DNA of 64,000 nt from Moringa oleifera (lineage: Eukaryota > Streptophyta > Magnoliopsida > Brassicales > Moringaceae): positions 1 to 64,000 of the forward strand of contig JAJFZO010000023.1 in NCBI GenBank assembly GCA_021397835.1, in the 5' to 3' direction. The translations under genes and the position numbers were made by a program. Numbering within the stretch: position 1 is the stretch's first letter; each line of letters starts with the position of its first letter. Below, one piece after another: positions 1 to 64,000 of this stretch. The notes under the pieces are model-generated. The model was not told the DNA's origin and made no database searches. It was given only the letters and a program-made list of their open reading frames with translations.

Positions 1-467
1 AAAAGCACCGTACTCCTCGACACAATGCGCCTTTCAATCTCGACTGAAAACCCTTTTTTAATTGCATCCAAAACCAACATTGCTGGATCAGCTGATTTTT
101 CCAGTGCATTGTAAACCTCATCAGCCAATTTCTCTAGCTCATCTTCATGATCAGTCAAAAATAACAACATTCTTTCCCCTCCTCTACGATCAACCAACCT
201 TAGTCCCACCTCTTTTGCATGTAATTTTACTTCAGTGTCTCTAACCTCAAGTTCTTTAAACCTATCATTGATCTCGTTCTCTTTGGCTTTGAGTTCTTCG
301 AAGCAGGCTTCGATAGAAGATTTGATTGACAGAGCGAGTTTCCCAATCTCCTCCAATTCGAGACTGAGTGATCGAACGGACTCAAGCTGTTGCAGAATCT
401 TCTGGAGGTTTTCTCTCTTTGATTCTAAGAGCTTCAAATTAACTGAAATCTGATCCAGTGAAGACAT
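1..467 (-). CDS. FRIGIDA-like protein, 5' part of first exon (gene runs off the window)
   Basis: The minus strand from an ATG at 467 stays open to the window edge, giving 155 residues. The N-terminus MSSLDQISVNLKLLESKREN and the following Glu/Lys/Leu-rich stretch look like the coiled coil that starts FRIGIDA-like (FRL) proteins. The FRIGIDA domain begins after it, with the family signature around SADPAMLVLDAIKKGF near the edge. FRL proteins act in the nucleus; some take part in FRIGIDA-dependent activation of FLC and flowering time, many are uncharacterised. No break is seen in the visible part. The central FRIGIDA domain and C-terminus lie outside the window, so completeness cannot be judged. 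The neighbouring locus at 1.7-4.1 kb is a related but damaged copy. Confidence 0.85.
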   Translation of the reverse strand, partial: MSSLDQISVNLKLLESKRENLQKILQQLESVRSLSLELEEIGKLALSIKSSIEACFEELKAKENEINDRFKELEVRDTEVKLHAKEVGLRLVDRRGGERMLLFLTDHEDELEKLADEVYNALEKSADPAMLVLDAIKKGFSVEIERRIVSRSTVL

Positions 468-1720
468 CTTTTGAGAGAGAAAAAAAAAAGAAACAATACG
501 CAGACGGAAAGAAGGGAAAGACCTCGAAATGTTGAATTGGAAGAAGCGATTGGGAAAAAAACAGAAACTATAGGATAGTGGGTACTGGCTAGCTCGAAAC
601 CATGCTTGGAACTCAGAAATTTCCTCGCGGTGAACTTGAGAGCTTCACTGATAAGAATTAGGACTTATAGACCACGTTTGGGAAACTTCCCCTGGAAGCA
701 AACAGGGACTTAAACTATAAGAAGAGTCAAGTCGTGCTTTAACGAAAAGGAGAAAAGTGAGATTCCTAATAATTTCCACAGAAACTGTTGGGTTATTCAA
801 TTGACAGAAATCCAAATAGGATAGAACAACAGTCTGCGATCGGGATAATGTAAAACCCCAAAGTATCTCGCAGTGAATGTACTAAATAATAAGAAACAAA
901 ATACAAAAAGAACCAAGGTGATTATGATATCAATATCAGAGAAATGTCGGGAAACTATGGAAAATCCTTCCTTGCAATATCTTACTTGCGTGCAGTGAAA
1001 TGGGTTTCTCGGAAAAGCCAATCATTTTTTCCAGGGAAGAATGAGAAAATAGTGTAGATACGCCAATAGTCTTTCAAGTCTTTACTATCATTGGTCAAAT
1101 AAGATAGACAAAGAAGTAAATGCTGAAAATTAAAGATGACTGTTACACAGGTTAAACCAGTAGAGATAGCTCATGTAGATTGGAAAAGAGAGGGACACCT
1201 AGGGAAAATGCAGTGGAAGTTTTTTATGGAGTCAAGCAAAGTTTTGGTTTTTCACTTGGACTGAACCAAATTTCTAGTAATTAATTGGGGAGGAACTGAG
1301 AGTAGGATAAAATGAGTGGTGTTAACTTGGGGTGCATCAATCTTAACTTTACATACAAAGAAATTTTTAATTTTTTATATTATGAAAAATTAATTTTATT
1401 TATTTATACCCTAAATTCATTTAATATCTCTCTCTGTGAAGTGAATTTAATGCACAGATACATGAGGAAATTAGGCTTCTGGACACGCTTACATTACAAG
1501 ACATTATGAGAAAATCAGTAAAACGTCATGAGCTACTAATACACCACAATCAGAAATGAGATTCCAAGGAACATTTGCATCTTTCAGTTGTAGGGAGTGG
1601 ACCAGTTATGAATTCCAGGCAAATAGAATTTTCTGGGTTCCAATCTGCTGTAATTCAGGAAGTTTGCTGCCTGCCCGGAGAGCTTGTGTCACAGTGAAAC
1701 AGAGTAGAGAGCCAGAAGCT
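468..1720. other. intergenic stretch upstream of the first FRIGIDA-like gene
   Basis: This holds the 5' flank of the FRIGIDA-like gene ending at 467 and the 3' flank of the damaged FRIGIDA-like locus. A short A-rich run lies just upstream of the ATG (about 480-490). I see no further coding exon, RNA gene or clear repeat. Confidence 0.5.
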
Positions 1721-4098
1721 CTACAGGTTCCAGGGTCCGAGGGAGACATTGACAGGTCTCCCTAAACTATAGTTCCCAGCAGGTAAGCTTCCATATTGGA
1801 CAGCAGCTTGATCTGAATGCAGGTTTTCTGGCTGTTGAAGAGCTGTTTTGACATTGGCGGCAGATTCTGCTCATGCAACCTTCCAGGACGACTTGCTTTT
1901 GCTCTCACCAGGCAATTCAACCTTGACGAAAGGCCTTATCATTGCTTGTTTCCTGTCTGCTTTCTGCTTCTCAATTTGTGTATCTGTCTTTTGTTTGTCC
2001 AGCTCCAGGATGTAGTTTTCAAGCTCCTCAGGTGGAACGTGCGATTCAAGCCTGTGATCACCAACGAATTTGATGACATCTCTGACCACAGCTATTTCAC
2101 TCGCTATCGCCTGGTTCTGCAAGCAAGCTCAACATTCAACATTGCAGGATATCTCCCTGTCCTTTAGACTCCGTAAAGGAAGCATCGAAAAGAAGTTAAC
2201 CGGCTGGAAATCTGATTTCGTTTTCTTGTATATTCTCTTCTTCTGATACTTCCAAGTAACCTTCAAGGATTCGCCCTGGACGGAACTCAGGGAAAAGCCC
2301 AAATGCACAAATGTATCCAATTGCCTCCAGCATCATAGCGTTTCCAAGCAGATTCTTTATAAGAACTGTAACATTCAAGCCATACATTTCCGGTTCCATC
2401 ACAATCAAAATATACTAAAACAAGATTCACCAAACTGATCCGTTTATTCTCCCAGATGAAGTTACTGCAACTAAGCCAAAAAGTCGAGACCAAGGACATT
2501 AGAACTACAATGTAGAGCATTGAACCAGCAATTTATCCAGAGAGGGAGAGGGAGGAGACTCACTGGGGATCTTCTCTGCCAAACCAAGTGCCAGACACAG
2601 ACCACGAGATTGTTTATACTGGCTTGCTGTTACCAAAAGATCAAGCAGCTCATCTGCATTGTAAGTAGACACCTACCTGTATGAAGCCAGGAACCGCAAG
2701 AAACCATATACCAACACAGCAGCTGGACACTTCCTTGCCACTCGTTCTTTCCATTCTGCAGCTAACTTCAAAGCTTCTTCCCTCGCATCAGGCGCAATTT
2801 GCCGTGAAACTCTTGTTAACTGCTCTAGCAAAAGAATGCAACTCTTCCTGATTTTGCACAATGCAAAGCCTCCAAAATCCTTGGATTTGGTAGAAAGATG
2901 AAAGCCCTGTAGGGTATCCAGGACAAGTTTTGCGGGGTCCAGGGCAATCTGAAGAGCATCGGAGATCCCACAATACATCAAGTCATGCTCCTCTACATGC
3001 TGACGTAGAAACATTATTAAGCCTTTTCCGTCCATGTTGCAGCAGAAGTACTTCATCTCAGGCCAGCAACTACTAGATGAAGAAAATGTATTATCCTCAT
3101 TGATTGCTTGGGGGGGGGGGGGGGGGGGAAGAGGGTTTTCCGGTTGTGAATTTTCCGTCCAGAACTGCTGAAGCTTTACATCGGAATCAAAAACATTGCT
3201 TGCTAACCAGAAAGATTCTCAAACAGGTTGTGAAAACAGATTCTGTAAGTAAACGATTTCTTACAATGTAAAGAATTGAACAGAAAACAAAATGAACACT
3301 GACAAATCAGTTGTCCAAGAGATCGGGCTTAAGACAGCCAACGAAAAGGAAAAAGAAAATAGGGCTTACCAGGGATTTCCTCTGCAAAACCAAGAGAGCG
3401 ACCCAATTCAGAAACCTGCTTATGCCAAGTAACCTTCTCCAGAAGACTCTGAATTTCAATCAAATTGAATTCACCAACCAATCTGTAAGCACCCAAAAGC
3501 ATTAAGAAACCTAGAACCTCCATATCATCCTCACCTACCCCTCCCATCTTCGTCTTCCATTCTTTTGCTACCTTCACTGCCTGTTTCTTCACTTTGAGAA
3601 GAATCCTCAGCTTCAGCCTCATCAACTGCTCTAATAAAACCACACGCCTTCTTATCACAGCAGACCTTTCGGTCTCTGAATTCTCCCTCGCAACTGCTTC
3701 CAAAACCAGTTTTGCAGGATCCTCCGTCATTTTCAAAACGCTGTAAACCTCCTCCTTAACATTACCATGTTCAGTTTCTTGCTCACCAAGAAACATTAAC
3801 AAGTCATTCCCGTTCTAAATCACAGCATTTCCGTTTTCCCGTTCTCGTTCTTTTCTCTGCAGCTCCAATTCTCTAACCTTAAGTTCTCCAAACCAACAAG
3901 TAATCTCATTTTCTCTGGACTTCAGCTCCCTGAAGCAGGTTTCCATTGATGATTTGATTGAAAGAGAGAGCTCTTCAAGCCCTTGCCATTGGAGATTGAG
4001 GGAAGTTTGAGCCTGAAGGTTCGCAGGGCTTTAAGAAAGTTTCGTTTCTTCGATGCCAGGAGTTTCAGACCGGTCGATATCTGATCCAGCAAATACAT
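1721..4098 (-). pseudogene. FRIGIDA-like locus with tandem domains, frameshift and in-frame stops
   Basis: Reading the minus strand from an ATG at 4098 gives an FRL start (MYLLDQISTGLKLLASKK). The homologous reading then jumps frame near 4030, continues as coiled coil, and meets TAG at 3815-3817. The same frame goes on into a FRIGIDA domain (3802-3368, DPAKLVLEAV, then GFLMLLGAYRLVGEFN). After an intron and a Pro-coding poly-C tract a second FRIGIDA unit follows (about 3200-2564, DPAKLVLDTLQGF), interrupted by TAG at 2673-2675. Further exons lie at 2365-2210 (IGYICAFGLFPEFRPGRILE) and 2112-1871 (HRLESHVPPEELE). The last frame passes a TGA at 1871-1873 and stays open to 1721. Two FRIGIDA units in one protein recall the long FRL5-type proteins. 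Exon borders are approximate. The disruptions point to a pseudogene, or to one long gene with assembly errors. Confidence 0.75.
3111..3128. repeat. poly(G) run of about 18 bases
   Basis: An uninterrupted G run on the plus strand reads as poly-C, hence poly-proline codons, in the linker of the damaged FRIGIDA-like locus. Runs of this length are prone to slippage and sequencing error, so length and frame here are uncertain. Confidence 0.9.
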
Positions 4099-4394
4099 CT
4101 TTGTGTTGCAGACGGAAAAAGCAGGAGGAAGAGAACAGGGACGAAAAGAGTTTGAAATTCTGAATTGGAAACCAAAGTGTATTTAAGGGGAAACATGACC
4201 TACAGATTACATAGTGGCTACCCACAAAACTTGTTTGGAAACCAAGCAAATATTTACTGGTGCATTGGACAGCTTGTTACATGATGACGTTAAATAAGAA
4301 CACAGCAGGTCGCAAAAGTCAACTGTCGGAGAGGAACAACGAAAGTCAACTGCTGGAGAGACCATGAGGAGATATTATAAAGGAAACGGAATTC

Positions 4395-4459
4395 TGGCTA
4401 CTGGGATTGCCCAGGTCTCTACCGCCACAACATAAAATTCTAACCACTGAACAACAGGG
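4395..4459 (-). pseudogene. degenerate tRNA-His (GTG) relic
   Basis: The minus strand carries a D-arm-like CAGTGGTTAGAATT, an anticodon loop with TTGTGG (anticodon GTG), the string GAGACCTGGGC and a 3' arm CCCAGTAGCCAG. Together these closely resemble plant tRNA-His. The T-loop lacks the CGA of TTCGA, the 5' acceptor strand does not pair with the 3' strand, and the anticodon stem has mismatches, so it should not fold as a working tRNA. The comparison sequence is from memory. Confidence 0.6.
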
Positions 4460-5026
4460 TTTTGCAAGTTGAGTAAATTAAATCTTCCTCTCATCAAGAA
4501 GGTGGAGGTAAACAAGTTTCACGACACTGCTCACGAAAAAAAACAAGAAAAACACCGACCAAGTTCAACATGTCAAATTTGCATCTGAAAATCAAGGTCA
4601 TCTCCAAAATATAACTTTGTCACCGAAAATGAGCAGCCCAGATGACCTCTGTGAAAGGCAAGCATTACTAATGTAATTTACAGTAAATTTATTGTAGTCC
4701 TATTCTTCATGCATTGTTTCAATCAACAATGGCGAAAATTTCATGGCAAATGCCCATTGAACATTTAAGGTTGGTACCCTCATCGCTATCAGTATGAGTA
4801 ATCATAGAGAAGGCATTCACATTTCACAGCACCTGAATCTAAACTTCAAGTAAATGTACAGAAATTCCTCCTCCCCAAGCTAATGTAGATGTTTGGATGC
4901 TACAAGTTTGGAGTTGTAGGATGGGACATCTTGAAGTACATTTTTCCAAAAAAATACAAATCTGAATTAAGTGAAAAGTTTGTGCTTCAAACACCAATTC
5001 GACACACATGTCAGGCAAAACTTGCA
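4460..5026. other. 3' flank of TRAPPC6, no gene seen
   Basis: No supported coding exon or RNA gene is seen. The stretch may include the 3' UTR of the TRAPPC6 gene, which ends at 5027. Confidence 0.5.
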
Positions 5027-8005
5027 TCAGGCCTTTATCCGAACCACAAATGAACCTGTTTATTGATGCACAAAGCAATCACGAAAAGATGTCAGGTTCA
5101 CATAAACAACACTAGGAGAACGAATTATAGCAAGTTTTAAATGAGAAGAAAGGGCAGAAAGTTACAGGAACAACAGAGAAAAATGAGCCCATGATCAAAT
5201 GCCAAAATCAGACTCGAATTCTGATGAAGAGAACATCCCAAAATTTTTATTTTGTGATTTAAAGGATGTTCTATCATTGTCTCAGTGAATTAATATTAGG
5301 GCATGAATATAGCAAATAACACTAGATTGTGTACAATATATATGGGGAACAGAAATTAAAAATGTAAGTAATTAGAAGCTTCAGTTATGCAAGAGATACA
5401 AGTAAAAGTAAACAAACAAACTGTACAGGAAAACATCAAAAGGCTAAATGTTTCTGATAATTGTAGTGATATGGAGAATACGAAGCTGTATCCAATGCAT
5501 TTTAAATAAAAAGTGATGACTTAAAAGCTTACATGATAAAAATTAAAGAGTGTAGAATATAAAGGAAAATAGAACAGAAGCAAATGATGGGGGATAAGAA
5601 CAGAAAAAAGAAACTGGCCGGCGCAAGAAGGTATCTACTAAGCCAGTAAATTGTAAGTAAAAAGGTGTAAAGGATGCCAGAAAGGGAGAAACCAATTAGG
5701 CATGTTGCACATGGAGTGCAGAGATTGAGTTGACAACCAAGCCACCTGCAAATACTAACGACCGGAGAACTCAATCTACAGCACTACCACTGGAAATCCG
5801 GGTGACAAAATCAAACAAATGAATTAGGATGGAAATACTGAAATGAGCTTCGTCAGAGACAAAAACATGAAAGACATGGGCTAACTAACACCAAAAGATG
5901 TCCACAAGGGACTGGGAGGACCCGGAATGATTTGGTAAACTAGCTAACAAAAAAGGCAGACTAATGATGAATGGAGTACATGTGACAAAACACACCTACA
6001 GAAAAAATTAAAATCACACTTAAAAATAATTGAAGATTCTAATGTAGTTCATGGATGAAAATTTATTGTGAGAAAAAAAAGCACCCCCATGCATACATTT
6101 GTAAAGGTCAGTTGATGCAAGAAAAAGGAACATTGGCAAAAATTTCTACACAGATAATAATCCTAATTGATCTAAAAGTAAGTACTTCTCAGTGTAATCT
6201 AGTGGGAGCCAGCGAAAAAGTAAATGGAGTCAATGTCGGGAGCACTTGAACTAGCAACTCACATGCAGGAAGATTGGATATATCTGCCGAAACAGCACAA
6301 GGGATCCCCAAGTTTGAAAGAGCTCCCCTTATGATTCCACATGGGAAATAGAGATACATGCTTACTGCCTGTGCTGCTTTGTTTTCTCCCGTAGCAGAAG
6401 GATCTTCAGATTCCTTTTCAGATAATGGATCAACAGACATACGTGCAAGCCAACGAAAGCGATTGTCTTGCAATACAAAGGTACCCTAGAGAACAAACAC
6501 ATATCTTTTAATTGAAGCCACACTTGACAATAGTAATCAATCAACTCTGGCTGTTAAAAGCTTACTCTATGATTTGTCTTCAAGTTGTCTATCTGCTTCT
6601 TGAAGAGTTCAGACCAGAAGTCCTTGCAGATGAACTTGATTGCCTCTAGATGATCACTAAAACGTGGCCTTTCCATCGTATATCTGTCAATAGCCAGGAC
6701 TTTGTCATTACATGCATGTCCAGCAGATTATAACATATTCAAGCAGTATTAAGATGTCAAAATAAGTTCCCAAGCAGCTATCCAGTGTTGATATGTTGAG
6801 ATGTATTCTTATAACCTGCTCACTGCTTCAGACAGAGTTATCATGCTGCACCCTATAGTCAATAGGTGCAATATCTGCCGTCAAAATAAAGAGCAAGAAT
6901 CTATTCCAACAGTTTGCAAAAGATAGTCAAAATAAGGGCCCTAGTTGGCCATGAGTCCACGACTTCCTCCAAAATGCTGGTTTTCACTTGACTAAGTCAA
7001 TCCAAAATCTGAAGGATCACAGATAAAGAGTCACATGTTCCAAATGATAAACACGCACACGCACATGCGCACACAAACAATACTTGAAAAACTGATTTAT
7101 TTTTTCTGGTAATTAAATACATCGAACAGAACATTGATATAAGTCAATAAATTTTTTTTTAACAGTACTTCATGACTTATACCACTTGTCCGTTTTTCCT
7201 TTTTGTTTGGGGAGGGTGGGGTGAAATGTGGTAGGTGGTGGCACTGGTGGGAGCCTGCGGATGACATTTCATGACAGAAGGAATATTCCAGATCACAACA
7301 GTGACAATTTAAGACAAGGGTATGTAAGCAAACACCTATGAATCAAACAAAAGGGATAAAAATCACTGCAATGCAGATGAAACTGTGCTGCCTAAAAGAT
7401 TATGTTTATATATGTTTGGGGCATGAAAAAGTCAAAAGATAGACTAACCAATGAACTTTATGTGGAGGATTTTAGTTTCTCAGATGATACAACTAAAAGA
7501 AAAACTCTATCCTCCAAATAAAAGAATTGAACCAAAACAATAAAAATAATGCACCATATCCAAATCAAAACCAGCTTTTTTCTGCTCCTAAACTTTCTCA
7601 GCAACCAAACATCCAATTTAGTAATGAAATAATTCCAGAAAACCTCATGAACATAAAACTTACAATCACCACTAATCAATCAAGTTTCCTATTTTAGATC
7701 CATAGACCAACGCTATAGAAAACTACTGAATCCTAAAGAATAAAAATTCAGTATTCATGAAATACAAAAACAGAAGCATGAGCAAAAAAACTAATAGAAA
7801 AACCGAAATTGAAGCTAAAATTAGGGGATATAATTCGGAGTGCAAGGGCGTACCTTTCTGAGAGCTGGTGGCCGACCTGATAGCCAATTGCCTCGATCCG
7901 ACGGGCGGCGAGCTCAGGTTTACTGGCGTAGAACCGATTGCAATACGTCGACACCATCTCCGTCAGTAGACTGTCCACGCAGCTCTCTGATACCTCTCTC
8001 CCCAT
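5027..8005 (-). CDS. TRAPPC6: TRAPP complex subunit 6 (Trs33/Bet3 family), 4 exons
   Basis: Exons 8005-7854, 6683-6566, 6485-6263 and 5055-5027 join to 522 nt, or 173 residues. The protein starts [20 protein letters not shown] and ends with the C-terminal strand CSFVVRIKA before TGA. Conserved stretches of the Bet3/Trs33 fold are plain: [40 protein letters not shown] and [23 protein letters not shown]6 is a core subunit of TRAPP, which tethers vesicles and activates Rab GTPases in ER-Golgi and post-Golgi traffic. The ATG at 8005 was chosen because the frame upstream has no ATG and because family proteins start with MGREV. The last exon codes for only nine residues and lies 1.2 kb beyond exon 3. 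Splice sites are GT-AG and no defect is seen. Its Arabidopsis neighbour CAND2 lies about 51 kb away here. Confidence 0.95.
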
Positions 8006-9959
8006 CGTCTCTCTCAAAGGAAATGCTTGCAATGTGACGCCTCCACGCTCGGAAACTAAAATGTCCGCTCAGGTGATTCTCTTTTCGTAATCATAAGAAA
8101 ACGGGCCTCGGCCAGCGCGTATGGGCCCATGGATCCGGTCTACATAAGAACTTCTTGAAAAATCCAAACCTGGTCCATCTACTGGTTTTTCTTTTTAATT
8201 TTTTTTTCCATAACCACATTATATTATCTAATTTTGTACAAAATTTCACTAAAAAAAAGAGTTATTTTTTTTTTTTGGAACGGTGTCCCATGGAATCTTA
8301 TTATTAACCAGTTTAATATTTTTTTATGATGTATATTATAAAATTTAAAATTATCTTTCTCTTATTTAAAATAAAAATAAAAATAAATAAATTTAAAAGG
8401 TATTATAAAATAAAAATAAATAAAGATTAAGATATTAAAAAAACTTATTACACAATAATAAAGAAAAAAATCTTATTTTTATATTTTTTATATCAAATAT
8501 AACTATTTATAAATAAGCTTTCGATAGTAAAAAGACACAAATTTATTATATAGAGAAGTTTAAATTTTAATAAAGTTGAGTTTCAAAATTTTTGGTTTTC
8601 TTAGTAAGCAGGAATTACGTTTTTGATTTCGTCAATTATTTTTAAATGTGTTTCGTTTTCAGTTAATATTTTATATAAAATTTTACATTAAAATCTAAAT
8701 TAAAATAAATTTCTAATTTTATTTTATTTTTAAAAAATAATTTGAAATTAAAATAAAATTAATATATAGTTATTTAAATTTTAAATTAAAAATAATGCAA
8801 CAAAAGGATGTAACTATAAATAATAAAAGATAATATCATACAACATAGAGCTTACTTTCAAGGTCAATAACAATTGAATCAGCTCGGCTTACGAATATAC
8901 AGAATTGTTCAATCTATGAAAAATTTAACGGATTTTTCAAATTAATGAATTAAATTAAATTGATTCATTTAAAAATATATGATCTAATTTATATGTTTAA
9001 TTTATAAAACTATATTCATAAATTGTTTTATTAAATCTTAAATAAATCAATTTAATGAGTTTGATAAATTATATGAGAGTTAAATAAATTTTATATAAGT
9101 TAATTTACTATACATTTTTATTTATTATTTTTTCAAAAAATAAATACAAATGATTAAATTTATCATATAAAATAAATGAAAATAAAAATATTATAAAATT
9201 ATAATAAATTAAAAACCTCACATTCATTAAATATTGAATATAAAATAAAGTTAATACATTTTTTAAGTGTAATATCAAAATTAATAAAATTTTGAAAACA
9301 CTATGTTTTTATTTAATTATAAAATAAATTTTATGATATAAAATAAGTAATATTAATAAATATTTATAATATTAAATATTTTTAATAAAAATTCATAAAT
9401 TAAATAAATTTAAATTCATTTTTATAATATAAATTAACTTCTAAAAAATATAAATAAAAAATAAAAAAAATGTAGTTTATCTTTTTTTTTAGATATCATA
9501 ATCACTAAAATTTAAAAATCGTAAAAAATTTAGTTTTACATACATAATACATATATTATATTATATAAATATTTATAAATTAAACATGTTAATAAATTAT
9601 ATTATTAAGATAATTTTTTATATTTATAAGGTTTATTACATAAAATTTAATTTTTTAAATTTTAACTAACCATTCGTATATGACTTAGCCTCTTTAATTA
9701 TATGATTTCCTTACTTAATCCGATTCGATTATTAAATAACATTGACAGCAAATCAGAGACCACTGATGGATTCGATGTTGCAGAAATCAGTGATCAAAAG
9801 GAATCCGAGAAGCCAAACAGAATCTGTGGATTTATTACTTGCAAACTGTTTCTCTTGCATTGTTCGAGAAAATTAATCAAAAGCTGTATGATTTATTCCA
9901 GGAAATTGAAATTCTCTTAGCATCCTCCACACTAATGGTTGTTCGTTGTTTATTATGGG
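8006..9959. other. TRAPPC6 upstream region followed by AT-rich intergenic DNA
   Basis: The first 150 bases are the TRAPPC6 5' flank. From about 8160 to 9680 the sequence is extremely A+T rich with many homopolymers and no open frame of note. From about 9760 it enters the 3' flank of the first cysteine-rich peptide gene. This flank (9765-9900) recurs downstream of peptide genes 2 and 4 (13320-13490, 18580-18740). Confidence 0.6.
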
Positions 9960-10305
9960 TTACATGTTGATCATTGGGGGACTGCATTGACTACAATTAC
10001 ATAGGTGAAACTGGCACTTGACCCCATTGCAGCCACAGATGGCAACGCATTCTTGATCTTCCCAGCACTGCGGCTCTTCAACTCCCGTTGCATCAATTCC
10101 TCGTGACAAGCCTGTCATAATAAAATTTTGGGTAATTTAATTTGGAGAAATGACCCATTTTACAGGGAGAATAATGGTAAAATGGTTCGACTTTCAGAAA
10201 GATTGAATTCTAATGCATTTTCAACATGCAAAACAAAGAAGACTTACAGGAAGCAACAACAACTAGGGCAAGCAAGAAAACCAACTTGAGTGAAGCTTTC
10301 TCCAT
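9960..10305 (-). CDS. secreted cysteine-rich peptide 1 (CRP1), 2 exons
   Basis: Exon 1 (10305-10248) encodes MEKASLKLVFLLALVVVAS, a clear signal peptide. A 136-bp GT-AG phase-1 intron follows, then exon 2 (10111-9960), giving 69 residues in all. A Cys codon is split by the intron; after it come a short acidic linker and eight cysteines spaced 5-3-1-4-4-1-2, ending SPPMINM. The peptide is presumably exported and disulfide-bonded. The layout (signal exon, intron, Cys exon) is shared with defensin-like and nodule cysteine-rich peptides, but the spacing fits no family I can name with confidence. It is closest to CRP4. Its TATA element is degenerate (TATGAATACA, near 10356-10366). Role unknown; defence, reproduction and symbiosis are all possible. 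Confidence 0.8.
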
Positions 10306-11732
10306 TTGATTTGGTTAGCTTCTCACTGGTCTGAGTTATGTATTGTGAGGTTGTTTGTATTCATAAGCAAAGGCCAACCATTTTGATAGGTATATATCCT
10401 TAATGAGAATTCACCTTTTTAGGACAAGAAATTGAGTTAGCATTTATATGGCAAGAAAATTTGAAGCTACCAAAATGGGTGATATTGCAAATCTTAACCA
10501 GAATTTTGAAATTTCCATTTATGACCTTTGGGCCACCAAAACCAGACCATGATCTGAATAAGAGATTGGGTTGTCCTAATTCAAAGACTAGACCCATCAA
10601 ATATTTGGATCCCTTTCAAAAGACGAAAACCAAAAGAGTTCATAACAAGTCCATTAAAGGGAAAGCTACTTTCTTTAATAAAAATAAATAAATTAAATTT
10701 ACTTTTATAAAAAAATAATTTATAAAGAATGTATTATAAAATAAATATTACCTATTTTTTTTAATATGATAACACAACTAATTGATAACTTTTAAAAATT
10801 TTAATTTTATAGATGTGATATACATATTTTTTATGCACAATAATCATTATATTATTTTTAATATTTATAAATTAAAAATTGATAAAAAAATGCCAATATC
10901 CAATTGATCTTTCCATTGTCTTTGTAAGTCTGACTAATTCTTCAATCCTCCGAGTGGGCATTTTACTTAGTTGCATTACCCTTGACTATCGAGTGTAAAA
11001 TCATTTTTTCTCATTTTTTATTTTTATCAGTTTCATTTTATAAAAAAATAAAATAAGGACAAAGGATTTTCATTTAAAAGATAATAAAATTTTCATCTCA
11101 CTTTGTTTATATTCGTTAATGTAATTTTTTGTAAAATTTTAGCATAATTAGATTTTAAAATTTTAAAGTTCTTAATTGAACAATTTTTTATATCATTTTT
11201 ATTACTATTTATTTTATATCTTAATGTTTACTTATATATATATATATTATTTTTTTCACTTACAGTGCCCAATCTCAATCTCAATCGCTTTCTCTTTTTA
11301 TTTTTTTTTTCCCCTGAGAAAACAAAACTCTTATATATGTACCTTGTCTATGATCTCAGCCACAAGGAGGCCAGTATTGGAGGAGGACTGAACAGAGATG
11401 GTCTCGATTCGGAGCTCTGGAAGCTGTTGCATGATATCAAGCAACAACCTTCCCTATCTCCACATTGCAGCTACAGCAAGCCATTGCTCTTTATTATAGA
11501 CACCTCCACTGAGGAGATTCTCTCCATCTCCACGATCTTTGGCTTTGCCTCTCCCCCTCCGTTATCCTCATTTTCTTCTTATCGTGCCCTGACCCCCACC
11601 CGCCCTTCTGCTCCTTGAAGTCATCACTGTTGCTCGTCGTAATGGTAGTAGTTGAGGTGGTGGTGGTCATCTGTGATAAACAAAGTCTGTGAGTTTTGCC
11701 TTCATTATTGCTTGCAGGTGTTTTACTTGGTC
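10306..11732. other. CRP1 promoter and AT-rich intergenic DNA
   Basis: About 10306-10510 carries the upstream blocks shared by the peptide genes (see the promoter finding). Beyond lies AT-rich DNA. Positions 11020-11235 match 29226-29445, a dispersed repeat. A plus-strand open frame at 11265-11618 has no recognisable domain and I do not call it a gene. Confidence 0.5.
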
Positions 11733-11869
11733 AACTTTTAAGTTGGTTTCTACTCCAAGACATGTGTTCCCCCGCTGAATCTATTGTCCGCAAGGTGGTT
11801 CAAGAAGCAATTGCTGCTGGCCCCAAGACAGCTGCAGTACTGCTGAGGCTCCACTTCCATGACTTTTAA
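11733..11869 (+). pseudogene. class III peroxidase fragment
   Basis: The reading CSPAESIVRKVVQEAI followed by AAVLLRLHFHDF is the N-terminal helix and distal-histidine region of plant class III (secretory) peroxidases, which normally read FYxxTCPxAExIV and RLHFHDCF. Here FYSKTC sits in another frame, two bases off, a stop lies just upstream, and the frame ends in TAA where FHDCF should continue. No other peroxidase exon is recognisable nearby. The fragment is a relic, with the catalytic His motif still legible. Confidence 0.7.
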
Positions 11870-13504
11870 GTTACTAGAATAGATGAAAGTTCTTGTATTT
11901 GCCATCTCTGGGGAAACATTGAATGGAGACTGTACCGGGTTCACATCAAAATTCACAATGTCTTTGAGTTTGAGATTATGGTGGCTTAGATTTTGGACAT
12001 TTCTCAGATCTTACAACAATTGACAGCTTAAAAGGACTTTATGCAGGGGCAACGTCATCATTTCTTGGGATGGCTTTTAAGAGGTTGCTACATTTGGGCA
12101 TCTATTCTCAGACCGAACAGGAACTGCGTGTATGATAGCACACCATTTCTTAATTGTATTTGAAACCCCAATGAATACCGAGAACCATAATAGCCAATTA
12201 CTAGCTTCCTATATTATGTACATATAATTCTTTGAAGGTGTCACGCACCTATTACCCACTTGGTTTTTGTATTTTACTTCGTAATGAAGGGAGGAGTACA
12301 GAGTAATTTGCCGCAACCCCAAGCAATAATTCCTTCTGCCGCTTTTAGTGGGGTAGCTATCATGACTTTTGTATTGGAGTCACTGCTGGCTTCTTCATGC
12401 AAAGAAGGCTCTACAGCTTCTCTCCAGGTGGTAGCTCTCATTCAGCGACCCATCCCAAATTACTGCCCCATCTCAAGGCCTAATGCCCAGTGAGTTCCAA
12501 AGAAGAAAAACATACCAGTCAGGTTGGAGAACTGAGCTCATATTTGGTGATCAAATCTTCGGCAACATCAAGAATGGCTTCACCTAATAGCATTAACTCC
12601 GATACTTATTTGGATCAACCATGGAAACAAGAGGAATCAAGAACGGAGGAGGAGAGGGAGAAGAAGAAAATGGGCATTTTTTGAAATTTCATGGTGGTCT
12701 TTCAATAACTGTTAACATGGAAAAGATAATACCGTTAACATTAAAAAGTTTAAGTTAAGATTGTTTTCTTTCCATACACAAATTTGAAAGTTTGAATCCA
12801 TTTATATTGAATTTGTTATTTAAAATAAATATAAAATTTTTACTTTAAATTTAAATATATTTAAATTAAATTTAAATATATTTAAATTAAATTTAATTAA
12901 ATTTTTAATTAAAATTTTTTTATCCTTTTTTGTTTTTATAAAATAAAAAATTATGAAAACAAAAAATGACTCCAAAATGGAAAAATGGTTATACAAATGG
13001 GAGGGGGGCAGACGATCGCATCCTGCCCCGGCTTACATGCTATAGGAGGAGATGACTGCACCGCGTTGAGCTTGCCATTGCTGTCAAATTTGATCGACCT
13101 CTTTTAGTGTAACGGATTCCTCATCGTGGTTGTCAATTTCGAAGTTTCTCTGCAAAAGAATTGGTTGAGAGTGTGGGTGATGAAGGAATATAACCCTAGT
13201 CAAGGGTACTGCACTCCGACTTACAGAGAGAATAGGGAGGTTTTGATGCCGATAGAGGTAGGCTCGTGTGATCTCTTGGAAGTTGGGACCAGCCTCTACA
13301 GACCAAACATGTCGCAATTCCCGCGAGATAAACGATTAATTTGCCAAAATCGGTGATCAGAAGGAGTCCGACAAACAGAATCTGTCGATTTATTACTTAG
13401 TAAACTGAATTGCTTACATAGTTCAAGAAAACTAATCAAAACCTCTATGATTTATTCCAGGAGAGAGAAATGTTCTTAGCATCCTCCACACAGATTACTA
13501 TCGA
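11870..13504. other. intergenic, low-information, partly AT-rich
   Basis: Short plus-strand open frames at 12260-12493, 12490-12684 and 13126-13356 have no recognised domain. About 12720-13000 is AT-rich with TTTAAATATA-type direct repeats. From 13310 the sequence is the 3' flank of CRP2, alike to those of CRP1 and CRP4. Confidence 0.45.
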
Positions 13505-13847
13505 TTACACGTTCAACTTTGGCGGATGGCCGCATCTACAATCACAGAGTTGCAATCGGCACCTGACGTTCTTGCAGCCGCAGAAGGTATAACAGTCTTC
13601 ATGCCTCAAGCACTCGATCGACTGTTCACCCTCCCTTGCCTCGGTTCCTTCTGAGAAGCCTGTCATGGTAAATGTTTGGATTATTAAGAGGAATGACCCA
13701 TTTTGCAGGGAAATAATGGTAAATGACCGGATTGCCCTTGACATAATATTCTCATTGTTTAAAGCTGAAATAGCACTTTCATTACACTGGTTTTTCTGTC
13801 CAACAAGTGCAAAAGTAAAAAGAAAGTAAAAACCAAACCACATCCAT

Positions 13848-13887
<40 letters not shown>

Positions 13888-14219
13888 AGGGTTTGTCAAT
13901 AAATTGAGATTGAATCAAAACTTGTAAATTCACTCTTTTAGGAAATATAAGAACCATGAAATGATATTTTCAATCTAATAAATTGTTCTGATTTGCTAAA
14001 CGATTCAATTGAATTTAAATTTTTTATCCAATCAAAATTCATTAAGATAATGACATTGAATCATAGATTACGAGCCTCTTGATGATATTGAGACATATTA
14101 GCAAAGTAATCACAAAAGCACAAAAACGCAATAAAAATAATAAGAGGAGAAAAAGACTTGCATGAAGCAATGAAAACAAGGGCAATCAAGAAAACAAGCT
14201 TGAGTGAGGCTTTCTCCAT
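13505..14219 (-). CDS. secreted cysteine-rich peptide 2 (CRP2), 2 exons, GC-AG intron
   Basis: Exon 1 (14219-14162) encodes MEKASLKLVFLIALVFIAS. Exon 2 (13659-13505) encodes the linker EGTEAREGEQSIE and eight cysteines spaced 5-3-1-4-4-1-1, ending GHPPKLNV. The total is 70 residues. The 502-bp intron begins with GC (GCAAGT) where paralogues have GT, a tolerated but less efficient donor. It contains a TA microsatellite (about 13853-13882). The TATA element is at 14280-14290. The last Cys pair is one residue closer than in the other members. The gene belongs to the CRP1-CRP12 family; function unknown. Confidence 0.75.
13853..13882. repeat. (TA)n microsatellite in the CRP2 intron
   Basis: About fifteen alternating TA units lie inside the CRP2 intron. 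They may explain why this intron is longer than the roughly 80-140 bp of the other intact members. Confidence 0.9.
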
Positions 14220-15643
14220 TGGATTGGATTGATTTTATCACATGAGCTTTATTATGTGCTAATATATTATGATATTACATGTATTTATAGGCAAATAGGA
14301 TTACTTTGATAGGTATCTTAATAAGAATATAACTTTTTTCTATGGTCAAATTCAATTTAATGAAGAGAAAACTGTTAGCATTATTTTATGGCAAGATATT
14401 TGTAGGTGGTCTGGGTGATATGTTAATCTTAAGTGCAAGTTTCAAATAGACACAGACGTTAAATTTGAGTTACTTTGAATCTTATTAAAAAACTTAAAAA
14501 TTAAAATATATAAATTAAAAATTTTATATAATGAATTTTAACTTAAAAATTTACATAAACATAAAAAATATAATCAAACTTCCATCACAAAAAAAAATTT
14601 AAAACTTTTTTGAATATTAAAAACTATATATTTATAATTTTAAACTATCAAGAATTGTAACAAATATTTCATGAATTAAAAATTATTTATTTAAAAAATA
14701 AATTTAAAATAAAATATAAATTTATTTAAATTATTTTTAAAATATTTAAATATAAAATACTATTAATTTAGCCTCGTTGAGTGAAACTTCAAATTCAAAA
14801 ATTTCTTTTCGATATTCATCTTTATATCTATGAAATATAAAATTTAATTTAAATTTCAACAAGCCAAATGAGCTTGTTACATATATAATCTGTTAGCTTG
14901 TTTAATTAAGCTTAATGAATTAACCTATCAACATTTTAATTCAAAATTTAAGATTGGTGATCTATTTATTTATTAAACAGACTAATCTTAATTCAAATTA
15001 ATTATTGCCACGTCATGACCCTGATTTCCTCCATAAAATAAAAACATGGTTTCTGACTTCTCACTTCCTTTGTACTTGAAGAATAATTTGCTTTTATCAT
15101 AGTTTATCTGAATCTTTTGTTAATCTAAATTATACTGAAATTTTGATAAAATAATAATATGTGATAATTTAATAAAATTAGTAATTAAAATTTATTTAAT
15201 TATTATATTAAATTATCAAAATATTGTTTAAATTTTTATTAAAAATTCAATTCAAATTAATAAAATATTTTTTTTCTTCTGTGACTCTCTGCTAGTTCAG
15301 GTTTGTTGCTTTTGAGGTTAGGTCAATTGGGCTCTTTCTCTACCTCTCATCCAACTATTATTGATGGGCCTAAAACATTGGCCCATTTTTCTTTGCCAGA
15401 GTGATCAGACCTATCCAGATCCCACACCCTACAACATACTATTAATTTATACTATTAACATGAAACAAATTCTTTAGAGGAATTAATCCTGAAATCCCAT
15501 GTAGAATTTGTTGATTTATATCTTGGAAACTAGCTTTGCTCATACTGTTGGACAAAATTAACCAAAGCTGGTCTGATCTATTCGAGAAAGAGTATCAATG
15601 TTCTTGGCATATGCTCGAAGCCAATGGTCACTATAGTTTATTG
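14220..15643. other. CRP2 promoter, AT-rich spacer and CRP3 3' flank
   Basis: The conserved CRP upstream blocks occupy about 14270-14440. From 14450 to 15460 the DNA is AT-rich and non-coding. From about 15470 the sequence matches the 3' flank of CRP5 (19860-20000), including the string that carries the two stop-proximal regions. Confidence 0.5.
14280..14290 (-). promoter_or_regulatory. TATA box of CRP2
   Basis: CTATAAATACA on the minus strand, about 60 bases before the ATG, at the same spacing and with the same sequence as in CRP3, CRP8 and CRP9. Confidence 0.65.
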
Positions 15644-16003
15644 TTATGGATTACATGCACTTTCAACTTTGGCAGCAGGAGGAGGACATCCTCCACATTG
15701 ACAAACGTAAAAATTGCATGTGTTGTTTTTGCAGCCCCGGCAAGGACCCACACCGCAGTCGGAATTTGTGTAGCACTCGATCGGTTGTCCCCCTGGAATC
15801 ACCTCAATTGCATTTGACGACAAACCTGTCAAAATTAAAGGAAAATGATTTATTTTATCAAAAAATAATGACTGAGGACTTAGTTTATTTTAAAAAAATA
15901 AAAAAACATGAAAAAAATATTTATATAAAAAGAAAACTTAATTACATGAAGCAATAACAATTAGAGCGGACAAGAAAACCAACTTGAGTGAAGCTTTTTC
16001 CAT
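15644..16003 (-). CDS. secreted cysteine-rich peptide 3 (CRP3), 2 exons
   Basis: Exon 1 (16003-15946) encodes the signal peptide MEKASLKLVFLSALIVIAS. A 120-bp intron starting GTAATT is followed by exon 2 (15825-15644); the total is 79 residues. The mature part runs SSNAIEVIPGGQPIE, then cysteines spaced 5-4-2-4-4-1-2, and a longer tail, PPPAAKVESACNP, that adds a ninth Cys. Exon 2 is nearly identical to that of CRP5, 4.4 kb away, so the two arose by recent duplication or conversion. Secreted peptide of unknown function. Confidence 0.8.
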
Positions 16004-18748
16004 TGGATTTGATTGACTTTATCACTACTTGAACTTAATTATGTGTTATGTATTGTGAGGTTACTTGTATTTATAGGCAAAGGGAATTATTTTGATAGGT
16101 AACTTAATGAAAAATACAGTGTTTATGGTCAAATTCTATCTAATGGAATAGAAAATTAAACGGTCAAGCATTTCTAAAGGTCAATGGTGTTATTAGGTTG
16201 CCATATTTGGTCGTATGTGGTAAAAATATGATATGGGTGCTCTCAATTTTTTTTTTTATATTTATTATATAAAACAAATAAAATATAATAAATTTAATAT
16301 TTTTCTAAATTTTTGAATTTTATTAAATATAATAATAATAATCACAGATACAATGCCTATAAAAACAAATAAGAATTACATTCTCTTGCTTCATGTAAAA
16401 CAAATCAGATTTCTTCCATTTCTTTGATTATATTTTTCTATCTTCAACAGTTAAAGAGTGAATTCTTGCAAAGCATTGGTACGATTAGCTTTTTAACAAT
16501 CTTAAATTAAATGAATCGTAAAATCATATAAAATTCACAAACTTCTGTAGTTATAATAGGTGTAGACACACTTTCCCGCAAACCCTTTTCTCTTTTTTTA
16601 TATTGTATTTTTTAATATTTTTTAAAACTAATTTAGAATATGATTTTCTAAAATAACCCATAAAATATATTAAAAAAAAAACTAACTCGTTTCTTAATTT
16701 ATTTATCATCATTAGAGGAAATTTAATGCTGGGGAAATCTAGAGACTTGCATAATTTTATAGATTTTTGGAGAATATTCTTAAAGCTGTGAAACGAGGAC
16801 GTATCTAAGCAATCTTTGAGGAAGACGCCAAGTCATCAATTTGGCTTTCAATTTCAAGTGTTTCTCGTCTCCATTGGAGACGTTTAAAATAGCTTCACCA
16901 ATTTGGTGCAACAATGTTGTTTTCTTTCTTTTTTTTTATAAAAAATATATATTAATAAATTTTTTAATTTTTTTATAAAATATATTTTTGATAAAATAAT
17001 TTAATATACATATTATATTATTAAAAAATATATTATTAAAAAAATCTCATTAAGAGTTTTAAACATAATCAATATTTAATATATAATTAATAAAAAATAT
17101 AATTACAAAATTAAATTAGTAAATTATTAATTTTAAAAATTACATGAAATTTAAATTATTATATAATAATTAATTAATATTAATTAATATTATAAATATT
17201 ATTTATCTATAATTATTGTTTAATATTATTAAAATGATATTTTTAATATCAAATTAATAAATAAGTTAAAATTAAAAATTAAAGTCAAAATATTTTAAAA
17301 AAATTCTCATTTAATATTATAATAATATTAAATTTGATAAAATCATCTCTGACGAATACGAAAATCAACAGTTGGCATTCTGACTTATGATTTCGTGTCT
17401 CCAAAGAGATTCTAAAATGTAGTGCAGCATTGTTGCTGCATCATTTGTCTTTTTTTTTTTTAAATAAAAAAATTATATTATAATTTTTTTAATTTTTATA
17501 TAAATATATTTATGATAAATGTTTAAATATACACATTATATTATTGGAAAAAAAATTTAATTATTAAAAATATTTTATTAAAAACTGTAAAGTAAAATTA
17601 ATATTTAATTACTTAATAATAATAATATCATATATAATTTTTAAAATATTATTTAAAGAAATTGACTTTGCATTTAGTGATATATTAATTGAGTATTTAT
17701 GGGATCATTATGATAATTTAAAAAATTAAATATTATAATATATTAATGATTTTATTTTCTTTTATATTAATTATTTAATAAAATTTTAATGTCAATATTA
17801 ATCATTTATTTCAAATCTGCCTATCAAAAAATTATCTTATATTGTCCTAGCTATAAGTATCATCAACTCATAAAAATAATTAACTAAAAATATTAATTAA
17901 AAATATTATTAGAAAATATTAATTAGTATTATAAATAGTAAATATTAATAAAAATTATTAAAATAATATTTATAAAACTAATTTGATGTAAATAAATTAA
18001 AGATGAAAAAATTTTGATATTATTAATTTTTTTTAAAAAATCTCTATGAACACCAAAATGATATTAAATTTAGTATATAAAATTGATAATGACCTAAGGA
18101 TGAAGATGGTCTTAAGCAGGCTAAACGACAAAAAATCTGTCCACTTTCGACATCTTGTCCTTTACATTTGACTTTTTAAATTCGTGTCTTTTTAAAGGTG
18201 ACGGTTAGCTGCGTATTGGAGACCGGCTTGATGTGCCAAGATTGGATGCCTGTAAGGGAAGCCTAAAAGAAGATTGCGCTAGAGTCCCCATTTTAAATAA
18301 TTTTTATTATTAATTATTTTGATAATATAATTTTTTAAAAAATTATTTTTAATTTTAAAAACAGTTTGTTAAATATTGTTTACAATATTTAAAAATTTTA
18401 AATTAAAATTTATTGTAAGAATCTCCAATTTAAATTATTTCTTTATAAAAATTAAAATTTTTTTGCCCAATTAAAATTTGATGTTTATTCAGTTTTTTTA
18501 ATATCTAAATCATGGGTACATCACAAATCACATGTTTTTAAATGAACAAGTTCGATCCGATCGATAGATTAAAAGTGTTGCAATTCCGGATTAATTTGCA
18601 GAAATCGATGAGCAAAAGGAATCCGGGAAGCCAAACAAAATCTGTCGATTTATTACTTGCAAACTAGTTTTCTTACATTGTTCGAGAAAATTAACAAAAA
18701 GCTGTAGGATTTATTCAAGGGAAGTGAAGTTTTGTTAATCAGCATCCT
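16004..18748. other. CRP3 promoter, long AT-rich spacer with a diverged tandem repeat, CRP4 3' flank
   Basis: CRP upstream blocks end near 16230. From there to 18560 the DNA is strongly AT-rich with no gene. Two diverged direct copies of a roughly 0.6-kb unit lie at about 16780-17340 and 17380-18100. Each has a GC-richer start (GTCTCC, CAACAATG/CAGCATTG), then the same order of AT-rich motifs. From 18570 the sequence is the conserved 3' flank of CRP4. Confidence 0.45.
16066..16076 (-). promoter_or_regulatory. TATA box of CRP3
   Basis: CTATAAATACA on the minus strand, about 63 bases upstream of the CRP3 ATG, in the same context as in its paralogues. Confidence 0.65.
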
Positions 18749-19094
18749 TCACACTAATGGTTCTCTTATCTTTGGGGGAATGCATGGAGAGCAATCGCAT
18801 AGGTGGTTAACACACTTGGCCTCCTCGCATTTGCAGACCAAAATGCAGTATTGATCTTCCGAGCACTGTGGCTCTTCAACCACCGTTGCCTCAATTCCGT
18901 GCGACAAGCCTGTCATAATAGACATTTGGGTAAGTTAATTTGGAGAGAATGACCCATTTTACACGAAAAATAATGATAAAATCACTGGATTTTCAAAGAG
19001 ATTGAATTCTAATGCATTTTTAACATGAAAACTTACAGGAAGCAATCACAAGAAGGGCAAGCAAGAAAACCAAGTTGAGTGAAGCTTTGGCCAT
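18749..19094 (-). CDS. secreted cysteine-rich peptide 4 (CRP4), 2 exons
   Basis: Exon 1 (19094-19037) encodes MAKASLNLVFLLALLVIAS; exon 2 (18909-18749) brings the total to 72 residues across a 127-bp GT-AG intron. Cysteines are spaced 5-3-1-4-4-1-2, as in CRP1, its closest paralogue (shared GIEAT and EEPQC). Relative to CRP1 a deletion of some 30 bp has removed the old stop, so the frame runs into former 3' UTR and ends KIREPLV. The TATA element is at 19154-19163. Secreted peptide of unknown function. Confidence 0.78.
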
Positions 19095-20003
19095 TGGACT
19101 TGATTAGCTTCTCACTTTGAGCTTTATTCTGAGTTATGTGTTGTGAGGTTGTCTGTATTTATAAAAGCGAAGGTCAAACTCTATTTAATGAAAGAAAAAA
19201 AGAGTTAGCATTTATATGGCATGAAATTTGGAAATTACTATATTGGCTGATATGCAAATCTTAAGGTCAACTCATGAATTTATTACTTTAAAAAGAGGAC
19301 CAGGATGGAGAGCCCACAAGACCATTGGAGGTCATGAAAAGCTCATTAAAAGAAGAACTCGTCAACTGGCTAACATAATAGGATGGAGATCAACGACATC
19401 AAAGAACCTTGGTAGAAGGGAAATGAGGAAGAGAGAGAAAGAGAAACAGACAAAGTAAAAAGAATTTTTTTTTTTTTTTAAATCTCAATGTCACCTTGGT
19501 AAAATCCAACTACTATTAATGGGGAGAATGTCCCATTAACAAAAAAATTTGTATCGACTTGATATAAAATTTTAAGATTTATTTCATTATTTTTTTAATA
19601 TCAAAGCATGATTCGGTACTCAAGCTACATTTTAAGATTTTTTAAAATATTTATCAAATATAAAATATATATTTATCACATATGTAGAATTAAATTTTTC
19701 TTTAAAAAGTTATCAAATTTTAGTAGATTATCATATTGTAGTGATTTATGTTTCTTAATTTTTTAAAAATTTATATATTTTTTACATGTTAGTTCCTCCT
19801 ACAAAGGCGAACTTAACTTCATTTAATTAATTTATTTTTTTACTAATCCGAAAATGCCAAATAAAATATGCTCATTTACAGCTTAGAAACCGGTTTTTCT
19901 CACATTGTTGGACAAAATTAACCAAAGGCTGTCCGATTTATTCGAGAAAGAGTATCAATGCTCTTACCATCTCCTCGACACTAATGGTCACTATAGTTTA
20001 TTG
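19095..20003. other. CRP4 promoter and spacer to CRP5
   Basis: The shared CRP upstream blocks lie at 19190-19265. The plus-strand open frame at 19228-19458 overlaps them and has no recognisable domain. From 19460 to 19860 the DNA is AT-rich, then the CRP5 3' flank begins. Confidence 0.45.
19154..19163 (-). promoter_or_regulatory. TATA box of CRP4
   Basis: TATAAATACA on the minus strand, about 60 bases upstream of the CRP4 ATG. Confidence 0.6.
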
Positions 20004-20327
20004 TTATGGATTACATGCACTTTCAACTTTGGCAGCAGGAGGAGGACATCCTCCACATTGGCAAACGTAAAAATTGCATGTGTTGTTTTTGCAGCCCCGG
20101 CAAGGACCCACGCCGCAGTCGGAATTTGTGTAGCACTCGATGGGTTGTCCCCCTGGACTCACCTCAATGGCATTTGACGACAGACCTGTCAAAATTAAAG
20201 GAAAATGATCTATTTAATCCAAAAATAACGAATTATGACCTAATTTAAAAAATAAAAAAATAAATAAAAGGGAAACAATAACAATTAGAGCAACCAAAAA
20301 AACGAAGCTGAGTGAAGCTTTCTCCAT
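20004..20327 (-). pseudogene. CRP5, near-copy of CRP3 with the splice donor lost
   Basis: Exon 2 (20185-20004) is almost identical to CRP3 (same eight-Cys core and ACNP tail) and has an intact acceptor. Exon 1 from the ATG at 20327 encodes MEKASLSFVFLVALIVIVS. Where CRP3 has the donor GTAATT, this copy reads CCCTTTTATT (about 20271-20262), so no GT or GC donor exists at the right phase. Unless another donor within exon 1 is used, the peptide cannot be made. The TATA element at 20394-20403 is retained. Likely a recent pseudogene. Confidence 0.65.
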
Positions 20328-20928
20328 TGGATTTGATTGGCTTTTTATCACTTGAGAGCTTTATTATGTCCTATGTAATACTGTTAGTTTATATGTATTT
20401 ATAAGAAAATTAAGGGAATTATTTTGATAGTTATCTTATTGAGCATATATACTCTTTTATAGTCAAATTCTATTTAATGAAAAAAAAAAAAAGAGAAAGC
20501 AATTAGCATTTTTATATGTCAAAGATATTATTAAGTTGCCGTATTTGGTGTGATATGCATATCCTAAGAGCTTCAAATCTGATTAACATCATCTCCTCCT
20601 CCTTATCCCCAAAATCAAGGACGTAATTAATGAAACAAAGTAAGGTTAAGGATGTCTTTTCCGTCTTTCTTCTTTGTAATCATATCATTTTTTGTTTACT
20701 TCCAAATTCTCCATTTAATAAAAATCAAAGGGAAGGTTTCATCCATTGGTAAAGATATGATACGGGTACACTCAATTTTTCAATATATTTAATAAAATTA
20801 AATATACAATACTACAATATATTTAATATTCTTTTAATATTTTAATTTTTGTATATGTACATATATTATAAAAATAATATATGTACATATATACTAAAAT
20901 AGTATTGGTCACTATAGCTTATTGTTGA

Positions 20929-21065
20929 TTACATATTCAGCCTTGCCAGAAGGTGATCAAATCCGCAAATGCAAAAGTTACCGTTGCAGTGATTGTCTTC
21001 GCATCCATTGGAGAAGATAAGGCACGCTTGAGCACTTGTGCACTCCACCGATTTTTCTATTTGAC
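20929..21065 (-). pseudogene. CRP6, decayed cysteine-rich exon
   Basis: The minus-strand reading EKSVECTSAQACLIFSNG, continuing through CNGNFCICG and ending ARLNM, keeps six cysteines (spacing 5-6-4-4-1) and the family's terminal LNM/LNV before TAA. The usual acceptor and GLSSN-type linker are missing, and no signal-peptide exon is found within the next kilobase. The exon is an old relic of the family. Confidence 0.6.
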
Positions 21066-22255
21066 ATTGTAAACTAGTAATTCAAATTAAGATCGTCTAA
21101 CTTATATGAATCGCAATAGTTGGATTGAAAAATCTAAACCAAACTCAAAATCAAATGGAACCCCATTCGTCCCTTACCAAGGGGAAACAAATTTAAATTG
21201 AAACCTGAATCAATAAGACATTCTAATTATATATTCTTAACATATTTAACACCCACCTTTGCTATGGTCTCCGAAGCCTCATATTTCATAAGCTCAATGA
21301 AAACTCAATAGGTCATGGTCTTAAGGTTGTTGTTTTTGGTATAATAAACAGTACCAAAAAAACTTGAAAAGATATTTGACTTACTTCAAAAAAAAAAAAT
21401 TGAAATAAGTTATTGGAACAAGTAAGCATATAAAATTTTACTTTTGTTAGATCGAATTTAGAGTTTAATTTTATTTTTTTAAGACAAAATCGCTCCCAAT
21501 TAATGCCGATAGGTTGATTGTAGATATCTTTTAGAATACAATAATCTCTTTTTTTTTAAAAAAAATAGTACTTCTTCAATTTATAAAAATAATGAACCAA
21601 TTTATGCTTACTATCTTTCAAAAACAACTTCTTATTTTTAATGAATGAAGAATGAATGATTTAATTGTAATGAATTATTAATTTGGTTACGAGAGATGAT
21701 CTTTATAAATGTCAAAATGTGACTTTAATTAAGGAGCGAGAGCCAAAGGGAGATGATTTATTTTAATGGAAAGACATTCATTCAAAAATTAGAAGATATA
21801 TTTTTTTTTCTACATTTTTATTCAAAGACCTTTTTTCTCTACAATTTTCTTTGTATTGTACTTTTTAAAAATTAATAAAAAAATATTGACATCAAAATCT
21901 TTCTTTCATCTTTATAAATAATGACATATTTATCCTTTTGACTAAGAGAGTTACAAAGAATTACGAAATATAATAAAAAAGCTTAATCATGATTCATATC
22001 TAACACCCATAACATATACCATTATATTATTAGTTTGTAATTTGAATGATTAGCGGAAGGAAACAAATTCTTTAGAGGAATTAATCCGAAATGCCAAAAA
22101 TAATATGTTGATTTATAGCTCGAAAACTAGCTTAATTTGCTCACATTGTTTGATAAAATTAATCAAAAGGATGTATTATTTATTCGAAAAAAATATCACT
22201 GTTCATAGCACATCCTCGATACTAATAACTACGACAATTTATTATTATTGATTGA
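21066..22255. other. AT-rich spacer; the segmental duplication begins near 21932
   Basis: No gene is seen to 21930. From there the sequence matches 29733 onward in the same direction. It contains the 3' flank of CRP7 (22060-22250), which is alike to that of CRP9. Confidence 0.5.
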
Positions 22256-22564
22256 TTACACATTCAACTTTGGGGGAGGAGGACATTTGCCGCAAATACA
22301 ATAACCTCTGCATATGTGAATTGCACAGCCTGGGCAAAAACTGATGCAATCGTTATCGTTGTGGCAAATGAATGATTGTTCCCCTTCCTTTGCCTCGATT
22401 TCATTTGATGACAAACCTATTATAAATATCATTGAGTAAATCATCTATTTCATGAAAAATAATGAATCATGATCTAATTTTCAAAAAAAAAAAAAAAAAC
22501 ACTTACATAAAGTAATAACAACGAGAGCGACCAAGAAAACGAACTTGAGTGAAGCTTTCTCCAT
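22256..22564 (-). CDS. secreted cysteine-rich peptide 7 (CRP7), 2 exons
   Basis: Exon 1 (22564-22507) encodes MEKASLKFVFLVALVVITL. Exon 2 (22416-22256) follows a 90-bp GT-AG intron; the total is 72 residues. The mature part has an acidic linker (SSNEIEAKEGEQS) and cysteines spaced 5-3-2-4-3-1-2, ending PPPPKLNV. The direct paralogue in the distal duplication copy is CRP9; CRP8 is an inverted relative. The TATA element is weak (TATAAACA, 22627-22634). Secreted peptide of unknown function. Confidence 0.8.
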
Positions 22565-23959
22565 TGAATTTGATTGACTTTATCACTACTTGAGCTTCGT
22601 TATGTGCTATGTGATGTGAGGATACTTGTTTATAAGCAAAGGGGATTATTTTGATAGGTATCCTAATGAGAATATACCCTTTCAGAGTCAAATTCAACAT
22701 AATGAGAGTAACTCTCTATATGGTAACATATTTATAAGTTATTAAATTGGCAGATATGCAAATCTTGACACCATTGACTAATTCAAACTTGTTGTAAATA
22801 ATTAAAAAATTAAAAAATTTTAAAAAAATTTGACCATAATTTAAATATATTTTAATATTTTATGATAATTTTTAAATTAAAATTTGTTGCATAAAATTTT
22901 TTATTTATAATCTTTTTTAATAAATTAGAAGCTACATCCAATTTAGCCTTAATTAATTAAAAATTCATATGTAAAATTGCTTTATAATATTAACCCAAAT
23001 AAAAAAGGAGAAGTTTAAAGATCATTAATCCAAATCGATTGTATGATATGTAATAATAATCTTGTAATGTATATTATTAAAATAAATAATCAAAAATGAA
23101 GATAAAAATCAATTTTAAAAATGTCAAAGACAAAATAGTAAGTTTTTTTTTTCTTTCAATGTTGCTTTCATCTAAAATTATGTAATTTTGATTAAAAAAT
23201 AATTTAAATGATTTTTTAAAACAATGTGTCATTTTCATTAAAATAAATAAATTTTATTTGATAACACAACACCATTTTAACTTCTTAAATTAATAATAAT
23301 TCTTAAATGCATCGAAAATACTAAAAATTTAATTTGCTGTTCAACAAGTGAAATTGGTGGAGTCTATTCGACTTTAAAACATTAGTATAATATTATGATC
23401 TTTTATTTTTATTTTTATTGATGTTAATAGAAAAAACAATTCAAAATTAATTTTTTAACTAATATCTATTATAATAATTGGATTGAAAAAACTAAACCAA
23501 ATTTGAAATGGAATGGGACAAGTTAAGGTTATCTTTGTTTCTTTCCTTTTAAGAAACAAATATTCGTCCCTAATCAATGTAAATCAAATTTAAATTAAAT
23601 CCTATCTCAACAAGACATACTAATCATAAATTGTTACCACATTTAAGTTAATACTCACCGGTGGCATGGGCCTCTTAAATTTTAAGATTTAGTTTTTTTA
23701 TTAAACTAAGTTGTGTTTAGCTCTTTATAAAATGATAATATACGTCAATTTAATAAAATCAATGAATGATTTTTTTTATTTTTTATATTAATATATTAAT
23801 AATTATTTTTTACTTTTTATTAAAAATTTAATGCTGATTAAAATTAATAAAATAAATTTTATTTTAAGCTTTATATCTCATCAACCCAATGAAAGCTCAA
23901 GAAAATTAACGGACACGATTCTTATATATATCCTCGAAAGTAATGGTCATGAGTGCTAT
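22565..23959. other. CRP7 promoter and AT-rich spacer
   Basis: The CRP upstream blocks run to about 22770. The rest is AT-rich non-coding DNA matching 30560-31720 of the distal copy. Confidence 0.5.
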
Positions 23960-24183
23960 CTTTTATTAGAATATGTTTATCGAAGCTGCTAAGGTAACCT
24001 TTGAATGAATTGGCTGTTACACTTGGCTTGTCTTGACAAGTTCGAGTAGCTTTGCATTTTTTTTTTTGCACTGTAAAAATAAGATAAGAAGAAATATGTC
24101 AAAAAAAAGAAAAAAGAACTTACTTGAAGCCATGACAATATAATGACAACCAAGAAAACAAACTTGAGTGAGAATTTTTCCAT
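23960..24183 (-). CDS. short secreted peptide with CRP-type signal exon (CRP10a)
   Basis: Exon 1 (24183-24124) encodes MEKFSLKFVFLVVIILSWLQ, a signal peptide like that of the CRPs but ending in phase 0 at CAA|GTAAGT. Downstream, an acceptor near 24070 opens a frame reading KCKATRTCQDKPSVTANSF, with only two cysteines. The frame continues past 23960 and its stop is not firmly placed, so the end given is approximate. The whole unit recurs at 31970-31730 as CRP10b. It may be a truncated CRP or a separate short peptide. Exon borders are tentative. Confidence 0.45.
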
Positions 24184-24549
24184 TTTGATTTGGTTAATTT
24201 GTCACTTTGAGCTTAGATCAAGAGGTTAACTTCAGTTTAATCCATTTAGTCTCAATTTGGATCTTGATCGGGAGATCAACTTGAGCCTTGCACCTTGAGA
24301 TATCAAGATCGAACTACAAGAGTCTAGGTTGAACCTTATCTTGTTTTCCAATTTCTTAGTTGAGACTAAAATGAGGTAAAACTTTATGATAAGAGCATGT
24401 TACACTCCTTATGGAGACAGAGACCCCAAGTTTATAAGTACATAAGGTATTCTCTTACTTAATATATATTTATTGTTATCCTCTCAAGGCTTTCTAACTA
24501 GCTTAAATGGTAGATGTTTCTCTTCGTTTTTTCTTTTTGTAGATCTTTA
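24184..24549. other. spacer between CRP10a and the gag-like remnant
   Basis: No gene is recognised. The segment matches about 32000-32400 of the distal copy. Confidence 0.4.
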
Positions 24550-25016
24550 ACGACTCAAGCCAAAGAGTTTTGGCGACTGTATAATAATTAATGTCATCCT
24601 AGGATCATGACTCTTTCTAAACAAGCATCTCAAAAATTTTGGACGAGCTTGTTGCCAAGAGAAAAACTCAACGAACCACAAATTTAATTGTACAATGGGA
24701 ATTTGGAGCATGACGTACACATGAAGAGATTTGAGGATGGCTCTTGCTCTAAAAGATATTTGATGTTATTAGATGCAAACTCTTTTGAGTCACCATAATT
24801 AGTGATATTTTAAACTCATTCAGTTCCTAAAGTTTGAAAAGATTAATTATTTTTCTAACTTTGTAGCTTTCTTCGTGACTTGATTAGTGAGCAAGGTTAG
24901 GCATATTAAGGATTACCTTCAAGCTCTACAACAATGTAGTAATAAATCCTTAAGGGGCTATATTGAAAGATTCAACAAGAAGACACAACAGGTAAGAGAC
25001 ATGGTAGACCTTAAAA
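24550..25016 (+). mobile_element. gag-like retrotransposon remnant, proximal copy
   Basis: The plus-strand reading KDYLQALQQCSNKSLRGYIE, continuing RFNKKTQQVRDM, resembles the Ty3/gypsy gag segment that usually reads NESLRDYIxRFN. Stops and shifts surround it and no LTR or pol is seen. It breaks off abruptly near 25016, where an inverted copy of the CRP9 region begins. The distal copy at 32450-33100 goes further. Confidence 0.5.
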
Positions 25017-25399
25017 CACCTCATTTTTTATTTGGGTTAATATTACAAAGCAATTTTACATATAAATTTTTAATTAAGTTTAAATTGGTTGTAGCTTCTA
25101 ATTTTTAAAAAAGATTATTTAAATAAAAAGTCTTGCACAACGAATTTTAATTTAAAACTATCATAAATATTAAAAATATTTGAATTATGATCAATTTTTT
25201 TGAGAATTTTTAATTTTTTAATTTGAATTTTAATTATTTACAACAAGTTTGAATTAGTCAACTGTGTTAAGATTTGCATATCTGTCAATTTGGTAACTAG
25301 TAAATGTCTTGCCATATAGAGTGTTACTCTCATTATGATGAAGTTGACTGTGAAAGGCATATTCTCATTAGGATACCTACCAAATTAATTCCCTTTGCC

Positions 25400-25409
25400 T
25401 ATAAATACA
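25400..25409 (+). promoter_or_regulatory. TATA box of CRP8
   Basis: TATAAATACA about 63 bases upstream of the CRP8 ATG, matching its minus-strand paralogues. Confidence 0.65.
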
Positions 25410-25471
25410 GGTAACCTCAAAACACATATCACATAACAAAGCTCAAGTAGTAATAAAGTCAATCAAATCCA

Positions 25472-25783
25472 ATGGAGAAGGCTTCACTCAAGTTCATGTT
25501 CTTGATTGCTCTCGTTGTCATTGCTTCGTGTAAGTTTTTTTTTTTTTTTTTTGGAAATTAGATCATGATTCATTATTTTTAATAAAAATAGATCATTCAC
25601 TCAATACTATTTATAATAGGTTTGTCATCAAATGGAATCGAGGCAAGGGAAGGGGAACAATCAATCGTGTGCCACAACGATAACGACTGCATCAGTTATT
25701 GCCCAGTTGGCTGCGAAATTCACAAATGCAGAGGTTATTGTATTTGCGAAAAATGTCCTCCTCCCCCAAAGTTGAATGTGTAA
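25472..25783 (+). CDS. secreted cysteine-rich peptide 8 (CRP8), 2 exons, the only plus-strand member
   Basis: Exon 1 (25472-25529) encodes MEKASLKFMFLIALVVIAS. Exon 2 (25620-25783) follows a 90-bp GT-AG intron; the total is 73 residues. The mature part carries SSNGIEAREGEQS and cysteines spaced 5-3-3-4-3-1-2, ending PPPPKLNV. It is very close to CRP9 and CRP7, with one extra residue between Cys3 and Cys4. The gene sits within an inverted segment that includes its own promoter and 3' flank, so it moved as a working unit. Function unknown. Confidence 0.82.
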
Positions 25784-26116
25784 TCGAACAATAACAATAA
25801 ATTGTAGTGGCTATTAGTATTGAGGATGTACAATGAACAATGATATTTTTTGTTGAATAAATGATACATCCTTTTGATAAATTTTGTCAAACAATGTGAG
25901 CAAATTAAGCTATTTTTCAAGCTATAAATCAACATATTATTTTTAGCATTTCGGATTAATTTCTCTAAAGTATTTGTTTCCTTGTGCTAATCATAAATTA
26001 ATAATATAATGGTATATGTTACGGGTGTTGGATATGAATCATGATTAAGCTTCTTTATTATATCCCGTAATTCTTTGTCACTAAAAATATGGTAAAAGAT
26101 AAAGATTATAAAACAT

Positions 26117-26167
26117 GATAAGCAAAGCAATGAAGAAAACAAACTTGATTAGTGAGGACCTCTCCAT
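26117..26167 (-). pseudogene. orphan CRP signal-peptide exon
   Basis: An ATG at 26167 opens MERSSLIKFVFFIALLIM, matching CRP12 exon 1 in the distal copy. The following sequence lacks a GT donor at the expected place, and exon 2 is absent because the adjacent DNA is the inverted CRP8 segment. This is a first exon stranded by rearrangement. Confidence 0.7.
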
Positions 26168-26805
26168 TGGATTTTGATTGACTTATTGCTTCAGTTTTAA
26201 TATGAGTTGCTAATAATGTATATTTTTATAAGCAAAGGCCACAATTATGGTTAATGAGGATATAACTGTATGGCCGAATTTTATGTAATAAAAGTAGAAA
26301 AAAGTTACCATTATTTTATATATATGGCAAGGATATTAATAGGTTGCCATGATTGGTGATGTGAAAATCTTGACTATTTTAATTTAAAATATAAAATATC
26401 AAATCCAAATATGTTTAGTCTTAAATTTTTTTAATAATATTTAAATTGAAACTATACTTAAAAATTAAACTTTGAAAAGATATAAGTTTAATTTTTTTAT
26501 ATATTTACCTTTTTTTTCTTCTTCCAAGGACAATAGAATTTGAGTTTAAATTATTAATTTATATAAATTATGATAATGGAGATAATATTTAGCCCAATCT
26601 AAGGATAATTTAATATGTATAGCTTTAGAAATTAACCCAAAAATAATATTAAGTTAATAAATAACTTAACAATCTCTAGTGGGCAGGCATTTGAACTATT
26701 CAAAGCCCAGAGAAGGCGGCATTTGGGCGATTGGGTCTTGGATACATAGGCCTCCTCTACCCTTGTGAGAAAGACCAAATGTGCCCAAAGAACTCAGGCT
26801 CAGGC

Positions 26806-26809
<4 letters not shown>

Positions 26810-26838
<29 letters not shown>
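26810..26838. repeat. (GA)n microsatellite
   Basis: About fourteen GA units; the matching spot in the distal copy (about 35394-35425) has an interrupted GA tract. Confidence 0.9.
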
Positions 26839-26843
<5 letters not shown>

Positions 26844-27349
26844 AGAATTCGGTGCAAGATTTAGATATGGGAAAAAATGAATCTCCCCAATTGCTCCCCA
26901 CTCAGAAAATTGTAGCAGCCTGGTCACGTTGCATGGAAGGAACCCTAAATGATTCAATGCCAGTGGATTCTTATGTAGTACTGTAAACATAGAATCTGCT
27001 TTGCATTTTCTAAACCAACTGCCAATCGCATTTCTGGTTGGGCAGCCCCACGGGCTTGAGAACAACACAAAATCTTCTCACCAGGTAACATTTGCGGAAA
27101 CAGAGCAGCAAAGGATAAGGGAGGCATGAAAATATAGGAGCCATATGTTGCAAATAAGAGAGGATGTATTATGAAGAACGGCGACAAACACAGCACAAAG
27201 TTTAAGATCGCAGACCTAATCCGCACAGGATTACCCATCAAGAGTATGCTGTTTTATTCAGGGCACTACTAATTAAGTTACTCTCAAGGAGCATGCGGGC
27301 CAATACACATCCAGTTGCTGGTATCACGGTAGTCCTCCCATGAGGCGCT

Positions 27350-28723
27350 TCAGCCTTGGAGACCAATAATACCTGCAAACAAACAAACAGAAACTTGGGT
27401 AAAGTGGAAGAGAAGATTTGAATCAATGCAAAACCACATATTAGTCTTTCCAAAGATCAAAGGACGCTACACGATATTGATATGCTGCACTTCAAGAAAG
27501 CTCGAGGAGATGAGTAGGATGGACATAAAAGCCACTAAGAAAATCAATCGGTTCGAATGAACGCTTCAAAAGCATAAATTTATACTGATAAACCAGAAAA
27601 CTTCAGTGCAACCTAAGTCTCTAGCCAAACGAGATAATTAGAGTAAGATCCTTGACTACAATTGCATTTAAGTAAAGTAGAGGACTGTGGTGTTTTAAAT
27701 CAAGTCTCATGAAAGGAAAATGACAAATTTGTTTCAGAAGAAAGGGCAAGTTTACTTACCACAAGCAACTCTGCCACCAGCATTTCCAGTAGTCTTGCTA
27801 AGTTCATGCCCTCCTGAATAGATGGAAGAAGAAATGTATGAAAAACCACAAATGGAAGAATACATATACATAATACAAATTCTAAGCAAATGTCCATCAT
27901 AAGTCATAGATATTGGTGAATAACCTCGAAATGATCAGTTACTCAGCAGGCAGAAGTAAAAGAAGTCTTTGTGCTACCGCATAGAAATGCTAATAAAAAT
28001 ATCTTTAAGATTAAGGTCAAAACCATGATGGTAAGTGTGACTGCAAAACCCTCAAGGTAACTCAGAAAAACCCCACGAGCCCTTTCCTCCCTTCAAAGGG
28101 AAGATTAACTCATTTTGGCAGTGTATGAGGTCCAGTTAAAAGTTTATTTAGTATGTCAGTCTCTAAGATCTCTCCTTACTATCATCATCCAAATTCGCAG
28201 TTTAACTTGATGTAGAGGTTATCACCTCAAACGTGAAGCAAGAATAGCAACACAAGTACCTTCTCTTTGTTCAATGAAAATAAGATTTAAAGAGCAAACA
28301 TTTTGAAAGTGAGTCAACCAGCCAAAATTTACCCATAACATTAGGCAGAAATTAGAAGACGACTTTAAAAGAACTACCAAAACAAAAACTATTTTTAGCA
28401 AAGATTACCCTTTCCAAGATCATCAGGATCTGCATGGACAATGACAGCCCTTCCAGTAATGGAATTTGGTCCAGTAAGAGGAATCTGCTAAAACAGACAA
28501 ATGCATTAGAAGAAATAATGTCGCAAAGGCAGCATTCATGAGCCTACGAAGAATGAAATAAAACATAAAGTAGAAACACAAGGAGATAAACAAAATGCCT
28601 GACTGTCGACAGTTGTGAAACTAACAGTACCTGAACCACAAGATGTGTTAGTAATGCAGAAGTATCAAACACCATTAAACAAATAATAATACATACATAC
28701 TATTGATCAAAAACTTGTGTATT

Positions 28724-28793
<70 letters not shown>

Positions 28794-29198
28794 AGAGATC
28801 AAAAACCAACAACTTGCACACCCAACCACAATAACTTTTCATCTTTAATACACGAGTATCAGGATAGCAAGCTTAACATCATCACCAACATTTATATTCC
28901 CCAAATCACCAGTATGACGAACATCATCCTCTGGTGCACCATGTTCTTTGCCAGCAGGATTAAAATGTGGACCTGCAAACAGGTTGATCAGAGGAACGAA
29001 TATGGAATTTGGCAAAAGAAGTTCATAGTCATTAATTGTTTTTATCCCAATTCATCAAGCACATTGAGAAGAAATATACAAGTCAGTGGACCATACCAGT
29101 TGACATGCAACCATTTGTTGTATCCCCAAGGGCATCAACATCGAAGCCATGACGCCCAGGCTTAAGGCCGGGTATAATTCCCGTCACAGTTGTTGGAG
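27350..29198 (-). pseudogene. Cu/Zn superoxide dismutase, 5'-truncated copy with lost copper ligands
   Basis: Copies of CSD1 exons 2-7 lie at 29198-29097, 28972-28877, 28630-28599, 28484-28409, 27813-27760 and 27372-27350. Exon 1 (25 codons) and the 5' UTR are missing; similarity stops at 29225 in intron 1. In exon 2 the copper-site motif HGFHVH reads HGFDVD, so the ligands at His45 and His47 are both Asp. The exon 3 donor GGTAAG has become GTTAAG and the exon 4 donor GTATTT has become GCATTT. Exons 6 and 7 remain intact, ending GIIGLQG. No active enzyme can come from this copy. It lies in the proximal segmental duplication, upstream of CRP9. Confidence 0.9.
28719..28789. repeat. compound (TG)n(AG)n microsatellite
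   Basis: A TG tract is followed by about twenty AG units in an intron of the SOD pseudogene. The intact gene has a longer GT and shorter AG tract at the same spot (37327-37378). Confidence 0.9.
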
Positions 29199-29225
29199 CT
29201 GGAAAACAAAATAACAAAGGAAATT

Positions 29226-29445
29226 TTATTTTTTTATTTAATAAAAATAAAATAAGGAAGAAGAATTTTCATTTAAAAATTAATAAAATTTCCATATTAT
29301 TTTCTTCACATTGTTAATTTTAATTTTGAGTAAAATTTTGAATAAACATGGATTAGTTTTTGGAAGTTTGAAGTTTTTAATTCAATAATTTTTCATATCG
29401 TTTTTATTATTATTTATTTTATACATTAAAATTTTATTTTTATTT
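29226..29445. repeat. dispersed AT-rich repeat at the duplication breakpoint
   Basis: This resembles 11020-11235 along most of its length, with shared strings such as AAAATAAGGA, TTTTCATTTAAAA and TTTTTATTA. It abuts the truncation point of the SOD pseudogene. Confidence 0.5.
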
Positions 29446-30058
29446 AAAAATAATAAATAAATTTTTTTATCAAATCAATTTATATAAAATTTATTAGATC
29501 AACTCATTTGTAATTAATTAAATTGACTTATTTAAATTCGACAAAATAACCAAATTCATAGATATGCCGCAAATGTTCATTTGATCCACTCAATTAATTT
29601 AAAAAGCCATCAATTTTTTATTTTTATTCTTTTAATGTGCATCAAGCTTCGATTGTGAGTCCATAGGCCAATCCGACCATAGACCCATGTAATGACTCGT
29701 TGCATGATTGTTGTTGATGGGGAAGCGTTATTGATCCTTTTGACTAAGAGCGTTACAAAGAATTACGGGAGATAATAAAGAAGTTTAATCATGATTTGTA
29801 TCCAACACCCATAACATATACCATTATATTATTAATTTATAATTTGAATTATTAGCATGAGAAAACAAGTACTTTAAAGAAATTAATCCGAAATGCCAAA
29901 ATTAATATGTTGATTTATAGCTCGAAAACTACCTTAATTTGCTCACATTGTTTGACAAAATTAATCAAAAGCCTGTATTATTTATTCGACAAAAAATATC
30001 ACTGTTCATTGCACATCCTCAATACTAATAGCCACTATAATTTATTATTATTGATTGA
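29446..30058. other. AT-rich spacer and CRP9 3' flank
   Basis: No gene is seen. The distal duplication copy begins near 29733; from about 29870 the sequence is the CRP9 3' flank, alike to those of CRP7 and CRP8. Confidence 0.5.
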
Positions 30059-30360
30059 TTACACATTCAACTTTGAGGGAGGAGGACATTTATCGCAAAT
30101 ACAAAAACCACTGCATTTGTGAATTGCACAGCCTGGGCAAAAACTGATGCAGTCATTATCATTCTGGCACATGATTGATTGTTCCTCTTCCCTTGCCTCG
30201 ATTCCATTCGATGACAAACCTATTATAAATAGTATTGAGTAAATGATCTATTTTTATTAAAAATAATGAATCATGATCTAATTTTCCAAAAAAAAAACTT
30301 ACATGAAGCAATGACAATGAGAGCAACCAAGAAAACGAACTTGAGTGAAGCCTTCTCCAT
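30059..30360 (-). CDS. secreted cysteine-rich peptide 9 (CRP9), 2 exons
   Basis: Exon 1 (30360-30303) encodes MEKASLKFVFLVALIVIAS. An 83-bp GT-AG intron and exon 2 (30219-30059) give 72 residues. The mature region has SSNGIEAREEEQS and cysteines spaced 5-3-2-4-3-1-2, ending PPPSKLNV. It is the distal-copy partner of CRP7 and the parent or sibling of inverted CRP8. The TATA element is at 30423-30433. Secreted peptide of unknown function. Confidence 0.82.
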
Positions 30361-30422
30361 TGGATTTTATTGACTTTACCACTACTTGAGCTTTGTTATG
30401 TGATATGTGTTTTGAGGTTGCC

Positions 30423-30433
30423 TGTATTTATAG
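30423..30433 (-). promoter_or_regulatory. TATA box of CRP9
   Basis: CTATAAATACA on the minus strand about 63 bases upstream of the CRP9 ATG. Confidence 0.65.
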
Positions 30434-31729
30434 GCAAAGGGAATTAATTTGGTAGGCATCCTAATGAGAATATGCCTTTCACAGTCAACTTCATCATAAT
30501 GAGAGTAACACTCTATATGGCAAGACATTTACTAGTTACCAAATTGGCAGATATGCAAATCTTAATACTGTTGACTAATTCAAACTTGTTGTAAATAATT
30601 AAAATTCAAATTAAAAAATTAAATTTTTTTATAAAAATTTTGACCATAATTTAAATATATTTAAATATTTATGATAAATTTTAAATTAAAATTCATTGTA
30701 CAAAAAATTTTATTTAAATAATATTTTTTAAGAAAAATTAAAAGCTACAACCAATTTAAACTTAATTAAAAATTTATATGTAAAATTACTTTATAATATT
30801 AACCCAAATAAAAAAGGAGATGTTTGAAGATCATGAATCAAAAATGAATTTATAATATGTAATAATAGTATTGTAATGCACATTATTAAAATAAGTAATC
30901 AAAAATGAAGATAAAAATCAATTTTAAAAATGTCAAACACAAAATAGGAAGTTTTTTTTCTTTCACTGTTATTTTCAAATAAAATTATGTAATTTTGATT
31001 AAAAATATTTTAAATGATTTTTTAAAACAATGTGTCATTTTCATTAAAATAAATAAATTTTATTTGATAACATGACACCATTTTAACTTTTTAGATTAAT
31101 AATAATGCATTGAAAATACTAAAAACTTGATTTACTGTTCAACAAGTGAAATTGGTGGATTCTAATTGACTATAAAACATTGGTATAATATCATGATCTT
31201 TTATTTTTATTTTTTATTGACATTAATAGAAAGAAAATTAATTCAAATTAAATTTTTTTAACTCATTTGTATTATAATAACTGGATTGAAAAAACTAAAC
31301 CAAATTTGAAATGGAATGGGACAAGTTAAGGTTTTTTTTTTCCTTTCATTTTAAAAAACAAAGATTTGTCCCTAATCAACATAAATCAAATTAAAATTAA
31401 AACCTATCTCAACAAGACATACTAATCATAAATTACCATATTTAAGTTAACACTCACTATTGCCATGGGTCTCAAAATTTAAATTTTTTTATTAAACTAA
31501 GTATTATTAAGCTCTTCATAAAATGATAATACATGTCAATTTAATAAAATCAATAAATAATTTTTTTATTTTAATATATTAAATTATTAATTTTTTCTTA
31601 TTTTTGATTAAAAATTCAATGCTGATTAAAATTAATAAAATAAATTTTATCTTAAGCTTCATATATTATTAGCCCAATGAAAGCTCAAAAAAATTAATAA
31701 ACACCTGTATGAGTCTTATATCCTCGAAA
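30434..31729. other. CRP9 promoter and AT-rich spacer
   Basis: Promoter blocks extend to about 30570. The remainder is AT-rich and matches 22750-23960 of the proximal copy. No gene is seen. Confidence 0.5.
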
Positions 31730-31970
31730 CTAACGGTCAAGAGCCCTATAGTTTATTAGAACATGTTTATTGGTGCTGCTAAGGTAACCTTTGAATGAAT
31801 TGGTTGTTACACTTGGCTTGTCTTGACAAGTCTTAGTAGCTTTGCATTTTTCTTGCATTGGAAAATAAAATAAGAAGAAATATGTTAAAAAAGAAAATAG
31901 GAAACTTACTTGAAGCCACAACAATATAACAACAACCAAGAAAGCAAACTCAAAAGAGAATTTTTTCCAT
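31730..31970 (-). pseudogene. CRP10b, distal copy of the two-Cys peptide with a frameshift after the ATG
   Basis: The unit parallels CRP10a. One extra A in the run after the ATG (31970) shifts the frame, and TGA follows within seven codons. The old frame stays open (KKFSFEFAFLVVVILLWLQ, then KCKATKTCQDKPSVTTNSF) and ends at 31730. It can only be reached from an upstream ATG at 32011, which would add fourteen hydrophilic residues before the signal sequence. Probably non-functional, unless that upstream start is used. Confidence 0.5.
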
Positions 31971-32449
31971 TTTAATTTGGTTAATTTATCACTTTGAGCT
32001 TTGTTATGCATGAGTTATATATGATTAAATGATATATATTTATACTAATTTATGCAAGCATCTCACATATTGAGCTTAGATCAAGAGATTTACTTCAGTT
32101 TAATCCATTTAGTTTCATTCTGGATCTTAATCGAGAGATCAACCTAAGCTGTACCCCTTCAGATATTAACACCCAACTACAAGAGTCTAGATTGGACCCT
32201 ACTTTGTCGGCCAATTTCTTAGTTAAGACTAAGATAGGCTAAAACTTTCTGATAGGAGCATGTTACACTTCCCTATAAAGACATGACCCTAAATTTTTAA
32301 GTAGATAAGGTATTCTCTTACTTAATATACATTTATTATTATTCCTTCGAGATTTTTTAACTAGTTTAAATGATAGATGTTTCTCTTTGTCTTTTTCTTG
32401 TTGTAGATTTTTGATGACTCATGTCGAAGAGTTTTAGCGATAAGATAAT
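31971..32449. other. spacer upstream of CRP10b
   Basis: Contains TATA-like AT-rich DNA and sequence matching 24190-24550. No gene is recognised. Confidence 0.4.
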
Positions 32450-33100
32450 AATTAATGTCGTCCATGGTGATCAAGTCAAAGACTTATGGCTTTTTCTAAA
32501 CAAGCATCTCAAAAATTTTGGACAAGCTTGTTGCTAAGAAAAAATCCTATGAGCCACGAATTTAATTATACAATGAGAATTTAGATCACGGCATACACAT
32601 GAAGAGCTTTAAGGATGGCTCCTGCTCTAAAAGAATCTGATGCCACTAGATGCTAAGTCACCATAACTGAAGATACTTTAAACTCTTTCAGTCCCTAAAG
32701 TCTGAAAAAATTAATTATTTTTCTAACTTTGTAATTCTGTCCATGACTTGATTAATAAGTAAGATTAAAAAGATTAAGGACGACCTTCAAGCTCTATAAC
32801 AATGTGATAACAGTCTTTAAAGAACTATATTAAAAAGATTCAACATGAAGACACAACAAGTAAGAGACCTGATAAATGACTCAATAGTTGACAATTTTAT
32901 GGGAAGATTGCAACCCTCGTTTCTTTTCAATCCCTCGCTATAAATAAGCTAAAAACGTCTGTAACATTGATTGAGGGAGCTGAGAAAGTGGCCGTTATCT
33001 TGGATACAACAGCAGAACAAGCCTGCAAAAACATATAGACCACGACATGAAAAGATGAGAGATGACAGGCGCAAGAGCAGATTAGATAATGGTTTAGAAA
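32450..33100 (+). mobile_element. gag-like retrotransposon remnant, distal copy
   Basis: Matches the proximal remnant and continues further with readings such as VDNFMGRLQPSFLFNPSL and AEKVAVILDTTAEQACKN. These resemble the later part of Ty3/gypsy gag. Stops are frequent and no LTR, pol or integrase is seen, so this is an old fragment carried along in the duplication. Confidence 0.5.
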
Positions 33101-33314
33101 AGTGAAGCTTGGACAGAAGAGTTCAAACAGTGTCCCATAGAAATGAGGATCGATCCTCACAAAGGTCAAGGGCAAGTTCTCAATAATTATAATTTTTCAT
33201 TTTTTTTTTATATTAATATTAAAATTCAACACATTTTGCATTAGTACAATATATTTATCCAAGATTATAATTTTTGGGTTTATTTATTTATTTAACCTTT
33301 CTCCATTGGAGTAG

Positions 33315-34592
33315 CTAGTGCAATCTCCAATAAATTGGTGGTAGTTTTGCAAAGCTGTCACATGCACAATAGCATCCGAAATCGGAGCACTGGACTCTAC
33401 AGCCGCATTTGATCACGCAATCTTGGGGGGTTCCGCACTCTGGCCGCGGACCCACTTGCCTTGGCTCCACCCCTCCTGCTACAGCCCGTTGTAACCAGCC
33501 TATCATAAATAAATAAATAAATAAATAAATATTTAAATTATTTTAAAAAAAGTCTACTTTTTAAAAAAGTAATGACTAATTAATTAGTTTTTTATATCTT
33601 TTAAAATTTTAAAAAATATTATTTTAATTTTTATCTTAAATTTTAAAATATTTTAAAATAGATTTTAATAAATAAAAAATAATTAAGTTAGATATTATTA
33701 AAAAATAAAATATTATGAATATTTAAATTAAAAATTTTGTATTATAAATTTTAATTTGAAATTTTGTTATAGATGTAAAAAATATTCAAGCATCACAAAA
33801 AAAATTTAGAGTTTTTTGAAAACTAAAATTTTTAAAAATTTTACTGTAAAAAATTTATAGTAAATAGCTTATAAATAAAAAATTATTTAAAATTAAAAGA
33901 TTGATTTGAAAAGTGTAAAATTTATTCAAATTATTTTTAAATATTTTAATAATAAAAATATACTTATTTTTATAATAATTTAACTTGATATTTAATTTGA
34001 TTATTTCTTGCCAATCATTTTAAAAATATTTTAAAATATAAAATAAATATTTAAAAAATATTTTTAATTTTTAAATAATATTTACTATTTTTTCTTTAAA
34101 AAACGAATGAATTCTAATTTCTATTGATATAAAATAGTTAACATATCCTTACCATCTTGTAGTTTGAAGTTGAAAGATAACACCTTCATTCAAATAAGTT
34201 TATAAGTATAAAAATAAATAAATGAATATCTTAAAAAAAAAAAAAACACATCAAGTGGATTATAATTTAACTAGTTGGTCAATAAAACTTGTTTTTTAAA
34301 TATATTTTAAATAATATATTCAATAAAATTAAAATATAAATATCATCACATTGAAATTACAATTGATATGAAATATATGTTTTTTTAAACGAATCAATTT
34401 ATTTTTATTTTAAACAACATAAGATTAAAAATCATGGGCTTTTCAAAAATTGCACCATATTAAACTTAAAAAAATGTAAGGAAATTAAAAAAAAAAAAAA
34501 GGACTAAAAGTATGGTAAAAGGTAAAGACTATAAAAGGAGACTTACAAGAAGCAATGAAGAAAACAAACTTGATTAGTGAGGACCCTTCCAT
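33315..34592 (-). CDS. divergent cysteine-rich peptide 12 (CRP12), 2 exons, 1-kb intron
   Basis: Exon 1 (34592-34547) encodes MEGSSLIKFVFFIAS, four residues shorter in the hydrophobic core than the other family members. A 1047-bp GT-AG phase-1 intron, AT-rich, separates it from exon 2 (33499-33315). The total is 76 residues in an uninterrupted frame. Mature cysteines are spaced 5-3-1-3-4-1-1; the linker is Gly/Pro/Arg-rich instead of acidic and the C-terminus (LPPIYWRLH) differs from the usual PPxxKLNV. The base composition of exon 2 is much more GC-rich than its surroundings. This is an old, divergent family member, possibly with a different target. The long intron leaves some doubt that the two exons belong together, though phase and length agree. 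Confidence 0.65.
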
Positions 34593-35948
34593 TGGATTTT
34601 GATTGACTTATGCATCAGCTTTATTATGAGTTATATATTGTTAATAATATATATTTTTATAAGCAAAGGCCACAATTATGGTTAATGAGAATATAACTGT
34701 ATGGTTGAATTTTATATAATAAAAGTAAAAAAGGTTACCATTATTTTATATATATGGCAAGGATATTAATAGGTTGATGTGCACATCTTGACTGTTTTAA
34801 TTTAAAATTTTTTTAAACAGTTATAAAAAGTTAATGATATTTTAAAAATAATTTAAATAAATATTACATATTATTTTATATTATTTTAAAATTTTAATAA
34901 TATTCAATTCAAAGATTATTTTTTAATGATTTTTACAATTTTTTGATAATACAAAATTAATATATATATATTTCAATACTTAAAAAATTCTAAAATTTTT
35001 TAAGATTGTAGATCGAATATTTTTTAAAAAATTTTAAATCAAAATCATAACATAAAATCTCAAATTTAAATATGTTTAGTTTTTATTTTTTAATAATATT
35101 TAAATTGAAACTATACTTAAAGTTTTAACTTTAAAAAAAATATATAAGCTCATATTTTTTAATATATTTACCTTTTTTTTGGTCTTCCAAAGACTAAAAT
35201 TTGAATTTAAATTATTAATTTATATAAATTATAATAATGAAGATAACCATTTATCCCGATTTAAAGATAATTTAATATGTATATCTTTAGGAATTAACCC
35301 AAAAAGAATATTAAGTCAATATATAACTTAACACATGCCTCCACTACCCTTTCAAGAAAGACCAAACAAGCCTAAAGAACTCTGGCTCAGGCACAGAGAG
35401 AGAGAGGGGGAGAGAGAGAGAGAGAATGCAAGAATTTAATATGATGCAAGATTCAGATATGGAAAAAAATGATTCCCCCAAATTGCTTCCCACTCAGAAA
35501 ATTGTAGCAGCCTGGTCACGTTGCCTGGAAAGAACCCTAAATGTTTCAATGCCAGTGGCATCTTGTGTAGCATTCTAAAAATAGAATCTGCTTGGCAGTT
35601 GGTTTGGCATTTTCTAAACCAACTGCCAATCACATGATTGGGCAGCCCCACTGGTCGGAGAAGAACACAATCTTCTCACCAGGTCACATTTGCGGAAACA
35701 GAGCCGCGAAGGATAAGGGAGGCATGAAAATATAAGAGCCATATGTTGCAAATCCGAGAGGATGTACTATGAAGAGCAGCGAGAAACACAGCACAAAGTT
35801 TAAGATCACAGAACTAATCCGCACAAGATTACACATCAAGAGTATGCTCTTTTATTCAGGGTACTACTAATTAAGTTACTCTCAAGGAGCATGCGGGCCA
35901 ATACACATCCAGTTGCCAGCATCAAGGGTAGTCCTCCCAGGAGGCGCT
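34593..35948. other. CRP12 upstream region and SOD 3' flank
   Basis: From 34600 to 35340 the DNA is AT-rich, with reduced CRP promoter blocks near 34660-34800. From 35340 the sequence is the 3' flank of CSD1, alike to 26750-27350 in the proximal copy. It includes a GA tract (35394-35425). No other gene is seen. Confidence 0.5.
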
Positions 35949-37321
35949 TCAGCCTTGGAGACCAATAATACCTGCAAACAAACAAACAGAAACTTGGGTA
36001 AAGTGGAAGAGAAGATTTGAATCAATGCAAAACCACATATTAGTCTTTCCAAAGATGAAAGGACACTACACGATATTGACATGGTGCACTTTAAGAAAGT
36101 TCGAGGAGATGAGTAGGATGGACATAAAAGCCACTAAGAAAAGCAATCTGTTCGAATGAACACTTCAAAAGCATAAATTTATACTGATAAACCAGAAAAC
36201 TTCAGTGCAACCTAAGTCTCTAGCCAAACGAGATAATTAGAGTAAGATCCTTGACTAAAATTGCATTTAAGTAGAGGACTGTGGTGTTTTAAATCATGCC
36301 TCATAAAAGGAAAATGGCAAATTTGTTTCAAAGAAAGGGCAAGTTTACTTACCACAAGCAACTCTGCCACCAGCATTTCCAGTAGTCTTGCTAAGTTCAT
36401 GCCCTCCTGAATAGATGGAAGAAGAAATGCATGAAAAGCCACAAATGGAAGAATGCATATACATAATACAAATTCTAAAGCAAATGTCCATCATAAGTCA
36501 TAGATATTGGTGAATAACCTCCAAATCAGTTGCTCAGCAGGCACAAGTAAAAGAAGTTTTTCTGTGCTACCGCATAGAAATGCTAATAAAAAACACCCTT
36601 AAGATTAAGGTCAAAACCATGATGTTTAAGTGTTACTGCAGAATATCTGCAAAACCCCCAACGAAACTCATAAAAACCCCATGAGCCCTTTCCTCCCTTC
36701 AAAGGGAAGATCAACTCATTTTTGGTGGTGTACGAGGTCCAATTAAAAGTTTATTTAATATGTCAGTCTCTAAGATCTCTCTTTACTATCATCATCCAAA
36801 TTCGCAATTTAACTTGATGTAGAGGTTATCACCTCAAACGTAAAGCAAGAATAGCAACACAAGTACCTTCTTTTTGTTCAATGAAAATAAGATTTAAAGA
36901 GCAAACATTTTGAAAGTGAGTCACCCAGCCAAAATTTATCCATAACGTTAGGTAGAAATGAGAAGACGACTTCAAAAGAACTCTCGAAACAAAAACTATT
37001 TTTAGTAAAGATTACCCTTTCCAAGATCATCAGGATCTGCATGGACAACGACAGCCCTTCCAATAATGGAATTTGATCCAGTAAGAGGAATCTGCAAAAA
37101 CAGACAAATGCGTTAGAAGAAATAATTTCACAAAGGCAGCATTCATGAGCCTAAGAAGAATGTAATAAAAACATAAAGTAGAGACACAAGGAGATAAACA
37201 AAATACCTGACTGTCGACAATTGTGAAACTAACAGTACCTGAACCACAAGAAGCGTTAGTAATGCAGGAAGTATCAAACAACATTAAATAAACAATAATA
37301 ATAATACATACTATTGATCAA

Positions 37322-37364
<43 letters not shown>

Positions 37365-37947
37365 AGAGAGAGAGAGATCAAAAACCAACAACTTGCACAC
37401 TCAACCACAATAACTTTTCATCTTTAATAGACAAGAGTATCAAGATAGCAAGCTTACCATCATCACCAACATTTATATTCCCCAAATCACCAGCATGACG
37501 AACATCATCCTCTGGAGCACCATGTTCTTTGCCAGCAGGATTAAAATGTGGACCTGCAAACAGGTTGATCAGAAGATTGAATATGGAATTTGGCAAAAGA
37601 AGTTCATAGTCATTAAATCTTTTTATCCCAATCCATCAAGCACATTGAGAAGAAATATACAAGTCAGTGGACCATACCAGTTGACATGCAACCATTTGTT
37701 GTATCCCCAAGGGCATGAACATGGAAGCCATGAAGCCCAGGCTTAAGGCCGGATATAGTTCCTGTTACAGTAGTTGGAGCTGGAAAACAAAATAACAAAG
37801 GAAAAATGTATTAGTCAAGGGAACAGGCAATAAGACTGTAAGGACACAGATTTATCATGGTATTGCATTACCGTCTCCTTCTTGGGTGAAGTAGATTGTT
37901 CCACCGACACCCTCACTGCTGCTTAGAACCGCCACAGCCTTCACCAT
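35949..37947 (-). CDS. CSD1: cytosolic Cu/Zn superoxide dismutase, 7 coding exons
   Basis: Exons 37947-37872, 37779-37678, 37553-37458, 37238-37207, 37091-37016, 36406-36353 and 35971-35949 join to 152 residues, the usual length. The protein starts [16 protein letters not shown] and ends VACGIIGLQG, without a transit peptide or peroxisomal signal, which fits cytosolic CSD1. It converts superoxide to peroxide and oxygen. Metal ligands are present: His45 and His47 (HGFHVH), His62, His70, His79, Asp82 (RHAGD) and a His in VVVHADPDD. The disulfide cysteines are at position 56 and in VACG. All introns are GT-AG. A 5' UTR intron (38621-37961) joins two halves of a miR398 site just before the ATG. 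A truncated relative lies 8 kb away. Confidence 0.97.
37327..37378. repeat. compound (GT)n(AG)n microsatellite in a CSD1 intron
   Basis: A long GT tract followed by a short AG tract, allelic in position to the tract in the pseudogene copy. Confidence 0.9.
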
Positions 37948-37954
37948 CTTGCTA

Positions 37955-38636
37955 CGTGATCTAAATAATAACAATGTTAGCTTTGCAAAGACAAATAATT
38001 TCACAACCACGGAATAGGAAGACTAGGAAAAATAATGAAACTCTTGGTTGTTTAACACAGAAAAAACATAGTTTGGGTATCCATTCCTAAAACTCGAGTA
38101 GAGTAGCTTATGAGAAATACAGGGAGCTTTATTTTGGATGCTTCTCTAATTTACTCCTATTTGCTCTATATCCCATCATTTCATTCTTCCGTCTCCTGAA
38201 TTCCCAAGCAAACGAGACAAGAAAAAAGGGGAAAATCGAACTACACAAAGGAAAATTTCCAGTTATCAATATATAACATATTTTCCATAAAAAGTAATGA
38301 GATCTGTAAACAAATCGTTCAACCCAGAAACAAAGACAACAACAAGACCAAATCTAATTGGATTGTCCAAACAGACCCTCTCTCGATCAGCGATAACCAC
38401 ACGGACAATAGGAGCAAACTAAACTTACATAACAAAAGGTGGACTATTTATACAGACGAGCCAGTAGATCCTTGACTGAGCAAAACCAACCTCTCAACAT
38501 AAGATCAAGGTAAACCCAACCCTTAAAACTTAAACAGAGACAAAGAAGCACATAATACATATAAATGAGGGCATTCTTTTCTATCTATGAAGGAAATAGG
38601 AAGAGAGATGATCAACCGTACCTCAGAGCACCCCTT
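37955..38636 (-). promoter_or_regulatory. miR398 target site split by a 5' UTR intron of CSD1
   Basis: The first UTR exon ends AAGGGGTGCTCTGAG (38636-38622) before the donor GTACGG. The next exon starts ATCACG (37960-37955) after TTTAG, eight bases before the ATG. Joined, the 21 bases pair with miR398 with two mismatches and two G:U pairs, by my hand alignment to the remembered miRNA. miR398 is known to target the 5' UTR of Arabidopsis CSD1. Only spliced transcript would carry the full site. Confidence 0.75.

Positions 38637-38640
<4 letters not shown>

Positions 38641-38686
<46 letters not shown>
38641..38686. repeat. (GA)n microsatellite in the CSD1 5' leader
   Basis: About 23 GA units, CT in the CSD1 transcript, directly upstream of the miR398 half-site; a CT-rich leader is common in plant genes. 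Confidence 0.9.
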
Positions 38687-38688
<2 letters not shown>

Positions 38689-40462
38689 TCTACAGAGAAA
38701 ACAAAGAGTGGCTGTCGTGGGTTTTTGACAGAATTTATACAAAAATGAGATGACCAGAGAAAAAGGACACGAGAATTAAGAATTACGTGACGGTATTGTT
38801 CTAGAAATTATCTTCACCTACCGACTTTGTTGTGAAATTAGTCACTGTAGGGATTTTCTTAGAAACGAAAATTTCAAGTCGGAAAGTAACAGCTTACAGT
38901 TAACGCTTTCAAGGGAGTGGGCTTGGCTTATTGTGCCCGAACCCTTGTGGCCGGGTTTCGGCTTGGGCTTCTACTCCGCAGCTCACATGTCAGATACCTA
39001 TTGGTTCTGAATTTCTGGGAAAATTTACTGTCAGAGTAAAAAAAAAAAAAAAGATATGCAAATCCCAACAGCAAGCATATTTTCTAAAAAACGTGTGAAC
39101 ATCCACCCTAGAATTTTAACTGTTTTCTTTTATCAAATAAACCATAAAAAATAATTAAAAATGGGCAAAAATTAAGCACGTATTTTTCTCTGACCTTTAA
39201 TCATCTTTCTTGTCAAAATAAAACAATTGAAGATAAATATAAAAAAATTAAATTATGTTTATTTTTTAAATTTAAAATCCTGTACAAGAAATTTTAATTT
39301 GAAACAATCAAATATCATCACAAAAAATTTTAAAATTCTTTTAATACTGAAAATATTTTTTAAAAAAGTATGTTACGAAAAATTTTAAAAACTCATAATA
39401 ATTTATGATTTAAAATAAAATATTACAATATTTAAACTATTTTTGAGACATCTTATTATATAAATATTTTTAATATTTTTATTTATTTAAAGTTAAAATT
39501 TATTTTAGATCAAATTAATATTTTTAAAATAAAATAAAATAAAATTTAAAATTTAAAATAAAACATTAGGTTTTTCAAATTTTTTTATATATATTTGCCC
39601 AATACTCAATAATCATGATCAAAATATTCATTTTGTTAAACATGTAAAATAAAATTAGCTTGATAATATGATAAGTTTATTATTACTTTTTAATGAGTAT
39701 TTAACCCAAAAAAAAAATTGGTATAATTTTAAAATTGCAAAAAAACTTGTTCTGTGCAAGGAAATGTACAATTGAATACTTATTGCTTTTCTCATTTACT
39801 GCAGGTTTAGTCATTTAGAACCTTAATCCTTTGAAGTTTTACTTTCTACTCAATTATCTTCAATACATTGTTTCACAATTTCGGAAACTGTCATATATTA
39901 CTTTTATTATAATTTTTTAAAAATAAAAACTGTATCATCATTTTAAAAAAAAAGGCAATTTAAACATGCAATTCTAAACCATGCATTTTTCACTTGTAAG
40001 AAAAATTCCATTTTCATATTTTAAAGTTCAATCCATGTAAAGGTAATATACATTTAACCAAAACACATATCATAAGCAGGGGAAGCAGAGGACATTAATA
40101 ACTGATGAAAGGTTAAGGCTCACTATCACAAACTATACATAGTTTTAAGCAAACTTCAAAGGATTAGGCTTATTTTCAAGCTTCCAAATACTAGATGAGA
40201 AAGATTAGAAGATAATCAAGTAAATTTAAAGAAGGAAAATATGTGGAGGCCCATAAAACGTACAGATTATTCAATTATTCATATTTAATAGGTGTTATAG
40301 GATATTTTTCACCACAAAAAAATGTACTAAATGCAATGATAGTAAATCAAGATGAAAGAGTTTAAATAAGCAAGAGAAAGCAAGCCATAAGATGAAGCCT
40401 GGCCAGGCTTTCTCATGTAGAGAGGACCGAAGTCTGAATGAAATTGAGGTTAACTATATGAT
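38687..40462. other. CSD1 promoter region and AT-rich intergenic DNA
   Basis: The first few hundred bases are the CSD1 upstream region. From 39050 to 40380 the DNA is AT-rich without recognised genes, reaching the 3' end of the SCD2-like gene. Confidence 0.5.
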
Positions 40463-43400
40463 TCAGAAATCAGTTTCCATATGTGATCTTGGAATGGAAG
40501 GATGGTCGAGCCCTTTACGGGACCGATGCCAAAGCTGGGACTCGATATTTAACCTTCTCAGCTCTACAAGGCCACGCTCAACTGCATATGCAGTAAAAAA
40601 AGAATCAGGACAACAGAATGAAACTGAACTTCAACATATACCAACATCATATTTATGGATTTAATGCATCTGTTAATTTAATTTTTGATGATTTTTTGAA
40701 GAGATTTTAATATGTGATAAGTTTACAAAGTAAATTATTAAAATTTATTTCATGTCTTTCTCGCACTAATTCTTTTTTTAAAGAATCCATAAAAATCAAA
40801 TTAACAGATAATTTTGATTTCACGTTTGTAGTTACATAGAGAAAGAGAGAGAGTACCATCCACTGCATCATGTGACATGGATGATCGAGTACTGTGGTTT
40901 ATCCAGTACTGCAGACGCTCTTCCGCAATTTCAGGTTCAACTCCATGGTCCTTAGCTCTTCCCCAGAAGTACATAAGCCAAGCCTGCACATGCATAGCAC
41001 AAGAGCACCAGAAATGAAAAGATGCTGATGCAGTTAGTCCACTCAACAACATAGGTAGACTCCCTTTCTGCCAATACCTCCATCCTTAAAAGATGACTAA
41101 ATGAAGAAACCGAAGATGCAAACCAGGTTAATGGAAGAACGAATCAAGTAACTGGGTAATAAAAACTTGAAGAAAGGTGATGTGATACCTGCTTAAAACG
41201 CACATCTTCAGACTCCTCTTCACTCAATTCTGAAAACATATAGATTTGAAGAATGTGTCTACTTATAAAATGATAATAGAGTAGTAAGAAATAACAGAAA
41301 GACAATAACATAAAGAATATAATTCTCACGAATTTAAGCTTCTTTTATTTTGTCTGGCTTCAGAAAAAATGAACTAGGATATGGCAATTCAAATTGTCCT
41401 GTGGTTAATAACTGCTTGGCTATTAAGAAAATTGTATATTGATGATATTATTCACACAAGCCTATCTCTCAATATTTAAATGAACAAATAAAGATATAAC
41501 TGGCCGCATGAAGAATTTCCTTTTGGAAAACACTCCTCTTGTCATTTGTAACAATTTAGTTTACATGATGCCAATGAATAATTTTGAGAAAATAAAAAGA
41601 GAAGACAAAGAAACATTCTATCTCATAACAGATTCTTAAGCTTAAGTAGATCCTTATCTTGAAACTTTGTAGAAAAATCTAATGATTACACAATAAAATG
41701 TCTCATTCAGTTTAGATGTGCAACCTCATGAGTTAGTATTCAAAGGAAAATTAAAACAGTTAATGCATTAAAAGATAAACCTACTCAAAGGAAAATTAAA
41801 ACAGTTAATGCATTAAAAGATAAACTTACCAAAGGCTTCAAACTGTCCATCGGATGGCAGTTTGATGTCATCTACACCTATAGTCAAAGGAACAAAGGAG
41901 GAAGCAAGGTTGGCGATTGTCAGTCAAAAAGACTGAAGTATGGAAAATTACCAAATCATCAGCAAAGAATAAACAAAGACATGAAACAAAACAACTTAAT
42001 CTTTTATACTAATTCATAGTTACTACAAACATGCAAAGTTACTTAAAATCACAAAGAACATAGATAGAACACAGCCGTTTTTCTGCCGACAAATTACATC
42101 AATCATAGTCCATTTAAATATTAATATAGACTCTGGATGTGCTAGTTACCAATGATTGGGTATGCAAAGCATGTAACAGATGTAAAACTTTTCTACTGAT
42201 AGGTAATCATCAAATGAAATGTCAGACTAACTTAGCACCTGAATTATTATATTTCAGCAAACTCCTGGGTCGATTCTGAGCCATGGCAAGAGCAACTGCA
42301 TCCTCTACCTTCAGACAAACTAATCAATTAAAAATGCTAGGGATAAAGGAAAGAAAATAAATGAATTGATTTTGTCAAAAGATATGTCAGATTGTTGCAC
42401 CAAGTTCTCAACAGGTCTGTTGATACTAAATGTTTAATTGAGAAAAGAGACTGAATAGAAACTTCTTAAATTAGCTTATGACTGTTTAATCATGAAATAA
42501 TAGTTTTCATATATTGCAAGCCTGAAAAATTATCTTCCTTAACTTCCATTCATTCTAATCATTTTACAGAAGAAAGTGGCATGGTGTTTCCTACATATAT
42601 TACAATCAGAAAAGGTTTCGTGATCTAGAATATTTTATAGTAATTACATATATTTCAATGTGTGAACTGCAGTGGACTAATACATAAATTTCTATAAGAG
42701 AAGAAGAACATTAGCCACAACTCTTTAAGCGATTCATTGAAGGGGCAAACCTACTGGTGATATATGAATGAAAATATAAACGCTTAATTATCCATTGTCT
42801 ATATGTATCTGTTGGTAAGGACCATAGAGAGTAGAAATGCCCATGGATGCAGAATAATATGTGCAATCAATTTTTGTTTTCACGTAAATACATGCACTCA
42901 TCAATTGGGGAAACCAGGCAACCGCATAAAAACAAAAATTGAGAAGAGAGAAAAATTTTTAAAAAATAAAAATAAAGTGTCTGCACAATTATTGACCACA
43001 AGGTTATGACAGAAACCTTCAGTGAAGCCAGTTCGCGCAAACCTTTCTCAACCCATATCATGCTCTCAATATTTCCCTCTCCAGAAATTTCAAGCAAGCC
43101 TCGTAGAGCCTTTTCTCTTTCCTCTGAGTCATCATCATTGGCTGCTCAACATAGAGAACGCAGAGAGACTATAATGAAAACTGAGACATTTCTCCTCCCA
43201 ATACAAAATGGAAGATAAACACATCTTTTTTTCTCTTTTTGTCAATACTGTAATTCACTTGGAACAAAACAGCAACTACAATTGTTCCATCTATATGAAG
43301 TTTTACCCGATAATTTCTCATCTGTAGCTCTTTGTCCAGCAGATAATACAACTTCAAGAGGAAGAGGTGCAAATGATGACCAGTACTCAAACTTTGCCCC

Positions 43401-46400
43401 CGCAATCTCTGCTTGAATACCTGCAAAATATGTACCATGCTTGAAATCTCAAGCAAATTTGCATGAAACCTGTATTTTATTTAATCCATGCACAAGAGGA
43501 ACATTATGCTAATCCAGTGTAGTCCTTCTTATTAGCTAAAAGTTTAAAACTTCCTTATAACCATGGAAAATAGGTAGAGTCATTTGCCAGATTAAAATGA
43601 AACCCAGCATCAAGACTGCTAATTAGAACACATCAGCCAGGCTGTGAAGCGATAATTGCTGCTATTTGGCAGCAACAAATTAACTTTCCAGACAATATTT
43701 TGGCCATATAGGAATTCCACTGCATTTGCAATTTTAATTATGCTGCAGGATAATTTCACACTATTTTTCTGCACAAATGTTAAACGTGTTCACATGATTC
43801 CACTGGGTATCTGTCCAATCATAATGAAGCCTAGCAGCTTCACAGAGTTACAAGTGAATATAAATTTCATACTATTTTTCTGCGCAAATGGTAAATGTGT
43901 TTACATGATTCCATTGGGCATCTGTGCATTCAAAATGAAGCCAGCTTCACAGAGTTACAAGTGAATATACATTCCAGTCTCTACAATATTTTTCTACCGC
44001 AATATAGATCCCTGCTCATGTTTGGACACTACTCGAGGTCAAGTGAGGTGTCCCTGGAAGCAACATCCAGGATGATGCAAGGGGTATTAAGACCTGCATG
44101 GCAAGTTTTTCCATTTAGTTGTCAAGTAGGAGGGCCGGAAGATGCTATGGACAAAGAGGGGAGGTGGGCTGGAGATGGAAATGGTGAAAGGTGGGAAAGT
44201 GCTGCTCTTGGAGGTCAAACAAATCAAAATGGAAAATTTCTTCAAGTGGCGGAGTTGTAGAAGAAGGGTGCGAGGTTCTTGGCATTTCCGAAGGGAGATG
44301 GATTTGGGTGGTGGTGGAAGGTGAAAGACTCAAGAATTTTAACTGGGCAGAAAAGAAACATTGTAAGCAGCGGAGGAGGAAGAAGATTGGAAGTGTATGA
44401 GGAAAGAGGGAGAGAGGGAATGGATGTCCAGATTGTGAAAGTTTTATGCGCAGATTGCAGGTGTGGATTCTGGTATAACTTGGGGAACAAGAGAGTTGGT
44501 GAGAGATTGATGCAGAAGGGGAATTGAAGCTGGAAAGTTGTGGAGGCCAGAAACCGATCTGGGCAAATTAGGGTCAGATTCAGGGTCGGCCAAGTACTCA
44601 ACCAGCAGCCCATAGGAGCTGATGGAATGGGACACACAGAGTTAATGGGTCGAGAGAAAGGGAAGAAAATAATTGAGGAATCCAAGCCAACTTATGTGAA
44701 CATGGGAGGCAAAGACCCAAGTTCTAGCGAGTCGGGTTGTTATACTAACTTGGGTTCAGTAAGTGATGGATCGGATCCGAGTTCAAGTGGGGGCAAATTA
44801 AATGAGAATGTGGAGAATAAAAATGGGGAAAGATGATCACGAGGGTGAGGGTTCTCAAATACAAACGCAAAAGAGAGGTGGTTGATACATCCGAAGAAGT
44901 TCTAGCTTCGACCGATGAAATTCAGAGGGAAAGATCAGACAAGATAAAAGGCTGGGATAATGGCCATTCAGGGAAAATTGTTATTAGGGTGGAGGACAGA
45001 GTGATGGCGTGAAGTCAAGATTCTGGAATAGAGAAAGGGTAGGTTGCCGTGATTCAATGTCGGAGGTTAATTCACTAGAAGAGATAGTGGTGGGTCAACA
45101 GGCTTACCATCTGGACAGAAACTCTCTGGTGTTGTCGAACAGAAGAGGAAGATTAACACAGTCAAGGACTGATTCTATATCCTTTGACAATAGATTATAA
45201 AGATTAAAGGTGAAGAGAACTCTAGCCGTAGATTGGAAACATTGTCCAGGAAGACAATAGTCTAGTCTTCGCCATCTAGGCACGTCAACGTGAGCAGAAT
45301 ATAGTAGCAGACTGGATGTTTAAAAATTTGAATAAAATCAGTGAAGTGATGGTATCTCTGAGGGGTAGAAGGTGAAGCTTTTAGGTTGTTTGTGAAAATA
45401 AAAAGGAGAAGGAAGAAGAAATATACTATTAGGAAGGAGAGTACTAAGAAAAGAGGACAAGGAAAGGTGAATAGGGAACTGTGGAGGCTGGAATTTGGAA
45501 AAAATTATGAGAGAGTAGGAAAGAACACCTTGGCTATTTTGACAGCAAAGGGGAGAGAGAGATGCAATGTGCTCAATGGTTCTTAGAATTATTTCTTGGA
45601 ATAAAAGAGCATGAACAATCTGGTAAAAAGATCATTAATGAAAAAAGCGTTGGGAAGGTGAAAAGTTGATATAGTTTATCTTTAAGAGACTAAGATAAAA
45701 GTGATGAAAAATGATGTAATGAGGAGTCTTTGGGTGGAAATGAAGGATTGAGTGGAGATACTTGGCTACCCAAACGAAGTGTAGGGGGTTTTCTTATGGG
45801 TTGGAATGGGAGGATGGAGAAGTTGAAGGAGAGTTAGGTTGGTGAATCATCGATGTCTTACATTTTCCTATGGGAAGGAAAGGGTGTGGAGTGGATGTTT
45901 ATGAGAGTGTACAGGCATAACGAGAGACGAAAAAGGCAACTATTATGGGAAGACTTAGGAGTGTAAGAAGAGGGGTAATGGCATGCCATGAGTGTTGGAT
46001 GGAGATTTCAATGATGTGTTATATGCAAATGAAAGGAATAGATGAAGGAATAGGGATCATAGCATGAAAGAGTTTAAAGTAGTGGTGAGGGAACTGGAGC
46101 TGATTGATCTGCCTCTAGGCAGGGCCTGTATACATGGTCAAATTTAAGGGTCGATTTAACAATGTCAAAAAGTGATAGGTTTTTCATTTTTAATAGTTGG
46201 GAAGAGATGTATCTGAGGATGCAACAAAAATTGCAGTCAAGACTCACGTTGAATCATCACCCGATTGTCTTGGAGATGGAGGGTATGCAATAAGGGCCAT
46301 ATCCATTTAAGTTTGAAAATTATGCAGCTGAAAATGGAAGATTTATATGGCCTAGTGAAGGAATGGTGGGAGAAAGAGAACTTGGAGGGTAATGTTAGCT

Positions 46401-49400
46401 AGTATGCTAAAAAGAGTTAAAGATGAATTTAAAAAATGGAGTAAAAGGAAGATAGAGGATGTGAGTGGCCAAAAAGAGAAGTTATGGAGGCAACTTCAAT
46501 AGGTGGACCAAATCATTATGGGGGAAAAGGATAATTGCTAGTTAGAAGATGAGAGGCATGTTGCAAGTTGTCCAAACTGGTTAAGATGGAAAAAATTATG
46601 TAAAGGCAAAAATTTAAGACGTTTTGACTCAAGGAAAGGGATAGAACTACGAGTTTCTTTCATTAGGTGGCAAATGCCCGTTAAAGATATAACTATGTCA
46701 TCAGATTGATGAGAAGGAAGTAGAGGGTATTGACCAATTGAAAGAAGAAATCCGAAGGTTCTATGAAATCTCTATACAAAAGAGAAATAGAGACCAAAGT
46801 TAGATGGATTTGAGTCATTGAAAATAGTCTAAAAGCAGAATTAAAAACCCATTTGAGAAAGAAGAGGTAAAGGTAGCACTATCAAATTGTGATGGGGATA
46901 AAGTTCTAAGCTCAGATGGCTTCACAATGGCCTTCCTTAAAAAGTATTTAGAGATTGTAAAAAAGGATGTGATGAGTAGAGATCATAATGGGACAGGTCT
47001 ATAAGGGTACCAAATCCGATCAAATCCTAATAAGATGGGTTCGAATAGTGTTTAATCAAATTTGGACGATTGGGTTTTAAAATTTAATATGTGAATCGAA
47101 TTCAAATCAGTTCGGATTTAGACTTTTGGATACCTACTACCCGAACCCGTTTATGTAATTATATTAATATGTTGAGTTTTTTATTTGGAATTTGATTATA
47201 TTAAACTTTTAATTTGAATTTAATTATATTATATTTTCAATTTTGGATTTCAAAAATTTATTATTGAGTTTTAATTTTTTTTAGGGTTTAATTAGTTGGA
47301 CATTACATGATTTTTTTTTTCATTAATGTTTATTAATTTATTTTAAAGTTTAATTAAATTAAACAAGTAGCTAAATGAATATTTAACGGGTAAGATACAT
47401 GTTACCCAATTAAAACCCATGAAGTATATATAAATATATAAATATAATAAATGGGTTCAAGCAGATTTCGATTAGCATGCAACTAATTATAAACGGACGT
47501 AGGATGGGTTCCGGTTAGTATTAAAAATCAATTTTTTAAATGAGTTTGGAATGGGTTGGAGTGTGTATATTTTAATCGGGTTCGGGTTTGAAATTTTTTA
47601 AACAGGTAGGTATTCGACCCGTTACTAACCCTAGTGATGAGGTTGTTTGAAGAATTTTTCACAGGCAATTTGTTAATTCTTTAAATATCACTTTTTTGGT
47701 CTTGATCCCAATGAAGGTGAGGACAACTAATATAAAGGATTTTAGACTAATTAGCTTAGTGGTTGCATCTAATCTTAGCGAAGGTTTTAGTTAACAGATT
47801 TAGAGGGGTTGTTGACATAGTCATAAGCCAAAATTAAAATGCCTTTGCAAGAGCCAGACATATTTTGGATGTTGTTCTAATTGCCAATAAAGTGGTGAAT
47901 TTTCAATTGAAAGCGAAGAGTAAAAGAGTGATTTGTAAGCTAGACATGGAAAAAGCTTATGATCACATATTAAGGAGAATTGGGTGTGGAGAACGATGGT
48001 GCAAGTGGATATTCAAATGTATCTCTTCAGTGTTATTCATGTTGATGGTGAATGATAGTTTTTTTAAATCATCAAGAGGGTTAAGACAAGAAGACCCACT
48101 GTCACCATTGTTATTTATTGTGGTGATGAAAGCTCTTGATTGAATCATCTCAAAAGCAAAATTGAATGGTCTAATTTAGGGATTCAAAGTGGGCAAGCAA
48201 GGGCAGCAGATAGTGATCTCTCATTTAATGTTTGCATATAACACGATACTTTTTTGTGGAGCTAAGGAAGAGCTAATGGTAAATTTCAGAGGTATCCTGC
48301 AAGATTTCAAGGCAATTTCTAGCTTAAAAGTAAACTTAGCCAAAGTGAATTGATTCCGATAAGGGAGAGGTTGAAGGAGGGTGGCTGGCTGAGCTGATGA
48401 GATATAGGGTTGACAACTTGCCTATTCAGTACCTTGGGCTCCCTCTTGGAGTAAAACAGAGAAAAAAATCAATGTGCAATTGGATAACTGAAAAAATGGA
48501 AAAGATGTTAGCAGGTTGAAAAGGCTCACGTCTATCTAAAGGGGATCGTATTACGCTGATTAAAAGTACTTTGTCAAATCTATCAGTGTGCTTCATGTCA
48601 TCATTTTCCCATTCCTAGGAAAGTGGATAACAAGATAGAAAGACTTCAAAGGGAGCTCTTGTGAGGCAGCCTAAGTGATACACATAAATTCCACCTAGTT
48701 CAATGGTAAGTTGTTACGAAATCAGTAAATAAAAGAGGGCTTAAGTTTAAATCTCTCAAGACATTCAATAATGCATTAATAGGAAAATGGCTTTAAAGAT
48801 TTCTAGCGAAGAAGGAAGAACTGTGCAGGAGAGTGGTGCTGACAAAGTATCGAGAAGAGGAGGGGGGTAGATGACAACGAGTGGAAGGAAGATCTATGGA
48901 ACTGGTGAATGGAAGGTTATCCGTAGAAAGGATGGGACCAATTTGAACCACGGTTGAGATTTAAAGTGGGGAATGGGAGGGCTGTAACATCCTGGTTGGA
49001 CAGGTGGTGCAATGAAAAAGCGTTATCTGAGGATTTTCCAGCAATCTATGCCATGCGCAGCAACAAAAGAGCGCCGGTGAGTGATTATGTTGATGAGGAG
49101 GGATGTGAGGTGAACTGGACCCTAGGATTTAGAAGGAATGCACAGGATATGGAAAAAAAAGGACAGCTGAAAGCTTTTTACTACAAAATCTACAAAGCCA
49201 GAGTATTTTAGATCATTATGTAAATCAGATGCAACAGAGCACTACCAATGAAATTTCATATGGAAGTTGGGTATCCCTACTAAAGTAGCTTTCTTTCTCT
49301 GGGAAGCAATAAAAGGGAAGATTCTCACAATAGAAAATCTTGTGCAAAGAGAAACAGGAATCAGTATATCACATGCCCATGGATTATAGCTGCGCCAAAC

Positions 49401-52400
49401 AGCTTTGGGAGGGTGCCTTACCAATGCTGGGCATCTTCTGGGCAGCTGTGGGATCAGTGGAAGGAGAAATTTTGGCCTGAGCTGGTCTGCAGGAGCGAAA
49501 TTAGAAGCTTTGATCATGTGGCTGATATAGAAGGAGAGTGACGGAAGGGCATTTGTCGGGAAAGAAACCAGGGTAGGGACAGTTAGAGGCAATGGCTGTA
49601 TCTTTTGAAATTATGGGAGACGGGCAGTTCTTTTGTAAATGAGGACTTAGTTAATTTTGTAGAGTTCCTAACCTTAAAAAAATTAACTAACTACACTCGC
49701 AAAAGGGTTGCATCCCTTGGTGGATAGTAATTAAAGAATATATCATTTTGTTTCTATTAAAAAAAAAAAAGTAATCAAGCAGGTGAGAATGAAAGTAACA
49801 GTTTTTAAAATATTAATCTTCAGCTCATAGAACCATCACCATATGCAATCAAATAGGAAATGATAAATTTAAATGATCAAGTTTTGAATCTGCATTCGTC
49901 AAACGAACTAATGTGTCCAATGTTTAGACATTGAAAAGAATCATAAAAGGTTCTGAAAGATAGCAGATTTACCATGTTTAACACATAAACTCCAATACCG
50001 GGCAAGCCAACACCTCTTTAGAACAACCTCTTCCTAGTACAAAAACTGCAGATCACATAACTATGACATAAAGGAATGTAAAAAGTAAATGATGTATATG
50101 AGCTTAGAATTGAAGACAAACCATCTCTTCCTGAGTCAAAATCATTCGCTTAGTCATGGTTCGAAGAGATTTAAGTTCAGATTCAGCTTCATTGAGCTGC
50201 TCCAAAGCAGATGTTGTCTCATCTCTAGCAATCTAACTCATGTTTTGAGAAGTTCAATTAAACGGTACTGAAATCTTTTACAACCCTTAATGAATGGTAA
50301 AATTCAAAGGAAAAGGTAAAACATACAAGATAGAAGTCCGGATACCTCAGCTTCTGTCCGAAGGGCAGCAATATCTTCTTCAGCTCTGCCTGCATGTGTT
50401 TGTGCCGCAACTCTTAAAGCAGCCTGCAAGAGGGAAAAAAAACATGTCATATACTACCTCATTTATGAACTATTTTGTGACTTGATCATGAGAAATCAAG
50501 AATGATATTAGCTACATTCACTATTTGTGCACAAGAACTAAGTCGGCCATAACATATAAAGCCAGAAGTTAACGAGATGCTTTAAGAACTATATTTGCTA
50601 TTCAAGATTTTCTACTTTCTACCATGAAGAAACCTACAAAGAAGTGCCTAAAACAATTCGATTCTGTTAAATAAGCTTTAAGTATTGATCCCACACACAG
50701 GTATCTACTGATAAATGCAATCCTCCAGTGGCACTCATTTTTGCCGACTTCTTGTCATCATTAGAGTTCTCCCAGTTCTATCATTTACTTGCTTGAAGAA
50801 ACTCTCCCTGATTGTTACTTTCAATAACAAACACAGTAAGAGATTCTCAAAGTTTGTCACAATTCCTTCTAATTCGACATGAGCTTATCAAGAAACTTGC
50901 TATGGCACTTGTTCATTTAATACCATGTCTGTAAGTTAAATCTGACGTATGAATATTAAAGAAAAGAAATAACCACTTATTCGTCTCGGGAAGCTCCAAA
51001 TATCAAAAGTCTTGCATTCCAACCAATTTATAAGATTATACAAATGGCAAAAGGGAGAAGAATGATGTAAAATCTCCCTTGTCATCTCCATACACAAAAT
51101 TGAACACATTACCAAAGTTCTATAAGAAGATAATTGTAACTAGTGAGTGAAATAATGAAACTTCAGAAAATAAAACTAAGAAATTATAATGATTATACAT
51201 GCAACTAAAACAATAAATGCACATACATATATATATATACAGAGAGAGAGAGAGAGAGAGAGTAAAGGGGAAAAAATGAAGGAAATGCAATTTTCTTCAT
51301 TACATGTTTAGTTCTGGGAAACCTTGAAAGAGCACGGACAGGTACGATGCAGACAAATGGGATTCATTCAGGAAGACATGGATGTTCCAGTATACATAAA
51401 CATTACTTATATTGCATGCATGCAAGTTGTGATTCATGAATAGAGTTTTCATAAAAACACACTGAAAGACAAATAGATAGAATTGGCAACATACACATGT
51501 TAAATCATGTAAGACCAATATTATGTATATGTGCCAGTAAGTTTCAGTAAATTATTGTCTGATATGCAAACGGAAGGTAGTTTAATGCCAAGAGAGCCAC
51601 AGTGTCAGTAACACAGACCTCTCTATCGCTCCCGATCCAAAATAAAAAAATTTTAAAAAAAAAATCAGACACACACGCACAGACCTCTCTTTGCTGAAGA
51701 GCTGCCTCCTTTCTGAAGAGAGAAACATAACAGAGGAATTAGAGTGCATCAAAAAGCATTTGAAGTTACATAAATGCATGTGAATCTTGAAGCTTGCCTG
51801 CTTAAAAGCCTGGCTTCTAAAGTCACACCTTCTCCAAGAGTTGCAACCTAAAGAATATTAAACTATCAGTTCTACAAATGATTAAAGCACAGGGAAAAAA
51901 AAAGCATAAGATATTCAAATAGATCGACCAATATAATATTAATGCTGAGATATGTAAACCCAAATGAGAGAAGCAAAAGGCCAAATTATAACAAAGAATT
52001 AGGGAAAAAATGAAAGTACTGGGATGGAGTAATTTTATGTTTTGAAAGAGGATGTTGATTATGAAGGAGATTATTTTTGGTACCATCACAAGCTCACAAG
52101 CACATAATGATGTGTAAACCATTTTTTCATCTGTATGCTTATGAGACAACATCCTGGGTGATCAACATATACATGGCACGTATTACTTATTAATGAAGGT
52201 AGGACTGATGATTTGATACCTACGAAGAGACTTCTATTCTTTCATGTGAATGGTAATATCTACCTGTTTCTCAAGTAGCCGAGCTCTCGCCTCTGATTCT
52301 TCACACCTCTCTTCTGCAAGTCGAAGCTGGGGAGGCACAAATCAGGATGGAATGCCAAAAATCATATGTGATAACACTACAGATATTACACACTTCATGA

Positions 52401-55400
52401 CCACTATAATGCTAACCAGCCCCAACCCATGGATATCGTCTTTTGTTTATGCTGCAACAGTAATTTCCAAATGACAGTACCCATGTTAGTTCTACCCATT
52501 CATTTGGAGATAACTAAGAACAGAAATACCCAATGACAGCACTTGGATTTACCCATTCATTTGAGGATAACTGTGGCAGCACCTTATAATATTAACTTGG
52601 TGTCTCAAGAGAACAGAGTACCAGATTGATGGGCATAAGTAACAGGACTCTTTCTGAAATGGTCCACTTCAAATAAAGGAGACTCGAATGATAATAGAAA
52701 CTATAAGTATAAGGGAATAAAATTTATTAGCATCACCTTTTCAAGTAAACTTTCATTTTCTTCCTGTAGCATATCAAGCTGCCATGAAAGTAAACCCAAT
52801 TAGAAAGGATGATAGAAAAAGAATAGAATGTTTCTTAAGGTCTCTCATAAATTTAAAAGCTGATGCTTATTAACATGAAGCAATAGAACACATTTAAAAA
52901 AGAAGCAAAATGTCACTATATCCTATCTCAGCAATTTCAGAATGATCCAATTAAAGGGAGCTATCAATTGTGGTCCCTAAAACCATGTTTTATCAGCTGA
53001 AAAGGGACCATACCTCATCTTGTAGAGCAGAAGAAGGATGCCGAGTGCTACTCTCTGTTGAGTTGCTCATACTCCCCATATCCAGGGAGAACCTGCTTAT
53101 CGACAGAAACTACAAAGTTAAATTTATATGAAATGAATTAAGACCAAAACTTGGAACATGTGTTATGAATCACCTAAAATTTATAAATGTTGTATATCAG
53201 ATCTCTATTGAGCAGGAAACTGATGGATTGAAGTATTTTTCAAATAAAAGGGATTGTACAGCCAAATCTGTTAACAGAGCAAAAGTAGAGTCCTATAAGG
53301 TCAAACCAGTGAGACATGAGTACATAGACTGCTCAGATATGCGGCAAAAGCTACAATATCACAAAATATATGTCATACAAAGTGTCCTTTGTACCAAAGA
53401 ATTCCACCCATTCTAAACAAAGTATCACCTTGTAAAGCAAATCATGAAATTCACCGGTGAAAGGTAAATGACTTTAACATCTTTATAGAAGATCTAAACC
53501 TCAAAGCCACCTTATGGGATAAACTCAGATAACATGTGTGATACTGTATTTAAAGATGATAACATTTCAAGGACCTTATACCTGAGAAAGGAAAGGGAAA
53601 TGAAGAATGAAAGAAAACATTATGATTATAAAAATCTTCAATGTGAAATTACATAAATTCTTAGCTTTATGCACCTTTTCCGGGTATCAATTGGAGCCTC
53701 TGATGGGATTGTAGAAGAGGTGGGCTTTAGTGATATAGATACAGCAGCAGGCACCACAGGAACTGCCTTCATTTGGCGAGCAGCTGATGTGGAACGAGCA
53801 GATGAAGGTTGCTCGACAGAATTAATGGAATGAGATGATCTACCTGCCACTATAGAACGAGCAGATAAAGGTTGTTCTGCTGAGTTCATTGTCTGAGATG
53901 ATTGAGCAGCTGAAGTTGAACGAGCTGATGGTGGTTGTTCCACAGAAGTTGCAGACTGAGAAGACCGGAGCCCTGACGTTGTGCGTGCAGACAGAGGTTG
54001 TTCCTGACTTGTACGAATTGACTAATAAAGAGAACATGCAAGTTTTCACTCATAACTACATTGGTAATACTTTGGGCATCAAACAAATAGCAGATCAAAT
54101 AACTTAGCAAAATAGGAACTTTCTTAATGTCTTCTACCTAAGAAAAGCATTTTTTTTATCAGCTCTAGCAATGCAAAGCATTAGCCATATCTATCAACAC
54201 ATCAAGTGCCAGAGCTTTTGTAATTTAGGGAAAACTTCATATGCGGATGTCAACATCAAAATACACACATGAAATAGTGGCAAGAGAAATTTTTATTTTC
54301 AAATATCAAATACACCAGTACTATTTATGTAAGGTTGTAAAGAAAAAGTTATCTGATCAACAACATGCACCTAAATTATATTTGTATCCAATGCTCACTC
54401 AAGATGTCTCAATACAAATGTAACTGTCAGAACAGGAAATATATATAAACTCACTTGAGCTCAAAACTTGAACATCAATATGGACAACATCAATAGTGCT
54501 TCTAGTCTAGCATTTAAAATACATAGGTCAGAAGAAGCATTAACTTTGCATACGGACCTTCCTAATTACAATACAACTTGTGTATTCTCAAGCTTAAACT
54601 TCTACTAATATGAGCATCATCCATAGAAAATCTAGCCAGAACCCCAAATTCAAAGGTTTACTAGCCCAATTACCATAGGAGAGCGTGATCTCATTGACCT
54701 TCCACCAGCCAGTCCAATACTCGCTGTGCCACTCACTGCGCCATAATCTTTTGAAAGGTCATCATCTTCAATGTCCTCGTCAGCCAGTTGTGGAACTGTC
54801 ACTTGCCGTCGCCTTGGATGGGTGGTTTTGGTCTGTACTTTGTAACATTAGTATACATCTGTGAGATGGATTTCAATTTAAACATGCACATGCAAGCATT
54901 CATTCAACATGAGCTTATCATCCTTGTAGAAATAAATCAAGGAAGCACAAAAAAACAGTTGAATTTTGAAAGATAATAGCAAGACCCTGAGTCAGAAACC
55001 TTAACAGGTAAATCTGCCATGCCAAGATAGAGCACAAGTAAAACCAATGCCCAATTACCATAGGAGAGCGTGATCTCATTGACCTTCCACCAGCGAGTCC
55101 AATACTCGCTGTGCCACTCACTGCACCATAATCATTTGAAAGGTCATCATCTTCAAGGTCCTCATCGAATGTCACCTGCCGACGCCTTGGAGGGGTGGTT
55201 TTGGTCTGTACTTTATAACATTAGTACACATCTGTAAGATAAATTTCAATTTAAACAAGCAAGCATTGGTTCAACATAAGTTTATCATCCTTTTAGAAAC
55301 AAATCGAAGGAGCATATAAAACAGTTGAATTTGAAAGATATTAGCAAGACCCTTGAGTCAAAAACCTTTTAACAGGTAAATCTGCCATGCCAAGATAGAG

Positions 55401-56479
55401 CACATATAAACCAATGCATCATCAACTTCTCCTAGATGAACTTCCATGCCATAGAGTAACTTGTCCACCCAAAATCATGCTTCTTTTATATTAACCAAAC
55501 AAGGCAATTAAACACGAAAACCTGACAACAAGTGAACTCTCATAACCCACAGTCAGCCACTTTTCTTTTTTCAAAGTGAAAGAAAAAGCAAATAATGTTT
55601 ACAAATCTTTAATATTTAAAACATCATAGTTAATTCATAAAAATGAATGAAATATTTCCATTATAGGAAAAAGCATGAACACTATTCATGCTGTCGCACA
55701 ATAGAATTTCTAGGTGGCAATACTACTTCAATATTTAACAACTGCATCACCGTAAGGAAAAGATTAGAAATGTTATAGACAGTTACAATCTTGACCAAGG
55801 ATGCATCACTTTCAAGCACAAAATTCCCAGAGTCTGCATGATATTGTATCATTATAGGCATAACAAGATTACAGAAGAAAATGTTCTATGGAGCAATTTC
55901 AAAAGCAAAAGAAAAGGCAAACCTCTGAAGTTTGGAGGACTAAGTTTGTGCTCCTTAAGACCAAAATCCTTTCTATACATATCACAAGACTATTATGACT
56001 AACAACAATAATTCGTACTTCTAACTTAAATCTCGACAAATGTTTATTTAATGTTCTTACAATATAACAATTAATGCCAGCATCATAGCTCCCCTTAGAC
56101 AAACCCACTGTCCCTTAAAACCCCAAAATAAATTTTTTTTATTAAAAAATTAAACAACTATAGTAATTACCATAGGAGAGCGGGGACGCATTGCTCTACC
56201 ACCAGCGAGTCCTATAGTGCCTGAGCCAGTGACGTTATAATCCAAAGAAATATCATCCTCCTCATCTTCATCATCAGCTGATGGCTGGTGCGCCATCATT
56301 GCTGCAAGCCTCTGCGCGGCTGCTTTCGTCTGCGCTTTCCTCATGCTCGTGGGGCCGGCGACTGATCCTGACCGCACGTGGCGCCGTGGCAGCGGTGACA
56401 TCGTCGGCGAAGACGGCGCGCCCGGCGTGCCGGGCGTTGAGCTCTTCTGCCTGATGTAAACCGGCCTAATTTTGTCCAT
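40463..56479 (-). CDS. SCD2: SCD2-like coiled-coil protein, 19 exons
   Basis: Nineteen exons join to 2118 nt, 705 residues: 56479-56171, 55205-55059, 54832-54674, 54021-53675, 53092-53014, 52778-52737, 52326-52264, 51847-51798, 51712-51685, 50423-50346, 50232-50122, 50033-49973, 43420-43307, 43141-43017, 42308-42239, 41877-41830, 41229-41189, 40983-40857, 40581-40463. The N-terminus ([17 protein letters not shown]) is basic and Ser/Pro-rich. A repeated acidic GTIGLAGGR module, a Ser-rich EQPxSARS repeat and a long coiled coil ([14 protein letters not shown] onward) follow. The C-terminal half has the family signature [17 protein letters not shown] and [16 protein letters not shown]. Arabidopsis SCD2 works with SCD1 in clathrin-linked membrane traffic, cytokinesis and cell expansion. 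Exon 8 uses a GC donor. Intron 12 is 6.5 kb and holds a LINE. Exact orthology within the SCD2 family is not settled. Confidence 0.9.
41741..41830. repeat. 45-bp tandem duplication spanning a splice donor
   Basis: Two units, 41741-41785 and 41786-41830, are nearly identical. The second ends at the exon 16 donor (GGTAAG on the minus strand); the first has the donor-equivalent changed to GAGTAG. Confidence 0.85.
43757..43972. repeat. tandem repeat of about 108 bp in SCD2-like intron 12
   Basis: Two adjacent copies share strings such as ACTATTTTTCTGC, ACATGATTCCA and CTTCACAGAGTTACAAGTGA, with scattered changes. Non-coding. Confidence 0.8.
44130..49771 (+). mobile_element. degenerate LINE retrotransposon in intron 12 of the SCD2-like gene
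   Basis: In plus-strand order: a Gly/Arg-rich ORF1-like region (44140-44840); the start of an endonuclease-like reading (RIISWN, near 45580); reverse transcriptase fragments (47865-48300: [28 protein letters not shown]); a zinc-knuckle RT domain (49255-49400: [16 protein letters not shown]); and a 3' poly-A run at 49759-49771. The catalytic YADD/FADD box reads FAYN (about 48228-48240). Stops and shifts are everywhere. The order and poly-A tail fit a plant L1-type LINE in antisense to its host gene. The 5' end is approximate and I found no convincing target duplication. Confidence 0.85.
46977..47633. mobile_element. 657-bp MITE with 8-bp target duplication, nested in the LINE
   Basis: The LINE reading is broken between two copies of GTGATGAG (46969-46976 and 47634-47641). 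The insert starts TAGAG and ends CCCTA. Its ends are imperfect inverted repeats (TAATGGGAC against TAACGGGTC read on the other strand). Eight-base duplications and TAG/CTA ends are typical of hAT-type non-autonomous elements. The inside has CCCGAACCCG- and CGGGTTCGGGTT-type strings facing each other and no coding frame. Confidence 0.8.
51241..51262. repeat. (GA)n microsatellite in an SCD2-like intron
   Basis: About eleven AG units after a short TA tract. Confidence 0.85.
54674..55420. repeat. tandem duplication of an exon plus adjoining intron in the SCD2-like gene
   Basis: Exon 3 (54832-54674) with its upstream intron (54833-55050) matches exon 2 (55205-55059) with its upstream intron (55206-55420). 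Both exons are phase 0 at each end (159 and 147 nt) and encode the acidic [20 protein letters not shown] module, itself a relative of the end of exon 1. Confidence 0.85.
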
Positions 56480-58720
56480 TATTGCCTCTGCAGCACATTG
56501 AAAATTTTTATCAAGGCCAAACAATTTGACAATTTCAAACCGCAAATTTGATCCAAACATTTGAACAAAAACTCTCTACAGGAAAATCTGAGTAGACAGC
56601 ATTTAATTGCAAAGTTGCACTAAACGAATGAAAATTTAAAAAAAAAACAAAAACAAAAACGTACAAATGAAAGAGATAACTTGATCAAAAAGCAACTCAA
56701 ATGGACACTATAACAGCAAATTAGGAGGATAAAAAACAAACCGGTAATTGATATTAGAGAGTAACTGCTTCAATAGAACGCAGAAAGGTCTTGCATGTGT
56801 AACTAGTTAAGCTCGATTTGCTTGATTACTATCGCTTGAAATGCAGAACAATATGAAATCAGTTTTGCTAGTAGTCTTCAAAATTGATGAAAATCGCAAG
56901 AAAAGAAAAACTAAAAGGCAGAAACCATATTTCCTCCATGTTTCTCGACGTCATATGTGCCCCGCTCGAAAATCAACAACAGGAACAGTGAATCGTAAGC
57001 TGAAACACGGACAATGAAACCAGTCATGGCTTGCGCAACAAGTTTCAAAATAAAACGGATATATTTTGGGCTCATTTTGCAGTACTGAAACGAAATGATC
57101 GGATCGTAAAGCCACAAAAGCGGAGATTTTAACGCTTATTTTGGAAAGAATCGTTTCTGAAATTTCTGAAATATCTTTTCTGTTTTAGTAAATATTAAAA
57201 AGAATTTTATTATAATATTCACACCAGTTTTATATATCATATTTTAATTTAATTTAATTTCTATTAAAGATTTTAAATTATAAATTTTTATATAATTTTT
57301 AATTAAATGTTTTATAATAATTTTTCTGAAATTTTTAATATTAAAAATATTTTTTTAAAATTACATGATTAAATATATAAAAATTATTAAAAAATTATTT
57401 ATGATTTAAAAATTATTTAAATTATAAAAAATAAATCAGATTCAAATAAAAATTTTATATAAATTTATTTTAAGTATTTTAATAACATAAATATTATTAA
57501 TATTTTATAATTAATTAAATTAATTTTAACAAATTAAATATATAATCAATTCAATCAATATATTATAATTTAAATTAAATAAATTTAATTTAAAATTTTT
57601 TTTCAATATTAAATTTTTTTTAGATTGTCTTGAAAACTTAAATAACTACTTTTAGAAAACAAAATGAATAGACATTTATATTAAATGCATTTTTTTTTAC
57701 TATCATAATATTATTGTGATTTAAAATATAACAAAAAATTAAAATTTGTGAATCATTCAAAGAAGTATAAATATAAAATATAATTTTTTATGTTATAAAA
57801 TAATTAATATAAATATAGTGTTTTCAAAATTTTGTTCTGAGAAATTAAGAAACCAAAAAGATGAGATAAAAAAAGATAAAATATATGTTTATTTAATTTA
57901 TGTTGATATTATTTTTAAAAAATATGTATAATATATTATATTCATAAAAAATAATAAATTAGGTAAAGTTTATTTATTTACTTTTTCCAATTGTTATATA
58001 CCAACTGTTAAAAGAATTAGTAAATGATCTTTATTCAGGTGAAAAAATATTTTCTAAACTTTTGTAGTTTTGTTCCAAATATTTTTTTTTCATAAACTAA
58101 AAGAACCTAAAAATTTGTTGATGTGCAATTAATTATAAGATTTTTTATAGATAAATATATATTAAAGTCTTTTTTATAATATTAAAATAATTTTAACGGA
58201 TTTTTAAAATTTTGTTAGGACTAAATTTTCTTACAAAATTTATATATCTTAATGTTTTAAAGACTAATTGTATTAAATAATTTTATAATATTAAATTTCA
58301 GATTAAATTAATATGGTATTATTTATTGCATGATTTTAAATTTTTAATTTATGAACATTTATCAAATTAAGCTTTAAAATTACCAAATCATTTTGTTATA
58401 TGTGAACATCATTTTGGAAGCTTCTGTTTCCTCATACTGTCTTAAAGTATCCCTTTTTAATGGTTCATCGAGAAGTTTACAGGTGCTCAAAAGGGTTACC
58501 ATTAAATCAATCGAGCAGTCTTCAAAGAACCCTCTTTGTCTTTTCAACTGATTGCCACTAATTCAGCAGCCGTAAGAGATTTCAAGAGGTATTACAAATT
58601 CTTGTTTTCTCTCAGCGTACTGCGCACATTTCAGAAAATCTTTATAGCTCTAGGGTTTTTCCCTCTCAGTTCTATCTCTGGACGCATTAAGGTCTCTTTC
58701 CTTCTCAAAATCTCGGCAAA
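56480..58720. other. divergent upstream region between the SCD2-like and CAND2 genes
   Basis: This holds the 5' flanks of two divergently transcribed genes. From 57180 to 58400 the DNA is very AT-rich with no gene seen. The CAND2 leader probably lies in 58440-58720. Confidence 0.55.
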
Positions 58721-61190
58721 ATGCGTGTTCTTGAAGAAATAGCCGATTCTTCGTTTTCAGTTTTGGTACCGCATAACCCTAACTCAACTCTCAGCGAAGA
58801 AGGTAGCGGCTTTGTCGGCCAGGGATTGTATGGATGGATGTCTGAATGTCATGGGTTCTTGCCCAATTTGGCTCTCATCGGGTCTTCGCTTCTCTTCGTG
58901 GTATATTTGGCAGCTCAAGCCAAGAAGAGCTTGTCAAAGCTATCGAATGGAAGATCGTATATCATGATCGCGTATTATGCGTGTCTTTGGCTCGTTAGCT
59001 TGCTCAATCTTGCTTGGTGCTGTCTCCAGGTTTGTGGAATCTTTTTCTTTTCTTGTTTTTGTTTTTCCTCCCTAAAGGGTTCTGCGGTTCCGGATCAGTT
59101 TGCAGCAGTGAAATTTCTTCACTGTTTTTATGGATAAGCTTATACTTCTTCTACTTGGAGGAAATCGGTAGGAGTTAAATTGGCAAAACTTGGACTTGTT
59201 AGTTTGCTCAATCAAGCTTCTTGGTCCCTTAAGGCTTTTGGTTTTTCAATGTGTTCTGTGAACATTATTTTGTTGTAACTAGTCAGACAGTTTCTTACAT
59301 TAGTGTATGGTTTGTGCACTTGAATGACAATGGCCTGTGTAAATGTTTATGATTGTATTATTTCTGGGGTTTATATTAAGAAATGAACAATGAAGACTCC
59401 TTGAATTTGTCAAATGAAGTGCTTGGCTTTGCTTGGTTTACTTTTGTAAGCGGATCTTTTCTTAAATTAGTTTGTAGAGAGAAGCTATTTAGCCGGTTTT
59501 CAATGCCAAGAAAATAAGAAGCCATTAGTCCCCAAGTTAACGACAAAATTAAGACCTGAGTGATGAATGGTAATCTATCATTCTTGCAGTGTATAATCTG
59601 TTAGCCGATCATACCACAATCGAAGATTTCTGAATCTTGCATTCAGTAGGATATCTCAACATATTTCATTCTGTGTCATTATGTTCCTGAGTCCTCCATT
59701 ATGCATGTCATTGTTCCCATCTAGTTCATGTTAATGATCAAATTAGTTGGAGAAACCTATTGGCAATATTGTCCAATATATGTTGACTCATTGTGAAGTT
59801 GATCTGATGGGAAGATCAACCCTGAATAAATTTGCTTCTCCATAGTTTATGCTACCTTTTATGCTAATAACTTGCCTTTTACTTTGGCCTTTGCTGCAAT
59901 TCAATTGAAAGTTTTAAGCTTATTATTCGATTTTCTTGTTGCGCTCAAACTTAAATTTTTTGATTTTGATATAGGCATGGGAATGCACTCCTGGAAAGGA
60001 AGTAGCATGGAATGTCTTATCTTTGTTTACAACATCAGGAATGCTGTTTATGGAAGTAAGCTTGGTGGCCTTTTTATTCCAAGGAAATTACGCAAGTGGG
60101 TTGGAAGCCTTAACACGAACTTTTGTTGTCTCAGGGATGATTGTTGCTCTGGATTTACTTCTGAAGGTATTTCTTTTGCTTCAGGATTTCACTGCCCTCG
60201 TTGTTACCTTCTGCATTGTTTTTTTATGGAGATACTTAAAGTTTCCTTGTCATAATCTTAGATTGGTCTACAAATTTTATATCCTAAGCAATCTTTAACC
60301 GAAGCATGTAAGGCATACAGGTGCCAAAGCTTTTGCTTTCATTTAGAAAAATATATTAGCGAAGTGTTTTGAGAATCTGTGAAATTTGTATTCTTTTTTT
60401 TTCTCTCTCTTCTTTTCTTAATTTTTCTATGGGATGGGTCTCTTATTTGATGTACTTTGTATTTCAGGTAATCTACCTATTTGGGTTTGGGGTTCCTTTG
60501 TTCATCGACAACTCTGAACATTCACATAAGGTGAAGTGGGGTTTATGGGTCATCCATAGGCTAGTGCTTACAGCAATTTATGGCATGATACTATTTATGT
60601 ACAAGTCCAGGTGGAGAGAACGGTTACCAGGTATTTTTTCCTACAGTCTGGTGCTGTTAAAACTGGTTTTCAAGCAATTTAGTAGTTGCCATTTGTAACC
60701 TTGTTTCTTGTTTTCTGCAGCAAGACCTGCATTCTACCAGTACGTTGCTATCATGTTTGCTGTAAATGCACTATCACTATTTGCTTGTGCACTTACCGCA
60801 AATGGGGCAAGTTTTGGGCTCTGGTAACTTTGCTGTTCTTTTTGCAAGTCATATGATTTTATGGCATCTCATTTCTCTGAGCTGAACTTCTTTAATTAAA
60901 AAAAAAATGTAATTTGCAGGTTGTATGGCATCTCAGTAGTTTGCTACCATGCCTTCTACCTTCCTCTTCTGTACGTAACATTCCTGGCAGACTTTTTCCA
61001 GGTAATAGTCATTTCATCTTGCCATTGATCTTGCTTTTAAACAAGGGTGTCACTTTCTTTGCAAACTTTTTATATGTTACCGCAATTATGATTGTATCGT
61101 TGGTTATTGTAGGAAGAAGATTTGAATTTGGAGAATGTGTACTATTCAGAAATGAAGGATGCTGGCTTCTTTGATGCTGATTGGGAGTGA
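58721..61190 (+). CDS. CAND2: CAND2-type seven-transmembrane protein (TPRA1 family), 6 exons
   Basis: Exons 58721-59029, 59975-60166, 60468-60630, 60721-60823, 60920-61001 and 61113-61190 join to 308 residues. The start MRVLEEIADSSFSVLVPHNP is followed by several hydrophobic helices: FLPNLALIGSSLLFVVYLAA, an ACLWLVSLLNLAWC helix, and further ones through FLLKVIYLF-type joins to YHAFYLPLLYVTFLADFF. The C-terminal tail is acidic (YYSEMKDAGFFDADWE). This is the plant homologue of transmembrane protein adipocyte-associated 1. Arabidopsis CAND2 was named as a candidate G-protein-coupled receptor and reported as a phytomelatonin receptor (PMTR1), which has been disputed. All introns are GT-AG. The ACP gene converges on it about 600 bp downstream, as in Arabidopsis. 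Confidence 0.93.
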
Positions 61191-61806
61191 CTTGCTGGCT
61201 ATTTCTGCATTTGGTGATGAACTGACATTTCCACCTTGTAAATATGAGTAAATATTACTCCAGTAGGTAGCAAAATGCCAGATAGAAGGATGTTATATCT
61301 ACTGATGTTCTTTTCTGCTCCGAAGCTAATAATGTAGAATTTTCATTTAGGCTTTTGGATGTGTTTTGCTTGCCTGTTGTCATGTGAGTCCTACTTTAAA
61401 TCTTTACTGTCTGACTATATGTTCAAATAATGAAGGCCTCTGGCCAGTGTCTGCATGTTTCTGTAATTACGGCCAAGCTGCTTGAATTTAGTTACTTGAT
61501 AATGTTCATTGATTTTATATCAAATTCAGGTCAATGCAAGTGTTTAGATTATCACGATACTTGACCATGGATATGCAGAAGAGAGAGGATATGCAGAAGA
61601 GAGAACAGCACAAATGGAAATGCAAATTTCTTGACGAATAAGAAACCTTAACAGCTTAAAAAGTTTTTTCAGACTCAACTAACTTAAGCAAAACATATTA
61701 TTTAAGTTCTGACTCAAGATGAATACCAGTCCACCGCAACTAATGAGTTATATATCAGCAGCACCATAACAGGTCTCTAAGTCTGCTGGGTGCTCATTGG
61801 TTTCTT
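61191..61806. other. convergent 3' region of CAND2 and ACP
   Basis: The 3' UTRs of both genes are expected here. No other gene is seen. Confidence 0.6.
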
Positions 61807-63948
61807 CTAAGCAGCCTTTTTGGCAAGGAGATCCTCAATAAGGTCAGCAGCATCCTGAACAGTGGCAATGCTTTGGGCATTTTCCTCCTCCACGTTGATA
61901 CCAAATTCTTCCTCCAGGCCCATCACAATCTCAACCTAAAAAAGAGATTGAATTTCAATGAGTCAGAAGACAAACTAGTTTTAGAACTGCTCCGCATATT
62001 TAACATGTCATGTTGAGAAAGTTGTGCTTATTCAATAGCTCTGGTTCTATTCATTTATCCTATTGTTTATAAACCAAGTTCGCCATCCAGTTCCCTCATG
62101 ATTGTCGGATGTTAATCAGTGACCAAAAAAAAAAAAATGATAAGAAGTTCATCTTAGTTGGTTTAGCAGAGGCCACAAGGGGCACATGACATGCAGGAAG
62201 TCCATTAGTTTGGAGGTACCGTATCAAGAGAATCGGCTCCAAGTTCTGCAAATTTTGATGCACCAGTAACTGGAGTCTCAGGTGGTACTGCTAGCTGCTT
62301 CTTTACTATTGCACACACCTTATCCACTGTCTCTGGTTTGGCCTGCAAAATGAAATAGCATACCTGAGCTTTTTTTCAGAATGGGCAAAACCCAAAGCAA
62401 GTTATTTACATAAGCACATCCAACAGCCCTCACATTTAAGGTATTTAATCCTTTCCATCTTAGAATAAAAATGAAATTTAAGAACAAGTTTATCAGAATT
62501 TCTTAATCCCCATCAGCATCACTGTCCCAATTCCATTTCTACCAAAATATTATGCATGACCAATTATATGTTATTAAGGATGAAGCAAAAATTTGCACAA
62601 ACAAAACTGAGAACATACAGCACAGGAAACGTGCAAGCGAGCAGGCATTGGACGCAACCTAAAAGAAAGGTTCGTCCTTCCCAGGTTAGAAAGTGAAGCG
62701 GACTTCAGACTAGAGAACCTTGTTGCTGCCTGTTCATCAAGTTGAGCCACAAAATCAGTCAAAAATAATAATAAATAAACTATCGTTCCTAATCTGAAAG
62801 AAATACAGCATTACCAAGATGTAAAACATTTACAACACGCCATCTAGAACAATGCAAGTGCAATGTTTACTAACACATCTAAGCAGAAATAAAATAACAA
62901 GCACTGAAACTCCTCAACATTAAATACAAGCTACCCCACCCAACCATCCAATACACAAAAGCACAACCACAGGTAATTACATATAATACATATGTTCTGT
63001 ATACAATATAACAAGCATAAACAAGTATTCTGACACTGTGTTTTCACCAGAAAGAAATACACCAGATAATTTCATTAACTAAAAGCATTCAACAAAAAAT
63101 AATACGTAGCAGCATTGTCCCATCAATAAGGGCATTTGCTTAAGTAAATTATAGATTAATACATAAGACATGTTATTCACCTTCACATGTAAACTTTATT
63201 GAATATGACAAACATTTTTAAGAGCTTGTTACGCAACATTTTTCTTTTCGATAATGATGTATTGAAACTCTCAATTGTAACCAAAGTTCAAAGTTCTTTA
63301 ATTCAATTTTTTTAACGATCTCTTGCATTCCATATATTTTTATTATAATAATTTGTTCTATTATTGTCACAGCATAAAAGACAAAAGCAATTAAACAACA
63401 AAACATCAGTAAGGCATCATCCATCAAATGCTATTAACCCAAAACATCTCAATTTCTTCCTGAAACTTCAGACGGAAATACTTGAACCCACTCTGTTAAA
63501 CAAATGAGAGACCAGTAATCCCCACGCACTCAAAGATATGAAAGAACCCAGAAAGTGAATCAGTTAGAATAACAAACAAAGCTGACAAAATAGTAACCAA
63601 GCAGTTTCTTCTCTATCGAAACGTTCAGATACTGTTACACATAAGCAACCTACAGTGATATTTTCAAGGTAAAGGGCAAACGAAGAAACCAGAAATCTCT
63701 TGCAACAAATAAAAGATCAGCAATTTCAGCAGATCAAATCAATCCTTGTTACGTCCTTCAAACCAAACAAAATCAAAGTAACATTTCTAAACAAAAAAAC
63801 CCCAATGGGAACATATGTCATCAACAGATCGCATATCTTAAACTTCTTTCATGAAAAAAAAAAAAAAAAAGGAAACAAGCAGCAGGCTGTGAGCTACCTG
63901 GCGAGGGCGAGCCTGCATAGAGACTGATGCACCAATAAAGGATGCCAT
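61807..63948 (-). CDS. ACP: plastid acyl carrier protein precursor, 4 exons
   Basis: Exons 63948-63898, 62729-62619, 62342-62220 and 61935-61807 join to 137 residues. The first 50-odd residues ([17 protein letters not shown], then a Ser/Arg-rich stretch) look like a chloroplast transit peptide. The mature domain begins about [17 protein letters not shown] and carries the phosphopantetheine attachment Ser in GADSLDT, followed by [13 protein letters not shown] and the last helix, ending LLAKKAA. ACP carries the growing acyl chain in plastid fatty-acid synthesis. Intron 3 splits DSLDT from VEIVM. The 5' leader contains a GA/CT microsatellite. No defect is seen; this is a type II ACP close to Arabidopsis ACP1. 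Confidence 0.96.
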
Positions 63949-63965
63949 TTCTAGAGAACTCAGAG

Positions 63966-64000
63966 AGAGTGATAGAGAGAGAGAGCGAGAGAGAGAGAGC
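63966..64000. repeat. (GA)n tract in the ACP 5' leader
   Basis: Interrupted GA units running to the window end, CT-rich in the ACP transcript. Confidence 0.85.

Follow-up and report, generated by a model that had tools for sequence, protein, structure and literature searches.

The first 64,000 nucleotides of contig JAJFZO010000023.1 of Moringa oleifera (hereafter the window) contain a tandem array of genes for defensin-like peptides that are predicted to be secreted, and we place this array, with a probability of about 0.6, in a lineage-specific branch near the late-nodulin or nodule cysteine-rich (NCR)-like end of the defensin-like superfamily. Within the defensin-like peptides, it is best regarded as an eight-cysteine variant whose relatives are late-nodulin-like. 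Its members most likely form a set of putative defence peptides, secreted and turning over fast.

Scans for the cysteine core and the signal exon located 13 loci with one or both of these elements between positions 9,960 and 34,592, consistent with the 'at least twelve' counted by the first-pass annotation of this DNA. Eight are complete two-exon genes, one lacks a splice donor, one is an exon-2 relic and three are exon-1 relics. On the reverse strand, the complete genes are M1 (9960..10305; exon 1 at 10249-10305, exon 2 at 9960-10109 with the stop included, intron of 136 bases), M2 (13505..14219; exon 1 at 14163-14219, exon 2 at 13505-13657, intron of 502), M3 (15644..16003, intron of 120), M4 (18749..19094, intron of 127), M7 (22256..22564, intron of 90), M11 (30059..30360, intron of 83) and M13 (33315..34592; exon 1 at 34548-34592, exon 2 at 33315-33497, intron of 1047), the last being the most divergent. 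M9 (25472..25783, intron of 90) is complete and lies on the forward strand, inverted with respect to the other members. The remaining loci, all on the reverse strand, are M5 (20004..20327), which has two open exons with a good exon 2 and a mature core the same as that of M3 but no donor; M6 (20929..21051), an exon-2 relic with six core cysteines; and the exon-1 relics M8 (24136..24183), M10 (26114..26167) and M12 (31922..31970, approximate coordinates counted by hand), the last of which carries a stop. By use of a scripted splice scan tailored to the gene plan of the array (signal exon, donor, acceptor and cysteine-rich exon 2), the same eight complete genes and no others were recovered from the window.

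In each gene, a signal exon is separated by a phase-1 intron from a second exon, which encodes the mature peptide (approximately 42-53 residues). The phase-1 intron splits a Cys codon (T/G...AG/GY, with slashes at the splice junctions) in all eight complete genes, and the core spacing is C-x5-C-x(3-4)-C-x(1-3)-C-x(3-4)-C-x(3-4)-C-x-C-x(1-2)-C; on both points the first-pass annotation was correct. Its further statement that eight members agree exactly is too strict, as the intron is GT-AG in seven of the genes and GC-AG in M2, and the lengths range from 83 to 1,047 bases for introns and from 69 to 79 amino acids for proteins. The split Cys falls inside the signal peptide or at its end, and the mature core thus has eight cysteines (nine in the mature part of M3). 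A TATAAA motif was detected 66-76 bases upstream of the ATG in eight of nine members, M1 being the exception.

We estimated dN/dS over the signal and mature exons of M1 to M5, M7, M9 and M11, with M13 left out and with dS near saturation in several pairs, and found values below 1 in all 28 pairs (range 0.20 to 0.75). When the signal exon was taken alone, dN exceeded dS in one pair (M1 and M5). M3 and M5 are separated by five synonymous changes and one non-synonymous change in their mature exons. These pairwise counts show that the coding frame is under constraint and give no hint of positive selection. A six-frame pattern scan of the 64 kb returned nine matches, every one an array member; because of this result, the dN/dS values and the retained TATAAA motif, the array is beyond what chance would produce.

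Another contig, C626, has an end that matches the beginning of this contig in three long blocks (99.5-99.7% identity), and from these alignments it most probably represents the other haplotype. The two haplotypes diverge in structure between window positions 19,408-21,927 and C626:1916476-1921284. At the site where the window has the broken M5 and the relic M6, C626 carries a different member that is apparently intact with a donor present, as read by eye. The C626 copy of M2 is a broken allele without the start of exon 2, and the donor of its M1 reads C/GT, which with the same acceptor would give Arg, not Cys, in the junction codon. Tandem block duplications occur at a spacing of ~7.8 kb (~80-91% identity), and there is an inverted copy around M9. 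Taken together, these comparisons show that copies were recently gained and lost in the array. The description of the family as live and 'not noise' is thus borne out by the coding constraint and by the copy differences between haplotypes, in a family that is turning over. The comparison with C626 also revealed a ~2.5 kb duplicate (~90% identity) outside the peptide genes, at window positions 26744-29223 and 35331-37804.

Relatives of the array were sought across the genome (279.5 Mb in 669 contigs), which also encodes a 2S albumin with 98% identity, over the full length, to an entry from Moringa oleifera. Protein searches at E up to 10 found 13 places on C549 between 2,225 and 2,349 kb (the weakest at E 2.25, and one at 0.025 with stops), and seven further places on this contig were found at E up to 0.05; C12 and C24 each have three places. 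Some of the places on C549, C12 and C24 could be allelic copies. Four clusters were distinguished: the eight-cysteine array of the window, two-domain genes on C549 and on C12, and six-cysteine genes on C24. Several of the paralogues encode two domains in a single exon 2, a six-cysteine domain followed by an eight-cysteine one, and all eight paralogue models have the phase-1 donor T/GTTAGT. A profile built from the eight window cores scored 10-28 bits against nine domain-2 sequences, with the observed score reached by 0, 0, 0, 0, 2, 2, 3, 7 and 12 of 200 shuffles with fixed cysteines. Domain 1, the NCR-like half, did not match the window profile in any of nine sequences, each of which scored within its own shuffles (48 to 184 of 200). 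A single-domain C549 gene and the relic M6 scored above all 200 shuffles, and the score of a C24 sequence was reached by 6 of 200. An hhalign comparison of the window cores with eight domain-2 sequences gave a probability of 95.8 and an E value of 8e-9. Judged by these profile comparisons, the array is related through domain 2 to the two-domain (six- plus eight-cysteine) paralogues.

Two further sets of sequences were noted during these searches. M4 has weak relatives at three places in C11:3080343-3114173 (E 3e-4 to 0.0016); here the match extends over both signal and core within a single open frame, and the three may perhaps be intronless copies. A lone relative at C35:1749060-1749203 has a different eight-cysteine spacing and, when an approximate splice model is used, scores 18.4 bits against Late nodulin.

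By Pfam scan, no window member scored over the cut-off of any family, and three had no match at all. For PF07127 (Late nodulin), the profile of legume NCR peptides, none of the eight window members reached the curated cut-off of 30.4 bits (best 17.3 bits); four had sub-threshold matches (E 0.0064, 0.086, 0.27 and 1.3) and the other four went unmatched even at E values up to 10. One of seven two-domain proteins or exons passed this cut-off, a C12 protein at 34.5 bits (31.1 for its exon 2 alone), and the remaining six gave 30.1, 28.4, 27.8, 15.1, 14.8 and no match; a C549 model at 31.9 bits was not counted, as its exon 1 was borrowed. The passing C12 score is the sum of two matched stretches, and its single domains are below the cut-off (domain 1 at 25.0 bits with signal and 21.3 without, domain 2 at 18.0). 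None of five shuffles that kept the cysteines and the signal region matched PF07127, and the match therefore rests on more than these two features. The first-pass annotation had called the family unclassified and had named a strong match to a known family as the finding that would overturn this view. The label holds for the window members one by one in Pfam and is too strong at the superfamily level, given the match of their cores to domain 2 of the paralogues; the named-family match is indirect and narrow, in one C12 paralogue by its two-domain sum.

Similarity to defensins was next considered. Plant defensins and defensin-like peptides of the cysteine-stabilised alpha-beta type share with the array a two-exon plan, eight cysteines and, in the predicted models, a helix and strands. 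By contrast, none of the eight window members and five paralogues scanned matched the Pfam family of gamma-thionins at E up to 10. The Cys spacing of classical plant defensins is less compact than that of the array. Five models from a first modelling job had pLDDT values of 70.9 to 45.5, and both models used for structural comparison predicted a helix and strands (pTM 0.42 and 0.46); Foldseek returned nothing at E <= 0.001 for these two. A protein database search found no homologue, and among the open-licence literature matches listed the family is absent from the titles and the beginnings of abstracts. The exon plan, the Cys pattern and these models of modest confidence would fit a defensin-like (cysteine-stabilised alpha-beta) peptide with a fourth disulfide. 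M4 matched one Pfam family only, the scorpion Toxin_2 (16.1 bits, E 0.014, cut-off 25.1). Short four-disulfide scorpion K+-channel peptides (the alpha-KTx 6 group) gave weak structural matches to the predicted array models, and their chains among the PDB rows listed have the Cys spacing of M1 and M4, the C3-C4 loop aside. The C3-C4 loop of these chains, however, has five residues compared to one to three in the array, which is from a plant, and no significant match to short four-disulfide scorpion peptides was found among PDB sequences (best E 0.088). The likeness is likely to be convergence within one fold. The top PDB sequence row was an unrelated designed protein (E 0.048).

Moringa is a non-legume of the Brassicales, a relative of cabbage, and is not known to nodulate. 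The lean toward the late-nodulin profile was less expected. The features shared with Late nodulin are the signal exon, the phase-1 intron, the short mature peptide, the tandem arrangement, a two-domain paralogue above the whole-protein cut-off, and the Cys framework. The annotation had excluded NCR peptides by spacing, yet six of the eight core cysteines fit the NCR pattern; the two extra cysteines remain as a difference. Under the NCR gene-structure definition given in a 2025 review (PMC12461094), namely two exons and an intron that lies in phase 1, a few codons upstream of the first cysteine of the mature peptide, all eight complete genes qualify. Set against this are the non-legume host, the scores of the window members and of the paralogue's single domains below cut-off, and the helix predicted in the models of array peptides. 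According to the same review, canonical NCRs are known from one legume clade only and are without the defensin helix, and a real helix would therefore favour defensins over NCRs. Membership of the array in the NCRs proper is not claimed. A 2022 study (PMC9387825) proposes an original nodulation toolkit of which nodule defensin-like peptides were already a part, and presents a phylogeny that unites NCRs with actinorhizal nodule defensins. The nodule-specific defensins of Datisca and Alnus are thus defensin-like, as is the array, and joined with legume NCRs, but their hosts nodulate, and DgDef1 to DgDef4 differ in having a C-terminal acidic domain (PMC9387825); the likeness to the array is one of description.

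The origin of legume NCR peptides has been argued mainly from nodulating plants, and a large late-nodulin-like family in a Brassicales tree would offer an outgroup for asking whether the branch predates nodulation. It is possible, though on balance improbable, that the four clusters together represent a large group of genuine late-nodulin/NCR relatives in a lineage of malvids that does not belong to the nodulating clade. If so, the NCR branch would predate nodulation, with a defence or other secreted role first and recruitment by legumes later. A different role, in reproductive signalling between pollen and stigma or in pollen-tube attraction with turnover driven by mating recognition, is unlikely. 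Defensin-like reproductive signals of the SCR/LURE type are known in Brassicales, the order of Moringa. For Arabidopsis, PMC3525529 describes a defensin-like cluster that has a role of this kind, and the near-neutral to acidic charge of the array peptides and the copy differences between haplotypes are compatible with it. The window members, however, have no Pfam match to such families, and the positive selection that would be in keeping with this role was not seen in any of the 28 pairs over both exons.

We consider it quite improbable that the array encodes protease or amylase inhibitors of the squash cystine-knot type that protect seed or leaf. Squash-inhibitor sequences or designs account for three of 20 PDB rows listed (6mm4, 6msu and 1h9i; E 0.12 to 0.4), and C-x5-C-x3-C-x-C is present in M1, M2, M4 and M13. 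Squash trypsin inhibitors have a six-Cys knot spacing, and this spacing was not found in the array, which has eight invariant core cysteines and a C-x-C-x(1-2)-C end; the helix and strands of the predicted models and the lean of the two-domain relatives to late nodulin also argue against it. That the cluster is a decaying, mostly unexpressed remnant of an old expansion is suggested by the five broken loci among the 13 of the window and the broken M2 allele of the other haplotype. This too is very unlikely, since eight genes are intact and every pair tested has omega below 1, and in view of the TATAAA motif kept in eight of nine members, and the apparently intact relative that C626 has in place of the broken M5.

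Under the preferred reading of a defensin-like defence family, the mature peptide would fold as a cysteine-stabilised alpha-beta unit with C2-x3-C3 in the helix and C6-x-C7 in the last strand, and a fourth disulfide from C8 would close the fold. The peptide is predicted to be secreted and to work extracellularly against microbes or small herbivores, presumably through binding to a target that could be a membrane, a receptor or a channel and that is set by the variable residues between the fixed cysteines. The net charge of the window peptides is -4 to +1 (acidic to about neutral), which makes binding of a specific target likelier than lysis by a strongly cationic peptide. Their masses, calculated in the reduced state with assumed cleavage sites, are 4.6-5.9 kDa. 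Copy turnover may maintain the diversity of the set. The eight-cysteine core is a compact scaffold with variable loops, and a cluster with copies that differ between two haplotypes is suited to study of the birth and loss of such an arsenal.

Other features of the window were also recorded. By eye, the flanking genes at 3-3814 and 58691-61171 have the look of FRIGIDA-like and multi-pass membrane proteins, and an open frame at 47838-48140 is reverse-transcriptase-like. Within 44001-48000 the local GC skew is strong (0.42), which sets this interval apart from the remainder of the window. The start of rbcL gave 37 genome matches (76-99% identity), of which two examined further are decayed copies; this number fits the record share of plastid DNA reported for Moringa (PMC11110229).
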